Origin: Inonotus obliquus
Taxonomy: Eukaryota; Basidiomycota; Agaricomycetes; Hymenochaetales; Hymenochaetaceae
Direction of reading: 5' to 3'
NCBI GenBank assembly: GCA_032164295.1
Contig: JAJHTX010000002.1
Span: 124,001 to 188,000, forward strand
Length of the DNA stretch: 64,000 nucleotides
The first letter of the stretch is position 1; each line of letters begins with the position of its first letter. A model generated the notes under the pieces. The model saw only the letters and a program-made list of their open reading frames with translations. It did no database searches and was not told where the DNA came from. Both the position numbers and the translations under genes were made by a program. Positions 1 through 64,000 of the stretch are shown here, one piece after another.

Positions 1-1
1 T

Positions 2-671
<670 letters not shown>

Positions 672-1811
672 TGCCACTGTGAAAGCCTATACTTAATGAG
701 CAAGTTCCTTCAGGAGGAAGCTCAGTCAATCCGTATATGACCGTCTAAGCCGTACCCTGATACTTTAGTTACAGCGGAGAATAGTGTTATAGTTTTTTCA
801 ACACTGAATGGTAACGGCGGTAATGCACGTCGTAAAAGACTGGAGGAAAGTGATGATGCATGTCGGTGAGTAAGATGGCTTGAAGTGCCTCGTGTGACGG
901 TCTCGAAGCATCACATAAGCGTTATGTGACACTAATCGTCAGCTTCGGCGATTCTATGCTATACCATAAATAAAAGGATGTCGTCGCCGACATTAATAGA
1001 AGAATAAGTATGCTGTGTGACTGTATAATAATAGTAATAGCCGCCGGGGTTGCCTCTCCGAGACGCTCACACCGCAGCTCGTCATTGAGCTCTCAAATTT
1101 CCACTGCACCATTGGAATGGGTTACTCGTAGGTAGCTCATGCTACTGTTGAAGAAAAAAGAAAATCAATGAACGAGGCGTGTCTACTTGTATCTGTGCCT
1201 GAAAGGCACCGGCGAGTATGCATGACAGGTTCTCTTTCACAAGCAGTGAGCGAAAAAGGATTGTGCGCCTCTTTCGTATAGTCCTGTGATCCCGGCAGAA
1301 GAGCTCTTGGGAAAACAGAAACTGAATTCGACGAATCGACCGAATAAATTCCATGTCCCCGTGTCTTCTTCGTGTCCTAAACTGCCCCGCTTGAGGTTGC
1401 TAGCAAAATCCATAGTGAAGGGTAATCACGAGGGCTCACGAGATTCCGCTCGAGGACCCGAGATGCGACGGCCACTCACAATGTATCGAGGTGTTCTCCT
1501 GCTGGATAAACTCGCGCCGCAAGTAGATGAAGCAGAATCAAACCATACGCAGCTCTTACGATGACAGTCAGCAATACCGACGGGGAACAAGCGATACTTG
1601 AACAGAATAACAGAATCAGGGCACGGATGAGGGGGGGGGAGACTACAGCCACCGAAACAGAAGCAGAGGAACAAAGTGAGAACGAATGTGGCATGCCCAA
1701 TGGTGGGCTAGTATAACAGCAATTATTTTATCACAAGAACGAATCGGTGAGATAGAGCATGCGCAACTAGAAGGATCTGATAGTGCAAGGAGAGAAGAAA
1801 GCACGAGGAAT
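672..1811. other. Intergenic region between XPB and the Chs7-type gene
   Basis: No coding sequence is recognised on either strand. It must hold the XPB promoter (right of 671) and the 3' end of the Chs7-type transcript. A run of G at about 1631-1639 and short open frames of 70-90 codons are present, but none shows a family motif or consistent splice sites. Confidence 0.6.
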
Positions 1812-3537
1812 TTAGTAATTGTAATCGTCCCATGATTCTGAAGAGGGACAAGATTGTCAATGACACGCTTTGAAATAACAATATCGACTAACCTTCTGTG
1901 ATACTTCTCCACCCTAAGAAAATTGCTCCGACGGCGGCTGTCTCAAGAATAGTTGCAATGAACCGACCATCAATTCTCGCGCTGGTATTCTGCATGGACA
2001 CGCATCAATATCATAATAGCTATGAGACCTTAAGTCCCGGATTACTCACTCTACAGATAACCCTGCCTAGGAGGAACCACGCAAGTTGTCCCAATACAAA
2101 CAAGACTGCAGCGGCGAGGTAATAAAGCATCGGCCGTCGTTCACGCAGGACGCCGAGTATGATGTACCCCATAATGAGGAAGTAAAGCAACGCGGCACTA
2201 CCAGAACGTTGTGAATATTCCGAGGCCACAACGAAATGGAAGCTACTTACGCGCCAGGCCAGATACTTGTAAGCACGAACAGTGGGATACTACGCACTGC
2301 TTCTGGAGGGTCTGAGGGTCCAAATGTGTCCGTAATGGTCAAGGCGACGTCCAGGGAAATGTACATCGTCGCAACGAAGAATAGGAGAGAGAATATGCCA
2401 ATTGGCTATGCAGAGTACATTGTCAGCAAAGCTATAGCTTCAAAGTCAGATCAACATGGGAAGCGTACTATCAAGGAGCTGAGTGTTCCATCTTCAACCA
2501 CTTGTGTTGCTACGAGAGCGTTTGCCAAGAGGGACCAGAATAAAGTTGCCACGACACCTGTAAGTGTTGCAATTAGAGCTTCTCAACCAATAGTAGTAAT
2601 CAGAACTACATACCTGCATGTATCGCAGTAAGGACCACAAGCGCCGTGCTACCTTGTTGAATGATCGCCCCAGTAGTGATGAGTTGCAAGGGTAGTGACA
2701 AAAGGTATAATACGAGGAAAATCCGTAACTCTGAGCGGCCTGACAATACGAATAGTTAGTCTAGTCCCGATATGCCAAACATCATTAAGAGCGCCAAATG
2801 GACAACAACAATCCCGTTGTATAGCAGCGAAAATGGAGAAAATCCGCCAAACTACCGTGGTCAATACGACCGAGAATCGGTAACAGTCAATTCCGCAGAT
2901 CAACAGTAAGAATTTAGACACTTCGCTCTCCCTTATCAACCGCACATGAAACCGACGTTTTGTGGGAGTATACAGGTTCACCCCATACGGAGGTGGGAAA
3001 TCACTAATTCTACGGCCACTGCGCAGCAGAATGGACATCACAGAATCATGCGATCACCGCTCCAAGGAAAGCGGGCGCAACTCGTCCACCGAGATATCCA
3101 GCTTGGCGAAAAAGCAGAAATAGAACGAATGAATACTCACCAACTGCCGCCTTTCTTCGAGAAGCCCATAATATCAACGCAATCACAACAAATATACTGA
3201 TACCGCATACGATGATATTCGCAATATTTCCGAGTGATCGACTCGAGGTGACCGAGTTGGTCTGTCCCACGAGCGGTATACCGCAGATAGGATTGATACC
3301 CACTGGCGCTGATTCAGGATTCGCAGATAAATCAACAAGTGTATCGTTCGAGTTGTCTTGCAACTAGACAGCAAATACGCGAGAAAATTCGGCACAAATG
3401 CAGCAAAAATGATTCCGGTGAGCGATTTATAGGGTCCATAACCAGCAAAGAGGACGTACCTGGCGGTAAAAGAGGTTACACCATGTGTAAGAGGGAGTAT
3501 CACGGCACAAAGGCTGGAAATCGCCAAAGCGGGCCAT
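1812..3537 (-). CDS. Chs7-type chitin synthase export chaperone, 313 aa
   Basis: A membrane chaperone of the ER that lets class IV chitin synthase leave for the cell surface (Chs7/Chs3p-domain family, PF12271 by recognition). Eight exons: 3460-3537, 3141-3363, 2614-2739, 2469-2557, 2251-2405, 2050-2197, 1893-1989 and 1812-1837; all joins keep frame and total 314 codons. The start MARFGDFQPLC fits the family opening. Hydrophobic helices follow: IIVCGISIFVVIALILW before RRKAAVGR, LITTGAIIQQGSTALVVL, LFWSLLANALVATQVVEDGT, IFSLLFFVATMYISLDVAL, LLYFLIMGYIILGVL and LYYLAAAVLFVLGQLAW. The DGRFIATILETAAVG block and the acidic tail EESWDDYNY are also family features. Intron 2 (2740-3140) is 401 nt, far longer than the other introns (53-96 nt). 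The gene looks intact. Confidence 0.93.
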
Positions 3538-4716
3538 GACCAGCTGATGTTATCAGTAAAATGAGGAAATCGTGAAGGTCGTCAAATGGTAGTCCGGTGC
3601 AATGAACTTGTTGAGTGGGGTTGTATCGCCTGAGGAGTGCAGGATGACTATTCGCCGAGAGATACGGGTGTGCCAGCGCCCGACGGCGGCTGCGGAGGAG
3701 AGTGAGATGCGAGTAGGTTACTGAGTGGGAAGAGGAAGGTTGTAAGTAAGTAGTGTGTACCTGTACACCACACGAGAAAGAAAGAGGGTTCAGTTCATTC
3801 GTGTGTGGGAATATTTTCCATCAAAGATCTCACGTGCTAAACCCAAATCGGGCGCATTCCCTGCCGGTTGCCGTTCTTATCTTCCGACTCTGCGCCGCGA
3901 GATCAAGTCCACAACCATGGGCAACTTCCAAAGCACACAACTTTCTGCATTGTACAACCCTATACTTTCCCTGTTTCACTTCCTTCTTAAGAACCCCATA
4001 TTCCATCAAATGTCGCCTATTCAATTGCTGCCGAAACGGGGACTTCCAGGCGCTCTTGATGATAAAAAAAAACATGCTTATGGCAACCACACCAAACCGG
4101 CAAAGGTCATCTCCATCCTCTTGGCTGACGGAGCGATGATGTGAACCTCACTCAAAGCTATCGTCCATTCAGTTTGCACAGCCTCTAACTCCGGCTAGTA
4201 CTGTGCCCAGCCCGAGTAGATCAGCCCATTTTTGATCGATCGGCAAATTTTGATTGCAGCAATGTGGGGAAGGGGAAATGGATGAGCATGGTAAGGTGTC
4301 AAGTTCCCCATGCCGAGATTGTTATAACTTCATACTTAACTTCTCTAGCGTATCTACACAACACTCACCGCAGTTCTACGCGCTTTACTAATATTTGCTT
4401 AAAAGGATGAAAGCAACGAGCTATTGACCGGAACATGGAGGGCATAATCGACTACACCTATCGCTGGTTTCGATAACATATTTATATGTATGGTTGGAGC
4501 AATACGAGACGGGAAGGCATCATTAGAATGATAGCGTGCGGAAAGAGTAATACTCTGCCTCAAATCAAATCGATGTGCTGGTTGCTTGCTCATTCTCACT
4601 AGGAAGGTGTGGCAGGTTTCTATGCGATAAAAAGAGACTCAACCAACCGTTATTTCTCAAGAAAAAAGCCGATGACGAAATACGTGGCGACCTCCACACC
4701 AACATCAACTCGGCAT
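3538..4716. other. Intergenic region, no recognised gene
   Basis: Open frames of about 130 codons lie on the plus strand at 3753-4144. One contains an ATG at 3917 in a good context, followed by GNFQSTQLSAL, which would give a 75-aa product. No family is recognised and no introns are evident. The rest shows nothing. The Chs7-type promoter must lie just right of 3537. Confidence 0.5.
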
Positions 4717-5988
4717 TCAATTTCGAGGACTGGGGGACGATAGGTGGTTAGTGCTCAGCTCAGAACGGAATGCGTCGTAACTGACTTACCTTGGAGGAGG
4801 AATTGAGCTGCTCGGATTTCTGGGTGGAATATTTTCAAAACAAATACTCGGCCCGCCTACTTTGCTGACGAGGGCTTCACGAAGACTTGAACGAGCATTC
4901 AATCTATGAACAATTGTCAGCATCCGGGGTATGAAAATACAGGTCGGACTGACAAAGCTAGTACACAGTTGAGATAAACTAAGTAAGATCAGTCAGAGAA
5001 TTGATATATGGTGTTTTAGATAATGAAGACTGACGGTTTGGGATAACCAAATCTACCATCAAATAAATGAATGAATCTGGTGCAGCTAAGACGCTGACCA
5101 AAGCCATTACAGCCCAAAGGGCAGTCACAAGGCCAGAGCCAATAGTATATATGACAAGGCGCTTGATAATCGAGTCCGTCCTTCCGATCCCGGAGCGGCT
5201 TCTCCAAAGCAAGTAAACCAGAACAGACGCAAGTAGGGAATCAGTGAAGAGCACGATGCAGTTTAATGCCAGCTCTGTAGGGAAAGCTTTGGATAACTGC
5301 GGTGGTTCAGTCAAGTTATAAACTTGACCGAAATAGGCGAGGTTTATTGAGAATTGCGCAGCGACGGACAAGCATAGTATTCCCGTCAGAATGGGATTTT
5401 TGTCGCTTACTTTAATGGCTTCAGCATTCTCGCACGAAACACAGACCTTCTTTACACTTACTATACCAAGCGCGTCGGATGAAGATAGTTTGCACCATGA
5501 CGTTGATGAATGAATTGATCAAAGCATTTAGAGTTAAGGTTCTGTAGAAAGACTGTAAGAAGGGAATTGCTTCATATTATGAAGCTGACGTGCATACCTT
5601 GGCAAGCTTATCAACAACGACTGGTCATAAATTCCCTTCACGAGATACACGTAGCTGGAATGCAAGAGGAAAATCTGCTGCACTATATCAAGCATCCATA
5701 TCAACAGGATGTTTATCTTGAGCCAGGGTTTGTCCGTCCTCCAGTATCTCTGTGTAACTCTATGAGCATGTACTGAGAAACAACAGGTTGTGCTGCGCAC
5801 CTCAAAATATAGGTACACCTGGAGACATACAACCCCCCATAATCTATCAGAAAGTCAACCTGGAGCAAGTCTCTCTTGATAGAAAGGCGTACACCGAGGA
5901 GAACCTAGGACATGCACCATCAGTTACTCCCACCATGGGGGATGCTGTGAATTTCAGGATCACTTACACTACTGCAAGGAAAATACAT
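4717..5988 (-). CDS. DUF6534-type seven-helix membrane protein, about 280 aa
   Basis: A multi-pass membrane protein of a family greatly expanded in Agaricomycetes; function unknown. Proposed exons: 5968-5988, 5860-5904, 5801-5818, 5598-5749, 5462-5541, 5035-5409, 4954-4978, 4790-4903 and 4717-4729. Family marks are clear from exon 3 on: VYLYFERYWRTDKPWLK, the first long helix ILLIWMLDIVQQIFLL, NALINSFINVMVQTIFI, then SDKNPILTGI, LLWRSRSGIGRTDSII, LVIYTIGSGLVTALWAVMAL, and the closing block YLNCVLALLNARSSLRE. Two donors are GTCAGT. The first two exons and the 41-nt intron at 5819-5859 are weakly supported, so the N-terminus (MYFPCSS) may be wrong. The last exon adds only SPRN. Read without splicing the gene looks broken; with these introns it is open throughout. 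Confidence 0.82.
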
Positions 5989-7122
5989 CCAAACTAGATG
6001 GCCGGTTAGACGAAGTTTCACAAAAGGTGGAGTGCAAGGCTCACTGTACTATCGAAGTGAGACGGAGGAATGGGGGCCATACTGTAGAAACATTTGACAG
6101 GTGCCGCCCCCTGAAGGCTACGTACTGATTTAAAGAAAACTTCGGTGAGAAGAAAGGAAGGTATGTATAGTTGTAACGGTCCCTTTGACTCTTCTTTTAC
6201 AGAATCATCACTTCCGCATCAACCGGAAGCTCTCTAAACGTTTCTCGAATCGCAAGGCCACACTATATCAAAGGGGGCCGCATCCAGCGGGGCCCGGTAA
6301 TGGCTATCGTTACACGCATTGATGAACATACGTCCCAGTACTGCAATGTCTTGAAAGAAGGACTGCCAATGCGACCAGTTACAACCAGAAACTAGAAGGT
6401 ATGCCCGTGAGGTGAGGCAGCGGCGCCTTGACAGGTTGTTTTTGGCGGCCTCTGATCGAAACATGGCTGATGGCATCTGAGCGCGGGTCCGTGGAAGTGG
6501 TGCCATTCCGAGAGGAATTTCCAATCTTCTATGGGTCACACCGTCGAATCAAAGGGGAGGGAAGCAACGACACGGATGCACCCATTTATCAAACGCTTCG
6601 AGCTCCGCTGTGTGCTCATTTCAAAGGCGCAATCAAAGGCGTTTGCGTAAAATATAACTCATTTTAGACTTGAAGGCTTCAGTAATGGGTCAAGTCTAGT
6701 AACAGTACTATGTAGTAGGGGTCAGAAACGAAACTCATCGTATTGAGAGTCCGCTTACATGTGATTATTATTTTCAACGCGACCGCTCAGTTCAATTGTA
6801 AGAGCTAGCATGAGGAAGAGATCATCTGGGGTAGCGTCAAGGCCGATACTGAATTCAGACCTGCAGCCATCGCGGCCTCTTGTCCACTGTGGACAGCTCA
6901 ATGGCCCGAACCCGATGTCGACCTCACAGAATGCTATTTGAATACTGAGCGAGCATTGCGTGATTAGCGGAGGTTTGCTGCGAAGGACACAAGGCGTTGG
7001 TCAAACCTGATTGCATTAAGCAATGCTCGTGGTACCAAATGACCGGAGAATCAAAATCTATCAAGTGGCTATCCATCCAACTTATTCTAATCCATCGTGC
7101 ACTTAACGTTAACGTGTAGTGG
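5989..7122. other. Intergenic region, no recognised gene
   Basis: Short open frames exist on both strands (minus 6234-6539, plus 6428-6667) without family motifs or paired splice sites. Nothing else is seen. The left part should contain the promoter of the DUF6534 gene, the right part the 3' end of the aminopeptidase transcript. Confidence 0.5.
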
Positions 7123-9354
7123 CTAACTCGACGCTAATCGACTAGCAAATTCAACCAATGCCCTACAAGTGTCGCAAATAATAAGTTCCATAGAGTAACA
7201 TGGAGAATCATGAGCCATCACTCACCTCGTAGGGCGTCCAGTCATACCCTTATACTGATACGGCTCATTCCTCGTAGCCTCCATACTTCCAGCAATATCA
7301 ATATGTGCCCATCTCAGCCTAGCGTCTCTGTCCTCTCCATCACCATCCTCGTCTATACCATCCACGAAAGATCGCAAGAATAATGCCGCAGTGCAACACC
7401 CTCCGGGTTTCCCGCCCGTATTGCACAAATCTGCGTTGGAACCATTTATTTGTGGAGCATAAGCCGAATCGAGTGGCATCCGCCAAAAACGATCAAACTC
7501 GTGTTCACCAGCTACGTGCAGTTCTTGCCAGAGGCTGTCGGAAGACTAGGATATTTCGTATTGATATGAGCAAGAAGGCTATGGCGGTGCGGGGTGAAAC
7601 CAAGACTCACAGAGAAGACACCTGAGTAAACGTTGCCGAGTCCAATCTCCATCGCTCTAAAAAACATTAATAAATGGACGATTCTTATAGAAAGGAAAAT
7701 GAGTCAAACCCAGTGAGAGTAGCGACATCTACCAGTGTATGCACGTTGAATGCCGTTGACGCGTAGTAGAGAGCATCTCATAAGTGGGCATTAGCACACA
7801 AACGTTGCGTCATAACGTCAAAAACATACCAGCAAGGATGAGCCTGCCCTCAGCATCTGTGTTGTCAATCTCAATAGACTTGCCGTTCATTGCGTAAACT
7901 CTATCATTGAAGCTTGTGTTAGTAAAGAACTAAAGACACAGGTAGTGCAAGACTGACTGACATGTCACCGGGCTTATTGGCAGATGGGCCGGGCATATTC
8001 TCGCAGAGTGGAGTAACGACGATTAGGTTGACTGGGATCCGTAAACGCGCGATAGCCAGTCCAGCAGCGCAGACCGTAGCCGCACCACCCATGTCACCGC
8101 GCATGAGTTTCATATTCTAATAAACAAGGTATTAAGGTTGTTAACTAATGAAACATATGTAATAGCTCCTATACCGAACTGGGTTTGAGCGAGATGCCTC
8201 CGGTGTCGAAGGTGATGCCCTTCCCTACAAACACAAGCGGCTGGGACTGTGGGTCAACGGAACCTTTATAATGGCTAGAATGATCGTCAGTCTGAGGGCA
8301 TAAAATAACTCTTATGGCAAATTATACATTTCCAGCAGCTTTGGAGGTTCTGAGGAGCCTTTTGCGACACTAAGGAACGAACGCTGTTGGATTGATAAGC
8401 ACAAAATCAACCAGAAACTACCACTTTACTTACCATCCCCCTTTCCCGCGCCCAAGCTATACATGACGACAAGTTCAGGGACATCCGTAGCCTACGATCA
8501 AATAAAACCTCACCTTCATCCCGGACGATGATTTCAACACCTTGAAGACCCTCCGCCTCCCTCTTGATACGTTCGCAGAATATCTACACGGAAAATCGCT
8601 AAGGCAGGAAATTAAATTGAGAACCGAGAAATAGATATCATACAGATGGTGTCATCATATTTCCGGGAAGCTCCATGAGCTGAGAATAGTCAGCATGACT
8701 CATGCCCATCGCAGAATACGGGACACACCTCTCGCGCGAGAATCTGCGCCTCCGCGAAGATAGTACCCCGACTCCAAGCGTCCGAATCGCTGCCAGGCGA
8801 TGGTGAGATAAGTATGTCTTAGTTCATATTTGAGTCAACGAGAAAAACATTCCAAAACATCCTGATCACGCACCTTTCCCAGGATTCGCATCCTTCCCCG
8901 TCTTAAGAGTGAACGAGTGTAGACCAAGCCTGGCACCAACCGCAGTAGCATGCGCATCGGCAACATCTCCGCTCGCATCCACCTGGACGACTTTGACACC
9001 AGCACTCAAAGCCAAGTCACGCACTTTCGAGATGCCAGTTCCCGCGGCCTTTCGAATGGTCTCGCGGCGCGCTTCCGAAGATTTCTTCGCCCACGACGCA
9101 CTGTCCCCAAGACTGACGAGACTCTTGACTGAGCTATCCTCGAAAATCACACGTGCATCGAGCGCCTTACTGGACCCGGAAGTCCGGGCAGTTATCCAGA
9201 GCCTCTGCGCCTCTGATTCCGACGTACTGTTGCCTGTCTGGACCAAGTAGACGAATGCATCTGGGGAAGAGGCAGAAGACGACATGTGTCTCGCAGCGAC
9301 GCAGCGACCTGCGTGGCTTGTGAAGTGTTGCAACCGAGAGACACCTCTGAGCAT
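7123..9354 (-). CDS. M17 leucine aminopeptidase, 517 aa, probably mitochondrial
   Basis: Two-metal aminopeptidase that trims N-terminal residues from peptides. Thirteen exons: 8874-9354, 8729-8817, 8644-8679, 8514-8583, 8434-8456, 8328-8383, 8175-8274, 7962-8116, 7830-7900, 7710-7776, 7611-7656, 7226-7545 and 7123-7162; every junction is GT-AG and in phase. The metal ligands and catalytic residues of the family are visible: K270 and D275 in [18 protein letters not shown]293 in [15 protein letters not shown]352 and E354 with R356 in [11 protein letters not shown]. The first 27 residues ([18 protein letters not shown]) are basic, without acids, as in a mitochondrial presequence; a second Met at 24 could start a cytosolic form. 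The C-terminal domain ends [17 protein letters not shown]. The gene is divergent from the SDR gene, 283 bp apart. Confidence 0.95.
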
Positions 9355-9637
9355 GTGAAAGAGCTCGAGTGGAAAAGCCTTTGTAAGAAGAACGAGGTAG
9401 TATTTTTCTGTGCAAGCATTCCTGTGACGTGACCGTTCTCGCGTCGCGTCACTCGCAGGACGTCACCTCCGAATATTATGTAAACAATTCAAACACTTCC
9501 TCTCTCCTCTTCATGCTTTCTTCATGCTTTCATACGGACTATTTCTGTCCACAATGCTTGCTAAGCAAATGTTATAGCTCTCTTTTAAATGCACATTCCC
9601 ACTGCTAAGAGTCACGTCGCCTTCCACCATCCCGACA
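9355..9637. promoter_or_regulatory. Shared promoter of the aminopeptidase (-) and SDR (+) genes
   Basis: The two start codons face away from each other across 283 bp, so the region must drive both. It is rich in C/T runs near 9500-9530 (plus strand) and has a TTTTAAA stretch near 9583-9589 that could act as a TATA element for the plus gene. No further motif can be assigned. Confidence 0.5.
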
Positions 9638-10556
9638 ATGGCAACGCTTGCAGGAAAGACGGTCCTCATAGTTGGAGGCTCTTCAGGCATTGGTTATGGT
9701 GTCGCTAAGGCCTCTCTGTTGTCGCGCGCATCAAAAGTCATCATCGGCTCTTCGTCTCAAGCAAAGATTGAATCAGCCCTCGTGAGGTTGAAGAGTGATG
9801 TAGCAGCAATAGGGCTGACGGCGGAAGGAACGCTTTCTGGAGAGGTAGTGGATGCAAAGGATTCGAAGAGTGTGAAGGCGTTGTTTGAACGTGTGGGTGA
9901 AATAGATCATCTCGTCTGGACCAGTGGCGACGGCCTACGTCTTGGGTTCCCAAACATAGATCTCGACGCGAATAAAGGTATATGATCCTGACTGCCTTGG
10001 TGTATTGAACTTTATGCTAAATCTCTTTCTTCAGACTTTTTTGATGTGCGTTTTTGGGGCGCTTTCACTGCAGCTCAAGTGGCAAAGATCCGTCCTGGAG
10101 GCTCGGTCACGCTTACCGTTGGCTCTGTTGTCGTCAAACCACGTAAGGGTTGGTCACTCGCAGCAGGGCTTATGGGCGCCGTTGATTCCCTCACTCGTGG
10201 ACTTGCCGTTGACTTGGCGCCTATCCGTGTTAATGTGATCAGTCCCGGTGTCGTCAAGACGGAGGTCCGTTGTTCTGTTGAAACTCTTAATTGTCTTGTC
10301 TGATGCGACTGCCATTACAGCTCTGGGATCCGATGGCGCCAGAAGTGAGGCAGAAAATATTTGAGGACAGTGCGAAGACATTATTAGTTCAACATGTTGC
10401 GGAACCAGACGAAATTGCTGAAGCGTACCTCTTCTGTATGAAGTAAGGGCTTGCGCACCTCCGATCCTTAGATGTATACTCATTCCACTGGATTCTAGGT
10501 GCCAATATATCACAGGTCAGCGAATTGAAGTTGATGGTGGTGCGAAATTTGTTTGA
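9638..10556 (+). CDS. SDR-like NAD(P)-binding protein, 249 aa, lacking the YxxxK pair
   Basis: Short-chain dehydrogenase fold. Four exons: 9638-9977, 10035-10264, 10321-10442 and 10499-10556, all in phase. The nucleotide-binding loop is GGSSGIG at residues 13-19; the later SDR blocks IRVNVISPGVVKTE and YITGQRIEVDGGAKFV are present. The catalytic YxxxK motif is not: by counting back from SLTRGLAVDL the Tyr and Lys positions hold Ala and Met (region WSLAAGLMGAVD). I recall SDR-like fungal proteins with the same GWS-type replacement, so this may be a lineage with a different role rather than a dead enzyme. Substrate unknown. A decayed relative lies at 22918-23370. Confidence 0.87.
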
Positions 10557-10612
10557 AGGAGAGACGAACACAGGATGCGCTGTGTGCTTTGATTAATGCA
10601 GAATGAATACGA

Positions 10613-10618
10613 AATAAA
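10613..10618 (+). terminator. Candidate poly(A) signal of the SDR gene
   Basis: AATAAA, 57 nt past the SDR stop codon, at a spacing that fits a 3' end signal. The next gene ends at 10683 on the other strand, so the two transcripts converge within 126 bp. Confidence 0.4.
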
Positions 10619-10682
10619 GAGTGTGAATATTACATTCCCTATGACAAGATTTCTGCCATAGAATCTATGATGCATGTCACTT

Positions 10683-11872
10683 CTACAACCCACGGAACGT
10701 CCTAAACTGTCTTGTCAAACGGGCGATTTGACCCGGGGTAAATTCTCTCAAGCAAAAGTCGAACGAGTAATTCATAAAGTTATCTGTTCGTGTCGTTAAT
10801 TGAGTAGAATTAGACAAGGATGAAATACTACGACTTACGGATAGGATCAACTCCGGGAGAAGAACAGGTATTACGGCCGATCGGGCACCCTTCAGATGGG
10901 AATGCCTCTGCTGGTGTGTCGTCAACAAGATCACCTGAACCGGTGCATCCCTAAGTGCAATTGAGAATACATTATCAGCAACAAAGTCAACTCGACGAGC
11001 AGGAGCCACGCGTACCCCTTGGAATGTATGGAACAGGCCAAGCCAGTGTCCAACCTCGTGCGTTAGAGTCTATTTTCGCCATTTCAGTGGTAGAGATAGT
11101 TTCCGAGTGTGAGAAATTACAAAATTTCAGTTGGATAATGCTGTGACTTACCCGACCCTCATTGAAATTTTCTGTTGTTCCCTCAGGTAGACTCGAGAAG
11201 AGTATAACAACACCATCATCTGTCGGATTATTTCCAAGCCAACTCGGTAGGGTCGCGTATCCAAGTAGGCCTTCCCCGGTACCGTTGTTGAATCCAACCG
11301 AATACACGTTCAAGTCGGCTGCACCACCGACTCGCAGAGTAGTTTTCATATCTGTCTGAAACGACGAGCTTGGACCGACGTTGTTGAACCACTCGCTATC
11401 TACCGTCCGCGTGACATTGGCAAGTGAAAAAGATAACCCGGTGCTTGCGAAATCAGAATTGAGTACGCTGATTTGTTGTTGGATTTGCGAATCTCTGTAA
11501 ATATTGTCAATCGGGGATGGAGACGAATTTCTAGTGGCTTGCGTACGGGACATTTCCACCAGCAGCAGTCTCATCTTCCGAGATAACATGGAAGAAGACC
11601 GAGACGTTAGTTGCTGCAGCTGCGACTGCGGCTGCGAGTTGGCGGGCTGAGTCCAGCTCAGCCACTTTCGTCTGGAAGTCATTCTCTGAGGCTTGAATAT
11701 CCTCATCCGAGAGTTCCATACCGCAAACCCTAGAACAGAATTGAGATGAACATACACTTACGATAATATGTGAAGTATCCACTGACCTGTATGTAGAGTT
11801 GAGGACTCCGAGGGGTCTTGAAAGACCGCCTATAGCTAAGGAAAAGACGAGGAACAGACTTCCGACGAACAT
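10683..11872 (-). CDS. Secreted M43-type metalloprotease A, 292 aa
   Basis: Zinc endopeptidase of the pappalysin-like (metzincin) type, expected outside the cell. Six exons: 11787-11872, 11547-11729, 11152-11494, 11016-11069, 10839-10950 and 10683-10783. A signal peptide (MFVGSLFLVFSLAIGGLSRP) opens the protein. The zinc motif H208-E-V-G-H212-W-L-G-L-F-H218 fills exon 4, and the Met-turn (M263 in HNFMNY) follows. Cysteines flank the active site ([28 protein letters not shown]). Exon 4 is 54 nt and exon 5 is 112 nt, as in all its paralogues here. It is the most diverged of the four intact copies: it reads YSFDFCLREFTPGQ where the others read [11 protein letters not shown]. Substrate unknown. 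Confidence 0.92.
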
Positions 11873-12984
11873 GGTACGCAGTACTTGGGCTTCTCAAAAG
11901 CCGGTTATAGAGGGTAAAGGAGAGACGGAAAGCGAATGAGCGAAGGTGAGCGGAAGTTTGACAAAGGTCTGAGGTTGTCTGAGTTACATGGCTGCTTTAT
12001 ATCGGAAAACAATTATACCCAGCCACGCTTGGCATCACATGGGCCTCGATGGTGGGTTGTGGCTTCAACACCTTTCGTCTCATACTGTTGCAAAAAAAGT
12101 GGGTGGCACCGTTGAAGCGTCCATGAACATAATCGAACGAGCTGGAAAGGAACGTCCGTGTGATAATACATGCTCCGGATCATTGTCAGGATAACACTGA
12201 GTGCTAGAAACAAAGATGAGAAGGAACGGGCACGTGTGACAGGGTGCTGGCAACACAATAGAGGAAGCATAACGACCACCCACAGCAAGTAGTGACTTCA
12301 CGTGGAATGGAGGGCCATCATCGCTCATGGTTGGCTTGAGTACACTTTCTGGTTAATTTGAAGAAGGTGCAATATCACAGTAATACCAGCCAGACAATAT
12401 TAGTTCTGCCCGACTAAGGTGAGTATGTGGATGGCGATAACCTGGCTGGGCAAGAAAAGAGGAGAAACTCATCCTTCGCTAGCAGCATGGGCCGTGTCAG
12501 CACTCGTGTTCATATACACCTAGTCTAATTGTGATTTGAGGAGCTACCCTGCCAAGCGAAAACAAACAGACGACCGAGTCTGAACCAAGAGGGATGATTG
12601 ACAAAATGCCAAGCCAAGCACAAGTTCACAAATGCCAAGAGGGCCCTTTGGGTCAGGGTGGACGAGGCTCTGCGGCTGCTGGGGGGTGGGTTCGTTGGTG
12701 ATGGTAACTTTCAGAGAATGTCGAAGTCACCATGCATCCTGTTCGACCTTTATGTCATCGTAAGGATATAGTCATATATACACTGTATACGATTCGGCAA
12801 AAAGACACGGTTACCTGGGCGAATGCTGAGATTTCGGTATGCTGCTACAGCTCGTATTCAACCTCTAGGAATTGTCTATACATACGGACTGTGACACCGG
12901 ACTTCCTATAGCAATTGGTTCTGTGGTGCACCGTAGGCTTGATCGGGTATACATGGCTTCTGGGTAGTGATACACACACTCGAA
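11873..12984. other. Intergenic region between protease genes A and B
   Basis: Holds the promoter of protease A and the 3' end of protease B. No coding sequence, RNA gene or repeat recognised. A G-rich tract lies around 12675-12690. Confidence 0.5.
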
Positions 12985-14161
12985 TCACAACCCCCTGTAT
13001 GTGGCGATTTGGTTCGTCAAACGAGTCGCCTGTCCCGGAGTGAACTCGTTCATACAGGAGTCGTAGGAGTAGTCCATGTAGTTATCTACGAAATAACAAC
13101 GAAGCTAATTGTTAGCACTTGTAGGTACCAAACGAAAGTAAGACGCACGGATAGGATCAACACCAGGTGAGGAGCAGGTGTCTCTGCCGACAGGGCATCC
13201 CTGAGCCGGACTTGCTTCAGCAGGCGTATCATCGACAAGATCGCCTGACCCGGAGCACCCCTATAAATTCAAGGTGTGTCAACGTTGACATCAAGTTATG
13301 CGCGGAAATCGTAAACAATACATACCCCTTGGAAGGTATGGTACAAACCTACCCAGTGACCGACTTCGTGTGTCAGCGTCTATTGGTTCCGTAATAGTTA
13401 GCGAAGTCTTCGGATAAGGGTTTGCATTACTCCGAGCACTCACGCGTCCTGCGTTGTAATTCGTTGTGCTTCCTCCCGGCAAACTCGAGAAGAGAATAAC
13501 TACACCGTCATCTGAAGGGTTTCTGGAATAGTCACTCGGGAAAGTTGCGTATCCAAGCAATCCCTGTGAACTACCACTATTGAAGCCAACAGTGTAGACA
13601 TTCAGATCTGCGACACCACCCTCACGCAAAGCGGACTTCATTTGATCTTGGAGAGATGAATCTGGGCCAACGCTGTTGAACCAATTACTGTTCACAGTAC
13701 GTGTGACAGAGGCGAGACTAAAACTAAGGCCAGAATCCGCGTAGTCGGCATTGAGAACGTTAATTTGGTCCTGAATCTGCGAGTCGCTACGAAAGGCGTG
13801 AGCTGTGAGTAAATCACAACGCGAAGTGTAATTACACGTACGGAACATTACCGCCGGTCGCACTTTGGTCTTGTGAGATAACGTGAAAATGAACGGAGAT
13901 GGTCGCAGCTGCAGCCGAAAGTGGTCGGATGGCATCGAGTTGGAGAACCTTCGCCTGGAAGTCTTGCTCCGCGGCAATGATTGCTTCATCCGAGATGGTC
14001 GTACCACAGATTCTACGAAGTAATTTAGAGCAAGAACTCAGCACGACTGAGTGAGTGAGTGATTGGGATGCATACCTTTCGGTAACGTTGCGACCCACGA
14101 GAGGGCTGCCAAGCGCACTGGCGGCGAGGACTAGGGAAAAGAACAGTCGTCCAGATAACAT
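12985..14161 (-). CDS. Secreted M43-type metalloprotease B, 288 aa
   Basis: Tandem paralogue of protease A. Exons: 14076-14161, 13842-14012, 13444-13786, 13326-13379, 13149-13260 and 12985-13085, the last four equal in length to those of A. Signal peptide [20 protein letters not shown], then a short region with [14 protein letters not shown]. Zinc motif H204-E-V-G-H208-W-V-G-L-Y-H214; Met-turn at M259 (HNYMDYS). Exon 2 is 12 nt shorter than in A. Frame and active site are intact. Two possible glycosylation sites include NVT near residue 26. It is closest to protease C in exon lengths and wording. Confidence 0.93.
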
Positions 14162-15747
14162 GTTGAATAGCGTACTTCAGAGTTCAACCCCAGAGGGAGA
14201 TAGCCAAGTAAGTGTCGACGAACCGAGGAACCTCCTTCAGTTTCCAATAAGAATTTCTTGGTCTTTTGTACTGGCAGGTATTCAGAATGCCAGCAAGCCA
14301 TACCTTGGTATCGCTTGCATATCTAACGCTTCTATTATGCATTCGCACTCGCGAGAAGAGATAGAAGACGAAAGGCCATGTGTCAGAGCTGAAATGCCAG
14401 CATTAGACGGGTCGCAAAGCAATCTCGGATTCCGGAGGCCAGCACACTGTAACACATAGTGCGATATCCAGGTATGGCAACAAGTCCCGGAGATAACTCC
14501 GCATAAGGAAGATTTACTTCAGCACGCGACAACACGAGGCTTCGGTAGTTAGTTACGCATGGAAGAATACGAATAACCGCGCGACATTACCATATTAGTT
14601 CATGTTCTTATGCGGCTATCGATGCCTGGTGATGCACAATAAGGAAGAGTACATTTCATTACAGGCGAGCTTCACCGCGCACCAGTCTGTCCTCATGTGG
14701 TCCAAAGGTGCTCACGAGGGACTGAATGCGTCGGCAAGATAGAAGCAAGATGGCACGAATGTATAGTCCGCTTGGCGACGTGGTTCGGGCAAAACATACG
14801 CATGGTCGCAAAAGTCCATATTGTAGAAGGATCCGATGGTAGATGATAACACGAGACGAGACCTCTTTCCTGTCGGAAAGCGTAGTGTTAGCTTCTTCTA
14901 CTAAGTTCCAACGTTTGAATAAGTGTATCTTACCTAGTAGTCAAGCGGACATGTAGACATACGCGACAGTTCCCGTCCAATTCTCAGTATTTCAACGCTT
15001 CGTGAGGACCTTGACGAAAACATGTGCTACAGGGATTAAGTACTTAGTGTGGTTGATGCGGTTGCCTTGCGATGCACTGTACAGGTTGAGAGGCAGAGGG
15101 GACGTAAACAACATGATGTGACTGCTACATGCACGTGAGTCGTGACTGGTCACAACAATTTTATAATACTGTACGCATCTGTACGGGTGCAACCGAGACG
15201 ACTGCGTTACAGCAACGAAACTGCCAACCAGGGCAGGGTTACGCGTTACAGAGCCTATTCCAGGCAACCAAAACAACCGGATGGAGACGATAGGTCCGAA
15301 ATGGCTTCCGAAAGAGGGATGCCACACGCCGGGAAACACCTCTTCTGGAAGTGCAATTTACTTCCCGCCCAAGAACATACCAAATTTAGGCAAACTGAGC
15401 TATTCCAGAGAAAATTAGGAAGATTTTTCTGCGTTACGCCCTTTATGAAGCAACCCGACCCTTGCGTTACACGTTACACCAAGCAACGCAACCAAGGCTG
15501 CGTTACCGTTACGGTTGCACCCGTACAGATGCATACAGTATACAAAAATAGAGATAACGGGGCTTTTTTCTATTCCCGCATCCAGCACACCAAGACTTCA
15601 TCGTATCTCAACCTCTTGACCAGGGGACCAGGGATATATTGTTATTCCATGTCATCACGTCACGCAGCAGCGAAGAAAAAAGTACAGGGCAATGCATTTC
15701 TCGTAAGTTTCGCTGAGTCAGAAATTTCTGTTTTGCCATCATCTACT
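14162..15747. other. Intergenic region between protease genes B and C, with a MITE
   Basis: Apart from the palindromic element at 15166-15541, nothing coding is supported. A 229-codon open frame (15142-15831) covers the element and runs into the end of gene C on the other strand; I regard it as chance. Confidence 0.55.
15166..15541. mobile_element. 376 bp MITE with 30 bp terminal inverted repeats, TA-flanked
   Basis: The left end (15166-15195) and right end (15512-15541) are inverted copies with one mismatch in 30 bases; both contain CTGTACGGGTGCAACCG in the left-end reading. The outer TA dinucleotides fit a TA target duplication, as made by Tc1/mariner-type transposases. The inside is full of GCGTTAC motifs in both halves and has no transposase. 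A non-autonomous element is the best reading; the superfamily is a guess from the TA. Confidence 0.72.
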
Positions 15748-16918
15748 CTACAATCCGCGGTAAGTGGCAATCTGACTCGTGAGGCGAGTAATTTGTCCAC
15801 GAGTGAACTCATTCATACAAGTGTCGTATGAGTAATCCATGTAATTGTCTATTTCGGAAGCATCAGCATTCGCATCCATCAACGGCCGGATTTAAAAGGC
15901 CAAGAAATACGTACGGATGGGATCGACATCAGGTGAGGGGCATGTATCACGGCCAATAGGGCATCCAGAGGCCGGTGATGCTTCAGCAGGTGTATCGGCA
16001 ACGAAGTCGCCCGGGTCTGCGCAACCCTAGACAACATGAATTTATTGCGATCTGACCTAGCTCGGGTACTCACTCCTTGGAAGGTATGATATAGGCCGAC
16101 CCAGTGTCCGACTTCATGTGTCACAGTCTAGAGAACGAATTTAGCTTGCAGGATCTTTGAAAGGGAGAAATTCCAAATATAATAGAAGAGGAGAAGATAT
16201 TATCACTCACGCGACCTAGATTGTAGTTCGCGGTGCTCCCCCCTGGGACACTGGAGAAAAGTATGACTACACCATCATCTGTTGGGTTACTGGAATAACT
16301 GCTAGGAAATGTCGCGTATCCAAGTAAACCTGCACCACTTCCACTTCTAAATCCTACGCTATATACATTCAGGGCAGTCACGCCTCCTTGGCGTAGAGAA
16401 CTCTTCATTTGAGTTTGCAAGGATGAACTTGGTCCAACGCTGTTGAACCAATTGCTATTAACGGTACGCGTAGTAGCGGCCAAGTTGAACGTTAGCCCTG
16501 ATCCCGCGAAATCAGAGTTGAGGACATTAATCTGGTCTCGGATCTGGGAATCCCTGTGTATATCAGTGTGAAAATTCAGAGAGCACAGAATGTCGATCAG
16601 GAACGTCACCCACGGGATGTTGCCTCCGGCAGTGGTCTGGCTTTCTGATATGACATGGAAGTAGACCGGGATAGTTGCAGCTGCAGCTGCAAAAGGACTG
16701 ATATCTCCAAGCTCTACCACCTTGGCCTCGAAGTCCTGCTCGGCAGCGAGAAGTTCTTCATTTGAGATAGTGGTTCCGCAGATCCTAGGAAACTTTGGTA
16801 AACAATGAATTGAGAGGAATCTAAACACATACCTCTCTGTAACGTTGCGAGCCCAAAGTGGGTTCGCTAGCACACTAGTAGCTAAAGCGACAGAGAAAAG
16901 GGAAAGAGCAATAACCAT
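15748..16918 (-). CDS. Secreted M43-type metalloprotease C, 288 aa
   Basis: Exons: 16833-16918, 16614-16784, 16211-16553, 16074-16127, 15915-16026 and 15748-15848; all six lengths equal those of protease B. Signal peptide MVIALSLFSVALATSVLANP. Zinc motif H204-E-V-G-H208-W-V-G-L-Y-H214, Met-turn M259. The loop after the active site reads GCADPGDFVADTPAE, where the others have [11 protein letters not shown] or similar, so the substrate cleft may differ. Introns have diverged freely (47-83 nt) while exons are conserved, as expected for functional paralogues. Confidence 0.93.
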
Positions 16919-17941
16919 AATAGGCAGGTTTGGAGCTTATCTTGCAGAGACTCAGAGGAACGCAGATATCGCACGTCTGAAGGCCAAATAGCTCTTTCAG
17001 ATTCCTTCTCGTCTGACACCGCGCTCTTATACACGATAGTTTTGATGTCCCAGTAAACTCTCTTCTTGGCACAGTGAGGCGACGGGGAGTACCAGATGGT
17101 CTCTTGAAATTGGGAGGATGTAGTCCGGCGCCTGAAGAGAGATAGAAGAGCAAGTCCCGCATGCTTTCTACAATCCTTCTGAGGATAGGAGAAACCGAGA
17201 GGAACATACATATCCGTCCTGTCTTAAAACAGACTATCCGATATTGCGCCGTCCAGTTTGCTTTCACTATAAGGGACAGTTCAATGGAAGAGACGCAGAA
17301 AAGACGGATTCGAGTCTGAATCCATGAGGCGCGAAACCAAAAGCATTACGTCATCCCCAGCTTACAAAAGGAAATTGGATGCGACCTTGGCTTGGCAATG
17401 ATAAATGGTGAGGTTTGCCTTCGAATACCGTTATAGTGGGTATACGCGCAGATACAATGAAGATAGAAGCAGTGCAGTGCAGAAGTCCAATCATATGTTT
17501 CTCCGCCTTGGCAAAGAACTTCTTCGAGAACCATTCGCATGGTTAACATGAAAGAACAAGATTGTGATGCCCTGCCGTGAATAAAGGTATCAAAGTATGA
17601 AAGCTGAAGCATGAGGCCCGTAATGATACATCAGAAGATAATCGAAGTTCCGCTGCTCTTTACCGTATTCCGAAAATCGCCTCGAGTGATGCCGATTAAG
17701 ACTGTCCTGAACATGACGGTGCAACGAACTTTGATAACCACTTTCTCACCTTGTCAGGTACAAATGTATGGAAGCTTGCTGCTTCTCAGTCTGAATTTTG
17801 CCTATTGGTGCGTTTGCTATGAGTATATCCTGGCACGTACTTCACAGCACCGGCTCAGAAGTCAATCACCTAGACCGGGGGTGAAATTATCAAAGGAAAC
17901 TGAGTAGTGTATGTCTATCATAGCGTCGAGCCCTAAGACAA
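16919..17941. other. Intergenic region, no recognised gene
   Basis: Contains the promoter of protease C (left) and the 3' end of the NmrA-like gene (right). A plus-strand open frame at 17611-17907 has one hydrophobic stretch (SLLLLSLNFAYW) but no family features and no neighbours in phase. Confidence 0.45.
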
Positions 17942-19268
17942 TTAAAGCACGGTACGTCTTACCGCTTCTTCAACAATATCCCACTTCCATAATCTCTCAT
18001 CAGGATCGACGAGCTGGTTTGAGTTATCTTGAGAAAAGTCGAGCTTGCCTTCACCCATCAATACCCTGTGATACAAGACTAATTAGCACACTGGTGATCA
18101 CAGAAGGATCGATCCAAGCGAACCGAATGTAGCCTGCCGGTGCTCCAACATTACCGGTGTCGTATGCCTCCTTCAGGTTCCTCCTCGCCTCAGCGATGTC
18201 TTCCTGCACCACCTCGATCTCTGTTTCCACGCCTGCGTCTGTTGATCCTGCCCGCGACAAGGCTTCACTGAGAGCCTGTGCGATTTCTTCGGCACTGCGA
18301 GTGCACCCTGAGATATGTACATGTGACGGCACGCTGTCATGGAGCGAAGCTGGCGAAACCATGGCAAGAATCGCAAGCTGAGCAACGGAACGAGCGATAT
18401 CACGTTTGCTCGTAAAAGTGACCCTTGAAGATGTGGGTCCAACGGTCGTGATCTTTCGTGCAGCAATGTCGAAACCGACTTGATGTATGTTCATTCTTCA
18501 AGTCAAGCTCAAAATGTCGTAAGGACAGAAGTAGGACTTACAAAGTGGCTATGAAAGATGACAGAGTCAGGGACGAAAAATAGAGGAAATGGTATCTTAC
18601 AGTTAACGAGTCCTCGAGGAACAGGCCAGAATAAACCGCGATGATTTTCATGTCAACTCCCTTCTTCTCAGCAAGCTCACTCGCGTAAACAAAATGTTTA
18701 CGCTTCTTCTCCCATTCTTCGTGATTAAAGCCCAGGAAATCATTTAACCGGTGGTCACTAAACGTGAAAGAAATTGAAAGCAGAATTCGTCGGAAACGAG
18801 CCCAGAAAGCACGACGAGAGAGAAAAGATGCAACGTACACACCAAATTCACTTGGGAAATAAACCCTCGCGCCACTCACAATGGCCGCTTCTGCTATGAT
18901 ATCCTTCACTCGGGCACTCGTTACTCCCAATGCATTCACTACCACATCTATCTCGTGCATCGCATCTATTAATGCAGACCGTACTTCATCCATCGCTTCA
19001 AGATTGTCCAGACGGACCTCGTGAACTTCAGCACCGAGATCAGCGAGGCCACGGGCTTTCGGAGAAGAGCTGTCTCGCGTGATAGCAACAACCCGGGAGA
19101 AGAACGGCTTGAACGTTGTCAGGAGTGCTTCCGTGATGACGAAGCCTAGGTTTTAGAGACGACAAGTGAGTGCCATTAAGAGTTTTACCGTGCAGACAGG
19201 TAAATAAACACACCAAGCCGCCCCGTTGCTCCAGCGATGGCAATGGAAGATTGTGCCCTACTTAGCAT
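17942..19268 (-). CDS. NmrA-like/atypical SDR NAD(P)-binding protein, 334 aa
   Basis: Isoflavone-reductase-like or NmrA-like protein; may be a reductase or a redox sensor, substrate unknown. Six exons: 19214-19268, 18839-19145, 18601-18757, 18542-18548, 18124-18478 and 17942-18065. The nucleotide loop is GATGRLG at 13-19 after a beta strand (IAIA). Then VVVNALGVTSARVKDIIAEA, YFPSEFGVDHRLND, FNHEEWEKKRKHF, a family-typical SGLFLEDSLTPLFGFD, and LMGEGKLDFSQDN near the end. Exon 4 is a 7-nt microexon (CCACTTT): it alone restores the TPLFGFD motif and the frame. The intron before the last exon uses GTTCGC as donor. The gene lies in the protease cluster with no visible functional link to it. Confidence 0.86.
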
Positions 19269-19699
19269 TGCGCTCGTCGTATGCGACATTATCGTACGGC
19301 GGTCGTATGAATAGTGGTTCTGGTGTCAAGTCGCTCCGCGCCACAGTTTCGCAGGGTATTACTGCTCATGGTTATGGCATGGCAAAAACGGATCGGGTCG
19401 AAACGGTGAAATCAGCAAGCGGAAGTCACGTTGTCTCCTCGGGTTCTTCATCTCGGATCACCCAATCCACGTCGGATCACCCACCGCAAATTCGATCTCT
19501 CCGACGTGCAAGTCGCTGCTGGGGAGAGCCGCGAAACTCCACCGAGGCAGGGGCGTCCAATGCAAAGGCAATCAATGTATACCGGTACGCTATCACTACG
19601 ACAACGGGTACTTCAGCCTATAAGGGAACTTTTAATCCATGAGCTGTCTGGAAAAGTTCGCCAATCAGGATTCAAGTTGGTCTCCTTTAGCAATAACTA
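19269..19699. other. Intergenic region upstream of the NmrA-like gene
   Basis: Presumed NmrA-gene promoter. A plus-strand open frame runs through (19226-19642) but overlaps exon 1 of the NmrA gene on the other strand and shows no motif. I see no protease 5' half here, so the pseudogene to the right may lack its first exons or they are unreadable. Confidence 0.4.
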
Positions 19700-20484
19700 G
19701 ATTGCTCAATCTATTGCTGTCACAATAAAGCTCTTTCTCCGGCAAGTATTTACATGTAACCTCGCAGACGGTGGATATGTTTACATTCCACCTAGTCCCG
19801 AGATAAGATGCAATCTTCCAGAACTCGCCAGAGCAAAGCGGGATGAAGAACGAGCTCAGGAAGGAGGAACTGTGGACCTTGACATCTTTTCAACAGACTT
19901 TATTGATGTAGGAGTGCGAATTGCGTAGGGCACAAGACATTCTCGCAGAAATACAAACCGAACAACAAGGACGACGCAGTTATCCGATTTCCAACTGTAC
20001 CCGGAGGGACATACTGCTCTACAACTTGGCAAGGTATTGTACAAGGAAATCAGTTGCATTAAGTTTGGTCTGATTTTCTTGAAGGTGCTTATCCATGGAG
20101 TCCGACACTGGCTTGGACTATACCACACTCTCCAGTGTGTAATCGCATTGCGTGTCCTGTTCTCGTATACTGGCGTAACCCTCTCACTCGTCTTAGTGGA
20201 CATGCGCAGCGAACGTTGGGGTCTCTGATACGGCAAGGAATGTTCACAAACGTCTGGTTGCCCAGTGGGAATAATCACCTGCGACGACCCAACTTATTAG
20301 ACTATCCGGATCCAATTCGTAAGTAATTTCAGGAAAAGGTTTGCTGTAATATGGGGATCTTTGCTTATCAAAATGACACAGACAACTATTTGGACTTCAC
20401 TAACGATGAGTATCTGGACGTCCGGGTTTGCCCAGGGTCAGATCGACAGGTTGACTTATCTGATTAACTTGTGCGGAGGCATCT
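19700..20484 (+). pseudogene. Decayed M43-type metalloprotease copy
   Basis: A fifth protease copy, plus strand, without an open frame. Fragments align in order with its neighbours: QEGGTVDLDIFSTDF (others [15 protein letters not shown]) near 19854-19898, NKDDAVIRFPTVPGG (others [14 protein letters not shown]) near 19969-20013, then VLIHGVRHWLGLYHTLQC near 20083-20136 in place of LTHEVGHW, and FAQGQIDRLTYLI near 20426-20464 in place of FTPGQITRLTSQI. The catalytic Glu of HExxH is Gly and the fourth motif residue is Arg, so it could not work even if spliced. Frames shift between pieces and signal-peptide exons are not seen. Confidence 0.78.
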
Positions 20485-21408
20485 ATGAGCTCATGCCTCT
20501 ACCCTGCGGGTGTAACTCAGCTCGTCTTGGAGCGTCGTATGTCTAATCACTTCCCTGTCTTTCTTCTTGTCTGTACTGCCAGTTGCTTTAGTTTCTGAAA
20601 ACTCTAACCTTGAGTCAACTTGATTGCTTCGCGGATGCAGTTCGATCTCCGACCTCACTTCTGGGCCAGTTTAATCGCAGAGCACCACGAAGCTTACTCT
20701 CTTCTTCCGTCTTGTCCGTGCCTGTCCGAAATCTTCGCTCTATGGGTAGATATCATGATCAAAGGACACCACGCGTACATTTGAATAGCGTTGATTGCCA
20801 AGTCGTAAAACATATGGCGGGATGATCAGTCGCGCCCTTTCTTTCGTTGTTATCTTGTCTTCCTCCAATTATTCCCGGTTTGATCTACGGCATTGCAATA
20901 CCACGTATGCTTTGATGCCGTATGTATACTCGATAGGTGCTCCGTCGTGTTTAAGCAAACAGACAGAAGTAACGTGAGAATCTCGTTTCAGGAAACAGTG
21001 TTTGTCATGTAGTTCTGTTTCCTTGCGACGTCTTCGTCGTATTCCTTATTTTCTTAGCATTCCACTCCTGAATAGGAGTCTTCGCTGGCATTACTGACAG
21101 CACTCCACCTTACTCCACCTTCATGTATATATACAAGCTCCTGTATACTCATGAAGGACTGGCAAACGCATGACCTATCCGCTTTCTGAACAGAACGGAA
21201 CCATTTTCTGCTATCGCTGGAGACGGCTGAGCAGTAAGAGACTCATACTGCCAAGAGTGCCAACGGCAGTGCGACATTTGTTGCATAAAATTTGTTGCTA
21301 GATATAAAACTCGTCGTCTAGTCACCATGGGCGACCGAGCTTAAGTGCAAGACGTCTAGTCTCGACCTCTGGTTCCCTTAGATCCCTTCCAGTAGTATCG
21401 CCTGCACC
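20485..21408. other. Intergenic region, promoter of protease E
   Basis: No gene recognised. A hairpin lies at 21118-21157 (CCTTCATG paired with CATGAAGG around TATATATACA / TGTATAC). It is about 250 nt before the start codon of protease E and may supply its TATA box. Confidence 0.4.
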
Positions 21409-22564
21409 ATGTTAAAATGTACCATCTTCTTGCTGCTTCTCGTGGTCAGCGCCCTTGCGAGTCCAATTGTAGACGATGGCGTTGGTGATATGTACGTACC
21501 ATGGATGAGCATTAATCGTTTATCTTATGTACGCGTTTTTAATAGCTTCGGTTGCGGCTCGGAAATCTCAGAAGCAGACGTCCAGGCTGCTCAGAAAGAC
21601 TATCAGTCTAGAGTTGCCGGAAACGCTAGTGCAAGTCCACTCGCTTTGGCTGCAGCAACCGTTCCGGTCTATTTTCATGTCATCTCGAGTGGCTCGACAG
21701 GAGACCTCCCGTACGTATTTCGCCTTCTTGTGCAAATCTCATAGGGCCTTCTAAGCTTATCACCTTGATAGACAGTCGCAGATCCAGAATCAGATTTCTG
21801 CCCTCAATTCTGACTTTCAGATCACGGGACTGACTTTCAGTCTTGTTGGTATCTCTCGCACATCGGACGCTAATTTGTTCAACAATGTCGCGCCAGGCTC
21901 GTCGCTGCAGACGACGATGAAGCGTGCTCGGCGTCAGGGAGGCGCAGGCACCTTAAATGTGTACACAGTCGGCTTCAACAGTGCATCTACTTCAGGACTG
22001 CTTGGATATGCAACATTCCCATGGTCGTACAGCGGTAATCCTCTGGATGACGGTGTTGTGATCCGCTACACCACTTTGCCTGGGGGAAGCCAGACAAACT
22101 ATAACCTGGGAAGAGTAAGATTTTCAACGTGCTCTCTTTCAAGTAGCGTACCAGCCAATCAACTTATCCTCTAGGTGCTTACGCACGAAGTAGGGCACTG
22201 GGTTGGTTTATACCATACTTTCCAGGGGGTACGTTGTATCACAGTGACAACAAATCTCAACACCTGACGACTGTTTTCAGGGATGTTCCGGTGAAGGCGA
22301 CCTTGTCGCCGACACTCCCGCAGAAGCTTCGGCGGCGAGTGGATGTCCAATAGGGAGGGATACTTGCTCCTCACCTGGCGTTGATCCTATTCGTACGTTA
22401 TTTGTCATAATTTGCCATGAATATTCTGTGAAATAACGACACACCCACATCCGTATCTTTCAGATAACTATATGGACTATTCTTACAACTCCTGCATGGA
22501 TCACTTCACCTCAGGACAAACTACGCGCCTGACGAGTCAAATTGCCACCTATCGTGGCCTGTAG
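21409..22564 (+). CDS. Secreted M43-type metalloprotease E, 285 aa
   Basis: The only intact protease copy on the plus strand. Exons: 21409-21491, 21546-21710, 21772-22114, 22175-22228, 22281-22392 and 22464-22564. Signal peptide [19 protein letters not shown]. Zinc motif H201-E-V-G-H205-W-V-G-L-Y-H211; Met-turn M256 in HNYMDYS. Exons 3 to 6 match the paralogues in length, while exons 1 and 2 are slightly shorter (83 and 165 nt). The NVTER segment before the propeptide is replaced by DDGVGDIFGCGSE. Reading [10 protein letters not shown] rather than [10 protein letters not shown] links it to the dead copy next door (VIRFPTVPGG), its likely nearest relative. Confidence 0.93.
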
Positions 22565-22917
22565 CAACGAAGATGGACCAATTAGTTATCAATGATCCCA
22601 CCTTTGATCATAATTATGAATACGCACTAGTAAACATACTTGGAGTATCCTGGGATAAATTCTGGTGGTAAACCGATTGAATGTTTATTTTGTATGATCC
22701 AGGTGCCGTCTATGTGTTAGTCCGAAATCAAATGTTCTGTTATCCGCTAATAGAGCCTTCGGCGGGCTAAGAACCTTCAACAAGATTTCTTTAGCTATTC
22801 CTGCGTTCGAAAGTGTTCTGTCATCGATTTCGATACGTTGACATGCGATATAACCATATCCAGAAGGGCTTCATAGTTCCAAAAAGCTGCATCAGATCAT
22901 ATTAAAGGCTCGAGCCT
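22565..22917. other. Intergenic, nothing recognised
   Basis: Lies between the stop of protease E and the SDR relic. AT-rich, no open frame of interest, no repeat seen. Confidence 0.5.
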
Positions 22918-23370
22918 TCACTCCGTGAGGAAGATGAATGCCTTCGGTTCTTCATCTGGCTTTCCAATGTACTGAGCTACAACGGACTTGGTGCCATTAG
23001 GCTTGACAAAACCAGATAGGCGCAGCCTTTCCTAGGCTAGCCGCAAACTTAAGCTACGAGTCGCGAGGGTCTCACGCCGAAGGCATGTGCACTAGAGGCC
23101 TGTGTTATACGCATAGAAAATGCCAGGATGAAGAAGGCACGTACCTTTGTTCCCGCCCATGCCTATGTCTCTAAGACCGACTTTCACTCCACCACCACTG
23201 AACCATTCAGGATGGTCTGATTCACCGACGCTTCCGAATAGCACCTTGGCATTCTCCGAGTCTCTTGCAGTCACAAAAAAGCCACTTATGTGCCTTGCGA
23301 GAGTCGAGTCAACCTTTGGATGGGATAAAGAGTTGGATGCATGCGACAGGAAATGAGCCTTAGGCGACAA
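22918..23370 (-). pseudogene. Decayed copy of the SDR-like gene
   Basis: Two pieces match the SDR-like protein at 9638-10556. In 23140-23280 the frame reads DSENAKVLFGSVGESDH and GGGVKVGLRDIGMGGNKG, beside DSKSVKALFERVGEIDH and GDGLRLGFPNIDLDANKG of the intact gene, and it stops at the same intron position (a GTACGT donor follows). Near 22925-22990 a second piece reads VVAQYIGKPDEEPKAFIFL beside LLVQHVAEPDEIAEAYLFC. The middle, with the SDR core, is missing or unreadable, as is the N-terminal GGSSGIG loop. Confidence 0.72.
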
Positions 23371-23530
23371 CGTTATGCCAATGCCACAAGTACCGCCAAT
23401 AAAACGAAAACCGGTTTTCTAGTTAGCAAGAGTCACTATTAGCCGAGAAAAGTGCCATCAATAAAGCTGATTCGTGGAACATTTGAGCCCCTTCTTCCTT
23501 GTTAGACTGTTCATCATGTACTATGGAAAT

Positions 23531-24175
23531 TAGGGCTCCGCAGCGGATCGGATATCCCGGATAAGATACGCCGGATCCGCTATCCGCCCGGATGCGGATG
23601 AGTTTTGGAGGGCAAATATCCGGGCGGATATATACGCGCGGAACCGAATATGACATTGAAAATCCGCCGTCCGCGCTTATACGGCATCTACACTGGGGGG
23701 CTCAAGGGTGACGAATCAATTGTGAAATACGTGGAATTCGATTAGTCGAATGTCCCTCCAGAGCCAAAACCTTTCGTAAGACGGAGTTTGCGTTCCTTTC
23801 ACTAGGTTTCCGTGCCAATCTAAACCTAGAAAATGATTAGTCAGACGTTACTGCCAAGAATCAGGTTGGGCGACGGCGGGATTGCACATTTGGACCTTCA
23901 CCAATCACCATGTTGACCGTTCGTTGACGTTGTGTTATCCCAAAAGCACCGACGGCACTTCGTTATATGCACGTTGGAAGGTCCTGGGCAAATTTCTTGC
24001 TGTGTCAAAGTATACTATCAACCTTGGTCGCGGATATGCCGGATACGCCTTATAAGATACGCGCGGAACCGGATCTGATAGCAGCCATGAAATATCCGGG
24101 CGGATATATACGCCCGGATGCGGATGCGACTGAAAATATCCGCGCGTATCTTATAAGATACGCTGCGGAGCCCTA
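23531..24175. mobile_element. 645 bp hAT-type non-autonomous transposon
   Basis: Bounded by perfect 15 bp inverted repeats, TAGGGCTCCGCAGCG on the left and its complement on the right, and by an 8 bp direct duplication ATGGAAAT at 23523-23530 and 24176-24183. An 8 bp duplication and this kind of end fit the hAT superfamily. Both subterminal regions are packed with GGATA/TATCC and GATACGC motifs, including an identical 24 bp block at 23614-23637 and 24090-24113 in direct orientation. No transposase is encoded. The intact ends and perfect duplication suggest a fairly recent insertion. Confidence 0.85.
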
Positions 24176-24183
24176 ATGGAAAT

Positions 24184-25423
24184 GCGAATGTTCAGTGCGT
24201 GACGTAATCCTCAAGAAAGCACATCATGGTCACATCGTGACGTAGTGACAGACAGGAACCCTATCCCTATCCCATAGCACCTCAACGAGTCCCTTATTCA
24301 CGACGAGATCGCGAATTTATATCGTTTCTCTTTCTCTCTGAGGCGCGTGCCTACAACTCCAATCTGTTCTCTCAGGTGGCCCGCACACTATCACTCTCAC
24401 TGTCTCAGCCGAAACTTGTCAGCAAACGTCGCAAATTCCTGGATGGAAAGATTGTGCCTCAGAAAGATTGGCCGAGCACGGCGTCTCGGACGACTCGGAC
24501 TTGAGATAAGGCTTGCCTTGGTTTCTGCCATAACTGCTCGATGTTCACGCATACCTTCGCGCAAGATTGAAAGCTATTCCCTCTTCTAGTGCCTAGCATA
24601 TCGAGCGCAGGTGGAAGACTAATTCTACTGCCGGTAACCGCAATTCCAGAGTTGAAACACGATGTGTATACAAGAACGACCAGAAAGATCAGTTTCTCAT
24701 CAACTCACTTACTTAGTATTCCAATTTGAAAAATCGAAATCATGCCGAAACGAGCATGCTATCCGTCTGTATATGATGCTTCTCTGAACATATCTTGGCC
24801 AAACGGGCCTGATCGCCGAGGACATCAGCAATCGAATAACGAAAACAATAGCTCCACGGAGGCCTGACTCGTGGATTACCTAGATCTATTGGTACAATAC
24901 AAGGTGTTGTGGCTATGCAGTAAAGGCACCATCGTCGAAAGCACAACAATAACGGAAGCAAAATATGTTTGACCCACAAACCCTCCCTAAAACTAGAACA
25001 AAGGGACAGCGGCGAGGTTACCAGATGTTTGGCTCCGGATTTGATCGCCGCTGCACATTTCTGGACCATCAGATTCAAAGAATGCATCCCTTTGTCCGAT
25101 CCTCCCTTTGTTCGTTCGATCCTACGAAATCCTTCCCTAGCAACCCGCTTATGTTCAATATCAAATATCTGGCTGAAGACCAAATTGCAATGGAATGTTT
25201 TCAACATTTGGCTTGTTCTCGCAGTATTAAGATTTGGAGCGTAGTTCCGCTATTACGCGTAAAAGTGTTTTCTCCGCTCCAAAGCAATGTTGGCTTGTGC
25301 GGCTTCTGAGAATCCATCTCATATAATCTCAATAATCTCATATAAATTATCATATATTTCAGTTGATTCGACCCCAAATGGAAGGCAACACCAGGTGAAT
25401 AATCGTTATGATCGTATAAACTG
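24184..25423. other. Region left of the pseudokinase gene, no recognised gene
   Basis: Open frames exist on both strands (plus 24347-24589 and 24965-25309, minus 24740-25207) but overlap each other and show no family motif. A CT-rich stretch at 24325-24345 resembles a promoter tract. Nothing supports an actual gene. Confidence 0.4.
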
Positions 25424-26828
25424 CTACGTGCATTTAACGCTGACCATCTTAACGAGACGTTCCACTGCATGCTCTGCTGTGAGGCGCCTTTTCGGTTTAA
25501 TCCGAATGAGATCTGGCATAACCTCTATGATATCCTTGTATGTGGGCGGAATACTCGTTTCTAGTTCATTGGGGATAGGAGGCTTCTTGTGGTTTTTCAG
25601 CAACTCTTCGTAGTTACTTATTCCATTCCAAGGATCGTGTCCAGTCAGTACCTGCGATACAAGTATTTGAATGTTCCAGCGCAGACAACAACTTAAGCAC
25701 GCTCTTACCTCCAGAATGGTACATCCGAATGACCACATGTCGAAAGACGGTTCAGGATTCGTATACTTCGGCCGCTCGAGATACTCCGGTGGCTGCCATG
25801 CGCACGAAGCGTTCCGAGTTGAGTTGATGACCTGATTAAGAGCGGGGTCCGACAGTTTCGCGGAACCGAAGTTATTGATGCGTGCCACTGCAATTCCGTT
25901 CTCGATGTCCACCAGGATGTTCGACTGCATAGTCGTTAAGTGACTGAACCTGCGCATTATGGATCACTCACGCCCTGTATCTCCCTGTGCACGATGCCCT
26001 TCCCATGTACTTCAGGTGCGAGGTTTAGAATGTGACTACGAGAATGCGCTTCATAAATACTCACCAAACGCTAGACCCACCGCAACGTCGTGAAGCTAAA
26101 TCAAAGCGAAAGTCAAATTCTGTCACAAGATAGTTCAAAGAACGATAGCATACCAATTTGATCTTATTTTCATCCTTTCTTTCGCTTGACATATCATTTT
26201 CGATAAAGGTACGCAAATCATTGCGTTCGTAATTCGGCATGACCAGTGCGGGAAAGATTTCGTTCTCGAAAGTCGGGAGAAATCCGATTATTCGAGCCAC
26301 GTTCTTGTGGACTTCTGCTGCAGTTATCCATATTTCGACTTCTCGCTCATAATACTAACGAACGTGCCATAAGAAAGGTAGTAGCAAAAAACGAAACTAT
26401 CCAGAGAACTTACCGCTGATAGCTTCTTGATAAAACCATCGCACTCTTCTGTAGACTTTGCATTATGTACCTGGCTTGCATAAATTTCTTTTATAACTTT
26501 GACAACGACGTCCTATGTTTCGATCAGGGCGTGTTACTGGCGATAAAGTTGCATTCAATACCTTTGTTTGTGGTCCGTCGGAGTTCTGTCCCAATAGTGT
26601 CATAGTGCCGTACTCGAGACGCGAGCGCCGGGCTCGCTGAAACTGGTATATATATCCCTGGTTCTTGATGAAGGACTCCTCTGCCAGTTCCGGGAGGTCC
26701 CTATTTTTGAGCTCTATCCGTCCTGATAAATCGAGAGTACACGTAAGAAGAGCAAGAATGTTAGACTCACTGTCTATGATGCATTTTCGCAGGTTCTGAA
26801 TTCGATCGCTCATCAGCAAGTCAGCCAT
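25424..26828 (-). CDS. Probable pseudokinase, 343 aa
   Basis: Protein-kinase fold with altered catalytic residues. Eight exons: 26771-26828, 26562-26722, 26414-26512, 26154-26354, 26065-26095, 25972-26009, 25709-25924 and 25424-25651, all GT-AG and in phase. Lys 78 of VVVKV and a helix-C candidate in YYEREVEIW are present. The catalytic loop is VHGKGIVHREIQGSN, with Glu 193 where the catalytic Asp should be, and the metal-binding DFG is NFG (Asn 214). The glycine loop is also atypical (EYGTMTLLGQ). The lower lobe is normal: PPEYL for APE and FDMWSFGCTILE. A binding or scaffold role is more likely than phosphotransfer. It lies beside the kinase array but is not a copy of either array gene. Confidence 0.84.
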
Positions 26829-28230
26829 GGGAAACAGATTATCGGGTAGTTTAATCGTATAGATGAACGCGAGCGATAACTGGTATAAGTTGTGAGTGGA
26901 TGGCGTCTTCAAAGCTATCAAGTATTTATACCGCTACTTGCACCGTCAGAGATTACAACAGGACCGCGTAACAACAGTGCTCCTCTGAGAGAACAAAGGG
27001 AACGGGGTACTGATTGCACACACGCTATTTCAAATTGCTGGATCCCCTTGCCACGATAAAGATCTACTGCGTGGAGATATAAGTTGTCAAGATGCGGAGA
27101 TAATCTGAAAACAAAAGTTTCCCTTACAGTCGATTGATACCAGAACAGCATCCATAGCGAACAAGATTGGCAATACGCACCATCATGGGATATTGAATCG
27201 TCTGCGATCCTTGATTTCTGGCAGTCTCTCCCCACGATAATTTCTCCTTCAAGGAGGAGGGGACGAGCAATGCGAACTGCGCGGAGAGTGTGCGACGCGT
27301 AGAGTGTCGAACTATGTGCTGGAGGACGTTATGGTGCAAGACAGAGGGACCATGACGTTGCAGAGGTAGTCAGAGGTTTCAAGAGAATTCAGACAAGAGA
27401 TACGTTAGGGAGAACACAGAGTAGTATCGAGCAATATATCCGATCATTGCACAACGTTGGTCCATGAGTCCCATGATGAGCTTTGGGTTGCAAGACAAAA
27501 TCGGAGAAAAATTTGAACGACACGTTTTTACATAAGCTCAAGTCTAACGATTGCTTCACCACTCTGGTTGTAACTCCTGGACCTATCCAGAATCCCAAGT
27601 CTTCGCATTAGCGGCATATTACAATTCCACAGATCCTCTCGAACTACGCCAGAAGCGGGGCATGACCGTCCGACTGACTTTGAAATTGTCTGGCGCAACA
27701 GACAGGATTCTTGAGTCTTGGAGTATGCTTTGTGTCCAAGGGTTCCGCCGTGACTGTTCACCGTAATGGGAGACGCCTGGAGAGTTGAAGGACCCAGTAC
27801 ACGCAGAGGAAGTACGTTCAAGTTTCTTGCATCTCACTACAAACTCGAAATGACGGTCCATCCATTCATAAGTCGCTGCGTCTATCTGATGGTCATACGT
27901 GCGGACAGTGGTTAACGGATATGATTGGCCCGGAAGGTGACCGAGAAACCACTCCTCTACTCTTTGGTCGATGGTGTTGACAGGTATCCTGTCATACCTC
28001 TGCTCATAAGCACCGTTCTCATTCGTTGGTGAAGTCGTGGATCTCATGCGACAGACCTCAGAAGCGACCGCCGTCTGTCCGGAATGCACGGTAAAACTGG
28101 TCGGTCAGCTTTTTCGTAGGGTATCTCGTTTATTCATAGTCGAGACGCAGCTCGTAAGTTCGTGAATGCCGTCTCCTTTGTATTAACTCGTAAGGTTTCA
28201 CTCAAGGGACTACACGAATTCAAACATAAT
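26829..28230. other. Region between the pseudokinase gene and the array, unclassified open frames
   Basis: The longest open frame is minus 27619-28089 (156 codons, with EEWFLGHLPGQSYPLTTV and ATYEWMDRHFEFVVRCKK). It could continue through a 39-nt GT-AG stretch near 27786-27825 in the same frame or switch to an overlapping frame that ends at 27528. I recognise no family. Smaller minus frames at 26918-27339 are also unassigned. It may be a decayed gene. Confidence 0.3.
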
Positions 28231-28470
28231 CATAATGTTAGACGCTCAAAAATGTTTCCTCATCGATTCCGCCCGACATCCCTCCACATTCAGCATATGG
28301 TGTCAATTCACCAAACCCACGACCTTGGAGAGACGTATCGCCCAGTCCGTAGCTATTTCGCGGACTTTTACATCTCGAGCCGGTCGTATCTCCATCACCC
28401 AGGAGAATTTTGCGCCTCTCCATGAGTCCTTGGTGAGCTTCAGCTTCCTTTCGGCGAATACTGGTTGGTG
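28231..28470 (+). pseudogene. Relic of the small array kinase (tail only)
   Basis: A diverged copy of the last exon of the plus-strand array kinases. It reads GRISITQENFAPLHESL and FSFLSANTG, beside LFLHVSSVAQENFASLRQAL and THSANRE in intact copies. Matching 3' flank follows near 28785-28910 (CGGAGACGTATC.., ACAAGGTTGCCG). It marks an older unit left of unit 1 whose kinase genes are gone. Confidence 0.6.
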
Positions 28471-30136
28471 GTCGCATTCCTTCTTCCATATCTGTATCTG
28501 TTGTTGTTTGTCCAGAACTACTCTGGCCAATTTGGATTACGCCTATGCGAACATTATGACATCTATGGATACATCTTATCTTTTGTGTGTTCCTGTTGGT
28601 ATCCTGTTCACCCAAACGAACTTCTATGAATATTTTCTGATGCCCATCGGCATTAGGTGGGTAATGGATCCCCTAATTTGCTCAGTAAATCAAATTCGTC
28701 TCGTTGGCAATAGGCACACTCGTGGTTAGTTTCTATATGGCTTCATCATGAAACACCTTATTGTTCTGCATCTAGCTGCAAAGCGGAGACGTATCATCCA
28801 TTGTAGTCCACACCTCCGCTAGTCTTACAAGGTTGCCGCAATGAGTTTGTCCACATTTTCAACCGCGAGCCGAATTGTTGCTACGACTAGTCTTTACATG
28901 GATAAATGCCGGTTATCAAGCCTGAGCCAAACGGATCTGTAAAGTACCAATGGCTCAAGACATTATTGTCTAATGCATTTCCTAACGATTTTTGCGTCCG
29001 AGCAAATATACAACGCCGTAGCTAACGAACCATGTGGCTGAGGGTTAGGATTTACACAAGACACGGATAGGCAAGATCGAGATGTTACGATATATTTCGT
29101 TGTTTTGGATTCCCTTCGACAACAGTCATGGCACGCAAGGGCCCGAAAGAGGGGTGGTTAGTCGATGAGGCAATGAAAAATCTCTAATCAGCGAGATTAC
29201 TTCCCTAAACTTGGTATCCTTGTGAAGGCTCTGACAACGAGATTGGTGGGAAGTACCGAACATAACGGAACAGTTATGATTGTTCTTATCTAGCATGTCT
29301 TTGGTCGGAGCGCTTGGACTTTCTGTAAACGTAATGGTACTGGTGGATGTCTATTCGCCATTGTGTTGGCTTGTAGGCGTGTTGCTTATGCAGCATCTTC
29401 GTATCTTGGTCCCCGCCATGCTCCTCCACCATGGCAAACTGTATTTCCTCTGGGATTTCTTTTCAAATCCGCTTCGTTTTCACTAGTCCATTTCTAGCTA
29501 ATCGGGCTTGAACGGTTTTGTTTTAATTGAGCACGTCTTGAGAACACGTTCCGTTCACAAGTTCTACAAGTTTGAATTTTCCCTCCCGGAATGCATAATA
29601 GCGGTGTTTCGGCCACAATAGAGGAGAGATCCACCTTCAGTAACTGTGGGATAATTTGAGCTATTCAAACTTCATCAAGCGGCATTCTGAGCTGAACGAC
29701 CGAGTCGCCCGATGATATTTTCCCCATTGTGGATAAGTCAGACACCTCAAGCATACTGGAAGCTCTTTCGAGGCAACAGGGTAGACGTGGATTTATTCTT
29801 CCCCGGTCTTGATGAAGATTTGGCTTAGCAGCATAGGCTGAAAACGTTTGCACTCTTCGCGAAAAATCGTTCCTAACATGAGAAGGGTGCTGTTCCATGA
29901 TTCTCCCCTTCTATTGCCGTACTGTTGTACGTGCACAATATTGCCGCCATCTCCGATACCGCAGGGGGCCAATTTTTTGTTCGTCTGAGAGTGAACGAGT
30001 GAAAACTCATATTTAGGGTACATCTCTACATTTTCCCTGCGTGCCGCAGGATAGGCAGCAAACTAATTGAAAGATAGTTGTATTAAAGTGAAGTACAATA
30101 AATAATCCTTTCCCTCTACTATCTTGAAGATATCCA
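28471..30136. other. Spacer left of unit 1
   Basis: Array-type spacer. From about 29317 it is nearly the same as 36508 onward. Two overlapping minus frames (29665-29898 and 29793-30023; the latter contains GIGDGGNIVHVQQYGN) are open here and in unit 2 but carry stops in units 3-5. A 68-codon hydrophobic plus frame at 29280-29486 behaves the same way. I take none as a proven gene. Confidence 0.5.
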
Positions 30137-33012
30137 TTACCAATCTCCGAGTGCCTCCCGTTCCCTGAGATCATCTATCTTATCAATTAGTACTTCTGCG
30201 GAAGGCCTTTCTCTCGGATTATATGCGCAAGCCTCCCGAATGAACGAGTAGTGTCCCTTCCGCTTACCAAACACGTCGTCCCGAGCAGGAAGATCTCGTC
30301 GATGTTTAAGCTCTTGGATCGAAAGCCTTTGAGACTCTGCATAGTAATACGGCCTTTTACCGGTTAGCACCTGAGAAGTGATTGCGTATATTAGCTTTCT
30401 GTTTCAAAAGGTGGATATCTTAGAAGGATGAAATGCGAAGTCGTACCTCTACAAAGACGCAGCCAAATGCATAGATGTCTGCGGGTGGTTGGATCTCTTG
30501 ATCTGGTGACTTTATGTACTCCGGAGCGAGCCAACTTTCGTTTGTTTTAATGACAGTGTTGACGAATCGGCTCTCTTGCATATCGGCCACACGGGAGACA
30601 CCGAAATCAGCGAGTGCGACGAACCAATCAGTCCCAGATGCCATTGTCCGAACCAGTACATTCGCCTTTGGATAATGATAATTTATAGAGTAAATAAATG
30701 GCAGGAAGTGACGAGAACAGTCGGGAACGTACCGCTCTGAGATCGCCGTGAACACATTCATTCTTATGAACTACGATGTCCGTCAGTATCTCCGCCTTGC
30801 GTATCAGCGTTTCGAGCGTACCGTGAGAAAGACCCGAAGCGACACGCTTTAGCTGCAGTAATATCTTAGAACAGGGACATACGGAGATGGTATCAAACTA
30901 CACTTACTATACGCAGACGTTGCTCAACGGAAAAGGTATCACTTTTCTTCCAACTAACTAGATCCTTCAAGCTCATCTCATACTCATCGATGACGAGTCC
31001 GGGAAAGGGAAAGTTAGGGATCTCGTAATATCCATGAAGACGAACAACATTGGCGTGTGCACATTTGACAAGACAGTGAGCTTCGCGAATAATACGCTAA
31101 AATGCCATTCAGTCTCATTGCTAAACGCTCAAAGATGGCACTCACGTTCCATGCCCTTCGCGTAAATTCTTCGTCCCCGCGTTTAGCGAATGGGCGTTTA
31201 ACGACATACTATACAGTTGCTGTTATCAGGAGAAATTTAAGCTGACCTCCTTGCTCCTCACCTTTTTCTTGCCATCAACTGAATAATAACGATACACCGC
31301 GGAAAACGAGCCATCACCAATTGGTTCAGGATTCTGTGTAGATAAGAGAACAGGATGCAAGGTTAACTTATGCAGGTCTAGAATATATGTCAGATGGGTC
31401 AACTCGAAAGCAACTGACTATTGCGCGAAACACTGACTGACCTTCCGGTCCTAGATGACTAATCTCAATGGATGACGTATTCGAGGGAGTGGTAGACCGA
31501 GCTTTGGGCTTCTGAATTATACGCCTGAGGCTATCAAGCAAGTTACGCATCCGTATTTCACTATCGAATGTTTCGAGCGGCGCATCTGCCTTGCCCAGCG
31601 CATGATCCTCTGTTAATCATGATATCAGCAAAGGAATTAAGACACGAATGATTCGAAGCCTCACTATCTTCGCTCATATCTGCAACTTTCGTTGTGTTCG
31701 GTGACTCCTGCTTAAGTTGCTCATCAGTCTCCTGTTGAGCATTTGTGAGACTCGTTTTTTGCCTTCGTTGAGGGGGTAATTGATTACATTGCATAGCTTC
31801 AGAATTTTATCCATGACGGGCTGAAGCTGAGGAATACTGGACTGGATTGCATTCTCTGTTCCCTTGAGCACTTTTGACATTGCAAAAGTGGCTCTGCATT
31901 TTTGAATAGTCATGAGTTATAGAACGCACGTGGAAAGGAAAGCTTACACTGAGACATGCATGAATATGGAGGAGATCAGAAGTTCGTGACTCGGATGGGT
32001 GCTGAGGAGTTCGATAAGTTTTATAGTCGCAGTCCTCAAATCCTCCTCCAGTTTTTGTAAGTGCTCATGATTCTCAAAATCCTTGCCCTGAAAGCACAAT
32101 ATCAATGAAATAGGACACTTTTCGGATAGCGACATACCTCAAGATCATTCACACTGTCCATTATGCTCACAACCTTGAGGCACAGACTCTTTAGATCTTC
32201 CCAGACTAAAGAAACTTACAAGCGAAGTGAGTAAGCGATTGAGAACAAGCTACTAATTTTACCTTCGCTGGGTGAGCTGTCTCCATACCACCATGCATTG
32301 AAGTCGGATTCAGTCAGCTGAAGTAATTGATAGACATCATTTCTAGGGCAAAGAGTGTCCAAGCCTTCGGATTATCAGAAACGTGTATTTGATTGTAGAA
32401 GGGTGTATTCACCGCTTGAAAGGTTCCATACGCTCCTTCGTGATGCAAGACATGATAGACTAGTGTTTCCGTCGAATCTAATTTTGAAGGCCACTTCACC
32501 GCATGTGCCGGAGCGTGTCCTTGCGTTGTTCGTTGCCTGGAGAAGCAGCAAGTAAAAGGAAGAGATTTGAGTATAGGAAAAAATAAAGCATACCCTGACG
32601 TCCTTTCTGAGTGTGCTTATCTGCCACATAAGCTTATCCAGACGTGATGATAGCTCTCCGATATCTATGGTCTTGCTTGCAGGAAAGATTCCAAGTAATC
32701 TCCATCTTGATAACGTGACTGCATCTGATGTATCCCGTTTAATTCTGGATCGAAGCATAAGACGCATGCAAGAGAAGACTGTAAACTTGCGCACAGCTCT
32801 TGCCGCTCCGAGATATCCAGCGTACGTTCATCTTTGGTGTCAGGGTTTTCGTCGAGAGTAACTCCTTTCGCCTGCATGATGATAGAGTGTAACTCGTCTT
32901 GTTCGCTCTTGACCTTCAACATCTGGACGCTTTCAGATGAATAGAAGCATCCGCATACCATGTCAATACTGACCTTATTCCGGACTCTAAGCCTTTCAAG
33001 TACAACCTCCAT
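30137..33012 (-). CDS. Array large kinase, unit 1, 660 aa
   Basis: Protein kinase with a long N-terminal region. Seventeen exons: 32974-33012, 32795-32922, 32594-32744, 32413-32536, 32263-32364, 32138-32205, 31948-32087, 31788-31893, 31665-31731, 31442-31609, 31262-31377, 31146-31208, 30908-31096, 30822-30852, 30733-30770, 30447-30665 and 30137-30370. Kinase features: glycine loop GDGSFSAVY (385-393), Lys 407 in YVVKRP, catalytic loop VHGDLRAANV (Asp 507, Asn 512; HGD for HRD), DFG at 530-532, APE at 557-559, DIYAFG, and a C-lobe that ends in RERPSAEVLIDKIDDL. All catalytic residues are there. Residues 1-380 look mostly helical (for example LSSRLDKLMWQISTLRKDV and LQKLEEDLRTATIKLIELL) and match no family I know. 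The 51-nt intron 30771-30821 is a multiple of three and open, so retained transcripts would still read through. Confidence 0.88.
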
Positions 33013-33351
33013 TTTAGAGGGTAAGTAGGAGAACCTAACGACGAGACCAGCGGTGAGAGAAGCTTGTGAATACTAGGCTGTATGGCGCAGTCCTTTTCGA
33101 ACATTATATAGTAAAGTAGCATGACAACGGCTAGGATGCAGAAGGTCATGTGTTTATTGTCTTTGTCTTTGCACAGAACAAAGGGAGGCAATGAATTTCA
33201 AAAACGGCGGACTCGGAAGCAAAAAGTAAAATCCTGTTTCCACGTTTCAATTTGTCCATCATTCACGTGTTCATTACGTATGCATGTACTCCCTGAGGGA
33301 CACCGTGACGCTGGTGACCAACAGACGCGCCTTGTTCCCTTTATTCACGAC
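33013..33351. promoter_or_regulatory. Shared divergent promoter, unit 1
   Basis: 339 bp between the two start codons. A TATATA box at 33105-33110 (about 95 nt before the large-kinase ATG) and a CACGTG palindrome at 33264-33269 followed by TTCATTACGT are found at matching places in every unit. CACGTG is the classic bHLH site; which factor binds here is unknown. Confidence 0.6.
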
Positions 33352-34723
33352 ATGTCCCAACCTGCCGAGTCTATCTCACCCAAGGACACGGAGAATCCTG
33401 GGGCATATCGTCTAACGGGATTGGAGGAAAAGCTTTACGGTCTGAATAGCCCCGAAATTACATGGCGAAACAGGCAAGATCTTCTTGAGTCTCATGGATA
33501 TATTCTGCGGCCAAGATTTCGTCGCGGCTGGACTCCATCATGGAAAGTACCAGGCCAGGAAAAGCCCCCAGTGCACGCAGAGGATTCCTTTCAACATTGG
33601 GTAACTTATTGTTTGTTCTCAGAACTTCGTCCGTCTCATTCTGATTTAGAACAGACGCACGATTGACGCCATTCGCCAGAACGACGGCCTACGTGTTTGT
33701 CTTAAAATCGTTGGTGCAAACGGCCGCGAGCAGAGGATAACGAGAATGCTTAGCTCGGAGGGGGGCTTGAAAGATCCAAGAAATCATTGCGTTCCCATTC
33801 TCGATTTTTTCGTTGCCGATGTTGACGGATATCTTGTCATGCCGCTGTTGAAGGAGTTCGATGAGCCGCCGTTTTTGAGTGTAGACGAGGTTCTAGATTT
33901 CATACAGCAGACATTGGAAGTGAGTACCATCTCAATATGTTTAGTGAGTCCCCGTGACCTTTGCCCTTGCAGGGTCTCTCATTCATACACAGTCAAGGTA
34001 TAGCACACAGGTTCGTTATTGCCCAGGTTTCTTCTCCAATTATTCTTATTGCAACCCACAGAGATTGTACGAACACCAATATCATGATGGATGCCACGGA
34101 AATGTATCCTCGTGGATTCCATCCAACCTATCCATTTTACACTGCCGACGGAACTGAAAGAACAAATCCTCGTTGTCGAAGAGACGTCTCCGTACGATAT
34201 TATTTCACGGATTTTGGCATCGCTGTGGAGCGCAAGGATCCCAACTCGTCTAAACTTGTCACTGGAATCAATGGACAGGATCAAGAGTTACCGGAGCTTT
34301 CTAGAACAGTGCCGTACGACCCATTTGCTGCAGACGTATTCATCTTGGGGAATCTGTACCAGAAGGCCCTTGTAATGGTAAGCATGACTTTCACATGATC
34401 ATTAGAGATATGAGACTCATCACTCTCCATCTCAGAAATATACAAATTTGTCATTTCTTTCTCCATTGATAGAAGCCATGACTCGGAAAGACGCAAAAGC
34501 TAGACCGACGATTGACGAAGCGATCAAGATGTATGAAGACATACTCGCCGGTCAGCGGAGTCAAATATTACGCCGAAGGCTAATACCTGCCAGTGATGGA
34601 AGACTCAAGCGCTTGTTTCTCCATGTTAGCAGTGTTGCCCAGGAGAATTTCGCGAGTCTACGACAAGCTCTCAGTGAATTCCGCCTACCCCTAAGGCGGA
34701 CCCATTCGGCGAATAGAGAATGA
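33352..34723 (+). CDS. Array small kinase, unit 1, 386 aa
   Basis: Atypical kinase of a type widespread in Agaricomycetes. Five exons: 33352-33600, 33650-33919, 33973-34010, 34062-34377 and 34436-34723. No glycine-rich loop is seen before Lys 102 (RVCLKIV); instead an N-terminal block WRNRQDLLESHGYILRPRF and RGWTPSWKVPGQE precedes it. The catalytic loop is AHRDCTNTNIMMD (Asp 187, Asn 192), followed by a long insert rich in P/T/R, then YFTDFGIAV (Asp 236). APE is missing (RTVPYDP stands there) but DVFILGN keeps the D..G of the F helix. Activity is possible but not assured. Exon 5 (DEAIKMYEDILAGQR...THSANRE) is specific to the array. Confidence 0.88.
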
Positions 34724-37311
34724 TGGTCAAATCTCTTTCCTCGTATCAGTATCTGTTATCATTGTCTCGAGCTATCTAGATTAATTTGGTTTATACCTGT
34801 ACGAACTTAATGACACGGATGGTCACCTGCCTGCTTTCTGAGTGTCCCTGTGCTTGTATTCATTTCGCGATCATTCACACATTCAACTCCGTAAATGGAT
34901 ACGTATCGTCCATTGTACTGCATGCCTCCGCTAGATTTACAAGGTTGCCGTTGTATTTATCCACATTTTCGACCGTGAGCCGAGTTGCTGCTACGACTTG
35001 ACAGAATCATTCTATGATGAGTACTAATCATCAAATCAAACAATCATTTCCGGCTTTCAGCTTGACATTATGATAGTTATTGCATCTACCTGAGTGAACC
35101 AAAGGGCCATTCATAGAGTTCATTCACTAGTATTGGTTCAACGCACTGACCAATCCGCTTCCCATCCGGGCACTTTCTCTTCTCTCATTTGATATACCAG
35201 AGACGCATTGTATTCACCAGCCTTTTGAGCTCTTCTGAACATAAGCGAGTTCGAACCTGGGGTAGCACTGTATTGAGGCCATGTCCAAAGCTAGAATCCC
35301 CTTCGACTCGATAGCTGGAGAATCGTCCCGTTCAGTCGACGTGACAAACCCAAACCGTGTGATGAGTGTTACATTGCTGATCGTCACATATCACTCTCAT
35401 CGCACTGCCACGACCATTTACTGCATTGTTTTATATTCTCCATCATGAGTTGTCTGCGTAGATCCACTAACAGTGATCAAGCTCGAGTCAAAATTTGGTG
35501 ATATCTACTCGAGCCACGTCTAGCGAAGTCGTCTGCATAGTTCGACACCATCCTACTGATCGCAAATCGATCAAATATCTTCTTGATAACGATTTCGATT
35601 GGGCTAGTAATGGCTGAAGATGGAGAACAGCTTATGGATCATTCATGAGGTTTTCATTTCCGATCTGGTGGGTTCTGTGCTCCCCTCGTTTGTGCATCAT
35701 TTACCTTTCTCCGCGATGCGTACGCAATCCAGAAACTTCATGTTGCCCATTGCCTCTCAAGATCTCGCGGCGTCTTCACATAAATTCTTGGCATAACCCC
35801 GAAACTCTGTCTTTCTGCTATACCTATGTTTGCAGACTTCCTGGACGCCCGGTCCAACTTTCGAAAGCGTTATATTCCCTCAGCAGCGAAGGATCTGATG
35901 CATAATTCAAAGGCGACCACCAAGTCCACCGATCGCATTGTTTCCGACCAACTGCTCAGGTCAGCCCAGAAGCTCGTCAACATCCACATCCAAGAAATCC
36001 ATACTGCAAGAGACCGTTTCGCACTAGGCCTTTCAATGACAAGTCCGCGGCGAGGGGATCCGAAGTGATGGCTGATGGCTGCATTTGATCTTCGTATTTC
36101 TCTTCCGTGATGCGTCTGAAGGTTGGACCCAAATTGCACGAACTCGAACGTCATGATAAAGACCGGGTGAGCAAGATCGAGATGCGTCCACCGCCTTCAG
36201 AAGCTCTGTACATGAGAGTACTGCTATCGGTAAGGTTCATGTTTCCTTGGGGAGTTGCAGAATTGCACGAGTTTTACGTTTCGGATTCTGTTTGACAATA
36301 GTCCCGCCCGAAAGAGGGACAGACAGTTGTGTAGGCAGTAGAAGAGTCCCGATCAACGGGATTACTCCCTTGAACTTAATAACCTTGTGAAAGCTCTGAC
36401 TACTCTCAGACGGACTCAGCGAAAGATTGGCGGGCAATACAAACCATACCTGAGCAGTCCCGAATGTTCTTGATTAGTACGACCTCGATCGGACTGCCTG
36501 GATTTATTATAAACGTAATGGTACTGGTGGATGTCTATTCGCCATTGTGTTGGCTTGTAGGCGTGTTGCTTATGCAGCATCTTCGTATCTTGGTCCCCGC
36601 CATGCTCCTGCACCATGGCAAACTGTATTTCCTCTGGGATTACTTTTTAAACTCGCTTCGTTTTCACTAGTCCATTTTTAGCTAATCGGGCTTGAACGGT
36701 TTTGTTTTAATTGAGCACGTCTTGAGAACACGTTCCGTTCACAAGTTCTACAAGTTTGAGTTTTCCCTCCCGGAATGCATAATAGCGGAGTTTCGGCCAC
36801 AATAGAGGAGAGATCCACCTTCAGCAACTGTGTGATAACTTGAGCTATTCAAACTTCATCAAGCGGCATTCTGAGCTGAACGACCGAGTTGCCCGATGAT
36901 ATTTTCCCCATGTCAGACACCTCAAGCATACTGGAAGCTCTTTCAAGGCAACAGGGTAGACGTGGATTTATTCTTCCCCGGTCTTGATGAAGATTTGGCT
37001 TAGCAGCATTGGCTGAAAACGTTTGCATTCTTCGCGAAAAATCATTTTTAACATGAGAAGGGTGCTGTTCCATGATTCTCCCTTTCTATTGCCGTACTGT
37101 TGTACATGCACAATATTGCCGCCATCTCCAATACCGCAGGAGACCAATTTTTCGTTTTTCTGAGAGCGAACGAGTGAATACTCATATTTAGGGTACATTT
37201 CTACATTTTCCCTGCGTGCCGCAGGATAGGCAACAAACTAATTGAAAGATAGATGTATTAAAGTGAAGTACAATAAATGGTCTTTTCCCTCTACTATCTT
37301 GAAGATATCCA
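34724..37311. other. Spacer between units 1 and 2
   Basis: Non-coding by my reading. It contains 3' flanks of both kinases and a partial hairpin around 35358-35388 that is better formed in unit 4. The minus frames at 36849-37073 and 36968-37198 repeat those left of unit 1. Short frames at 35645-36154 recur in other units with stops. Confidence 0.5.
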
Positions 37312-40195
37312 TTACCAATCTCCGAGTGCCTCCCGTTCCCTGAGGTCATCTATCTTATCAATCAGTACTTCTGCGGAAGGCCTTTCCCTCGGATTATATG
37401 CGCAAGCCTCCCGAATGAACGAGTAGTGTCCCTTCCGCTTACCAAACACGTCGTCCCGAGCAGGAAGATCTCGTCGATGTTTAAGCTCTTGGATCGAAAG
37501 CCTTTGAGACTCTGCATAGTAATACGGCCTTTTACCGGTTAGCACCTGAGAAGTGATTGCGTATATTAGCTTTCTGTTTCAAAAGGTGGATATCTTAGAA
37601 GGATGAAATGCGAAGTCGTACCTCTACAAAGACGCAGCCAAATGCATAGATGTCTGCGGGTGGTTGGATCTCTTGATCTGGTGACTTTATGTACTCCGGA
37701 GCGAGCCAACTTTCGTTTGTTTTAATGACAGTGTTGACGAATCGGCTCTCTTGCATATCGGCCACACGGGAGACACCGAAATCAGCGAGTGCGACGAACC
37801 AATCAGTCCCAGATGCCATTGTCCGAACCAGTACATTCGCCTTTGGATAATGATAATTTATAGAGTAAATAAATGGCAGGAAGTGACGAGAACGGTCGGG
37901 AACGTACCGCTCTGAGATCGCCGTGAACACATTCATTCTTATGAACTACGATGACCGTCAGTATCTCCGCCTTGCGTATCAGCGTTTCAAGCGTACCGTG
38001 AGAAAGACCCGAAGCGACACGTTTTAGCTGCAGTAATATCTTAGAACAGGGACATACGGAGATGGTATTAAACTACACTTACTATACGTAGACGTTGCTC
38101 AACGGAAAAGGTATCACTTTTCTTCCAACTAATTAGATCCTTCAAGCTCATCTCATACTCATCGATGACGAGCCCGGGAAAGGGAAAGTTAGGGATCTCG
38201 TAATATCCATGAAGACGAACAACATTGGCGTGTGCACATTTGACAAGACAGTGAGCTTCGCGAATAATACGCTGAAATGTCATTCAGTCGCATTGCTAAA
38301 CGCTCAAAGATGGCACTCACGTTCCATGCCCTTCGCGTAAATTCTTCATCCCCGCGTCTAGCGAATGGGCGTTTAACGACATACTATACAGTTGCTGTTA
38401 CCAGGAGAAATTTAAGCTGACTTCCTTGCTCCTCACCTTTTTCTTGCCATCAACTGAATAATAACGATACACCGCGGAAAACGAGCCATCACCAATTGGT
38501 TCAGGATTCTGTGTAGATAAGAGAACAGGATGCAAGGTTAACTTATGCAGGTCTAGAATATATGTCAGATGGGTCAACTCGAAAGCAACTGACTATTGCG
38601 CGAAACAATGACTGACCTTCCAGTCCTAGATGACTAATCTCAATGGATGACGTATTCGAGGGAGTGGTAGACCGAGCTTTGGGCTTCTGAATTATACGCC
38701 TGAGGCCATCAAGCAAGTTACGCATCCGTATTTCACTATCGAATGTTTCGAGCGGCGCATCTGCCTTGCCCAGCGCATGATCCTCTGTTAACCATGATAT
38801 CAGCAAAGGAATTAAGACACGAATGATTCGAAGCCTCACTATCTTCGCTCATATCTGCAACTTTCGTTGTGTTCGGTGACTCCTGCTTAAGTTGCTCATC
38901 AGTCTCCTGTTGAGCATTTGTGAGACTCGTTTTTTGCCTTCGTTGAGGGGGTAATTGATTACATTGCATAGCTTCAGAATTTTATCCATGACGGGCTGAA
39001 GCTGAGGAATACTGGACTGGATTGCATTCTCTGTTCCCTCGAGCGCTTTCGACATTGCAAAAGTGGCTCTGTATTTTTGAATAGTCATGAGTTATAGAAC
39101 GCACGTGGAAAGGAAAGCTTACACTGAGACATGCATGAATATGGAGGAGATCAGAAGTTCGTGACTCGGATGGGTGCTGAGGAGTTCGATAAGTTTTATC
39201 GTCGCAGTCCTCAAATCCTCCTCCAGTTTTTGTAAGTGCTCATGATTCTCAAAATCCTTGTCCTGAAAGCACAATATCAATGAAATGGGACACTTTTCGG
39301 ATAGCTACATACCTCAAGATCATTCACACTGTCCATTATGCTCACAACCTTGAGGCACAGACTCTTTAGATCTTCCCAGACTAAAGAAACTTACAAACGA
39401 AGTGAGTAAGCGATTGAGAACAAGCTACTAATTTTACCTTCGCTGGGTGAGCTGTCTCCATACCACCATGCATTGAAGTCGGATTCGGACAGCTTAAGTT
39501 CTTGATAAGTATCATTTCTAGGACATAGAATGTCCAAGCCTTCAGTTTATCGGAACATGTAACTGGTTCTAGAAGGTCGTACCCATCGCTAGAAAGAATC
39601 CATACACTCATTCGTGATGAAAGGCGCGACAGACTACTTCCATCGTCGAATTTAGTCTTAAAGGCCACATCGCCGCATATGCCGGATTTTGTCCTTGCGT
39701 TATTCGTTGCCTGGAGATTCAATGAGAAAAAGGAAGAAAATCGAGCAGAGGAAAAAGTAAAGCATACCTTGACATCACTTCTGAGGATGTTTATCTGCCG
39801 CAGAAGTCCATCCAAGAGCGATGACAGCTCCCCGATATCAATGGTCTTGCTTGCAGGAAATATTCTGAATAACTTCCAACTTGAAGTTGATACTGCGACT
39901 GAAGCATCCCGGTATATCCCCTCAATCCTGGAGAAGAACATAAGGCAACTGCAAAAGAAATTTGAAAGCTGGCGTACAGATCTTGCCGCCTCAAAATATC
40001 CTCCGTACGTTCATCTTCGGTGTCGGGGCTTTCGTCAAGTGTCACTCCTTTAGCCTTCGTGATGATCGAGTATAAGTCATCACGTTCCTTCTTGACATTC
40101 AACATCTGGATGCTTTCTGATGAGTAGGAGCGCTGGTATACCGTGTGAATACTAACCTTGGTCCGTACACTTATTCCTGCAAGTACGGTAGTCAT
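37312..40195 (-). CDS. Array large kinase, unit 2
   Basis: Same design as the unit 1 copy and almost identical to it from the stop codon to about 39460 (offset 7175), covering the kinase domain and the middle region. The first five exons differ: exon 1 reads MTTVLAGISVRTK and exon 3 starts IEGIYRDASVAVSTSSWK. The donor of intron 4 is changed: the normal SSG|GTGA is SSD followed by GGGTACG. Using GTACGA at about 39585 as donor puts the usual acceptor out of frame, but an acceptor further on (CCTAG before AAATGAT, about 39520) restores it at a cost of seven codons. So the gene may be intact with a small deletion, or damaged. The kinase residues are all present. Confidence 0.8.
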
Positions 40196-40511
40196 TGCTT
40201 AGAGGGAGTGCCTAACGACGAGACCAGCGGCGAGAGACTTGGATGCTTGCTAATACTAGGCTGTATGTCGTTTTGAGCATTATATACTGAAGTTGCATGA
40301 GGCCATGCGTGTCATATCTATTGTCTTTGCCCAGAACAAAGGGAAGCAAGGAATTTCAAAAAGAAAAGAAAAACGGAAGCAGAAGTAAACTCCCCGTCGC
40401 CACGTTTCAGGTCTTCCATCATTCACGTGTTCATTACGTGTGGATCACGCACGGCATGACTGGGGACACGCTGATGACCGATAGTCGCGTCTGTTCCTCT
40501 CCATTCCCTCC
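40196..40511. promoter_or_regulatory. Shared divergent promoter, unit 2
   Basis: 316 bp. TATATA at 40281-40286 and CACGTG at 40424-40429, the latter followed by TTCATTACGTG. Its sequence differs clearly from unit 1 although both flanks are near-identical. Confidence 0.6.
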
Positions 40512-41883
40512 ATGTCCCAACCTGCTGATCCCACCTCTCCCAAAGATACAGTAATCCCTGAGATATACCGTCTAACAGGACCAGAGGAAAAACTTTACAG
40601 CCTGAATAACCCCGAAATTGCATGGCGAGACAGGCAAGATCTTCTTGAGTCTCATGGATATATTCTGCGTCCAAGATTTCGTCGTGATTGGATCCCATCA
40701 TGGAAAGTACCGGGCCAGGAGAGGCACCCAGTGCGCGCAGAAGACTCTATTCAACATTGGGTAACTCAGCGTTTGTTCCCGGCACTTCGTTTGTCTCATT
40801 CTGATTTAGAACAGACGCACGATTGACGCCATTCGCCAGAACGACGGCCTACGTGTTTGTCTAAAAATCGTTGGTGCAAACGGCCGCGAGCAGAGGATAA
40901 CGAGAATGCTTAGCTCGGAGGGGGGCTTGAAAGATCCAAGAAATCATTGCGTTCCCATTCTCGATTTTTTCGTTGCCGATGTTGACGGATATCTTGTCAT
41001 GCCGTTGTTGAAGGAATTCGATGAGCCGCCGTTTTTGAGTGTAGACGAGGTTCTAGATTTCATACAGCAGACATTGGAAGTGAGTACCATCTCAATATGT
41101 TTAGTGAGTCCCCGTGACCTTTGCCCTTACAGGGTCTCTCATTCATACACAGTCAAGGTATAGCACACAGGTTCGTTATTGCCCAGGTTTCTTCTCCAAT
41201 TATTCTTATTGCAACCCACAGAGATTGTACGAACACCAATATCATGATGGATGCCACGGAAATGTATCCTCGTGGATTCCATCCAACCTATCCATTTTAC
41301 ACTGCCGACGGAACTGAAAGAACAAATCCTCGTTGTCGAAGAGACGTCTCCGTACGATATTATTTCACGGATTTTGGCATCGCTGTGGAGCGCAAGGATC
41401 CCAACTCGTCTAAACTTGTCACTGGAATCAATGGACAGGATCAAGAGTTACCGGAGCTTTCTAGAACAGTGCCGTACGACCCATTTGCTGCAGACGTATT
41501 CATCTTGGGGAATCTGTACCAGAAGGCCCTTGTAATGGTAAGCATGACTTTCACATGATCATTAGAGATATGAGACTCATCACTCTCCATCTCAGAAATA
41601 TACAAATTTGTCATTTCTTTCTCCATTGATAGAAGCCATGACTCGGAAAGACGCAAAAGCTAGACCGACGATTGACGAAGCGATCAAGATGTATGAAGAC
41701 ATACTCGCCGGTCAGCGGAGTCAAATATTACGCCGAAGGCTAATACCTGCCAGTGATGGAAGACTCAAGCGCTTGTTTCTCCATGTTAGCAGTGTTGCCC
41801 AGGAGAATTTCGCGAGTCTACGACAAGCTCTCAGTGAATTCCGCCTACCCCTAAGGCGGACCCATTCGGCGAATAGAGAATGA
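40512..41883 (+). CDS. Array small kinase, unit 2, 386 aa
   Basis: Exons 40512-40760, 40810-41079, 41133-41170, 41222-41537 and 41596-41883, each the same length as in unit 1. From exon 2 on it differs from unit 1 by only a few bases, while exon 1 differs at many codons (EIYRLTGPEEKLYSLNNPE, RRDWIPSWKVPGQERHPV). The catalytic loop and DFG are unchanged. This is the clearest case of the identical-flank, variable-core pattern in the array. Confidence 0.88.
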
Positions 41884-44402
41884 TGGTCAAATCTCTTTCC
41901 TCGTATCAGTATCTGTTATCATTGTCTCGAGCTATCTAGATTAATTTGGTTTATACCTGTACGAACTTAATGACACGGATGGTCACCTGCCTGCTTTCTG
42001 AGTGTCCCTGTGCTTGTATTCATTTCGCGATCATTCACACATTCAACTCCGTAAATGGATACGTATCGTCCATTGTACTGCATGCCTCCGCTAGATTTAC
42101 AAGGTTGCCGTTGTATTTATCCACATTTTCGACCGTGAGCCGAGTTGCTGCTACGACTTGACAGAATCATTCTATGATGAGTACTAATCATCAAATCAAA
42201 CAATCATTTCCGGCTTTCAGCTTGACATTATGATAGTTATTGCATCTACCTGAGTGAACCAAAGGGCCATTCATAGAGTTCATTCACTAGTATTGGTTCA
42301 ACGCACTTACCAATCCGCTTCCCATCCGGGCACTTTCTCTTTTCTCATTTGATATACTAGTGACGCATTCAAGTATTCACCAGCCTTTTGAGCTCCTCTG
42401 AAACATAAGCGTGTTCGAACCTGGGGTAGCACTGTATTGAGGTCATGTCCAAAGCCAGAGTCCCCTTTGGGGAGAATCGTCCCCTACGTTCCGTTCAGTA
42501 GACGTGACAAGCCCAAACCGTGTGATGAGTGTTACATTGCTGATCGTCACATATCATTCTCATCGCACTGCCACGACCATTTATTGCATTGTTTTATTTT
42601 CTCCATCATGAGTTGTCTGCGTAGGTACACTAACAGTGATCAAGCTCGAGTCAAAATCTGGTGATATCTACTCAAGCCACGTCTAGCGAAGTCGTCTGCA
42701 TAGTTCGACACCATCAATATATCTTCTTGATAACGATTTCGATTGGGCTAGTAATGGCTGAAGATGGAGAACAGCTTATGGATCATTCATGAGGTTTTCA
42801 CTTCCGATCTGGTGGGTTCTGTACTCCCCTCGTTCGTGCATCATTTACCTTTCTCCGCGATGCGTACGCAATCCAGAAACTTCATGTTGCCCACTGCCTC
42901 TCAAGATCTCGCGGCGTCTTCACAGAAATCCTGGCATTTGCTTATGTTTGCAGACTTCCTGGTCGCCTGGTCCAACTTTCGAAAGCGTTATTTTCCCTCA
43001 GCGGCGAAAGATCTGATCGAATGGGTGATTATATGCAATGCATAATTCAAAGGCGACCACCAATCCATACTGCAAGAGACCGTTTCGCACTAGGCCTTTC
43101 AATGACAAGTCCGCGGCGAGGGGATCCGAAGTGATGGCTGATGGCTGATGGCTGCATATGATCTTCGTGTTTCTCTTCCGTGATTCGTCTGAAGGTTGCA
43201 CCCAAATTGCACGAACTCGAACGTCATGATAAAGACCAGGTGAGCAAGATCGAGATGCATCGCCGTTGATACCACCGCCTTCAGAAGCTCTGTACACGAG
43301 AGTACTGCTATCGGTAAGGTTCATGTTTCCTTGGGAGTTGCAGAATTGCACGAGTTTTACGTTTCGGATTCTGTTTGACAACAGTCCAGCCCGAAAGAGG
43401 GACAAACAGTTGTGTCGGCAGTAGAAGAGTCCTGATCAACGGGATGAGTTCCTTGAACTTAGTAACCTTGTGAAAGCTCTGACTACCCTCAGACGGACTC
43501 AGCGAAAGATTGGCGGGCAATACAAAACATACCGGAGCAGTCCCGATTGTTCTTGTTTAGTTCGACCTTGATCGGACTGCCTGGATTTATTATAAACGTA
43601 ATGGCACTTTGAATGGCTATTCACCATAGTGTTGGCTTACTGTACGCGTGTTACTAACGCAGCACCTTCGTATCTTGATCTCTTCCCTGCTCCTGCAACA
43701 TGGTAAACTGTCAATTTCCTCCGGTACTTCTTTAAATTCTCCTCGTTTCACTAGTCCATTTCTAGCTTATCATCAGTTTGAACAGTCTTGTTTTAATGGA
43801 GCTTGGAAACATGTTCTCCAGTTCTACGAGGTCGAGTTTTCCCTCCCGGAATGCAAAATAGCGGAGTCTCGGCCACAAGAGAGGAGAGGTCCACCTTCAG
43901 CAACTGTGGGATAACTTGAGCTATTCAAACTTCATAAAGCGGCATTCTGAGCTGAACGACCGAGTTGTCCGATGATATTTCTCCCATTGTGGATAAGTCA
44001 GACACCTCAAGCATACTGGAAGCTCTTTCAAGGCAACAGGGTAGACGTGGATTTATTCTTATCCGGCCCCGATGAAGTTTAGGTTAGCAGCATTAAGTTG
44101 ATTTGAGGTCTTGGCGAAAACTTACTTCTAACAGAAGAAGGGCACCGCTCCACGAGTATCCCCTTCTATCGTCGTGCTGTTATACGTGTACAATATTGCC
44201 GCCATCTCCGATAGTGTAGGATACCCAATCGACGTTTTGCACGAGCGCGAACGTGCGTATACTCATAATTATAATTGATCTCTACATTTCCCTTGCGTGC
44301 TGCAGAAGGGTAACAGACTAATTGAAGGATACTTAGACTAAAACCAATCACTGTAAATATGCCCCCTTATTGCCTCCTATAACATATCCAAGGTGTCGAT
44401 TA
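41884..44402. other. Spacer between units 2 and 3
   Basis: Repeats the unit 1/2 spacer up to about 43560, then a more diverged version. The small minus frames of units 1-2 are interrupted here: the frame corresponding to GGNIVHVQQ carries a TAA (about 44184-44186). Nothing coding is supported. Confidence 0.5.
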
Positions 44403-47305
44403 TCAATTTCCGAGCGCCGCCTGTTCTCTGAATCCATCTATCATCTTGATTAGGGCCTTTGCGGAAGGTCTTTCTCGTGAATAATATGCGCAAGCCTCTC
44501 GGACGAACGAGTAGTATCCCTTCTGATTACCAAACACGTCATCCCGAGCAGGCAGATATCGTTGACGCTTAAGCTCATCGACCGACAGTTCTTGGGATTT
44601 TGCATAGTAATATGGCTTTCTATCGGCCAGAACCTGGTAAGTGATCATGTGTATTAGCTTTCCGCTTCAATGGCTGCACTTCTTAAGAAGATTAAAACGG
44701 AGCCGCACCTCTAGAAAGACGCAGCCAAAGGCATAGATATCTGCGGGTGGGTGGATATCTTGCCCTGGAGATGTAAAATACTCTGGCGCGAGCCAATCTT
44801 TGTTCGTCTTCTGGACGGTGTTAACGGAAAGACTCTTGTGCGTATCGGCAACACTGGAGACACCGAAGTCAGCCAGTGCGACGAACCAATCGTTACCAGA
44901 GGCCTTGGTCCGAACAAGCACATTTGCCCTTGTTAAACGTATGAACAAATGGAGGGAAGTGAGGAAATGATTATAAACGCACTGCTCTGAGGTCGCCATG
45001 AACACACTCCTTCTCATGAACTATAATACTCGTCATTATCGAAGCCTTGCGTGTCAGTGTTTCAAGCGTACCGTGAGAAAGGCCCGAAGCGATATGTCTA
45101 AGCTACGGCGGTAATGTGTTAGAATAGAGTTAAACGGAGATGGTACTCAGCTATACTTACAATACGAAGACGTTGTTTAACGGAAATGACGTTCTTTTTA
45201 AATGTAATCAGTTCTTCCAAGCTCATCTCATACTCATCCATGACGAGTCCCGGAAAGGGAGAGCCGGGGTTCTCGTAATACCCGTGAAGACGAACAACGT
45301 TGCTGTGCACGCATTTAGCTAGACATTCAGCTTCACGAACAATACGCTGATTACTAGTCAGTCATTTCGTTAAGAGCTCAGTGATGACACTCACGTTCCA
45401 CGCCCGTCGCGTAAATTCTTCTTGGATATCGCCATGTCTAACGAATGGCATTTTGACGGCATACTACACAGACACTGTCAGCAGGAGGAATTTAAGCTGG
45501 CTTCCTTTGCTCCTCACCGTTTTCTCACCATCAACTGAACTGTAACGATACACCGCGGAAAACGCGCCCTCGCCAAGTCGCTGAGGAGTTTGTGTAGACA
45601 AAGTAACGGGGTGCAGGTCTAATTTATGCAGGTCTAGAATGCATGTCAGATAGGTGAACCAGGCATTTGACTGTCGCGTGAAACACTGGCCGACCTTCCA
45701 ATCCTAGAGGCTTGATCTCAACGGATGGGCTACTCAAGCGAGCGGTAGGCCGAGCTTTGGGCCTCTGGAATATACGTTTGAGACTGGCCAACATACGTCG
45801 CACTTCATCCTCATTCTCAAATGTCTCGAAAAGAGCGCTGTTCTTGTCCAGGGGTTGATCTCCTAATTATCGAGGGTTCGGTAGAGCTGATTAGCAATAA
45901 CACGTAAATGATTGAGGGACTAACTATCTGTGATCATAACTCCATTCATCGCCGCATTTGGTGACTCCTGTCGAAGCTGTTCAGCAGTTGCCTGTCAAGT
46001 GTTGGTGAGACTCCTTTCGCCTTCCTTTAAGCTGGAACTAAATCACTTGACATAGCTCCTGAATTTTATCTATGATGGGTTGAAGTAGAGGAATGCCAGA
46101 CTGAATCGCGCTCTCCGATCCATTGACAACCTTCGCCATTGCAAATATGGCTCTATATTTTTGAACGGCCATAAGCTTTCAGGTGATCGTTTTCAATCTG
46201 AAAGGAACACTTACGTTGTGATGTGCGTGAATACAGAGGAGAGCAAGTCTTCTTGAGCCAAATGGTCAATGAGGAGTCCGACAAAGTTTTCCGTTACTTC
46301 CTTCGCATCATCTACTAATTTCTGAAGGGGCTCATGAACCGAGATATTGCTTTGCTGAAGACACGTCATGAGTAAAGTAAGACATTTCTCATAGCTGAGT
46401 TACCTCAAGTTCCTCAACTCTGTCCATTATGTCGACTATCCTGAGGCAGAGTCTCTTCAGATCTCCCCAGACTAAGGAATCTTGATCGAAGTGAGCAGAC
46501 GACAGTTGGCAGGCAAGCACTCGCACCTTCGCTGGGTGAATTTTCTCTATACCACCATGTATTGAAGTCGAATTCAGTTAGTTGGAGTAACTGATAGGCA
46601 TTACTTTCAGGCATAACCATATCCAAGACTTCGGTTCATGAGAAGCGCATTACTGGTAGTGTACATTCGCGCTCACCGCTTGAAAGACTCCATACACTCA
46701 TTCGTGACGAAAGACGCGAGAGATCGCTATCATCGCTGAAATTGATCCTAAAAGCCACGTCCTTAAGTATGCCAGAGTTTGGCTTCTCGGGGTTTACTCT
46801 CCCAAGGCGTTCCCTTGCATTTGTCGTTGCCTGGCAAAGTGAGTTGACAAGAAAATCGGATATAGTAAATAACAAAAACGTACCATAATGTCATCTCTGA
46901 CAGCACTTATCTGCAGCAACAGATTATCCAAGAGTTTTGATAGCTCCCCAACGTCGATAGTCTTACTGGTGGGGAAGATTCTGAGCAGCTTCCAAGTCGC
47001 TGTCGATTCTGAAACAGATTGGTAGAGTTCCTCGATCCTACAGAAAATCTTAAGATACGTACAGGGAGAAGTAGGTGGAGTACGCACTGATCTTTCAATC
47101 CTAGAATAAACTGCGTCCGCTTGTCTTCGGTGTCAGGGCTTTCATCGAGACTCTTGCCTCTTGCAGATGCGATGGCCTCGTGTAGGTCAGCACGTCCCTT
47201 CTTGACATCACTCATCTGGACGCGTTCTTATGAGTCAAAGCATTGGAATACTGCTTTAATGCCAACCTTGCCCTTGATAACCAGCCCTGTGCGTATGTTT
47301 TCCAT
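44403..47305 (-). CDS. Array large kinase, unit 3
   Basis: An older copy, about 70-80 percent alike by eye, with the same intron positions. Start MENIRTGLVIKGK; exon 3 begins IEELYQSVSESTATWK, the middle region contains HEPLQKLVDDAKEVTENF. Kinase features: LGEGAFSAVYRY loop, YAVKMP lysine, VHGDLRAANVL, ADFGVSS, LAPEYF, DIYAFGCVFLE. It ends at FREQAALGN, two residues shorter than unit 1. Intron 1 begins GTTGGC, a weak donor. I found no stop or frameshift in the exons checked. Confidence 0.84.
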
Positions 47306-47630
47306 TGCTTAAAGAGCGACCAAGAGTATTAAGCGACGAGACCAGCGTCGATAAGGACAAAAAAGATATGCTTGAGAAATATAGGCAGCACAGCAGTCCC
47401 CTTGAGATATTATATAGTAAACCTTCATGACAACGCCCGGGGTGGATGAGAGTATGTGTTGGTTGTCTTCGCCCAGAACAAGGGAGAGAATTTCAAAAAC
47501 GGAAGCAAAAGAAAATACCAGTCGCCGCGTTGCAGTTTTCCCATCATTCACGTGTTCATTACGTATCTACGCACGCCGAGGATGCGCTGATGACCGACCG
47601 AGAGATGCGTCTGTTCCTCTCGTTCACAAC
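47306..47630. promoter_or_regulatory. Shared divergent promoter, unit 3
   Basis: 325 bp. TATATA at 47411-47416 and CACGTG at 47549-47554 with TTCATTACGT after it, in the same order and spacing class as the other units. Confidence 0.6.
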
Positions 47631-48996
47631 ATGTCCCAACCTGCTGATGCCACATCTCCAAAAGACACAGAGGATCCTGAGATATACCGTCTGACGGGAT
47701 TGGAAGAAAGGCTTTATGGCCTAAACAAACGCGAAATTGCATGGCGAGACAGGCAAGATCTTCTGGAGTCTCATGGATTTGTTCTTCGGCCAAGATTTCG
47801 TCGCGGCTGGGTTCCCTCGTGGAAAGTACCAGGCCAGGAGAAGCACCCAGTACATGCAGAGGACTCCATTCAACATTGGGTAACTCAGTGTTTGTTATCG
47901 GAACTTCGTTCGTCTAATTTCTACTTAGAAGGACCGTACAATTGACGCCGTGCGGCTGAGCGACGGTCAACGAGTCTATCTCAAAATCGTCCGTGCAGAC
48001 GGCTTCGAGCAGAGGCTAACGAGAATGCTCAGCCCGGAAGGCGACTTGAAAGATCCAAGGAATCATTGCGTTCCCATTCTCGATTTTTTTGTCGAGGGTA
48101 TTGATGGATATCTCGTCATGCCGGTGCTGAAGAAATTCAACGAGCCGCCGTTTTTGACCGTGGACGAGGTTGTAGACTTCATACATCAGACATTGGAAGT
48201 AAGACACGCTTCAATATGTCTAGTGAGACCTTTATTCGACCTCTCTTGCAGGGCCTATCATTCATACACAGTCAAGGCATAGCACACAGGTTTGTTATCT
48301 ACAGGCTTCTCCTCCAATTGGTCTGAATTCCACCTAAAGAGATTGTACGAACACCAATATCATGATGGATGCCACGGAAATGTATCCTCATGGATTTCAT
48401 CCAACTTATCCAATTTACACCGCTGATGGAATTGAACGAGCAAAGCCTCGTTGTCGAAGGGACGTTTCCGTTCGGTACTATTTCGCGGACTTTGGCATCG
48501 CTGTGGAATTCAAGGGTCCGGACTCGTCTAAACTTGTCACTGGAGTCAACGGACAGGATCAAGAGCTTCCAGAGCTTTCGCTAACAGTGCCCTACGACCC
48601 ACTTGCTGCAGACGTTTTCATATTGGGGAATCTGTATCGGAGGGCTCTTATAACGGTGCACACTGTTTTATCGTGATAATTTCAAGTACTCATCACTTTA
48701 CATGTCAGAAATATACAAATTTATCGTTTCTGTCTCCATTGACAGAGGCTATGACTCGGAAAGATGCAAAAGTTAGGCCAACGATTGACGAAGCGACCAA
48801 GATGTATGAAGACATACTCGCCGGTCAGCGGAGTCAAATTCTACGCCGAAGGCTAATACCTGCTAGCGATGGAATAATCAAGCGCTTGTTTCTCCATGTC
48901 AGCTGTGTTGCCCAGGAGAATTTCGCGACTCTGCGACAAGCTCTCAGTGAATTCCGCATACCCCTGAGGCGGACCCATTCGGCGAATAGAGAATGA
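47631..48996 (+). CDS. Array small kinase, unit 3, 386 aa
   Basis: Exons 47631-47879, 47929-48198, 48252-48289, 48340-48655 and 48709-48996, again equal in length to unit 1. Lys motif VYLKIVRADGFEQRL, catalytic loop AHRDCTNTNIMMD, and ADFGIAVEF. Exon 1 reads GLEERLYGLNKREIAWRDRQ. Differences from unit 1 are spread over the whole gene, which sets its age well before the unit 1/2 split. Confidence 0.87.
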
Positions 48997-51957
48997 TAGT
49001 CAAATTACTTTCCTCGTATCAGTATCTGTTGTTATTGTCTCGAGCTATTTAGATTAATTTGGTTTTACCAGTACGATTCTACGAACGTAATGACACGGAT
49101 GGTTGCCTACCTGCTTTTTGAAAGTCCTGATGCTTGTATTGATTTCGCAATCATTCACACACTCAACTCCGTAAATCAAATTAACTGTTTTATTGATGAT
49201 CAGAGCTTCACCATCGTAGGATGTCTTATTGTTCCGCTGGAAAACGGAGACGTATCGTCCATTGTACTGTACGCCTCCGCTTGTTTTACAAGGTTGCCGT
49301 TATATTTATCCACATTTTCAACCGTGAGCCGAGTTATTGCTACGGCAACTTGACAGAATCATTCTATGGTAAATACCGATCATCAAGTCAATCAATCATT
49401 CAGGCTTTCAGGTTGGGATTATAGTAAATGTTGTATCTACCCGAGTAGACCAAGGCACTGACCGATCCGCTTCCCAACCAGGTAATCAGGCTTTCTCTCA
49501 TTTGACAGATGCATTCGAACGCTGAACTACCAATCGGTCACCCGAGCGGGCAATATTGTATCAGTTTTACAGGATCACATACGCACATACCAAGGGCGAA
49601 TTATATTCACCCACCCGCCTTTTAAGCATTTCTGGTAAAAATGTTCGCTTCATACCCTGATCGACCCCGGGGTAGCACTTTAAGTTTGATTAGTTTTGAA
49701 GTTCCTAACGAATTTCAAAGACTCAGTCTCAATGGTGCCCTTCGGCACACGAAGTAGAAGGAGGGCTTGATTAAGGAGGGCATGGCCAATGCTAGAGTCT
49801 CCGTCAATGGCGGGTAGATCGTCTTAATCGTAAGCAAAATCGTTTAGCGCATGGCAAGTGGAACTTCAACTGGAACAGATTCGACGTGACAAACCTAAAA
49901 CGTGTGATGAGTGTTACATTGCTGATCGTCACACGTCGCCCTCACCACCACCACCACCACCAGGTCAGTGATCAGGCTTGAGTCTAAGTCTGGTGATATC
50001 AACTCAAGCTACGTCTAGCTAAGTCGTCTGCATAGTTTGACACCAACCCGAGCTCTTTTTACCGATCGCAAACCGATCAACTAACTTCTTGATATCGATT
50101 TCGATTGCGCTAGTAGTTACTAATGACTGAAGACTCATCAAAGATGGTGAACTGCTTATGGATCATTCATGGGGTCTTCACTTCCGAGCTGGTGGGTTCT
50201 GTACTCCCCTTGCTTAAGCAGTACTTACCTTTCTCCACGATGCATACCCATCCCAGGAACAGTGTACCTTCTTGCTGCCCACAGCCCCTCAGAATCTTGC
50301 GGTAGGTTCATAAAAACATTGGCGTAACTGCAAAATACTGTCCGGTTGTTGCAGACTCTTTGGACGTCTGATCCAACTTTCGAAAATGATGTCTTCCCTA
50401 AGCAGCGAAAGGTCTGACTGAATGGGTGATTATACGCATTGTATGTTTCAAAGGCGACCGCCAAAGCCACTGATTGCATAATGCATTGTTTTCGACCAAC
50501 TGCTCATTTTTCCTGCACTGCCTATGGTGAGCTCGTCAACATTCACGTCCAAGCAATCCGTGTTGGAAGGGATAAACCATTTCCCTCTACGTCTGCTCGA
50601 GTCAATGCCACGACCAGGGGATCCGAAGTAATGACTTATGGCTACATATAAATCTTGTGTTTCTCTTTCGTGACGCGTCTAAAGGCTGTACCCAAGGGCT
50701 GCACGGACTCAGTTGAGCAAGATCGAGATGAAACTCTGTTACTACCACCGCCTTCAGGAGCTCGGCTTTCATTAAGGTTTATAGCCTTCTGGGAATTGCA
50801 GAGTTTCACGAATCTTACTTTTTGGACTCTTTTTGACAACAGTCACGGCACGCAAGAGCCCGAAAGAGGGACAAACAGCTGAGGAGGTAACAGAAGAGCT
50901 CCGACCAACGAGATTACTACCCTTAGCATGGTATCCTTGTGAAGGCTCCGGCTACCCTCGCACGGACTCAGCGAAAGATTGGCGGGCAATACAAAACATA
51001 CCGGAGCAGTCCCGATTGTTCTTGTTTAGTTCGACCTTGATCGGACTGCCTAGATTTCTCATAAACGTAATGGCACTTTGAATGGCTATTCACCATAGTG
51101 TTGGCTTGTTGTACGCGTGTTACTTGCGCAGCACCTTCGTATCTTGATCGCCTCCATGCTCCTGCAATATAGTAGACTGCATTTCCTCCGGTACTTCTTT
51201 ATCAAATTCGCCTTGCGTTCACTAATCCATTTCTAGCTAATCGTTGGTTTGGATAATCTTGCTTTAATTGGGCACGTCTTGAGAACACGTTCCGCTCATA
51301 AGTTCTACAAGGTTGAGTTCTCCCTGCTGGATCGCATAATTGCGGAGTCTCGGCCACAATAGAGGAGAGGAGCACGTTCAGCAACTGTGGGATGACTTGA
51401 GCCATTCAAACTTCATCAAACGGCATTCTTAGCTGAACAGCCGAGTTCTCCGATGATATTTTCTTTCACTGCGGGTACTAAGTCGTGCACCTCAAGCATA
51501 CTGGAAGCTCCATCAAGGCAACAGGATAGATGTAGTCTTATACCTCCCCGGTCTCGATGGCGTTTAGGACAGCAGCACTAAGTTGATTGGCCGTCCTTAA
51601 CTTTACGTCCTTGAACGAATCTCTACCCTGAATGATTTCTCCGGAAGGTTACCAATTTTGGAGGTCTTCGTGAAAACTCGTCTAATAGAGAAGAATGGTT
51701 TTGCCATTGTTTTATGACTCGCATTTTTCATCGCCGTGCTGTTGTGCATGTACAATACTGCCGCCCATCCAATACCGAAAGAGACCCTTTCTTTATTTTG
51801 TAGCCTACGTATGAATAATCGTAATTAGAATCGATACTTAACATTTCCCTTGCGGTGGGTAACAAACTAATTAAAAGACACCAATACTAAGGCGAAGTAC
51901 AATAGATGTGCCTTTCCCCTCTACTATTCCTCCCATACAATCTTGAAGGTATCATTA
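48997..51957. other. Spacer between units 3 and 4
   Basis: No gene seen. A short CAC/ACC microsatellite lies at 49943-49962. Shared spacer blocks (for example CCCGAAAGAGGGAC near 50860) continue. The small minus frame of units 1-2 is cut short by a stop here. Confidence 0.5.
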
Positions 51958-54831
51958 TCAATCGCCGAGTGTCTCCCGCTCCCTGAGGTCATCTATCATC
52001 TTGATTAGTACCTCTGCGGAAGGCCTTTCTCTCGGATCTCTCGGGCTATATGCGCAGGCCTCCCGAATGAATGAGTAGTATCTCTTCCGCTTACCAAATG
52101 CGTTGTCCCGAGCAGGAAGATCTCCTCGACGTTTAAGCTCATGGACTGACAGCCTCTGAGAATCTGCATAGTAAAATGGCTTTTTGTCCGCTAGCACCTG
52201 AAAAGTGATTGTACATGTCAGCTTTTCGTTTCAACTGGCAGATATCTTAGAACGAGGGAAGACGAAGTCGCACCTCTAGGAAGACGCAACCAAATGCATA
52301 GATGTCCGCAGGTGGTTGGATCTCTTGGCCTGGTGATGTAAAGTACTCCGGAGCGAGCCAATAATCGTTTGTTTTATGGACAGTATTGACGGATCGGCTC
52401 TCCTGCATATCGGCCACGCAGGAGACACCGAAATCAGCGAGTGCGACGAACCAATCAGTCCCAGATGTCTTTGTCCGGACTAGTACATTTGCCTTTGGAG
52501 TATTCATAGAGTGAGCAAATGCCTATAAGCGGGAAAAAGAGCCTGGAACGTACTGCTCTGAGATCTCCGTGAACACATTTATTCTTATGGACTACGATAT
52601 TCGTCAGTATCCACGTCTAGCGTTCAGCGTTCCAAGCGTACCGTGAGAAAGGCCCGAAGCGACATGTTTCAGCTACGGTAGCAAATGAGAACAGGGATAT
52701 ATGAAGATAGTATTCAGCCACACATACGATACGAAGTCGTTGTTGAACGGAAATGGTATTCCCCTTATTTCTAATCAGCTTCTCCAAGCTCGTCTCATAC
52801 TCATCCATGACAAGCCCAGGAAAGGGGAAGTCAGGGATCTCGTAATACCCGTGAAGACGAACAACATTGCTGTGTGAACATTTGACAAGACATTCAGCTT
52901 CACGAATAATGCGCTGAATGCCAATCAGTCAATCTGCTAAATGCTCGAAGTTGGAGCTCACGTTCCACGCCCGTCGCGTAAATTCTTCGTCTTCATCTTC
53001 ATGTCTAGCGAATGTTCTCTTAACGGCATACTACACAGACACTGTCAGCAGCGGTTTTCAAGCTGACTTCCTTTGCTCCTCACCGTTTTCTCGCCATCAA
53101 CTGAACTGTAACGATACACCGCGGAAAACGCGCCCTTACCAAGTTGCGGAGGGTTCTGTGTGGATAAGGGAACGGGATGCAAGTCTAGTTTGTGCAGGTC
53201 TAGAATGCAATGTCAAACAGGTCAACCAAAAAATCGTCGCGTGAAATACCGGCTGACCCTCCAATCCTAGGGGCCTAATCTCAATGGATGGCGGACTCAA
53301 GCTAGTGGTAGTTATAGCTTTCGGCCTCTGAATTATGCGTTTAAGACTATCAAACATGCTCCGAATTTGGGCTTCACTATCGAAAGTTTCGAACAGCGCG
53401 CTTGCAATGCCCAGGGACTGATCTCCTATAGATTGAGAGTTTGGCAGAGATGATTAGCAATATCATGCAAAGTGAGTGAAAGGCTCACTATCTATGGCCA
53501 TATCTCCACTGATCGTTGCATACGGTGACTCCTGCTTAAGCTGCTCCTCAGTTGCCTGTTGGGTATCAGTGAGCCTCGTTTTCGTCTTCATTGAGAATTA
53601 ATTACTTTGCATAGCTTCAGAACTTTATCTGTGATTGGCTGAAGCAAGGGAATACTGGACTGAATGTTATCCTCTGTTCCCGGAGCGACTTTCGATATTG
53701 CGAAAGTGGCTCTATGATTATGATCAGTTATGCGATATGGAGCGGAATAGAAAAGAAAAGCTTACAATGAGACGTGTATGAATATAGAGGAGAGAAAGAC
53801 GTCTTGGCTTGGATACATAATGAGAAGATCGACAAGAGCTTTTGTCGCTATCTTCACATCCTCTACCAGTTTTTGTAAGGGCTCATGCACCGGGATTTCC
53901 TGGGCCTGAGGGGAGGCGTAAGTAAAGTAAGGCGTTTCCAAACTCCCACCCACATCAAGTTCGGCCACCCTGTCTTTTAATTTCACAATCCTGATGCATA
54001 GTCTCTTCAGATCTTCCAGGACCAAAGAAACTTATAGTCGAAGTGAGCAAAACGACGAAGAGCAAGTCATTGTTCCTACCTTCTCTGGGCGAGCTGTCTC
54101 CATACCACCATGCGTTGAAGTCCGATTCAGTCAACTGAAGTGTCTCATAGACGTCATCCCTAGGGTTAAGCTCCTCTAGGCCTTCGGTTTATCAGATTAA
54201 ATGTTGTCAGCTATCGAGGTTCGTGCTCACCGCTTGAAATACTCCATACGCTCATTCGTGATGAAAGACGTGACAGGTCGCTGTTATCGCTAAAATTATT
54301 CCTAAAAGCCAGAACACCGACTATATCAAGTCCTTCCCTCGCATCCGATGTTATCTGAAGAAGCAGAGAAGCGATGTAGTAAGATATTCGGGTATAGGGA
54401 AGAATACAGCATACTGTTATTTCGCTCGTGAGAGTGCCTATCAGCCGCAGTATAACATCCAAGATTGATGATAGATCTTCCACGTTGATGGTCTTGCTTG
54501 CGGGGAAGATTCTAAATAACCTCCATGTTGCTGTCGCTTTCAAAACCTGTTGGTACAGCTCCTCAATCCTGAAGAAAGGCCTTAGATTGTATATAAGGGA
54601 AAACGAGAAATTGAGTACCGCTGTTGTCGTTCATAAGTATTTCGTGAACGCTCGTCCTCGGTGTCTGAGTTTTCGTCGAGAGTTTTGCCTCTTGCCTTCG
54701 TGATGCGCCTGTTTAGTGCGGCACGTTGCTCCTTGACATAATTCATCTGGATATGATGAGTATAAGCATAAGAAAGCCCGACTGATGCGAACCTTTTCCC
54801 TGACATTTAGCCCTTCATGTGCATTATCCAT
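51958..54831 (-). CDS. Array large kinase, unit 4
   Basis: Start MDNAHEGLNVREK, nearly the same as unit 5. Middle region HEPLQKLVEDVKIATKALVDLL. Kinase features: LGKGAFS loop, YAVKRT lysine, VHGDLRAANVL, ADFGVSC, LAPEYF. The C-lobe has a small insertion (YSPRDPRERPS) and the protein ends LRERETLGD. Without an intron at about 52587-52636 the frame would break just before the catalytic loop; the 50-nt GT-AG intron there restores GLSHVHKNKCVHGD and shows that the same intron is real in the other units, where it can be read through. Its start faces the 831 bp insertion in the promoter. Confidence 0.84.
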
Positions 54832-56027
54832 TGCTAAAACGGCAAGCAAGAATGTGTAACGACGAGACCAGCGTCGGCAAAGGGAAGAGGAGCTCTCGAA
54901 TACTAGTTGGCAGCACGGTGCAGTGCCTTTCGAGCATTATATAGCAAGCGTGCATGGCAACGACTGAGATCGCACGAGGTGATACGTTGTATCTATTGTC
55001 TTTGCCCAGAACAAAGGGAAGCGAAGCTGCGAAAGAATTTCAAAAAACGGAAGCAAAAGTAAATTTCCATTGAGTCGCCGCGTTTGGGCTTGTCCATCAC
55101 TCACGTGTTCATTACGTGTTTGTGCGCACACGACTGTGATTGGTGCCTGGCACGGCCTTTAAAAAATCCGTGCCACTTTTTCCCGGGCGGAGTTTCAAAT
55201 ACTTTCCATTTATAGCAACTCGCGTCGATCTTCATGTCCCACTTTCCGGTCCCCCACTAAATCCCTTGAATATGTAGTTCCACATAATTTGAGTTATTTG
55301 TCCCTTCCTTTCAACATGAAAAGGCTTGGAATAACTATCTGATGTGAAATATACCAAATCCGAATCGATTGTAGGTGATATCCAGGCAGAATATACATAA
55401 CTGTTTTCACTTATGTGTCACGTGATCTTATTTTGGCTTTTTTGCACGACCATATCTTCCTCTGAAAACACTTATAAAACTCCTTTAAAACTGCTTGGAC
55501 ATGATGTATGTGTGTATTAGGGTGGTTCTGTCAACTATATGCGAAAAAAATCGACATACTGGTGGAGAGATTAGCATATACAGTAGACACAGCAGCATAT
55601 ATGCTTCCTAGCTCAATGAATTCAGGATTTCTTGTCATATTTCTTTCAGATATATAAATCTTAACGAAAAATAAAGATTTTGTTAAAAAAAAATTCTTAA
55701 GAAGTGTCATAGTTATTTATATATGTGTCAAAAATCGCCGTATCTTGGAATCTGTTGGACAGTTTTTGTAATTTTTCTTACCACCTTGTTCAGAGTGTTG
55801 AAAAATAATTTTTGGACATTTTTTCAGATTTTTTGTAAAGTTGTGGAAGGGAGGACGGGCCCTCGAATCTCAAAACAAAAAGTGGAACAGGTGAATCCGT
55901 GTCGATCGCCGCTTAGCCATGGAAGGGACCGTGGGAATGTCACGGAAATTACATAGGCCGTGCCAGGTACCACTGTGATGGGGATGAGCGAGGGACGCTT
56001 CAATTCCTCTCATTCCTCATTCACGAC
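54832..56027. promoter_or_regulatory. Shared divergent promoter, unit 4, interrupted by a transposon
   Basis: 1196 bp, of which 839 are the insertion and one target copy; without these it would be 357 bp, close to the others. TATATA at 54938-54943 and CACGTG at 55102-55107 stay on the large-kinase side of the insertion, so the small kinase now lies about 0.9 kb from the CACGTG box. Confidence 0.6.
55141..55971. mobile_element. 831 bp non-autonomous transposon-like insertion in the unit 4 promoter
   Basis: Flanked by the 8 bp repeat ACTGTGAT (55133-55140 and 55972-55979). The ends are inverted: GGTGCCTGGCACGGCC on the left and the complement of GGTACCTGGCACGGCC on the right, one mismatch. The other four units lack it and show the empty site. 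The inside is AT-rich, unlike its surroundings, with no transposase; one 77-codon frame (55723-55956) has no motif. The 8 bp duplication fits hAT, although the end sequence differs from the element at 23531. Confidence 0.85.
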
Positions 56028-57392
56028 ATGTCCCGACCTTATAATTCCGCCACTCCAAAAAGCACAAAAAGCACTAGGATGCGCAGCTTGGCAGAGCTGG
56101 GGGATGAGTTATGCGCCCTAAACGAGCACGAAATTACATGGCGGGATAGGCAAGATCTTCTGGAATCTCACGACTACGTTTTGCGTCCAAGATTTCGTCG
56201 TGGTTGGACTCCATCATGGAAAGTTCCAGGGCAGGAAAAGTCCCCCTGGGGGGTGGAGGACTTCTGTGAACATCGGGTAACTCAGTGTTTGTCATTGAAG
56301 CTTCCATCATCTTATTACTATTTAGCACAGTCGTACAATCGACGCCATTCGCAAGAGTGACAGTCGACGGGTCTATCTCAAAATCGTCCGCGCAGATGGC
56401 TTCGAGCAGAGGCTAACGAGGATGCTTAGCTCGGAGGGTGAGCTGAAAGACCCAAGGAATCACTGTGTTCCCATTCTCGATTTCTTCGTCGACGGTGTTG
56501 ATGGATATCTTGTCATGCCGCTGTTGAAGGTCTTCGATCAGCCGCCGTTTTTGACGGTAGACGAGGTTCTGGACTTCGTACACCAGACATTGGAAGTGAG
56601 TGCCGTGTATATGACAAGTGAATCTCCCTTCGACCTTATTCCATACAGGGCCTCTCATTCATACACAGTCATGGCATAGCACACAGGTTTGTCACTTGCG
56701 GGTTTCTCCTCCATTCGGTCTAATTGTAATTAAAGAGACTGTACGAACTTCAATATCTTGATGGATGCCACGGAACTGTACCCTCGTGGTTTTCATCCAG
56801 CCAATCCATTTCGTACTTCCGATTGGGATGAAAGAACACAACCTCGTTGTCGAAAAGATGTCTCCGTTCGATATTATTTCACGGACTTCGGCATCTCTGT
56901 GGAACCCAAAGATCTGGATCCGTCTGGTCTGGTTACTGGAGTCTACGGACAGGATCAGGAGTTACCAGAGCTTTCGAAAACAGTGCCATACAATCCATTT
57001 GCTGCAGACGTATTCATATTAGGGAACCTGTACCGGAGAGCTCTTAAAATGGTGTGCATTGCTTTGCTGTGCCTGTTTGACTTGCTCAGTTCTTTCTATC
57101 CCAGAAATACACAAATATTTCGTTTCTTTCTCCATTGATTGAAGCCATGACTCGGAAAGACGCAAAGACCAGGCCGACGATTGACGAAGCGATCAAGATG
57201 TATGAGGACATACTCGCCGGTCAACGGAGTCAAACTTTATGCCGAAGGCTGATACCTGCCAGCGATGGAAGACTCAAACGCCTGTTTCTCCATGTTAGCT
57301 GTGTTGCCCAGGAGAATTTCGCGAGTCTGCGACAAGCGCTCAGTGAATTCCGCCTACCTCTGAGGCGGACCCATTCGGCGAATAGAGAATGA
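56028..57392 (+). CDS. Array small kinase, unit 4, 386 aa
   Basis: Exons 56028-56276, 56326-56595, 56649-56686, 56736-57051 and 57105-57392, the same five lengths. The N-terminus has the longer polar type shared with unit 5 (KSTKSTRMRSLAELGDELC). Lys motif VYLKIVRADGFEQRL; catalytic loop AHRDCTNFNILMD (Phe and Leu where units 1-3 have Thr and Met), FTDFGISVEP. Exon 1 ends EHR where the others end QHW. Open throughout despite the promoter insertion. Confidence 0.87.
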
Positions 57393-60140
57393 TGGTCAAA
57401 TTACTTTCCTCGTATCAGTATCTGTTATTGTTGTCTTGAGCTATTTAGATTAATTTGGTTTATTTGACTACGAACATAATGACACGGATGATTGCCTGTT
57501 TGCCTATCTACTTCTGAGTGTCCTTGTGCTTGTATCGAATTCGCAATCATTTACACAAGCAACTCCGTAAATCAAATTAACCGTTTTATTGATGGAGAGA
57601 AACTCACCATCGTGGGATGTCATATTGTTCGCTGTAAGACGGAGTTGTGTAATTCATTGTACTGCATGCATCCGCTCGTTTTACAAGGTTGCCGTTATAT
57701 TTATCCACATTTTCAACCGTGAGCCGAGTTATTGCTACGGCAACTTGACAGAATCATTCTATGGTGAATACCGATCATCAAGTCAAACAATCATTCAGGC
57801 TTTCAGGTTGGGATTATAGTAATTGTTGTATCTGCCCGAGTAGACCAAAGGGTCACTTTCAGAGTTTAATCATTAGTTCAAGGCACTGGCCAATCCGCTT
57901 CCCAACCAGGTAATCGGGCTTTCTCTCTTTCGACAGATGCATTTGAACGCCAAGCTACCAGTCCTGGCAGTCCGTGACCCGAGGGCATGGCCAATGCTAG
58001 AGTCTCCGCCAATGGCGGGAGAATCGTCTTAATCGTGCACAGTCGACGTGACAAACCCAAAACGTGTGATGATCGTTACATTTCTGATCGTCACACGTCA
58101 CCGTCATCACCACTAGCACTGCCACGATCATTTATTACATAATGTTCATTGTTGTGTTTTTTCCTGACCGTTGTCTGTGTAGAACCGCATACAGTGATCA
58201 GACTCGAGTCGAAGACTGGTGGTAATAACTCAAGCTGCGGCTAGCGAAGCCGTCTGCATAGTTCGACACGGCGACACCAACCCGAGCTCTCTTTACCGAT
58301 CGCAAACAGATCAACTAACTTCTTGATAACGATGGTTTCGATTGCGCTACTAGTAGTAATGACTGAAGAATCAAATATGGAGATCAGCTTAAGGATCATT
58401 CATGGGTTCTTTACGTCCGAGCTGGTGGGTTCTGTACTCCCCTTGCTTAAGCAGTATTCACCTTTCTCCACGATGCATACCCAATCCAGAAACTGTGTAC
58501 CTTCTTGCTGCCCACTGCCTCTCAGAATCTTGAGATAGGTTCATAAAATCATTGGCATAACTGCAAAATACTGTCCGTCGCTTTTGCGGACTCCTTGGAC
58601 GCCTGATCTAACTTTCGAAAATGTTGTTCTCCCTGAGCAGCGAAAGGTCTGACTGAATGGGTGGTTATTCGCATTATATAATTCCAGGGCGACTGCCAAA
58701 GCCACTGATCGCATTGTTTCTAACCAATTAATCAGTCTTGCCTCAACTAGCTATGGCGAGCTCGTCAACATTCACGTCCAATAAATTCGTATTGGAAGAG
58801 ATAAACCATTTCCCTCTACGTCTGCTAGTGTCAAGGCCACGACCAGTGGATCCTTACGGAAACATATAAATCTTGTGTTTCTCTTTCGTGACGCGTCCAA
58901 AGGCCGCACCCAAGGGGCTGTACGAACTCGGGTGAGCAAGATCGAGATGAAGCTCTGTTACTACCACCGCCTTCAGGAGCTCGGCTTTCACTGAGGTTTA
59001 TAGCCTTCTGGGAATTGCAGAGTTTCACGAATCTTACTTTTTGGACTCTTTTTGACAACAGTCACGGCACGCAAGAGCCCGAAAGAGGGACAAACAGCTG
59101 AGGAGGTAATAGAAGAGCTCCGACCAACGAGATTACTACCCTAAACATGGTATCCTTGTGAAGGCTCCGGCTACCCTCGGACGTACTCAGCGAAAGATTG
59201 GCGGGCAATACAAAACATACCGGAGCAGTCCCGATTGTTCTTGTTTCGTACAACCTTGGGTCAGACTGCCTAGATTTGCTTTAAATGTATTAGCAATTGT
59301 GGATAGCTATTCATCATTGTATTGGGTTGTTGGTTTATAGGCGTGTTGCTTATGCAAATATCTTCACATCTTGATCCCAGACATGCTCCTACAACATGGC
59401 ACACTGTATTTCCTCCGGTATTACTATATCAAATTCTCCTCGCTCTAACTAATCCCTTCCCGGCTAATATTCGCCTTGGACAGTCTTGATTTAATCAGTG
59501 AGCACATCTCGAGAACACGTTCCGTTCACAGGTTTTACAAGGTTGAGTTTTCCCTCACGGAACGCATGATAGCGTAGCCTCAGCCACAATAGAGGAGAGG
59601 CTACCTTCAGAAACTGCGGGATCATGGTAACCTGAGCTATTCAGACTTCATCAAACGGAACGGCAGTCTAAGCTGAACAACCGAGTTACCCGATGATATC
59701 CATCAAGACAACATGGTAGACGTAGATTTATTCTTCCTGGGTCTCGATGAAGTTTAGGATAGCAGCATTAAGTTGATTGGCAGTCCTTAACCATAGCTTC
59801 TTCAAGTTGAAGGAATCGCTCGCCCCTATGACTTTTCCGAGCGACTGGTAACATTCAAGTTGGCGGTCTTTGCGAGAGCCTGTTTCTAACTAGAAAAGAA
59901 TGGCTATGGCACTGAATTATACATGTACCGTAATGTTTCTGTCATCTCCAATATTGGAGGAGGCCCCTTCCTCGTTTCGTTCAATAGCTTACGGATATAT
60001 TCGTAATCAGTATCGATCTCTACATTTCCCTTGCGGTGGGTTACGAACTGATTGAAAGATATTCATACTAAAGCGAAGTACAATAAACAATTACGCCTTT
60101 CCGCTGTATTATTCCTCCGATACTGTCTTGAAGGTGCCGA
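57393..60140. other. Spacer between units 4 and 5
   Basis: No gene seen. A hairpin at 58062-58098 pairs ACGTGTGATGATC with GATCGTCACACGT around an 11-nt loop with one wobble pair; related sequence occurs in the other spacers (about 35358, 42520 and 49903). The small minus frame is fully lost. Confidence 0.5.
58062..58098. other. Hairpin in the array spacer
   Basis: A 13 bp stem with one G-T or C-A position, depending on strand, and an 11-nt loop. The flanks GACGTGACAAACC and TGCTGATCGTCACA recur in the other spacers. Its role is unknown; it may be a remnant of a mobile element or an RNA structure near the 3' end of the small kinase transcript. Confidence 0.45.
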
Positions 60141-63019
60141 TTACCAATCTTCGAGTGTCTCCCGTTCCCTGAGGTTATCTATCCTCTCGATTAGTACTTT
60201 TGCAGGAGGTCGTTCCCCCGGGTTATATGCGCAAACCTCCCGAATGAACGAGTAGTGTCCCTTCCGCTTACCAAACGCGTCATCCCGAGCAGGAAGATAT
60301 CGTCGACCTTTAAGCTGATGGACTGACAGCCTACGAGAATCTGCATAGTAATATGGTTTTCTATCGGCAAGCACCTTAGAAGCGATTGCGTGTATTAGCT
60401 TTCTGTTTTAATGGCCGGATAATTTAGAGGGAGTAAATACAAGTCGCACCTCTAGAAAGACGCAGCCAAATGCATAGATGTCTGCGGGTGGTTGGATCTC
60501 TTGGCCTGGTGATGTAAAGTACTCCGGAGCGAGCCAATAATCGTTTGTTTTGTGGATAGTGTTGATGGACAGGCTCTCCTGCATATCGGCCACGCAGGAG
60601 ACACCGAAATCAGCGAGTGCGACGAACCAATCAGTCCCAGAAGCTTTTGTCCGAACGAGTACGTTCGCCTTTGGATTGTTTATTGGGTAAGTAAATGGTA
60701 GCAAGTGATAAAAACAGTCGGGAACCTACCGCTCTGAGATCGCCATGAATACACCCCTTCTCATGAACTACGGTATTCGTCAGTATCTGAGTCTCTGCAC
60801 TGCACACCAGCATTTTAAGCGCACCGTGTGAAAGGCCCGAGGCGACCTGATTTAGCTACGGTAATAATGAGAATAGAGTATATGGAGATGGTATTCAGCT
60901 ACACTTACGATACGAAGACGTTGCTGGACGGACATGGTATCCCCTTTATTTCGAACCAGTTTCTCCAAGCTTGTCTCGTACTCATCCATAACAAGCCCAG
61001 GAAAGGGACAGTTGGGGATCTCGTAATACCCGAGAAGACGAACAACATTGCTGTGCGAACATTTTACAAGACATTCAGCTTCACGAATAATGCGCTGAAT
61101 GCCAATCAGTCAATCTGTTAAGTGTTCGACGATGGCGCTCACATTCCATGCCCGTCGCGTAAATTCTTCGCCAATGTCGCCATGTCTAACTAATGGCATT
61201 TTTACGGCATACTGCAAAAATACTGTCATCAGGAGGAATTTCAAGTTGACTTCCTTTGTTCCTCACCGTTTTCTCACCATCAACCGAACTGTAACGATAC
61301 ACCGCGGAAAACGCCCCTTCACCGAGTCTTCGGGGATTTTGTGTAGACAAAGGAACGGGGTGTAGGTCTAGCTTGAGCAGGTCTGGAGTGCATGTCAGAT
61401 AGGCAAACCAAGTAACTAATTGCCGCCGGAAGGCATACCTTCCAGTCCTAGAGGCTTTGCTTCAATGAACGGCTTACTCAAGCGAGCACTAGGCTGAGCT
61501 TTGGGCCTCTGAATTATGCGTTTGAGACTATCAAACAAGCTTTGCACTTGGGATTCACTGTTGAAAGCTTCCGACAGCGCGCTTGCAATACCCAGGGTTT
61601 TATCTTCTGCTGATAGACAGTTCGGTAGAGCTGATTAGCTATGACACACAAATTATTAAAGACTCACTATCTATGACCACATTTCCATTGATCATTGTAT
61701 CTGGTGACTCCTGCTTCAGCTGCTCCTTGGTAGCCTGTTGTGTATTGGTGAGTCTTATTTTCGTCTTTGTTGAGGGGAAACTATTTACGTTGCATAGCGT
61801 CAGAACTTTATCCGAGATAGGCTGAAGCAAAGGGATGTTGGACTGAAAGGCATCCTCCGTTCCCAGGGCAACTTTCGATGTTGCAAAAGTGGCTCTAGAT
61901 TTTTTGATCAGTCATGCGGACATAGGACGTCATATGAAAAGAGCCCACAGTAAGATGTGCGTGAATATAGAGGACAAGAATACTTCTTGACTTGGATGTT
62001 GAATAAGGAGATCGACGAGAATTATCGTCGCTTCCTTGAGAACCTCTACTAGCTTTTGTAAAGGCTCATGCACCGGGTTTTTCTTCGTCTGAAGGCATGA
62101 TGTGAGCAAAGTAATGCATTTCTCAACGCTCACTTACTTCGAGTTCAACAACCTTATCTTTTATTTTTACGATCCTGATGCATAGTCTCTTCAGATCATC
62201 CAAGACCAAAGATTCTTTTAGCTGAAGTAAGTAAAGTGATAAAGGGGAAGCTGCTTTTCATACCTTCTCTGGGCAAGCTGCGACCGTACCACCATGCGTT
62301 GAAGTCCGATTCGGTCAGCTGGAGTGATTGATAGACGTCATCCCTGGTGCTAAGCTCATCCAGGCCTTCGATTTATCAGTACGTATTACTGGTTGTCGAG
62401 GTTCGTGCTCACCGCTTGAAAGGCTCCATACACTCATTCGTGATGAAAGACGCGACAAATCTCTGTCATCGCTGAAGTTATTCCTAAAAGCCAGAACACC
62501 GACTTTATCAAGTCCTTCCCTCGCGTTCGTTGTCGCCTGAAGAAGTAGCGAGGTCGGCGATAAGGTGCTCAAATATATAAGGAAGAACATAGCATACCGT
62601 CATGCCCATTTTCAGCTCGATTATAAACCCCAATAGTTCATCTAAGAGTGATGATAGGTCCTCGACTCTGATCTTCTTGCTGGTGGGAAAGATTCTGAGC
62701 AACCTCCAGGTTGTCATCGCAATCATAGCACGGCGGTATAGCTCCTCGATACTGGACAAAGGTATAAGCTCCATGCAAGGAGAAATAGTTGAGCTACACA
62801 CTATTCGTTTCGGTTCAAAACTTTACGCGTGCGTTCATCCTCGGTGTCTGGGTTTTCGTCGAGAGTCTTGCCTATCGCCTTCGTGATGCTCCTGTTTAGT
62901 GCAGCACGTTGCTCCTTGACCAGGTTCATCTGGTTACTTTATGATGAGTATAAGCATCAGAAAGCCCGACTGATGCGAACCTTTTCCCTGACATTTAGAC
63001 CTTCATGTGCATTATCCAT
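60141..63019 (-). CDS. Array large kinase, unit 5
   Basis: Start MDNAHEGLNVREK. Exon 3 starts IEELYRRAMIAMTTW; the middle region has HEPLQKLVEVLKEATIILVDLL. Kinase features: YYADSRRLSVHQLKGRR in the C-lobe, VHGDLR replaced by IHGDLR (Ile for Val), DFGVSC, LAPEYF. The intron after GLSH is 57 nt here and the next donor is GTAGGT. The protein ends LRERETLEDW. No frame break found in the exons checked. Confidence 0.83.
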
Positions 63020-63348
63020 TGCTTAAATGGCGAGCAAGAATGTGTAACGACGAGACCAGCGTCGGCAAAGGGAAGAGGGGCTCTCGAATACTAGGCAGCA
63101 CGGTGCAGTGCCCTTCGAGCATTATATGGCAAGCGTGCTTGGCAACGACTGAGAACGCACGAGGTGATGCGTTGTATCTATTGTCTTTGCCCAGAACAAA
63201 GGGAAGCGAAAGAATTTCAAAAAAACGGAAGCAAAAGGCAAAAGTAAATAAATTCCTTTCTCCATCACTCACGTGTTCATTACGTGTTCGTGCACACAAC
63301 TGGGGATGGGGATGAGCGAGAGACGCTTCAATTCCTCTCATTCACGAC
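63020..63348. promoter_or_regulatory. Shared divergent promoter, unit 5
   Basis: 329 bp. TATATG at 63123-63128 (weakened TATA) and CACGTG at 63270-63275 with TTCATTACGTG after it. It shows the empty site for the unit 4 insertion (ACTGGGGATGGGGATGAGCG near 63300-63318). Confidence 0.6.
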
Positions 63349-64000
63349 ATGTCCCAACCTCATAATCCCGCCGCTCCAAAAAGCACAAAAAGCACCAGGA
63401 CACGCAGCTTGGCAGAGTTAGGGGATGCGTTATGCACCCTAAACGAGCACGAAATTACATGGCGAGATAGGCAAGATCTTCTGGAATCTCACGGCTACGT
63501 TTTGCGTCCAAGATTTCGTCGCGGTTGGACTCCATCATGGAAGGTTCCAGGGCAGGAAAAGTTCCCCTGGGGGGTAGAGGACTCCCGCCAACACTGGGTA
63601 AGTCAGTGTTTGTTGTCGGAGCTTTGACCATCTCATCACTATTTAGCACAGTAGTACAATCGACGCTATTCGTCAGAGTGATGGTCTACGAGTTTACCTC
63701 AAAATTGTCCCCGCAGATGGCTTCGAGGAGAGGCTGACGAGGATGCTTAGCTCTGAGGGTGAGCTGAAAGACCCAAGGAATCACTGTGTTCCCATTCTCG
63801 ATTTCTTCGTCGACGGTGTTGATGGATATCTTGTCATGCCGCTGTTGAAGGGCTTCGATTCGCCGCGGTTTTTGACCGTGGACGAGGTTTTGGACTTCAT
63901 ACATCAGACATTAGAAGTAAGTACCGCTTCAATATGTCTAGTGAAATCCCGTTGGACATTCTCTTTTGCAGGGCCTCTCATTCATACACAGTCAAGGCAT
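63349..64000 (+). CDS. Array small kinase, unit 5, 5' part (cut by window end)
   Basis: Exons 1 and 2 (63349-63597, 63647-63916) and the start of exon 3 (63972 on) are seen; the catalytic loop and DFG lie outside. N-terminus KSTKSTRTRSLAELGDALC as in unit 4, then WRDRQDLLESHGYVLRPRF. Lys motif VYLKIVPADGFEERL. Open as far as it can be read. Confidence 0.83.

Follow-up and report, generated by a model that had tools for sequence, protein, structure and literature searches.

The window analysed here comprises 64,000 nucleotides of the Inonotus obliquus contig JAJHTX010000002.1 (positions 124,001-188,000, contig C2 below) and carries five pairs of protein kinase genes, U1 to U5, in each of which a large kinase on the minus strand and a small kinase on the plus strand lie head to head (Table 1). 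This arrangement, recognised in the earlier note from the letters alone, is borne out by spliced alignments. The pairs are segmental duplications of one 7-8 kb unit, with an identity over long stretches of 91% between U1 and U2 and of 70-81% in the other pairings; conservation across the window copies is therefore expected from copying, and the five pairs are not independent of one another. The frameshift called in the large kinase of U2 is possibly an artefact of the splice model, the large kinase of U3 is possibly impaired by the shift at exon 16, and the C-terminal end of the U1 large kinase is uncertain in this copy. To the left of the array lies a decayed small-kinase copy, in which 90 of 219 aligned residues are identical and which scores 111, a single control stretch scoring -49. 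The diverged kinase opposite to it scores 137 with the kinase domain, against 1 for one control stretch, and reads HRE in place of HRD and NFG in place of DFG; no similarity to the N-terminal region of the large kinases was found in it, the score with the full-length query being 0. The 25.7-28.4 kb region may be an older decayed pair, with this diverged kinase as a possible partner.

Table 1. Features of the window, with positions counted from its first nucleotide.
Feature	Position	Strand	Remarks
Diverged kinase opposite decayed small copy	25700..26744	-	Pfam Pkinase; 61/220 identical
Decayed small-kinase copy left of array	27583..28377	+	5 frameshifts, 1 stop
U1 large kinase	30143..33012	-	17 coding exons; spliced alignment without stop or frameshift
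U1/U2 divergent block	32312..33632	.	flanks nearly identical
U1 shared intergenic region, 339 bp	33013..33351	.	alignment of 10 intergenic regions
U1 small kinase, without glycine loop	33352..34723	+	5 exons; open in spliced alignment
U2 large kinase	37318..40195	-	one frameshift called near exon 4/5 border
U2 small kinase	40512..41883	+	open
U3 large kinase	44406..47305	-	exon 16 called with one 1-nt shift
U3 small kinase	47631..48996	+	open
U4 large kinase, source of the query	51961..54831	-	open
U4 promoter insert, about 0.83 kb, MITE-like	55140..55972	.	imperfect ~35-bp terminal inverted repeats
U4 small kinase	56028..57392	+	open
U5 large kinase	60141..63019	-	open
U5 small kinase	63349..64000	+	cut by window end; runs on to about 64713

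The large protein, as seen in U1, consists of a variable N-terminal region of about 360-380 aa followed by a protein kinase domain (HGDLRAAN, DFG). It retains Lys, HGD and DFG and is apparently an active non-RD kinase. The catalytic loop reads DLRAAN in the 10 copies on contigs C2 and C13, and DLRPHN, DLRPAN and DLRAAS on contig C3, the splice model behind the last of these being uncertain. For the N-terminal region, profile searches of Pfam and PDB gave no convincing match, the best PDB hit having an E-value of 0.71 and the best Pfam hit (E 0.0094) being seen in one of eight members; an MLKL-type executor, with a HeLo/MLKL four-helix bundle ahead of a kinase or pseudokinase domain, was considered on these same sequence matches, none of which was convincing. 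For residues 1-385, no homologue was obtained at E<=1 among 7995 candidates scored in a word-limited search, which misses relatives sharing few 5-residue words. The whole protein retrieved 28 kinases matching 30-36% of the query, none of them a clear whole-protein relative, and FunK1 (PF17667) was not among its Pfam matches. In the Pfam scan and the protein searches the large query carried one unspliced intron (18 extra residues), from which the spliced alignments were free. Since the N-terminal region has no convincing family match in Pfam or PDB, its reading as a sensor rests on position and variability.

The small kinase was described as devoid of the glycine loop, and its Pfam kinase match indeed begins at profile position 15, past the loop. 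It retains Lys, HRD..N and DFG (DFD in U6 and U9). The search returned 299 homologues at E<=1e-3; the named ones among those listed belong, as we take it, to the Agaricomycetes, and the closest in identity among the 120 listed is Fomitiporia P0030 (61%). The listed homologues also include small kinases of Coniferiporia that lie on one contig under alternating locus tags, M0805_002645, 002647 and 002649. The structure predicted for this homologue, which has a shorter N-terminus, from an alignment of 90 of the 120 listed homologues, reached a pLDDT of 96 and, among PDB entries, is most similar to protein kinases, at a TM of about 0.5. By sequence and fold, the small gene belongs to a large family of small agaricomycete proteins named 'kinase-like domain-containing'; among the literature matches listed, none describes a large kinase as its divergent partner. 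It falls outside FunK1 (PF17667), with 10.6 bits against the Pfam cut-off of 24.1, and it was not found in a scan of viral contigs.

Beyond the window, the array reaches C2:267 kb and includes a further four pairs, a small gene on its own and one 3' fragment of a large gene. Genome-wide, at least 13 full-length large kinases (nine on C2, one on C13 and three on C3) and at least 28 small-kinase sites were found, both counts being lower bounds because the search scored the best candidates only; weak matches to ordinary kinases (e.g. C1, C5-C9, C11, C12, C2:0.86-2.7 Mb) and the decayed copy at 27.6 kb of the window were left out. A divergent small kinase adjoins all 13 full-length large kinases, at a distance of about 0.2-0.35 kb (1.2 kb in U4), and the single unpaired large sequence found is a 3' fragment that lacks the N-terminal region. 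Small genes have a large partner at 13 of the 28 sites and none at the other 15. The claim that one gene never occurs without the other consequently holds for full-length large genes and fails for small ones. It must be added that 10 of these pairs go back to a single lineage and that all 13 therefore amount to about four lineages, which counts against the view, developed below, that the pair is a cassette.

The pair layout is kept across these four deeply separated paralogous lineages. Kinase identity to U4 is 34-43% for the large genes on C3 and 45-49% for the paired small genes there. In a tree of the small kinase that included 19 of the 120 listed homologues and omitted the sites sol210 and sol816, Fomitiporia P0030 joins the C2/C13 copies with a split support of 100, and Fomitiporia P0037 (92) and Sanghuangporus P0031 (99-100) fall among the C3 lineages, which places the origin of the C2 and C3 lineages before those genera. 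The large and small trees agree on the splits (U1,U2) and (U6,U9,C13), and also on (U1,U2,U3), except in the kinase part of the large gene. The conservation of exons that had been noted within the window extends further: the large gene has 17 exons in 10/10 C2/C13 copies, with few exceptions in their lengths, and the small gene five exons in 11/11 copies, the first being modelled as two pieces in U6 and U10. The C2 large exon lengths 168/116/69/186/31 reappear as 166/116/69 or 54/186/31 in the C3 genes C3A and C3B, and for C3B the matching lengths are found in an unguided model too. Kinase-part exon lengths are kept in two of the three C3 large genes and the divergent layout in all three; the third model (C3C) was fitted to the C2 query, which inflated its profile score, and the comparison was redone with query-free models.

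The state of the small genes is associated with the presence of a partner. All 13 paired copies are free of lesions, against 4 of the 15 single ones (Fisher p = 7e-5), and on C3 alone the figures are 3/3 and 3/14 (Fisher p = 0.03). The four lesion-free single genes are U10, sol227b, sol840, whose alignment ends at query residue 321 of 358, and sol826, whose alignment already ends at 273; sol826 shows one frameshift in one run and none in another, which gives 3/15 on a stricter count. The 15 single sites include sol816 and sol210, a fragment scored in one run only. Nine paired genes (three on C3, U1, U3, U5, U7, U9 and C13) were re-run with a common C3 query, and for the small genes of U2, U4, U6 and U8 the assessment relied on the U4 query alone. 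That U10 and sol227b are fully open without a partner, and sol840 nearly so, counts against a cassette.

The two genes of a pair are separated by short intergenic regions, with gaps between model ends of 339, 316, 325, 1196 and 329 bp in U1 to U5 respectively; in U4 the shared promoter is split by the ~0.83 kb insert with its imperfect inverted repeats, and no second copy of this insert was found in the sequence stretches compared. Several blocks recur among the copies, such as CATTATATAG, which is TATA-like, GAATTTCAAAA, and a CACGTG with TTCATTACGT or a similar sequence after it; nine of the 10 intergenic regions aligned carry CACGTG, U6 being the exception. Six small models (U7, U8, U9, U6, U10 and C13) have no ATG at the aligned end and an in-frame ATG downstream, so that the ATG-to-ATG gaps in these copies are somewhat larger than the computed 202-300 bp.

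A new observation is that divergence in both genes is greatest, on average, in a single block around the shared promoter. Between paralogues, variability is concentrated in the N-termini and promoter of the divergent genes, most clearly so in U1 and U2, where both kinase parts are 97-100% identical and the promoter and both N-termini differ at about 25% of positions. With gaps counted, 354 differences between these two copies fall within 32231-33640, compared with 34 within 30100-32230 and 4 within 33641-34760; the divergent block spans large exons 1-4 and part of exon 5, runs through the promoter and takes in small exon 1 together with most of small intron 1. U1 and U2 may conceivably be two alleles set in tandem by misassembly. 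In 43 of 45 copy pairs, synonymous divergence in the centre exceeds that of the kinase flanks (for U1-U2, a pS of 0.38 against 0.025). The central excess is missing in U6-C13 and U9-C13 and small in U6-U9, and U4 and U5 are very similar in their promoters and in small exon 1, all of which counts against a variable cassette. In the large gene, mean identity lies at 0.57-0.70 in introns 1-7 and at 0.68-0.83 in introns 8-16; as the introns of the N-terminal half are likewise more diverged, recombination history explains part of the pattern. Mean dN/dS of the large gene is 0.35 and 0.40 in two N-terminal parts and 0.26 in the kinase, well below 1, and positive or diversifying selection is thus unsupported. 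Nor is there support for a co-evolution specific to the two N-termini, the Mantel correlation of the large N-terminus with the small N-terminus (0.60) being no better than that with the small core (0.62).

The architecture invites comparison with the HD1/HD2 mating-type genes of basidiomycetes (bE/bW, A locus), which are also divergent pairs with a short intergenic region, repeated there as subloci, and in which the choice between self and non-self lies in highly variable N-termini, as variable N-termini are found here. However, the HD genes encode homeodomain transcription factors and the present ones protein kinase domains; when one protein of each size was scanned against Pfam, only protein kinase families came out above cut-off, and no homeodomain. 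Moreover, the HD variation is allelic, whereas here it is between paralogues within one genome. Paired head-to-head NLRs, known in plants and rare in fungi, are likewise co-inherited, often over one promoter and with sensor and helper roles. In Sordariales, 13 of 225 two-NLR clusters are head to head, according to the accessible part of one study (PMC12258605). Neither the large nor the small gene has a NACHT/NB-ARC or repeat domain at the Pfam cut-off. A further possible likeness is to FslK, in the accessible text of PMC3937382 a fungi-specific kinase lineage multiplied in Agaricomycetes, including Fomitiporia, with an additional domain in only 16 of 241 members and exact functions that need experiments. 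The same text gives the diagnostic tyrosine-kinase loop residues (AARN) as absent in FslK, whereas the C2/C13 large kinases read DLRAAN.

The earlier note regarded the pair as a functional unit. The layout on C3, the open paired small genes and the promoter-centred divergence speak for this claim; the note's further claim that neither gene is found alone is wrong for the small gene. We consider the chances about even that the pair is a co-inherited recognition cassette. It is doubtful that the genes are mere passengers, namely ancestral neighbours copied repeatedly as a block long ago without joint function, the short divergent spacing being hard to break in a compact genome. Such block copying would account for the segmental duplicates in the window and predicts the main splits common to both trees; in addition, the 17 small-kinase sites on C3 make a chance neighbour less unlikely there. 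Nevertheless, the layout persists in four lineages at 34-43% kinase identity to U4, and passenger linkage should not tie the presence of a partner to an open frame, yet single small genes are mostly lesioned and paired ones are not, unless selection on the 5' region of the large gene shields its small neighbour.

Somewhat less probable still is co-regulation only, whereby the shared promoter would couple two kinases of one response that neither bind nor control each other. The recurring intergenic blocks, with their TATA-like element and CACGTG in 9/10 copies, are in keeping with it; however, both U4 genes are open despite the insert between them, U6 lacks the CACGTG segment, and the absence of full-length large genes without a small one would be left unexplained. 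That absence is what a selfish poison-antidote pair predicts, in which an unpartnered large kinase would be harmful and neutralised by the small one, and which would spread by drive or in fusion cells: full-length large genes are paired in 13/13 cases, small ones stand alone in 15/28, and the lone large sequence is a 3' fragment. The position of one pair about 4 kb from the C13 contig end and of the main array within 270 kb of the C2 start is also consistent with it. The same asymmetry is predicted by a non-selfish sensor held in check by its partner, and we judge a selfish pair to be very improbable.

We propose that the recognition pair would be an old two-gene cassette, made up of a large kinase with a variable N-terminus and a small glycine-loop-less kinase, inherited together and placed for joint production from one short divergent promoter. 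The two proteins would influence one another: a variable cue may be received by the large kinase through its N-terminal region, and the small kinase may restrain or license the large one, whose presence without a partner would not be tolerated. Array copies could supply different specificities. The most likely use would be recognition, either the sensing of non-self or invaders or incompatibility upon cell fusion, in the manner of HD1/HD2 or paired immune receptors while being neither. More tentatively, and with more doubt than confidence, it can be hypothesised that these genes represent an undescribed family of divergent paired-kinase recognition modules in mushroom fungi, in which the N-termini of both partners and their promoter would form a variable specificity cassette and gene conversion would homogenise the signalling ends. 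Such modules would be the counterpart, among kinases, of HD1/HD2 loci and paired NLRs, and might act in somatic incompatibility or innate immunity of basidiomycetes. To our knowledge, few of the genes that underlie these two processes in basidiomycetes have been identified, and no role is known for the expanded kinase families of mushroom fungi. A co-inherited pair with one variable cassette would be a concrete candidate for such genes, and the tendency of partnered copies to stay open and of single ones to decay may provide a rule for spotting functional units among uncharacterised kinases.

Co-duplication, an old divergent linkage, an asymmetric presence of the two genes and a variable central block together characterise the kinase pairs. 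Self-comparison of the window (C2:124001-188000) resolves five tandem units of 7-8 kb (U1-U5), each with a large kinase gene on the minus strand head to head with a small one on the plus strand; U1 and U2 are 91% alike across 6.8 kb, and the remaining pairings 70-81% across long stretches. Rightward the array extends to C2:267 kb: two pairs (U6 and U7) are followed by other sequence, two more pairs (U8 and U9) and U10, where the small gene stands alone. On its left, a decayed small copy stands opposite a diverged kinase; nothing resembling the large N-terminal region turned up in that stretch. An insert of roughly 0.83 kb parts the two U4 genes; its terminal inverted repeats, about 35 bp long, are imperfect, and it is present as one copy in the stretches examined. 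Repeats 90-94% identical in and beyond the array are possibly a transposable element. The U5 spacer and large kinase 3' end recur as an inverted copy, 97.8% identical, adjoining another spacer fragment, which points to a recent rearrangement beyond the array. Four related genes in the left part of the window, about 65% identical in DNA, have the motif look of what we take to be secreted metalloproteases; a Pfam scan of their four reading frames gave no match.

Positions of features in and around the kinase array
Feature	Contig position	Window position	Remark
Related genes, whole group		10.7-22.5 kb	four genes
Related genes, three		near 11, 13.5, 16.3 kb	minus
Related gene, one		near 22 kb	plus
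Diverged kinase		25.7-26.7 kb	opposite decayed small copy
Decayed small copy		27.6-28.4 kb	left of array
U1/U2 variable block		32231-33640	large exons 1-4 and part of 5, entire promoter, small exon 1 and most of intron
Insert in U4		55140-55972
U5 spacer and large kinase 3' end		58425-60835
U6 small kinase	C2:194.7-196.2 kb		DFD
Repeat	C2:198.9-200.3 kb	74.9-76.3 kb
Repeat	C2:217.3-219.6 kb	93.3-95.6 kb
Inverted U5 copy with spacer fragment	C2:236.7-240.9 kb		inverted copy at C2:238.5-240.9 kb
Large-gene 3' fragment	C2:238.7-239.2 kb
U9 small kinase	C2:262.6-264.0 kb		DFD
Further large/small pair	C13		~4 kb from contig end

Two purpose-written programs produced the gene models: a gene finder based on codons and splice sites, and a spliced aligner of protein to DNA. 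The intron and exon structure, described as conserved in the earlier note, is indeed kept: all ten C2 and C13 copies of the large gene have 17 coding exons, typically of 39, 128, 154, 124, 102, 59 or 77, 134 or 140, 106, 67, 168, 116, 63 or 69, 186-189, 31, 38, 219 and 228 bases, with few exceptions (e.g. 154 for exon 4 of U3 and 84 for exon 5 of U6), and all eleven copies of the small gene on these contigs are open with five exons (~249, 270, 38, 316, 285), exon 1 of U6 and U10 being modelled as two pieces. The large models contain no stop codons; the one frameshift called in each of U2, U3 and C13 may be a splice-model artefact, and that of U3 may alternatively reflect a damaged acceptor. 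The large protein comprises an N-terminal region of ~360-390 residues and a kinase domain (Pfam Pkinase, 5e-38) carrying Lys, HGDLRAAN and DFG, of the type termed non-RD. The small protein, whose Pfam match starts past the glycine loop at profile position 15, retains Lys, HRD, Asn and DFG; the model of its homologue P0030 has a pLDDT of 96 and matches PDB protein kinases at TM ~0.5. U6 and U9 read DFD, and their small kinases, both still paired, may be catalytically impaired. The closest homologues of the small kinase, among the matches listed, include Fomitiporia, Sanghuangporus and Coniferiporia proteins, which makes the source probably a hymenochaetoid basidiomycete. The chains of P0029 (Pilatotrama ljubarskyi) and P0048 (Mycena filopes) each read as two small kinases in tandem, either fused by the gene model or genuinely double.

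The genome (36 Mb, 30 contigs) was searched with small-kinase and large-kinase queries, every count being a lower bound. The earlier claim that neither gene occurs without the other stands for the full-length large genes found but not for the small ones. A divergent small neighbour accompanies 13 of the 13 full-length large genes found (at least 13: nine on C2, one on C13, three on C3), whereas 15 small genes, 14 on C3 and U10 on C2, have no large partner among at least 28 sites (10 on C2, one on C13, 17 on C3; the window relic is additional). The model ends of a pair lie 202-339 bp apart in nine of the ten C2/C13 pairs, with U4 at 1196 bp; on C3 the distance is ~257-306 bp. The three C3 pairs (C3A, C3B and C3C), 34-43% identical to U4 in the large kinase and 45-49% in the small, are old. 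C3A and C3B retain the C2 kinase-part exon lengths 168/116/69/186/31 as 166/116/69 or 54/186/31, C3C less clearly so. With C3 models built without a C2 query, eight of 18 comparisons between C3 and six C2 N-terminal regions exceeded all 200 shuffles (z 4.9-9.4) and ten stayed in the shuffle range; profile comparison of the C2 region with C3A and C3B gave a probability of 71%, and an alignment of eight sequences keeps one Ala-Phe and one Trp-Trp pair throughout. Homology of these regions is likely, though not proven. In the small-kinase tree, Fomitiporia P0030 joins the C2/C13 copies (support 100), and Fomitiporia P0037 (92) and Sanghuangporus P0031 (99-100) are placed among C3 lineages, so that the C2/C3 split predates these genera; if pairing is ancestral, it would be equally old.

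Paired and single small genes were compared for lesions. When frameshifts and stops were forbidden under a common query, none of nine paired genes tested lost score, against 10 of 13 C3 singles tested. All 13 paired genes are lesion-free, as opposed to four of 15 single ones (Fisher p = 7e-5), and one of those four is truncated; because 10 of the 13 paired genes are copies of one lineage, the figure for C3 alone is fairer (3/3 versus 3/14, p = 0.03). A large kinase never found alone at full length and a small one often alone are what is expected if an unpartnered large kinase is harmful or useless.

Between U1 and U2, 354 differences, gaps counted, fall in the variable block, against 34 in window 30100-32230 and four in 33641-34760, with synonymous divergence of ~0.55-0.60 in the block versus 0.015-0.04 elsewhere. 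In 43 of all 45 copy pairs the centre, around the shared promoter, has a higher synonymous divergence than the kinase flanks, the exceptions being U6-C13 and U9-C13; mean window identity, mostly 0.80-0.89 across the kinase parts, drops to 0.65-0.70 in large exons 2-4 and to 0.69 where the small gene begins. Introns of the N-terminal half are likewise more diverged, and segment trees conflict inside the U6/U9/C13 trio (supports of 86-98 for incompatible splits), so that exchange between copies contributes to the pattern. Diversifying selection was sought by dN/dS, the mean of which is below 1 in every segment and therefore provides no demonstration of it.

The nearest architectural match is the HD1/HD2 pair, with its variable N-termini and intergenic region: in Flammulina the intergenic region and the N-terminal portions of both genes carry the polymorphism (PMC5100862), and the self/non-self domain of basidiomycete HD1/HD2 is the variable N-terminus (PMC2916851). 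Divergent kinase pairs of this sort are undescribed in the available portions of PMC3937382, PMC12881547, PMC2916851, PMC5100862 and PMC12258605, and a literature search covering few subscription journals found no description. We propose that the two kinases would act jointly, the large N-terminal region serving recognition and the small kinase controlling the large one. The competing explanations are that the two genes are linked as passengers, that they share regulation and nothing more, or that they form a selfish pair of the poison-antidote kind. That the pair is a dedicated, undescribed non-self system is a rather doubtful proposition; that it is a joint functional unit of the recognition type has, in our estimation, about an even chance of being correct.
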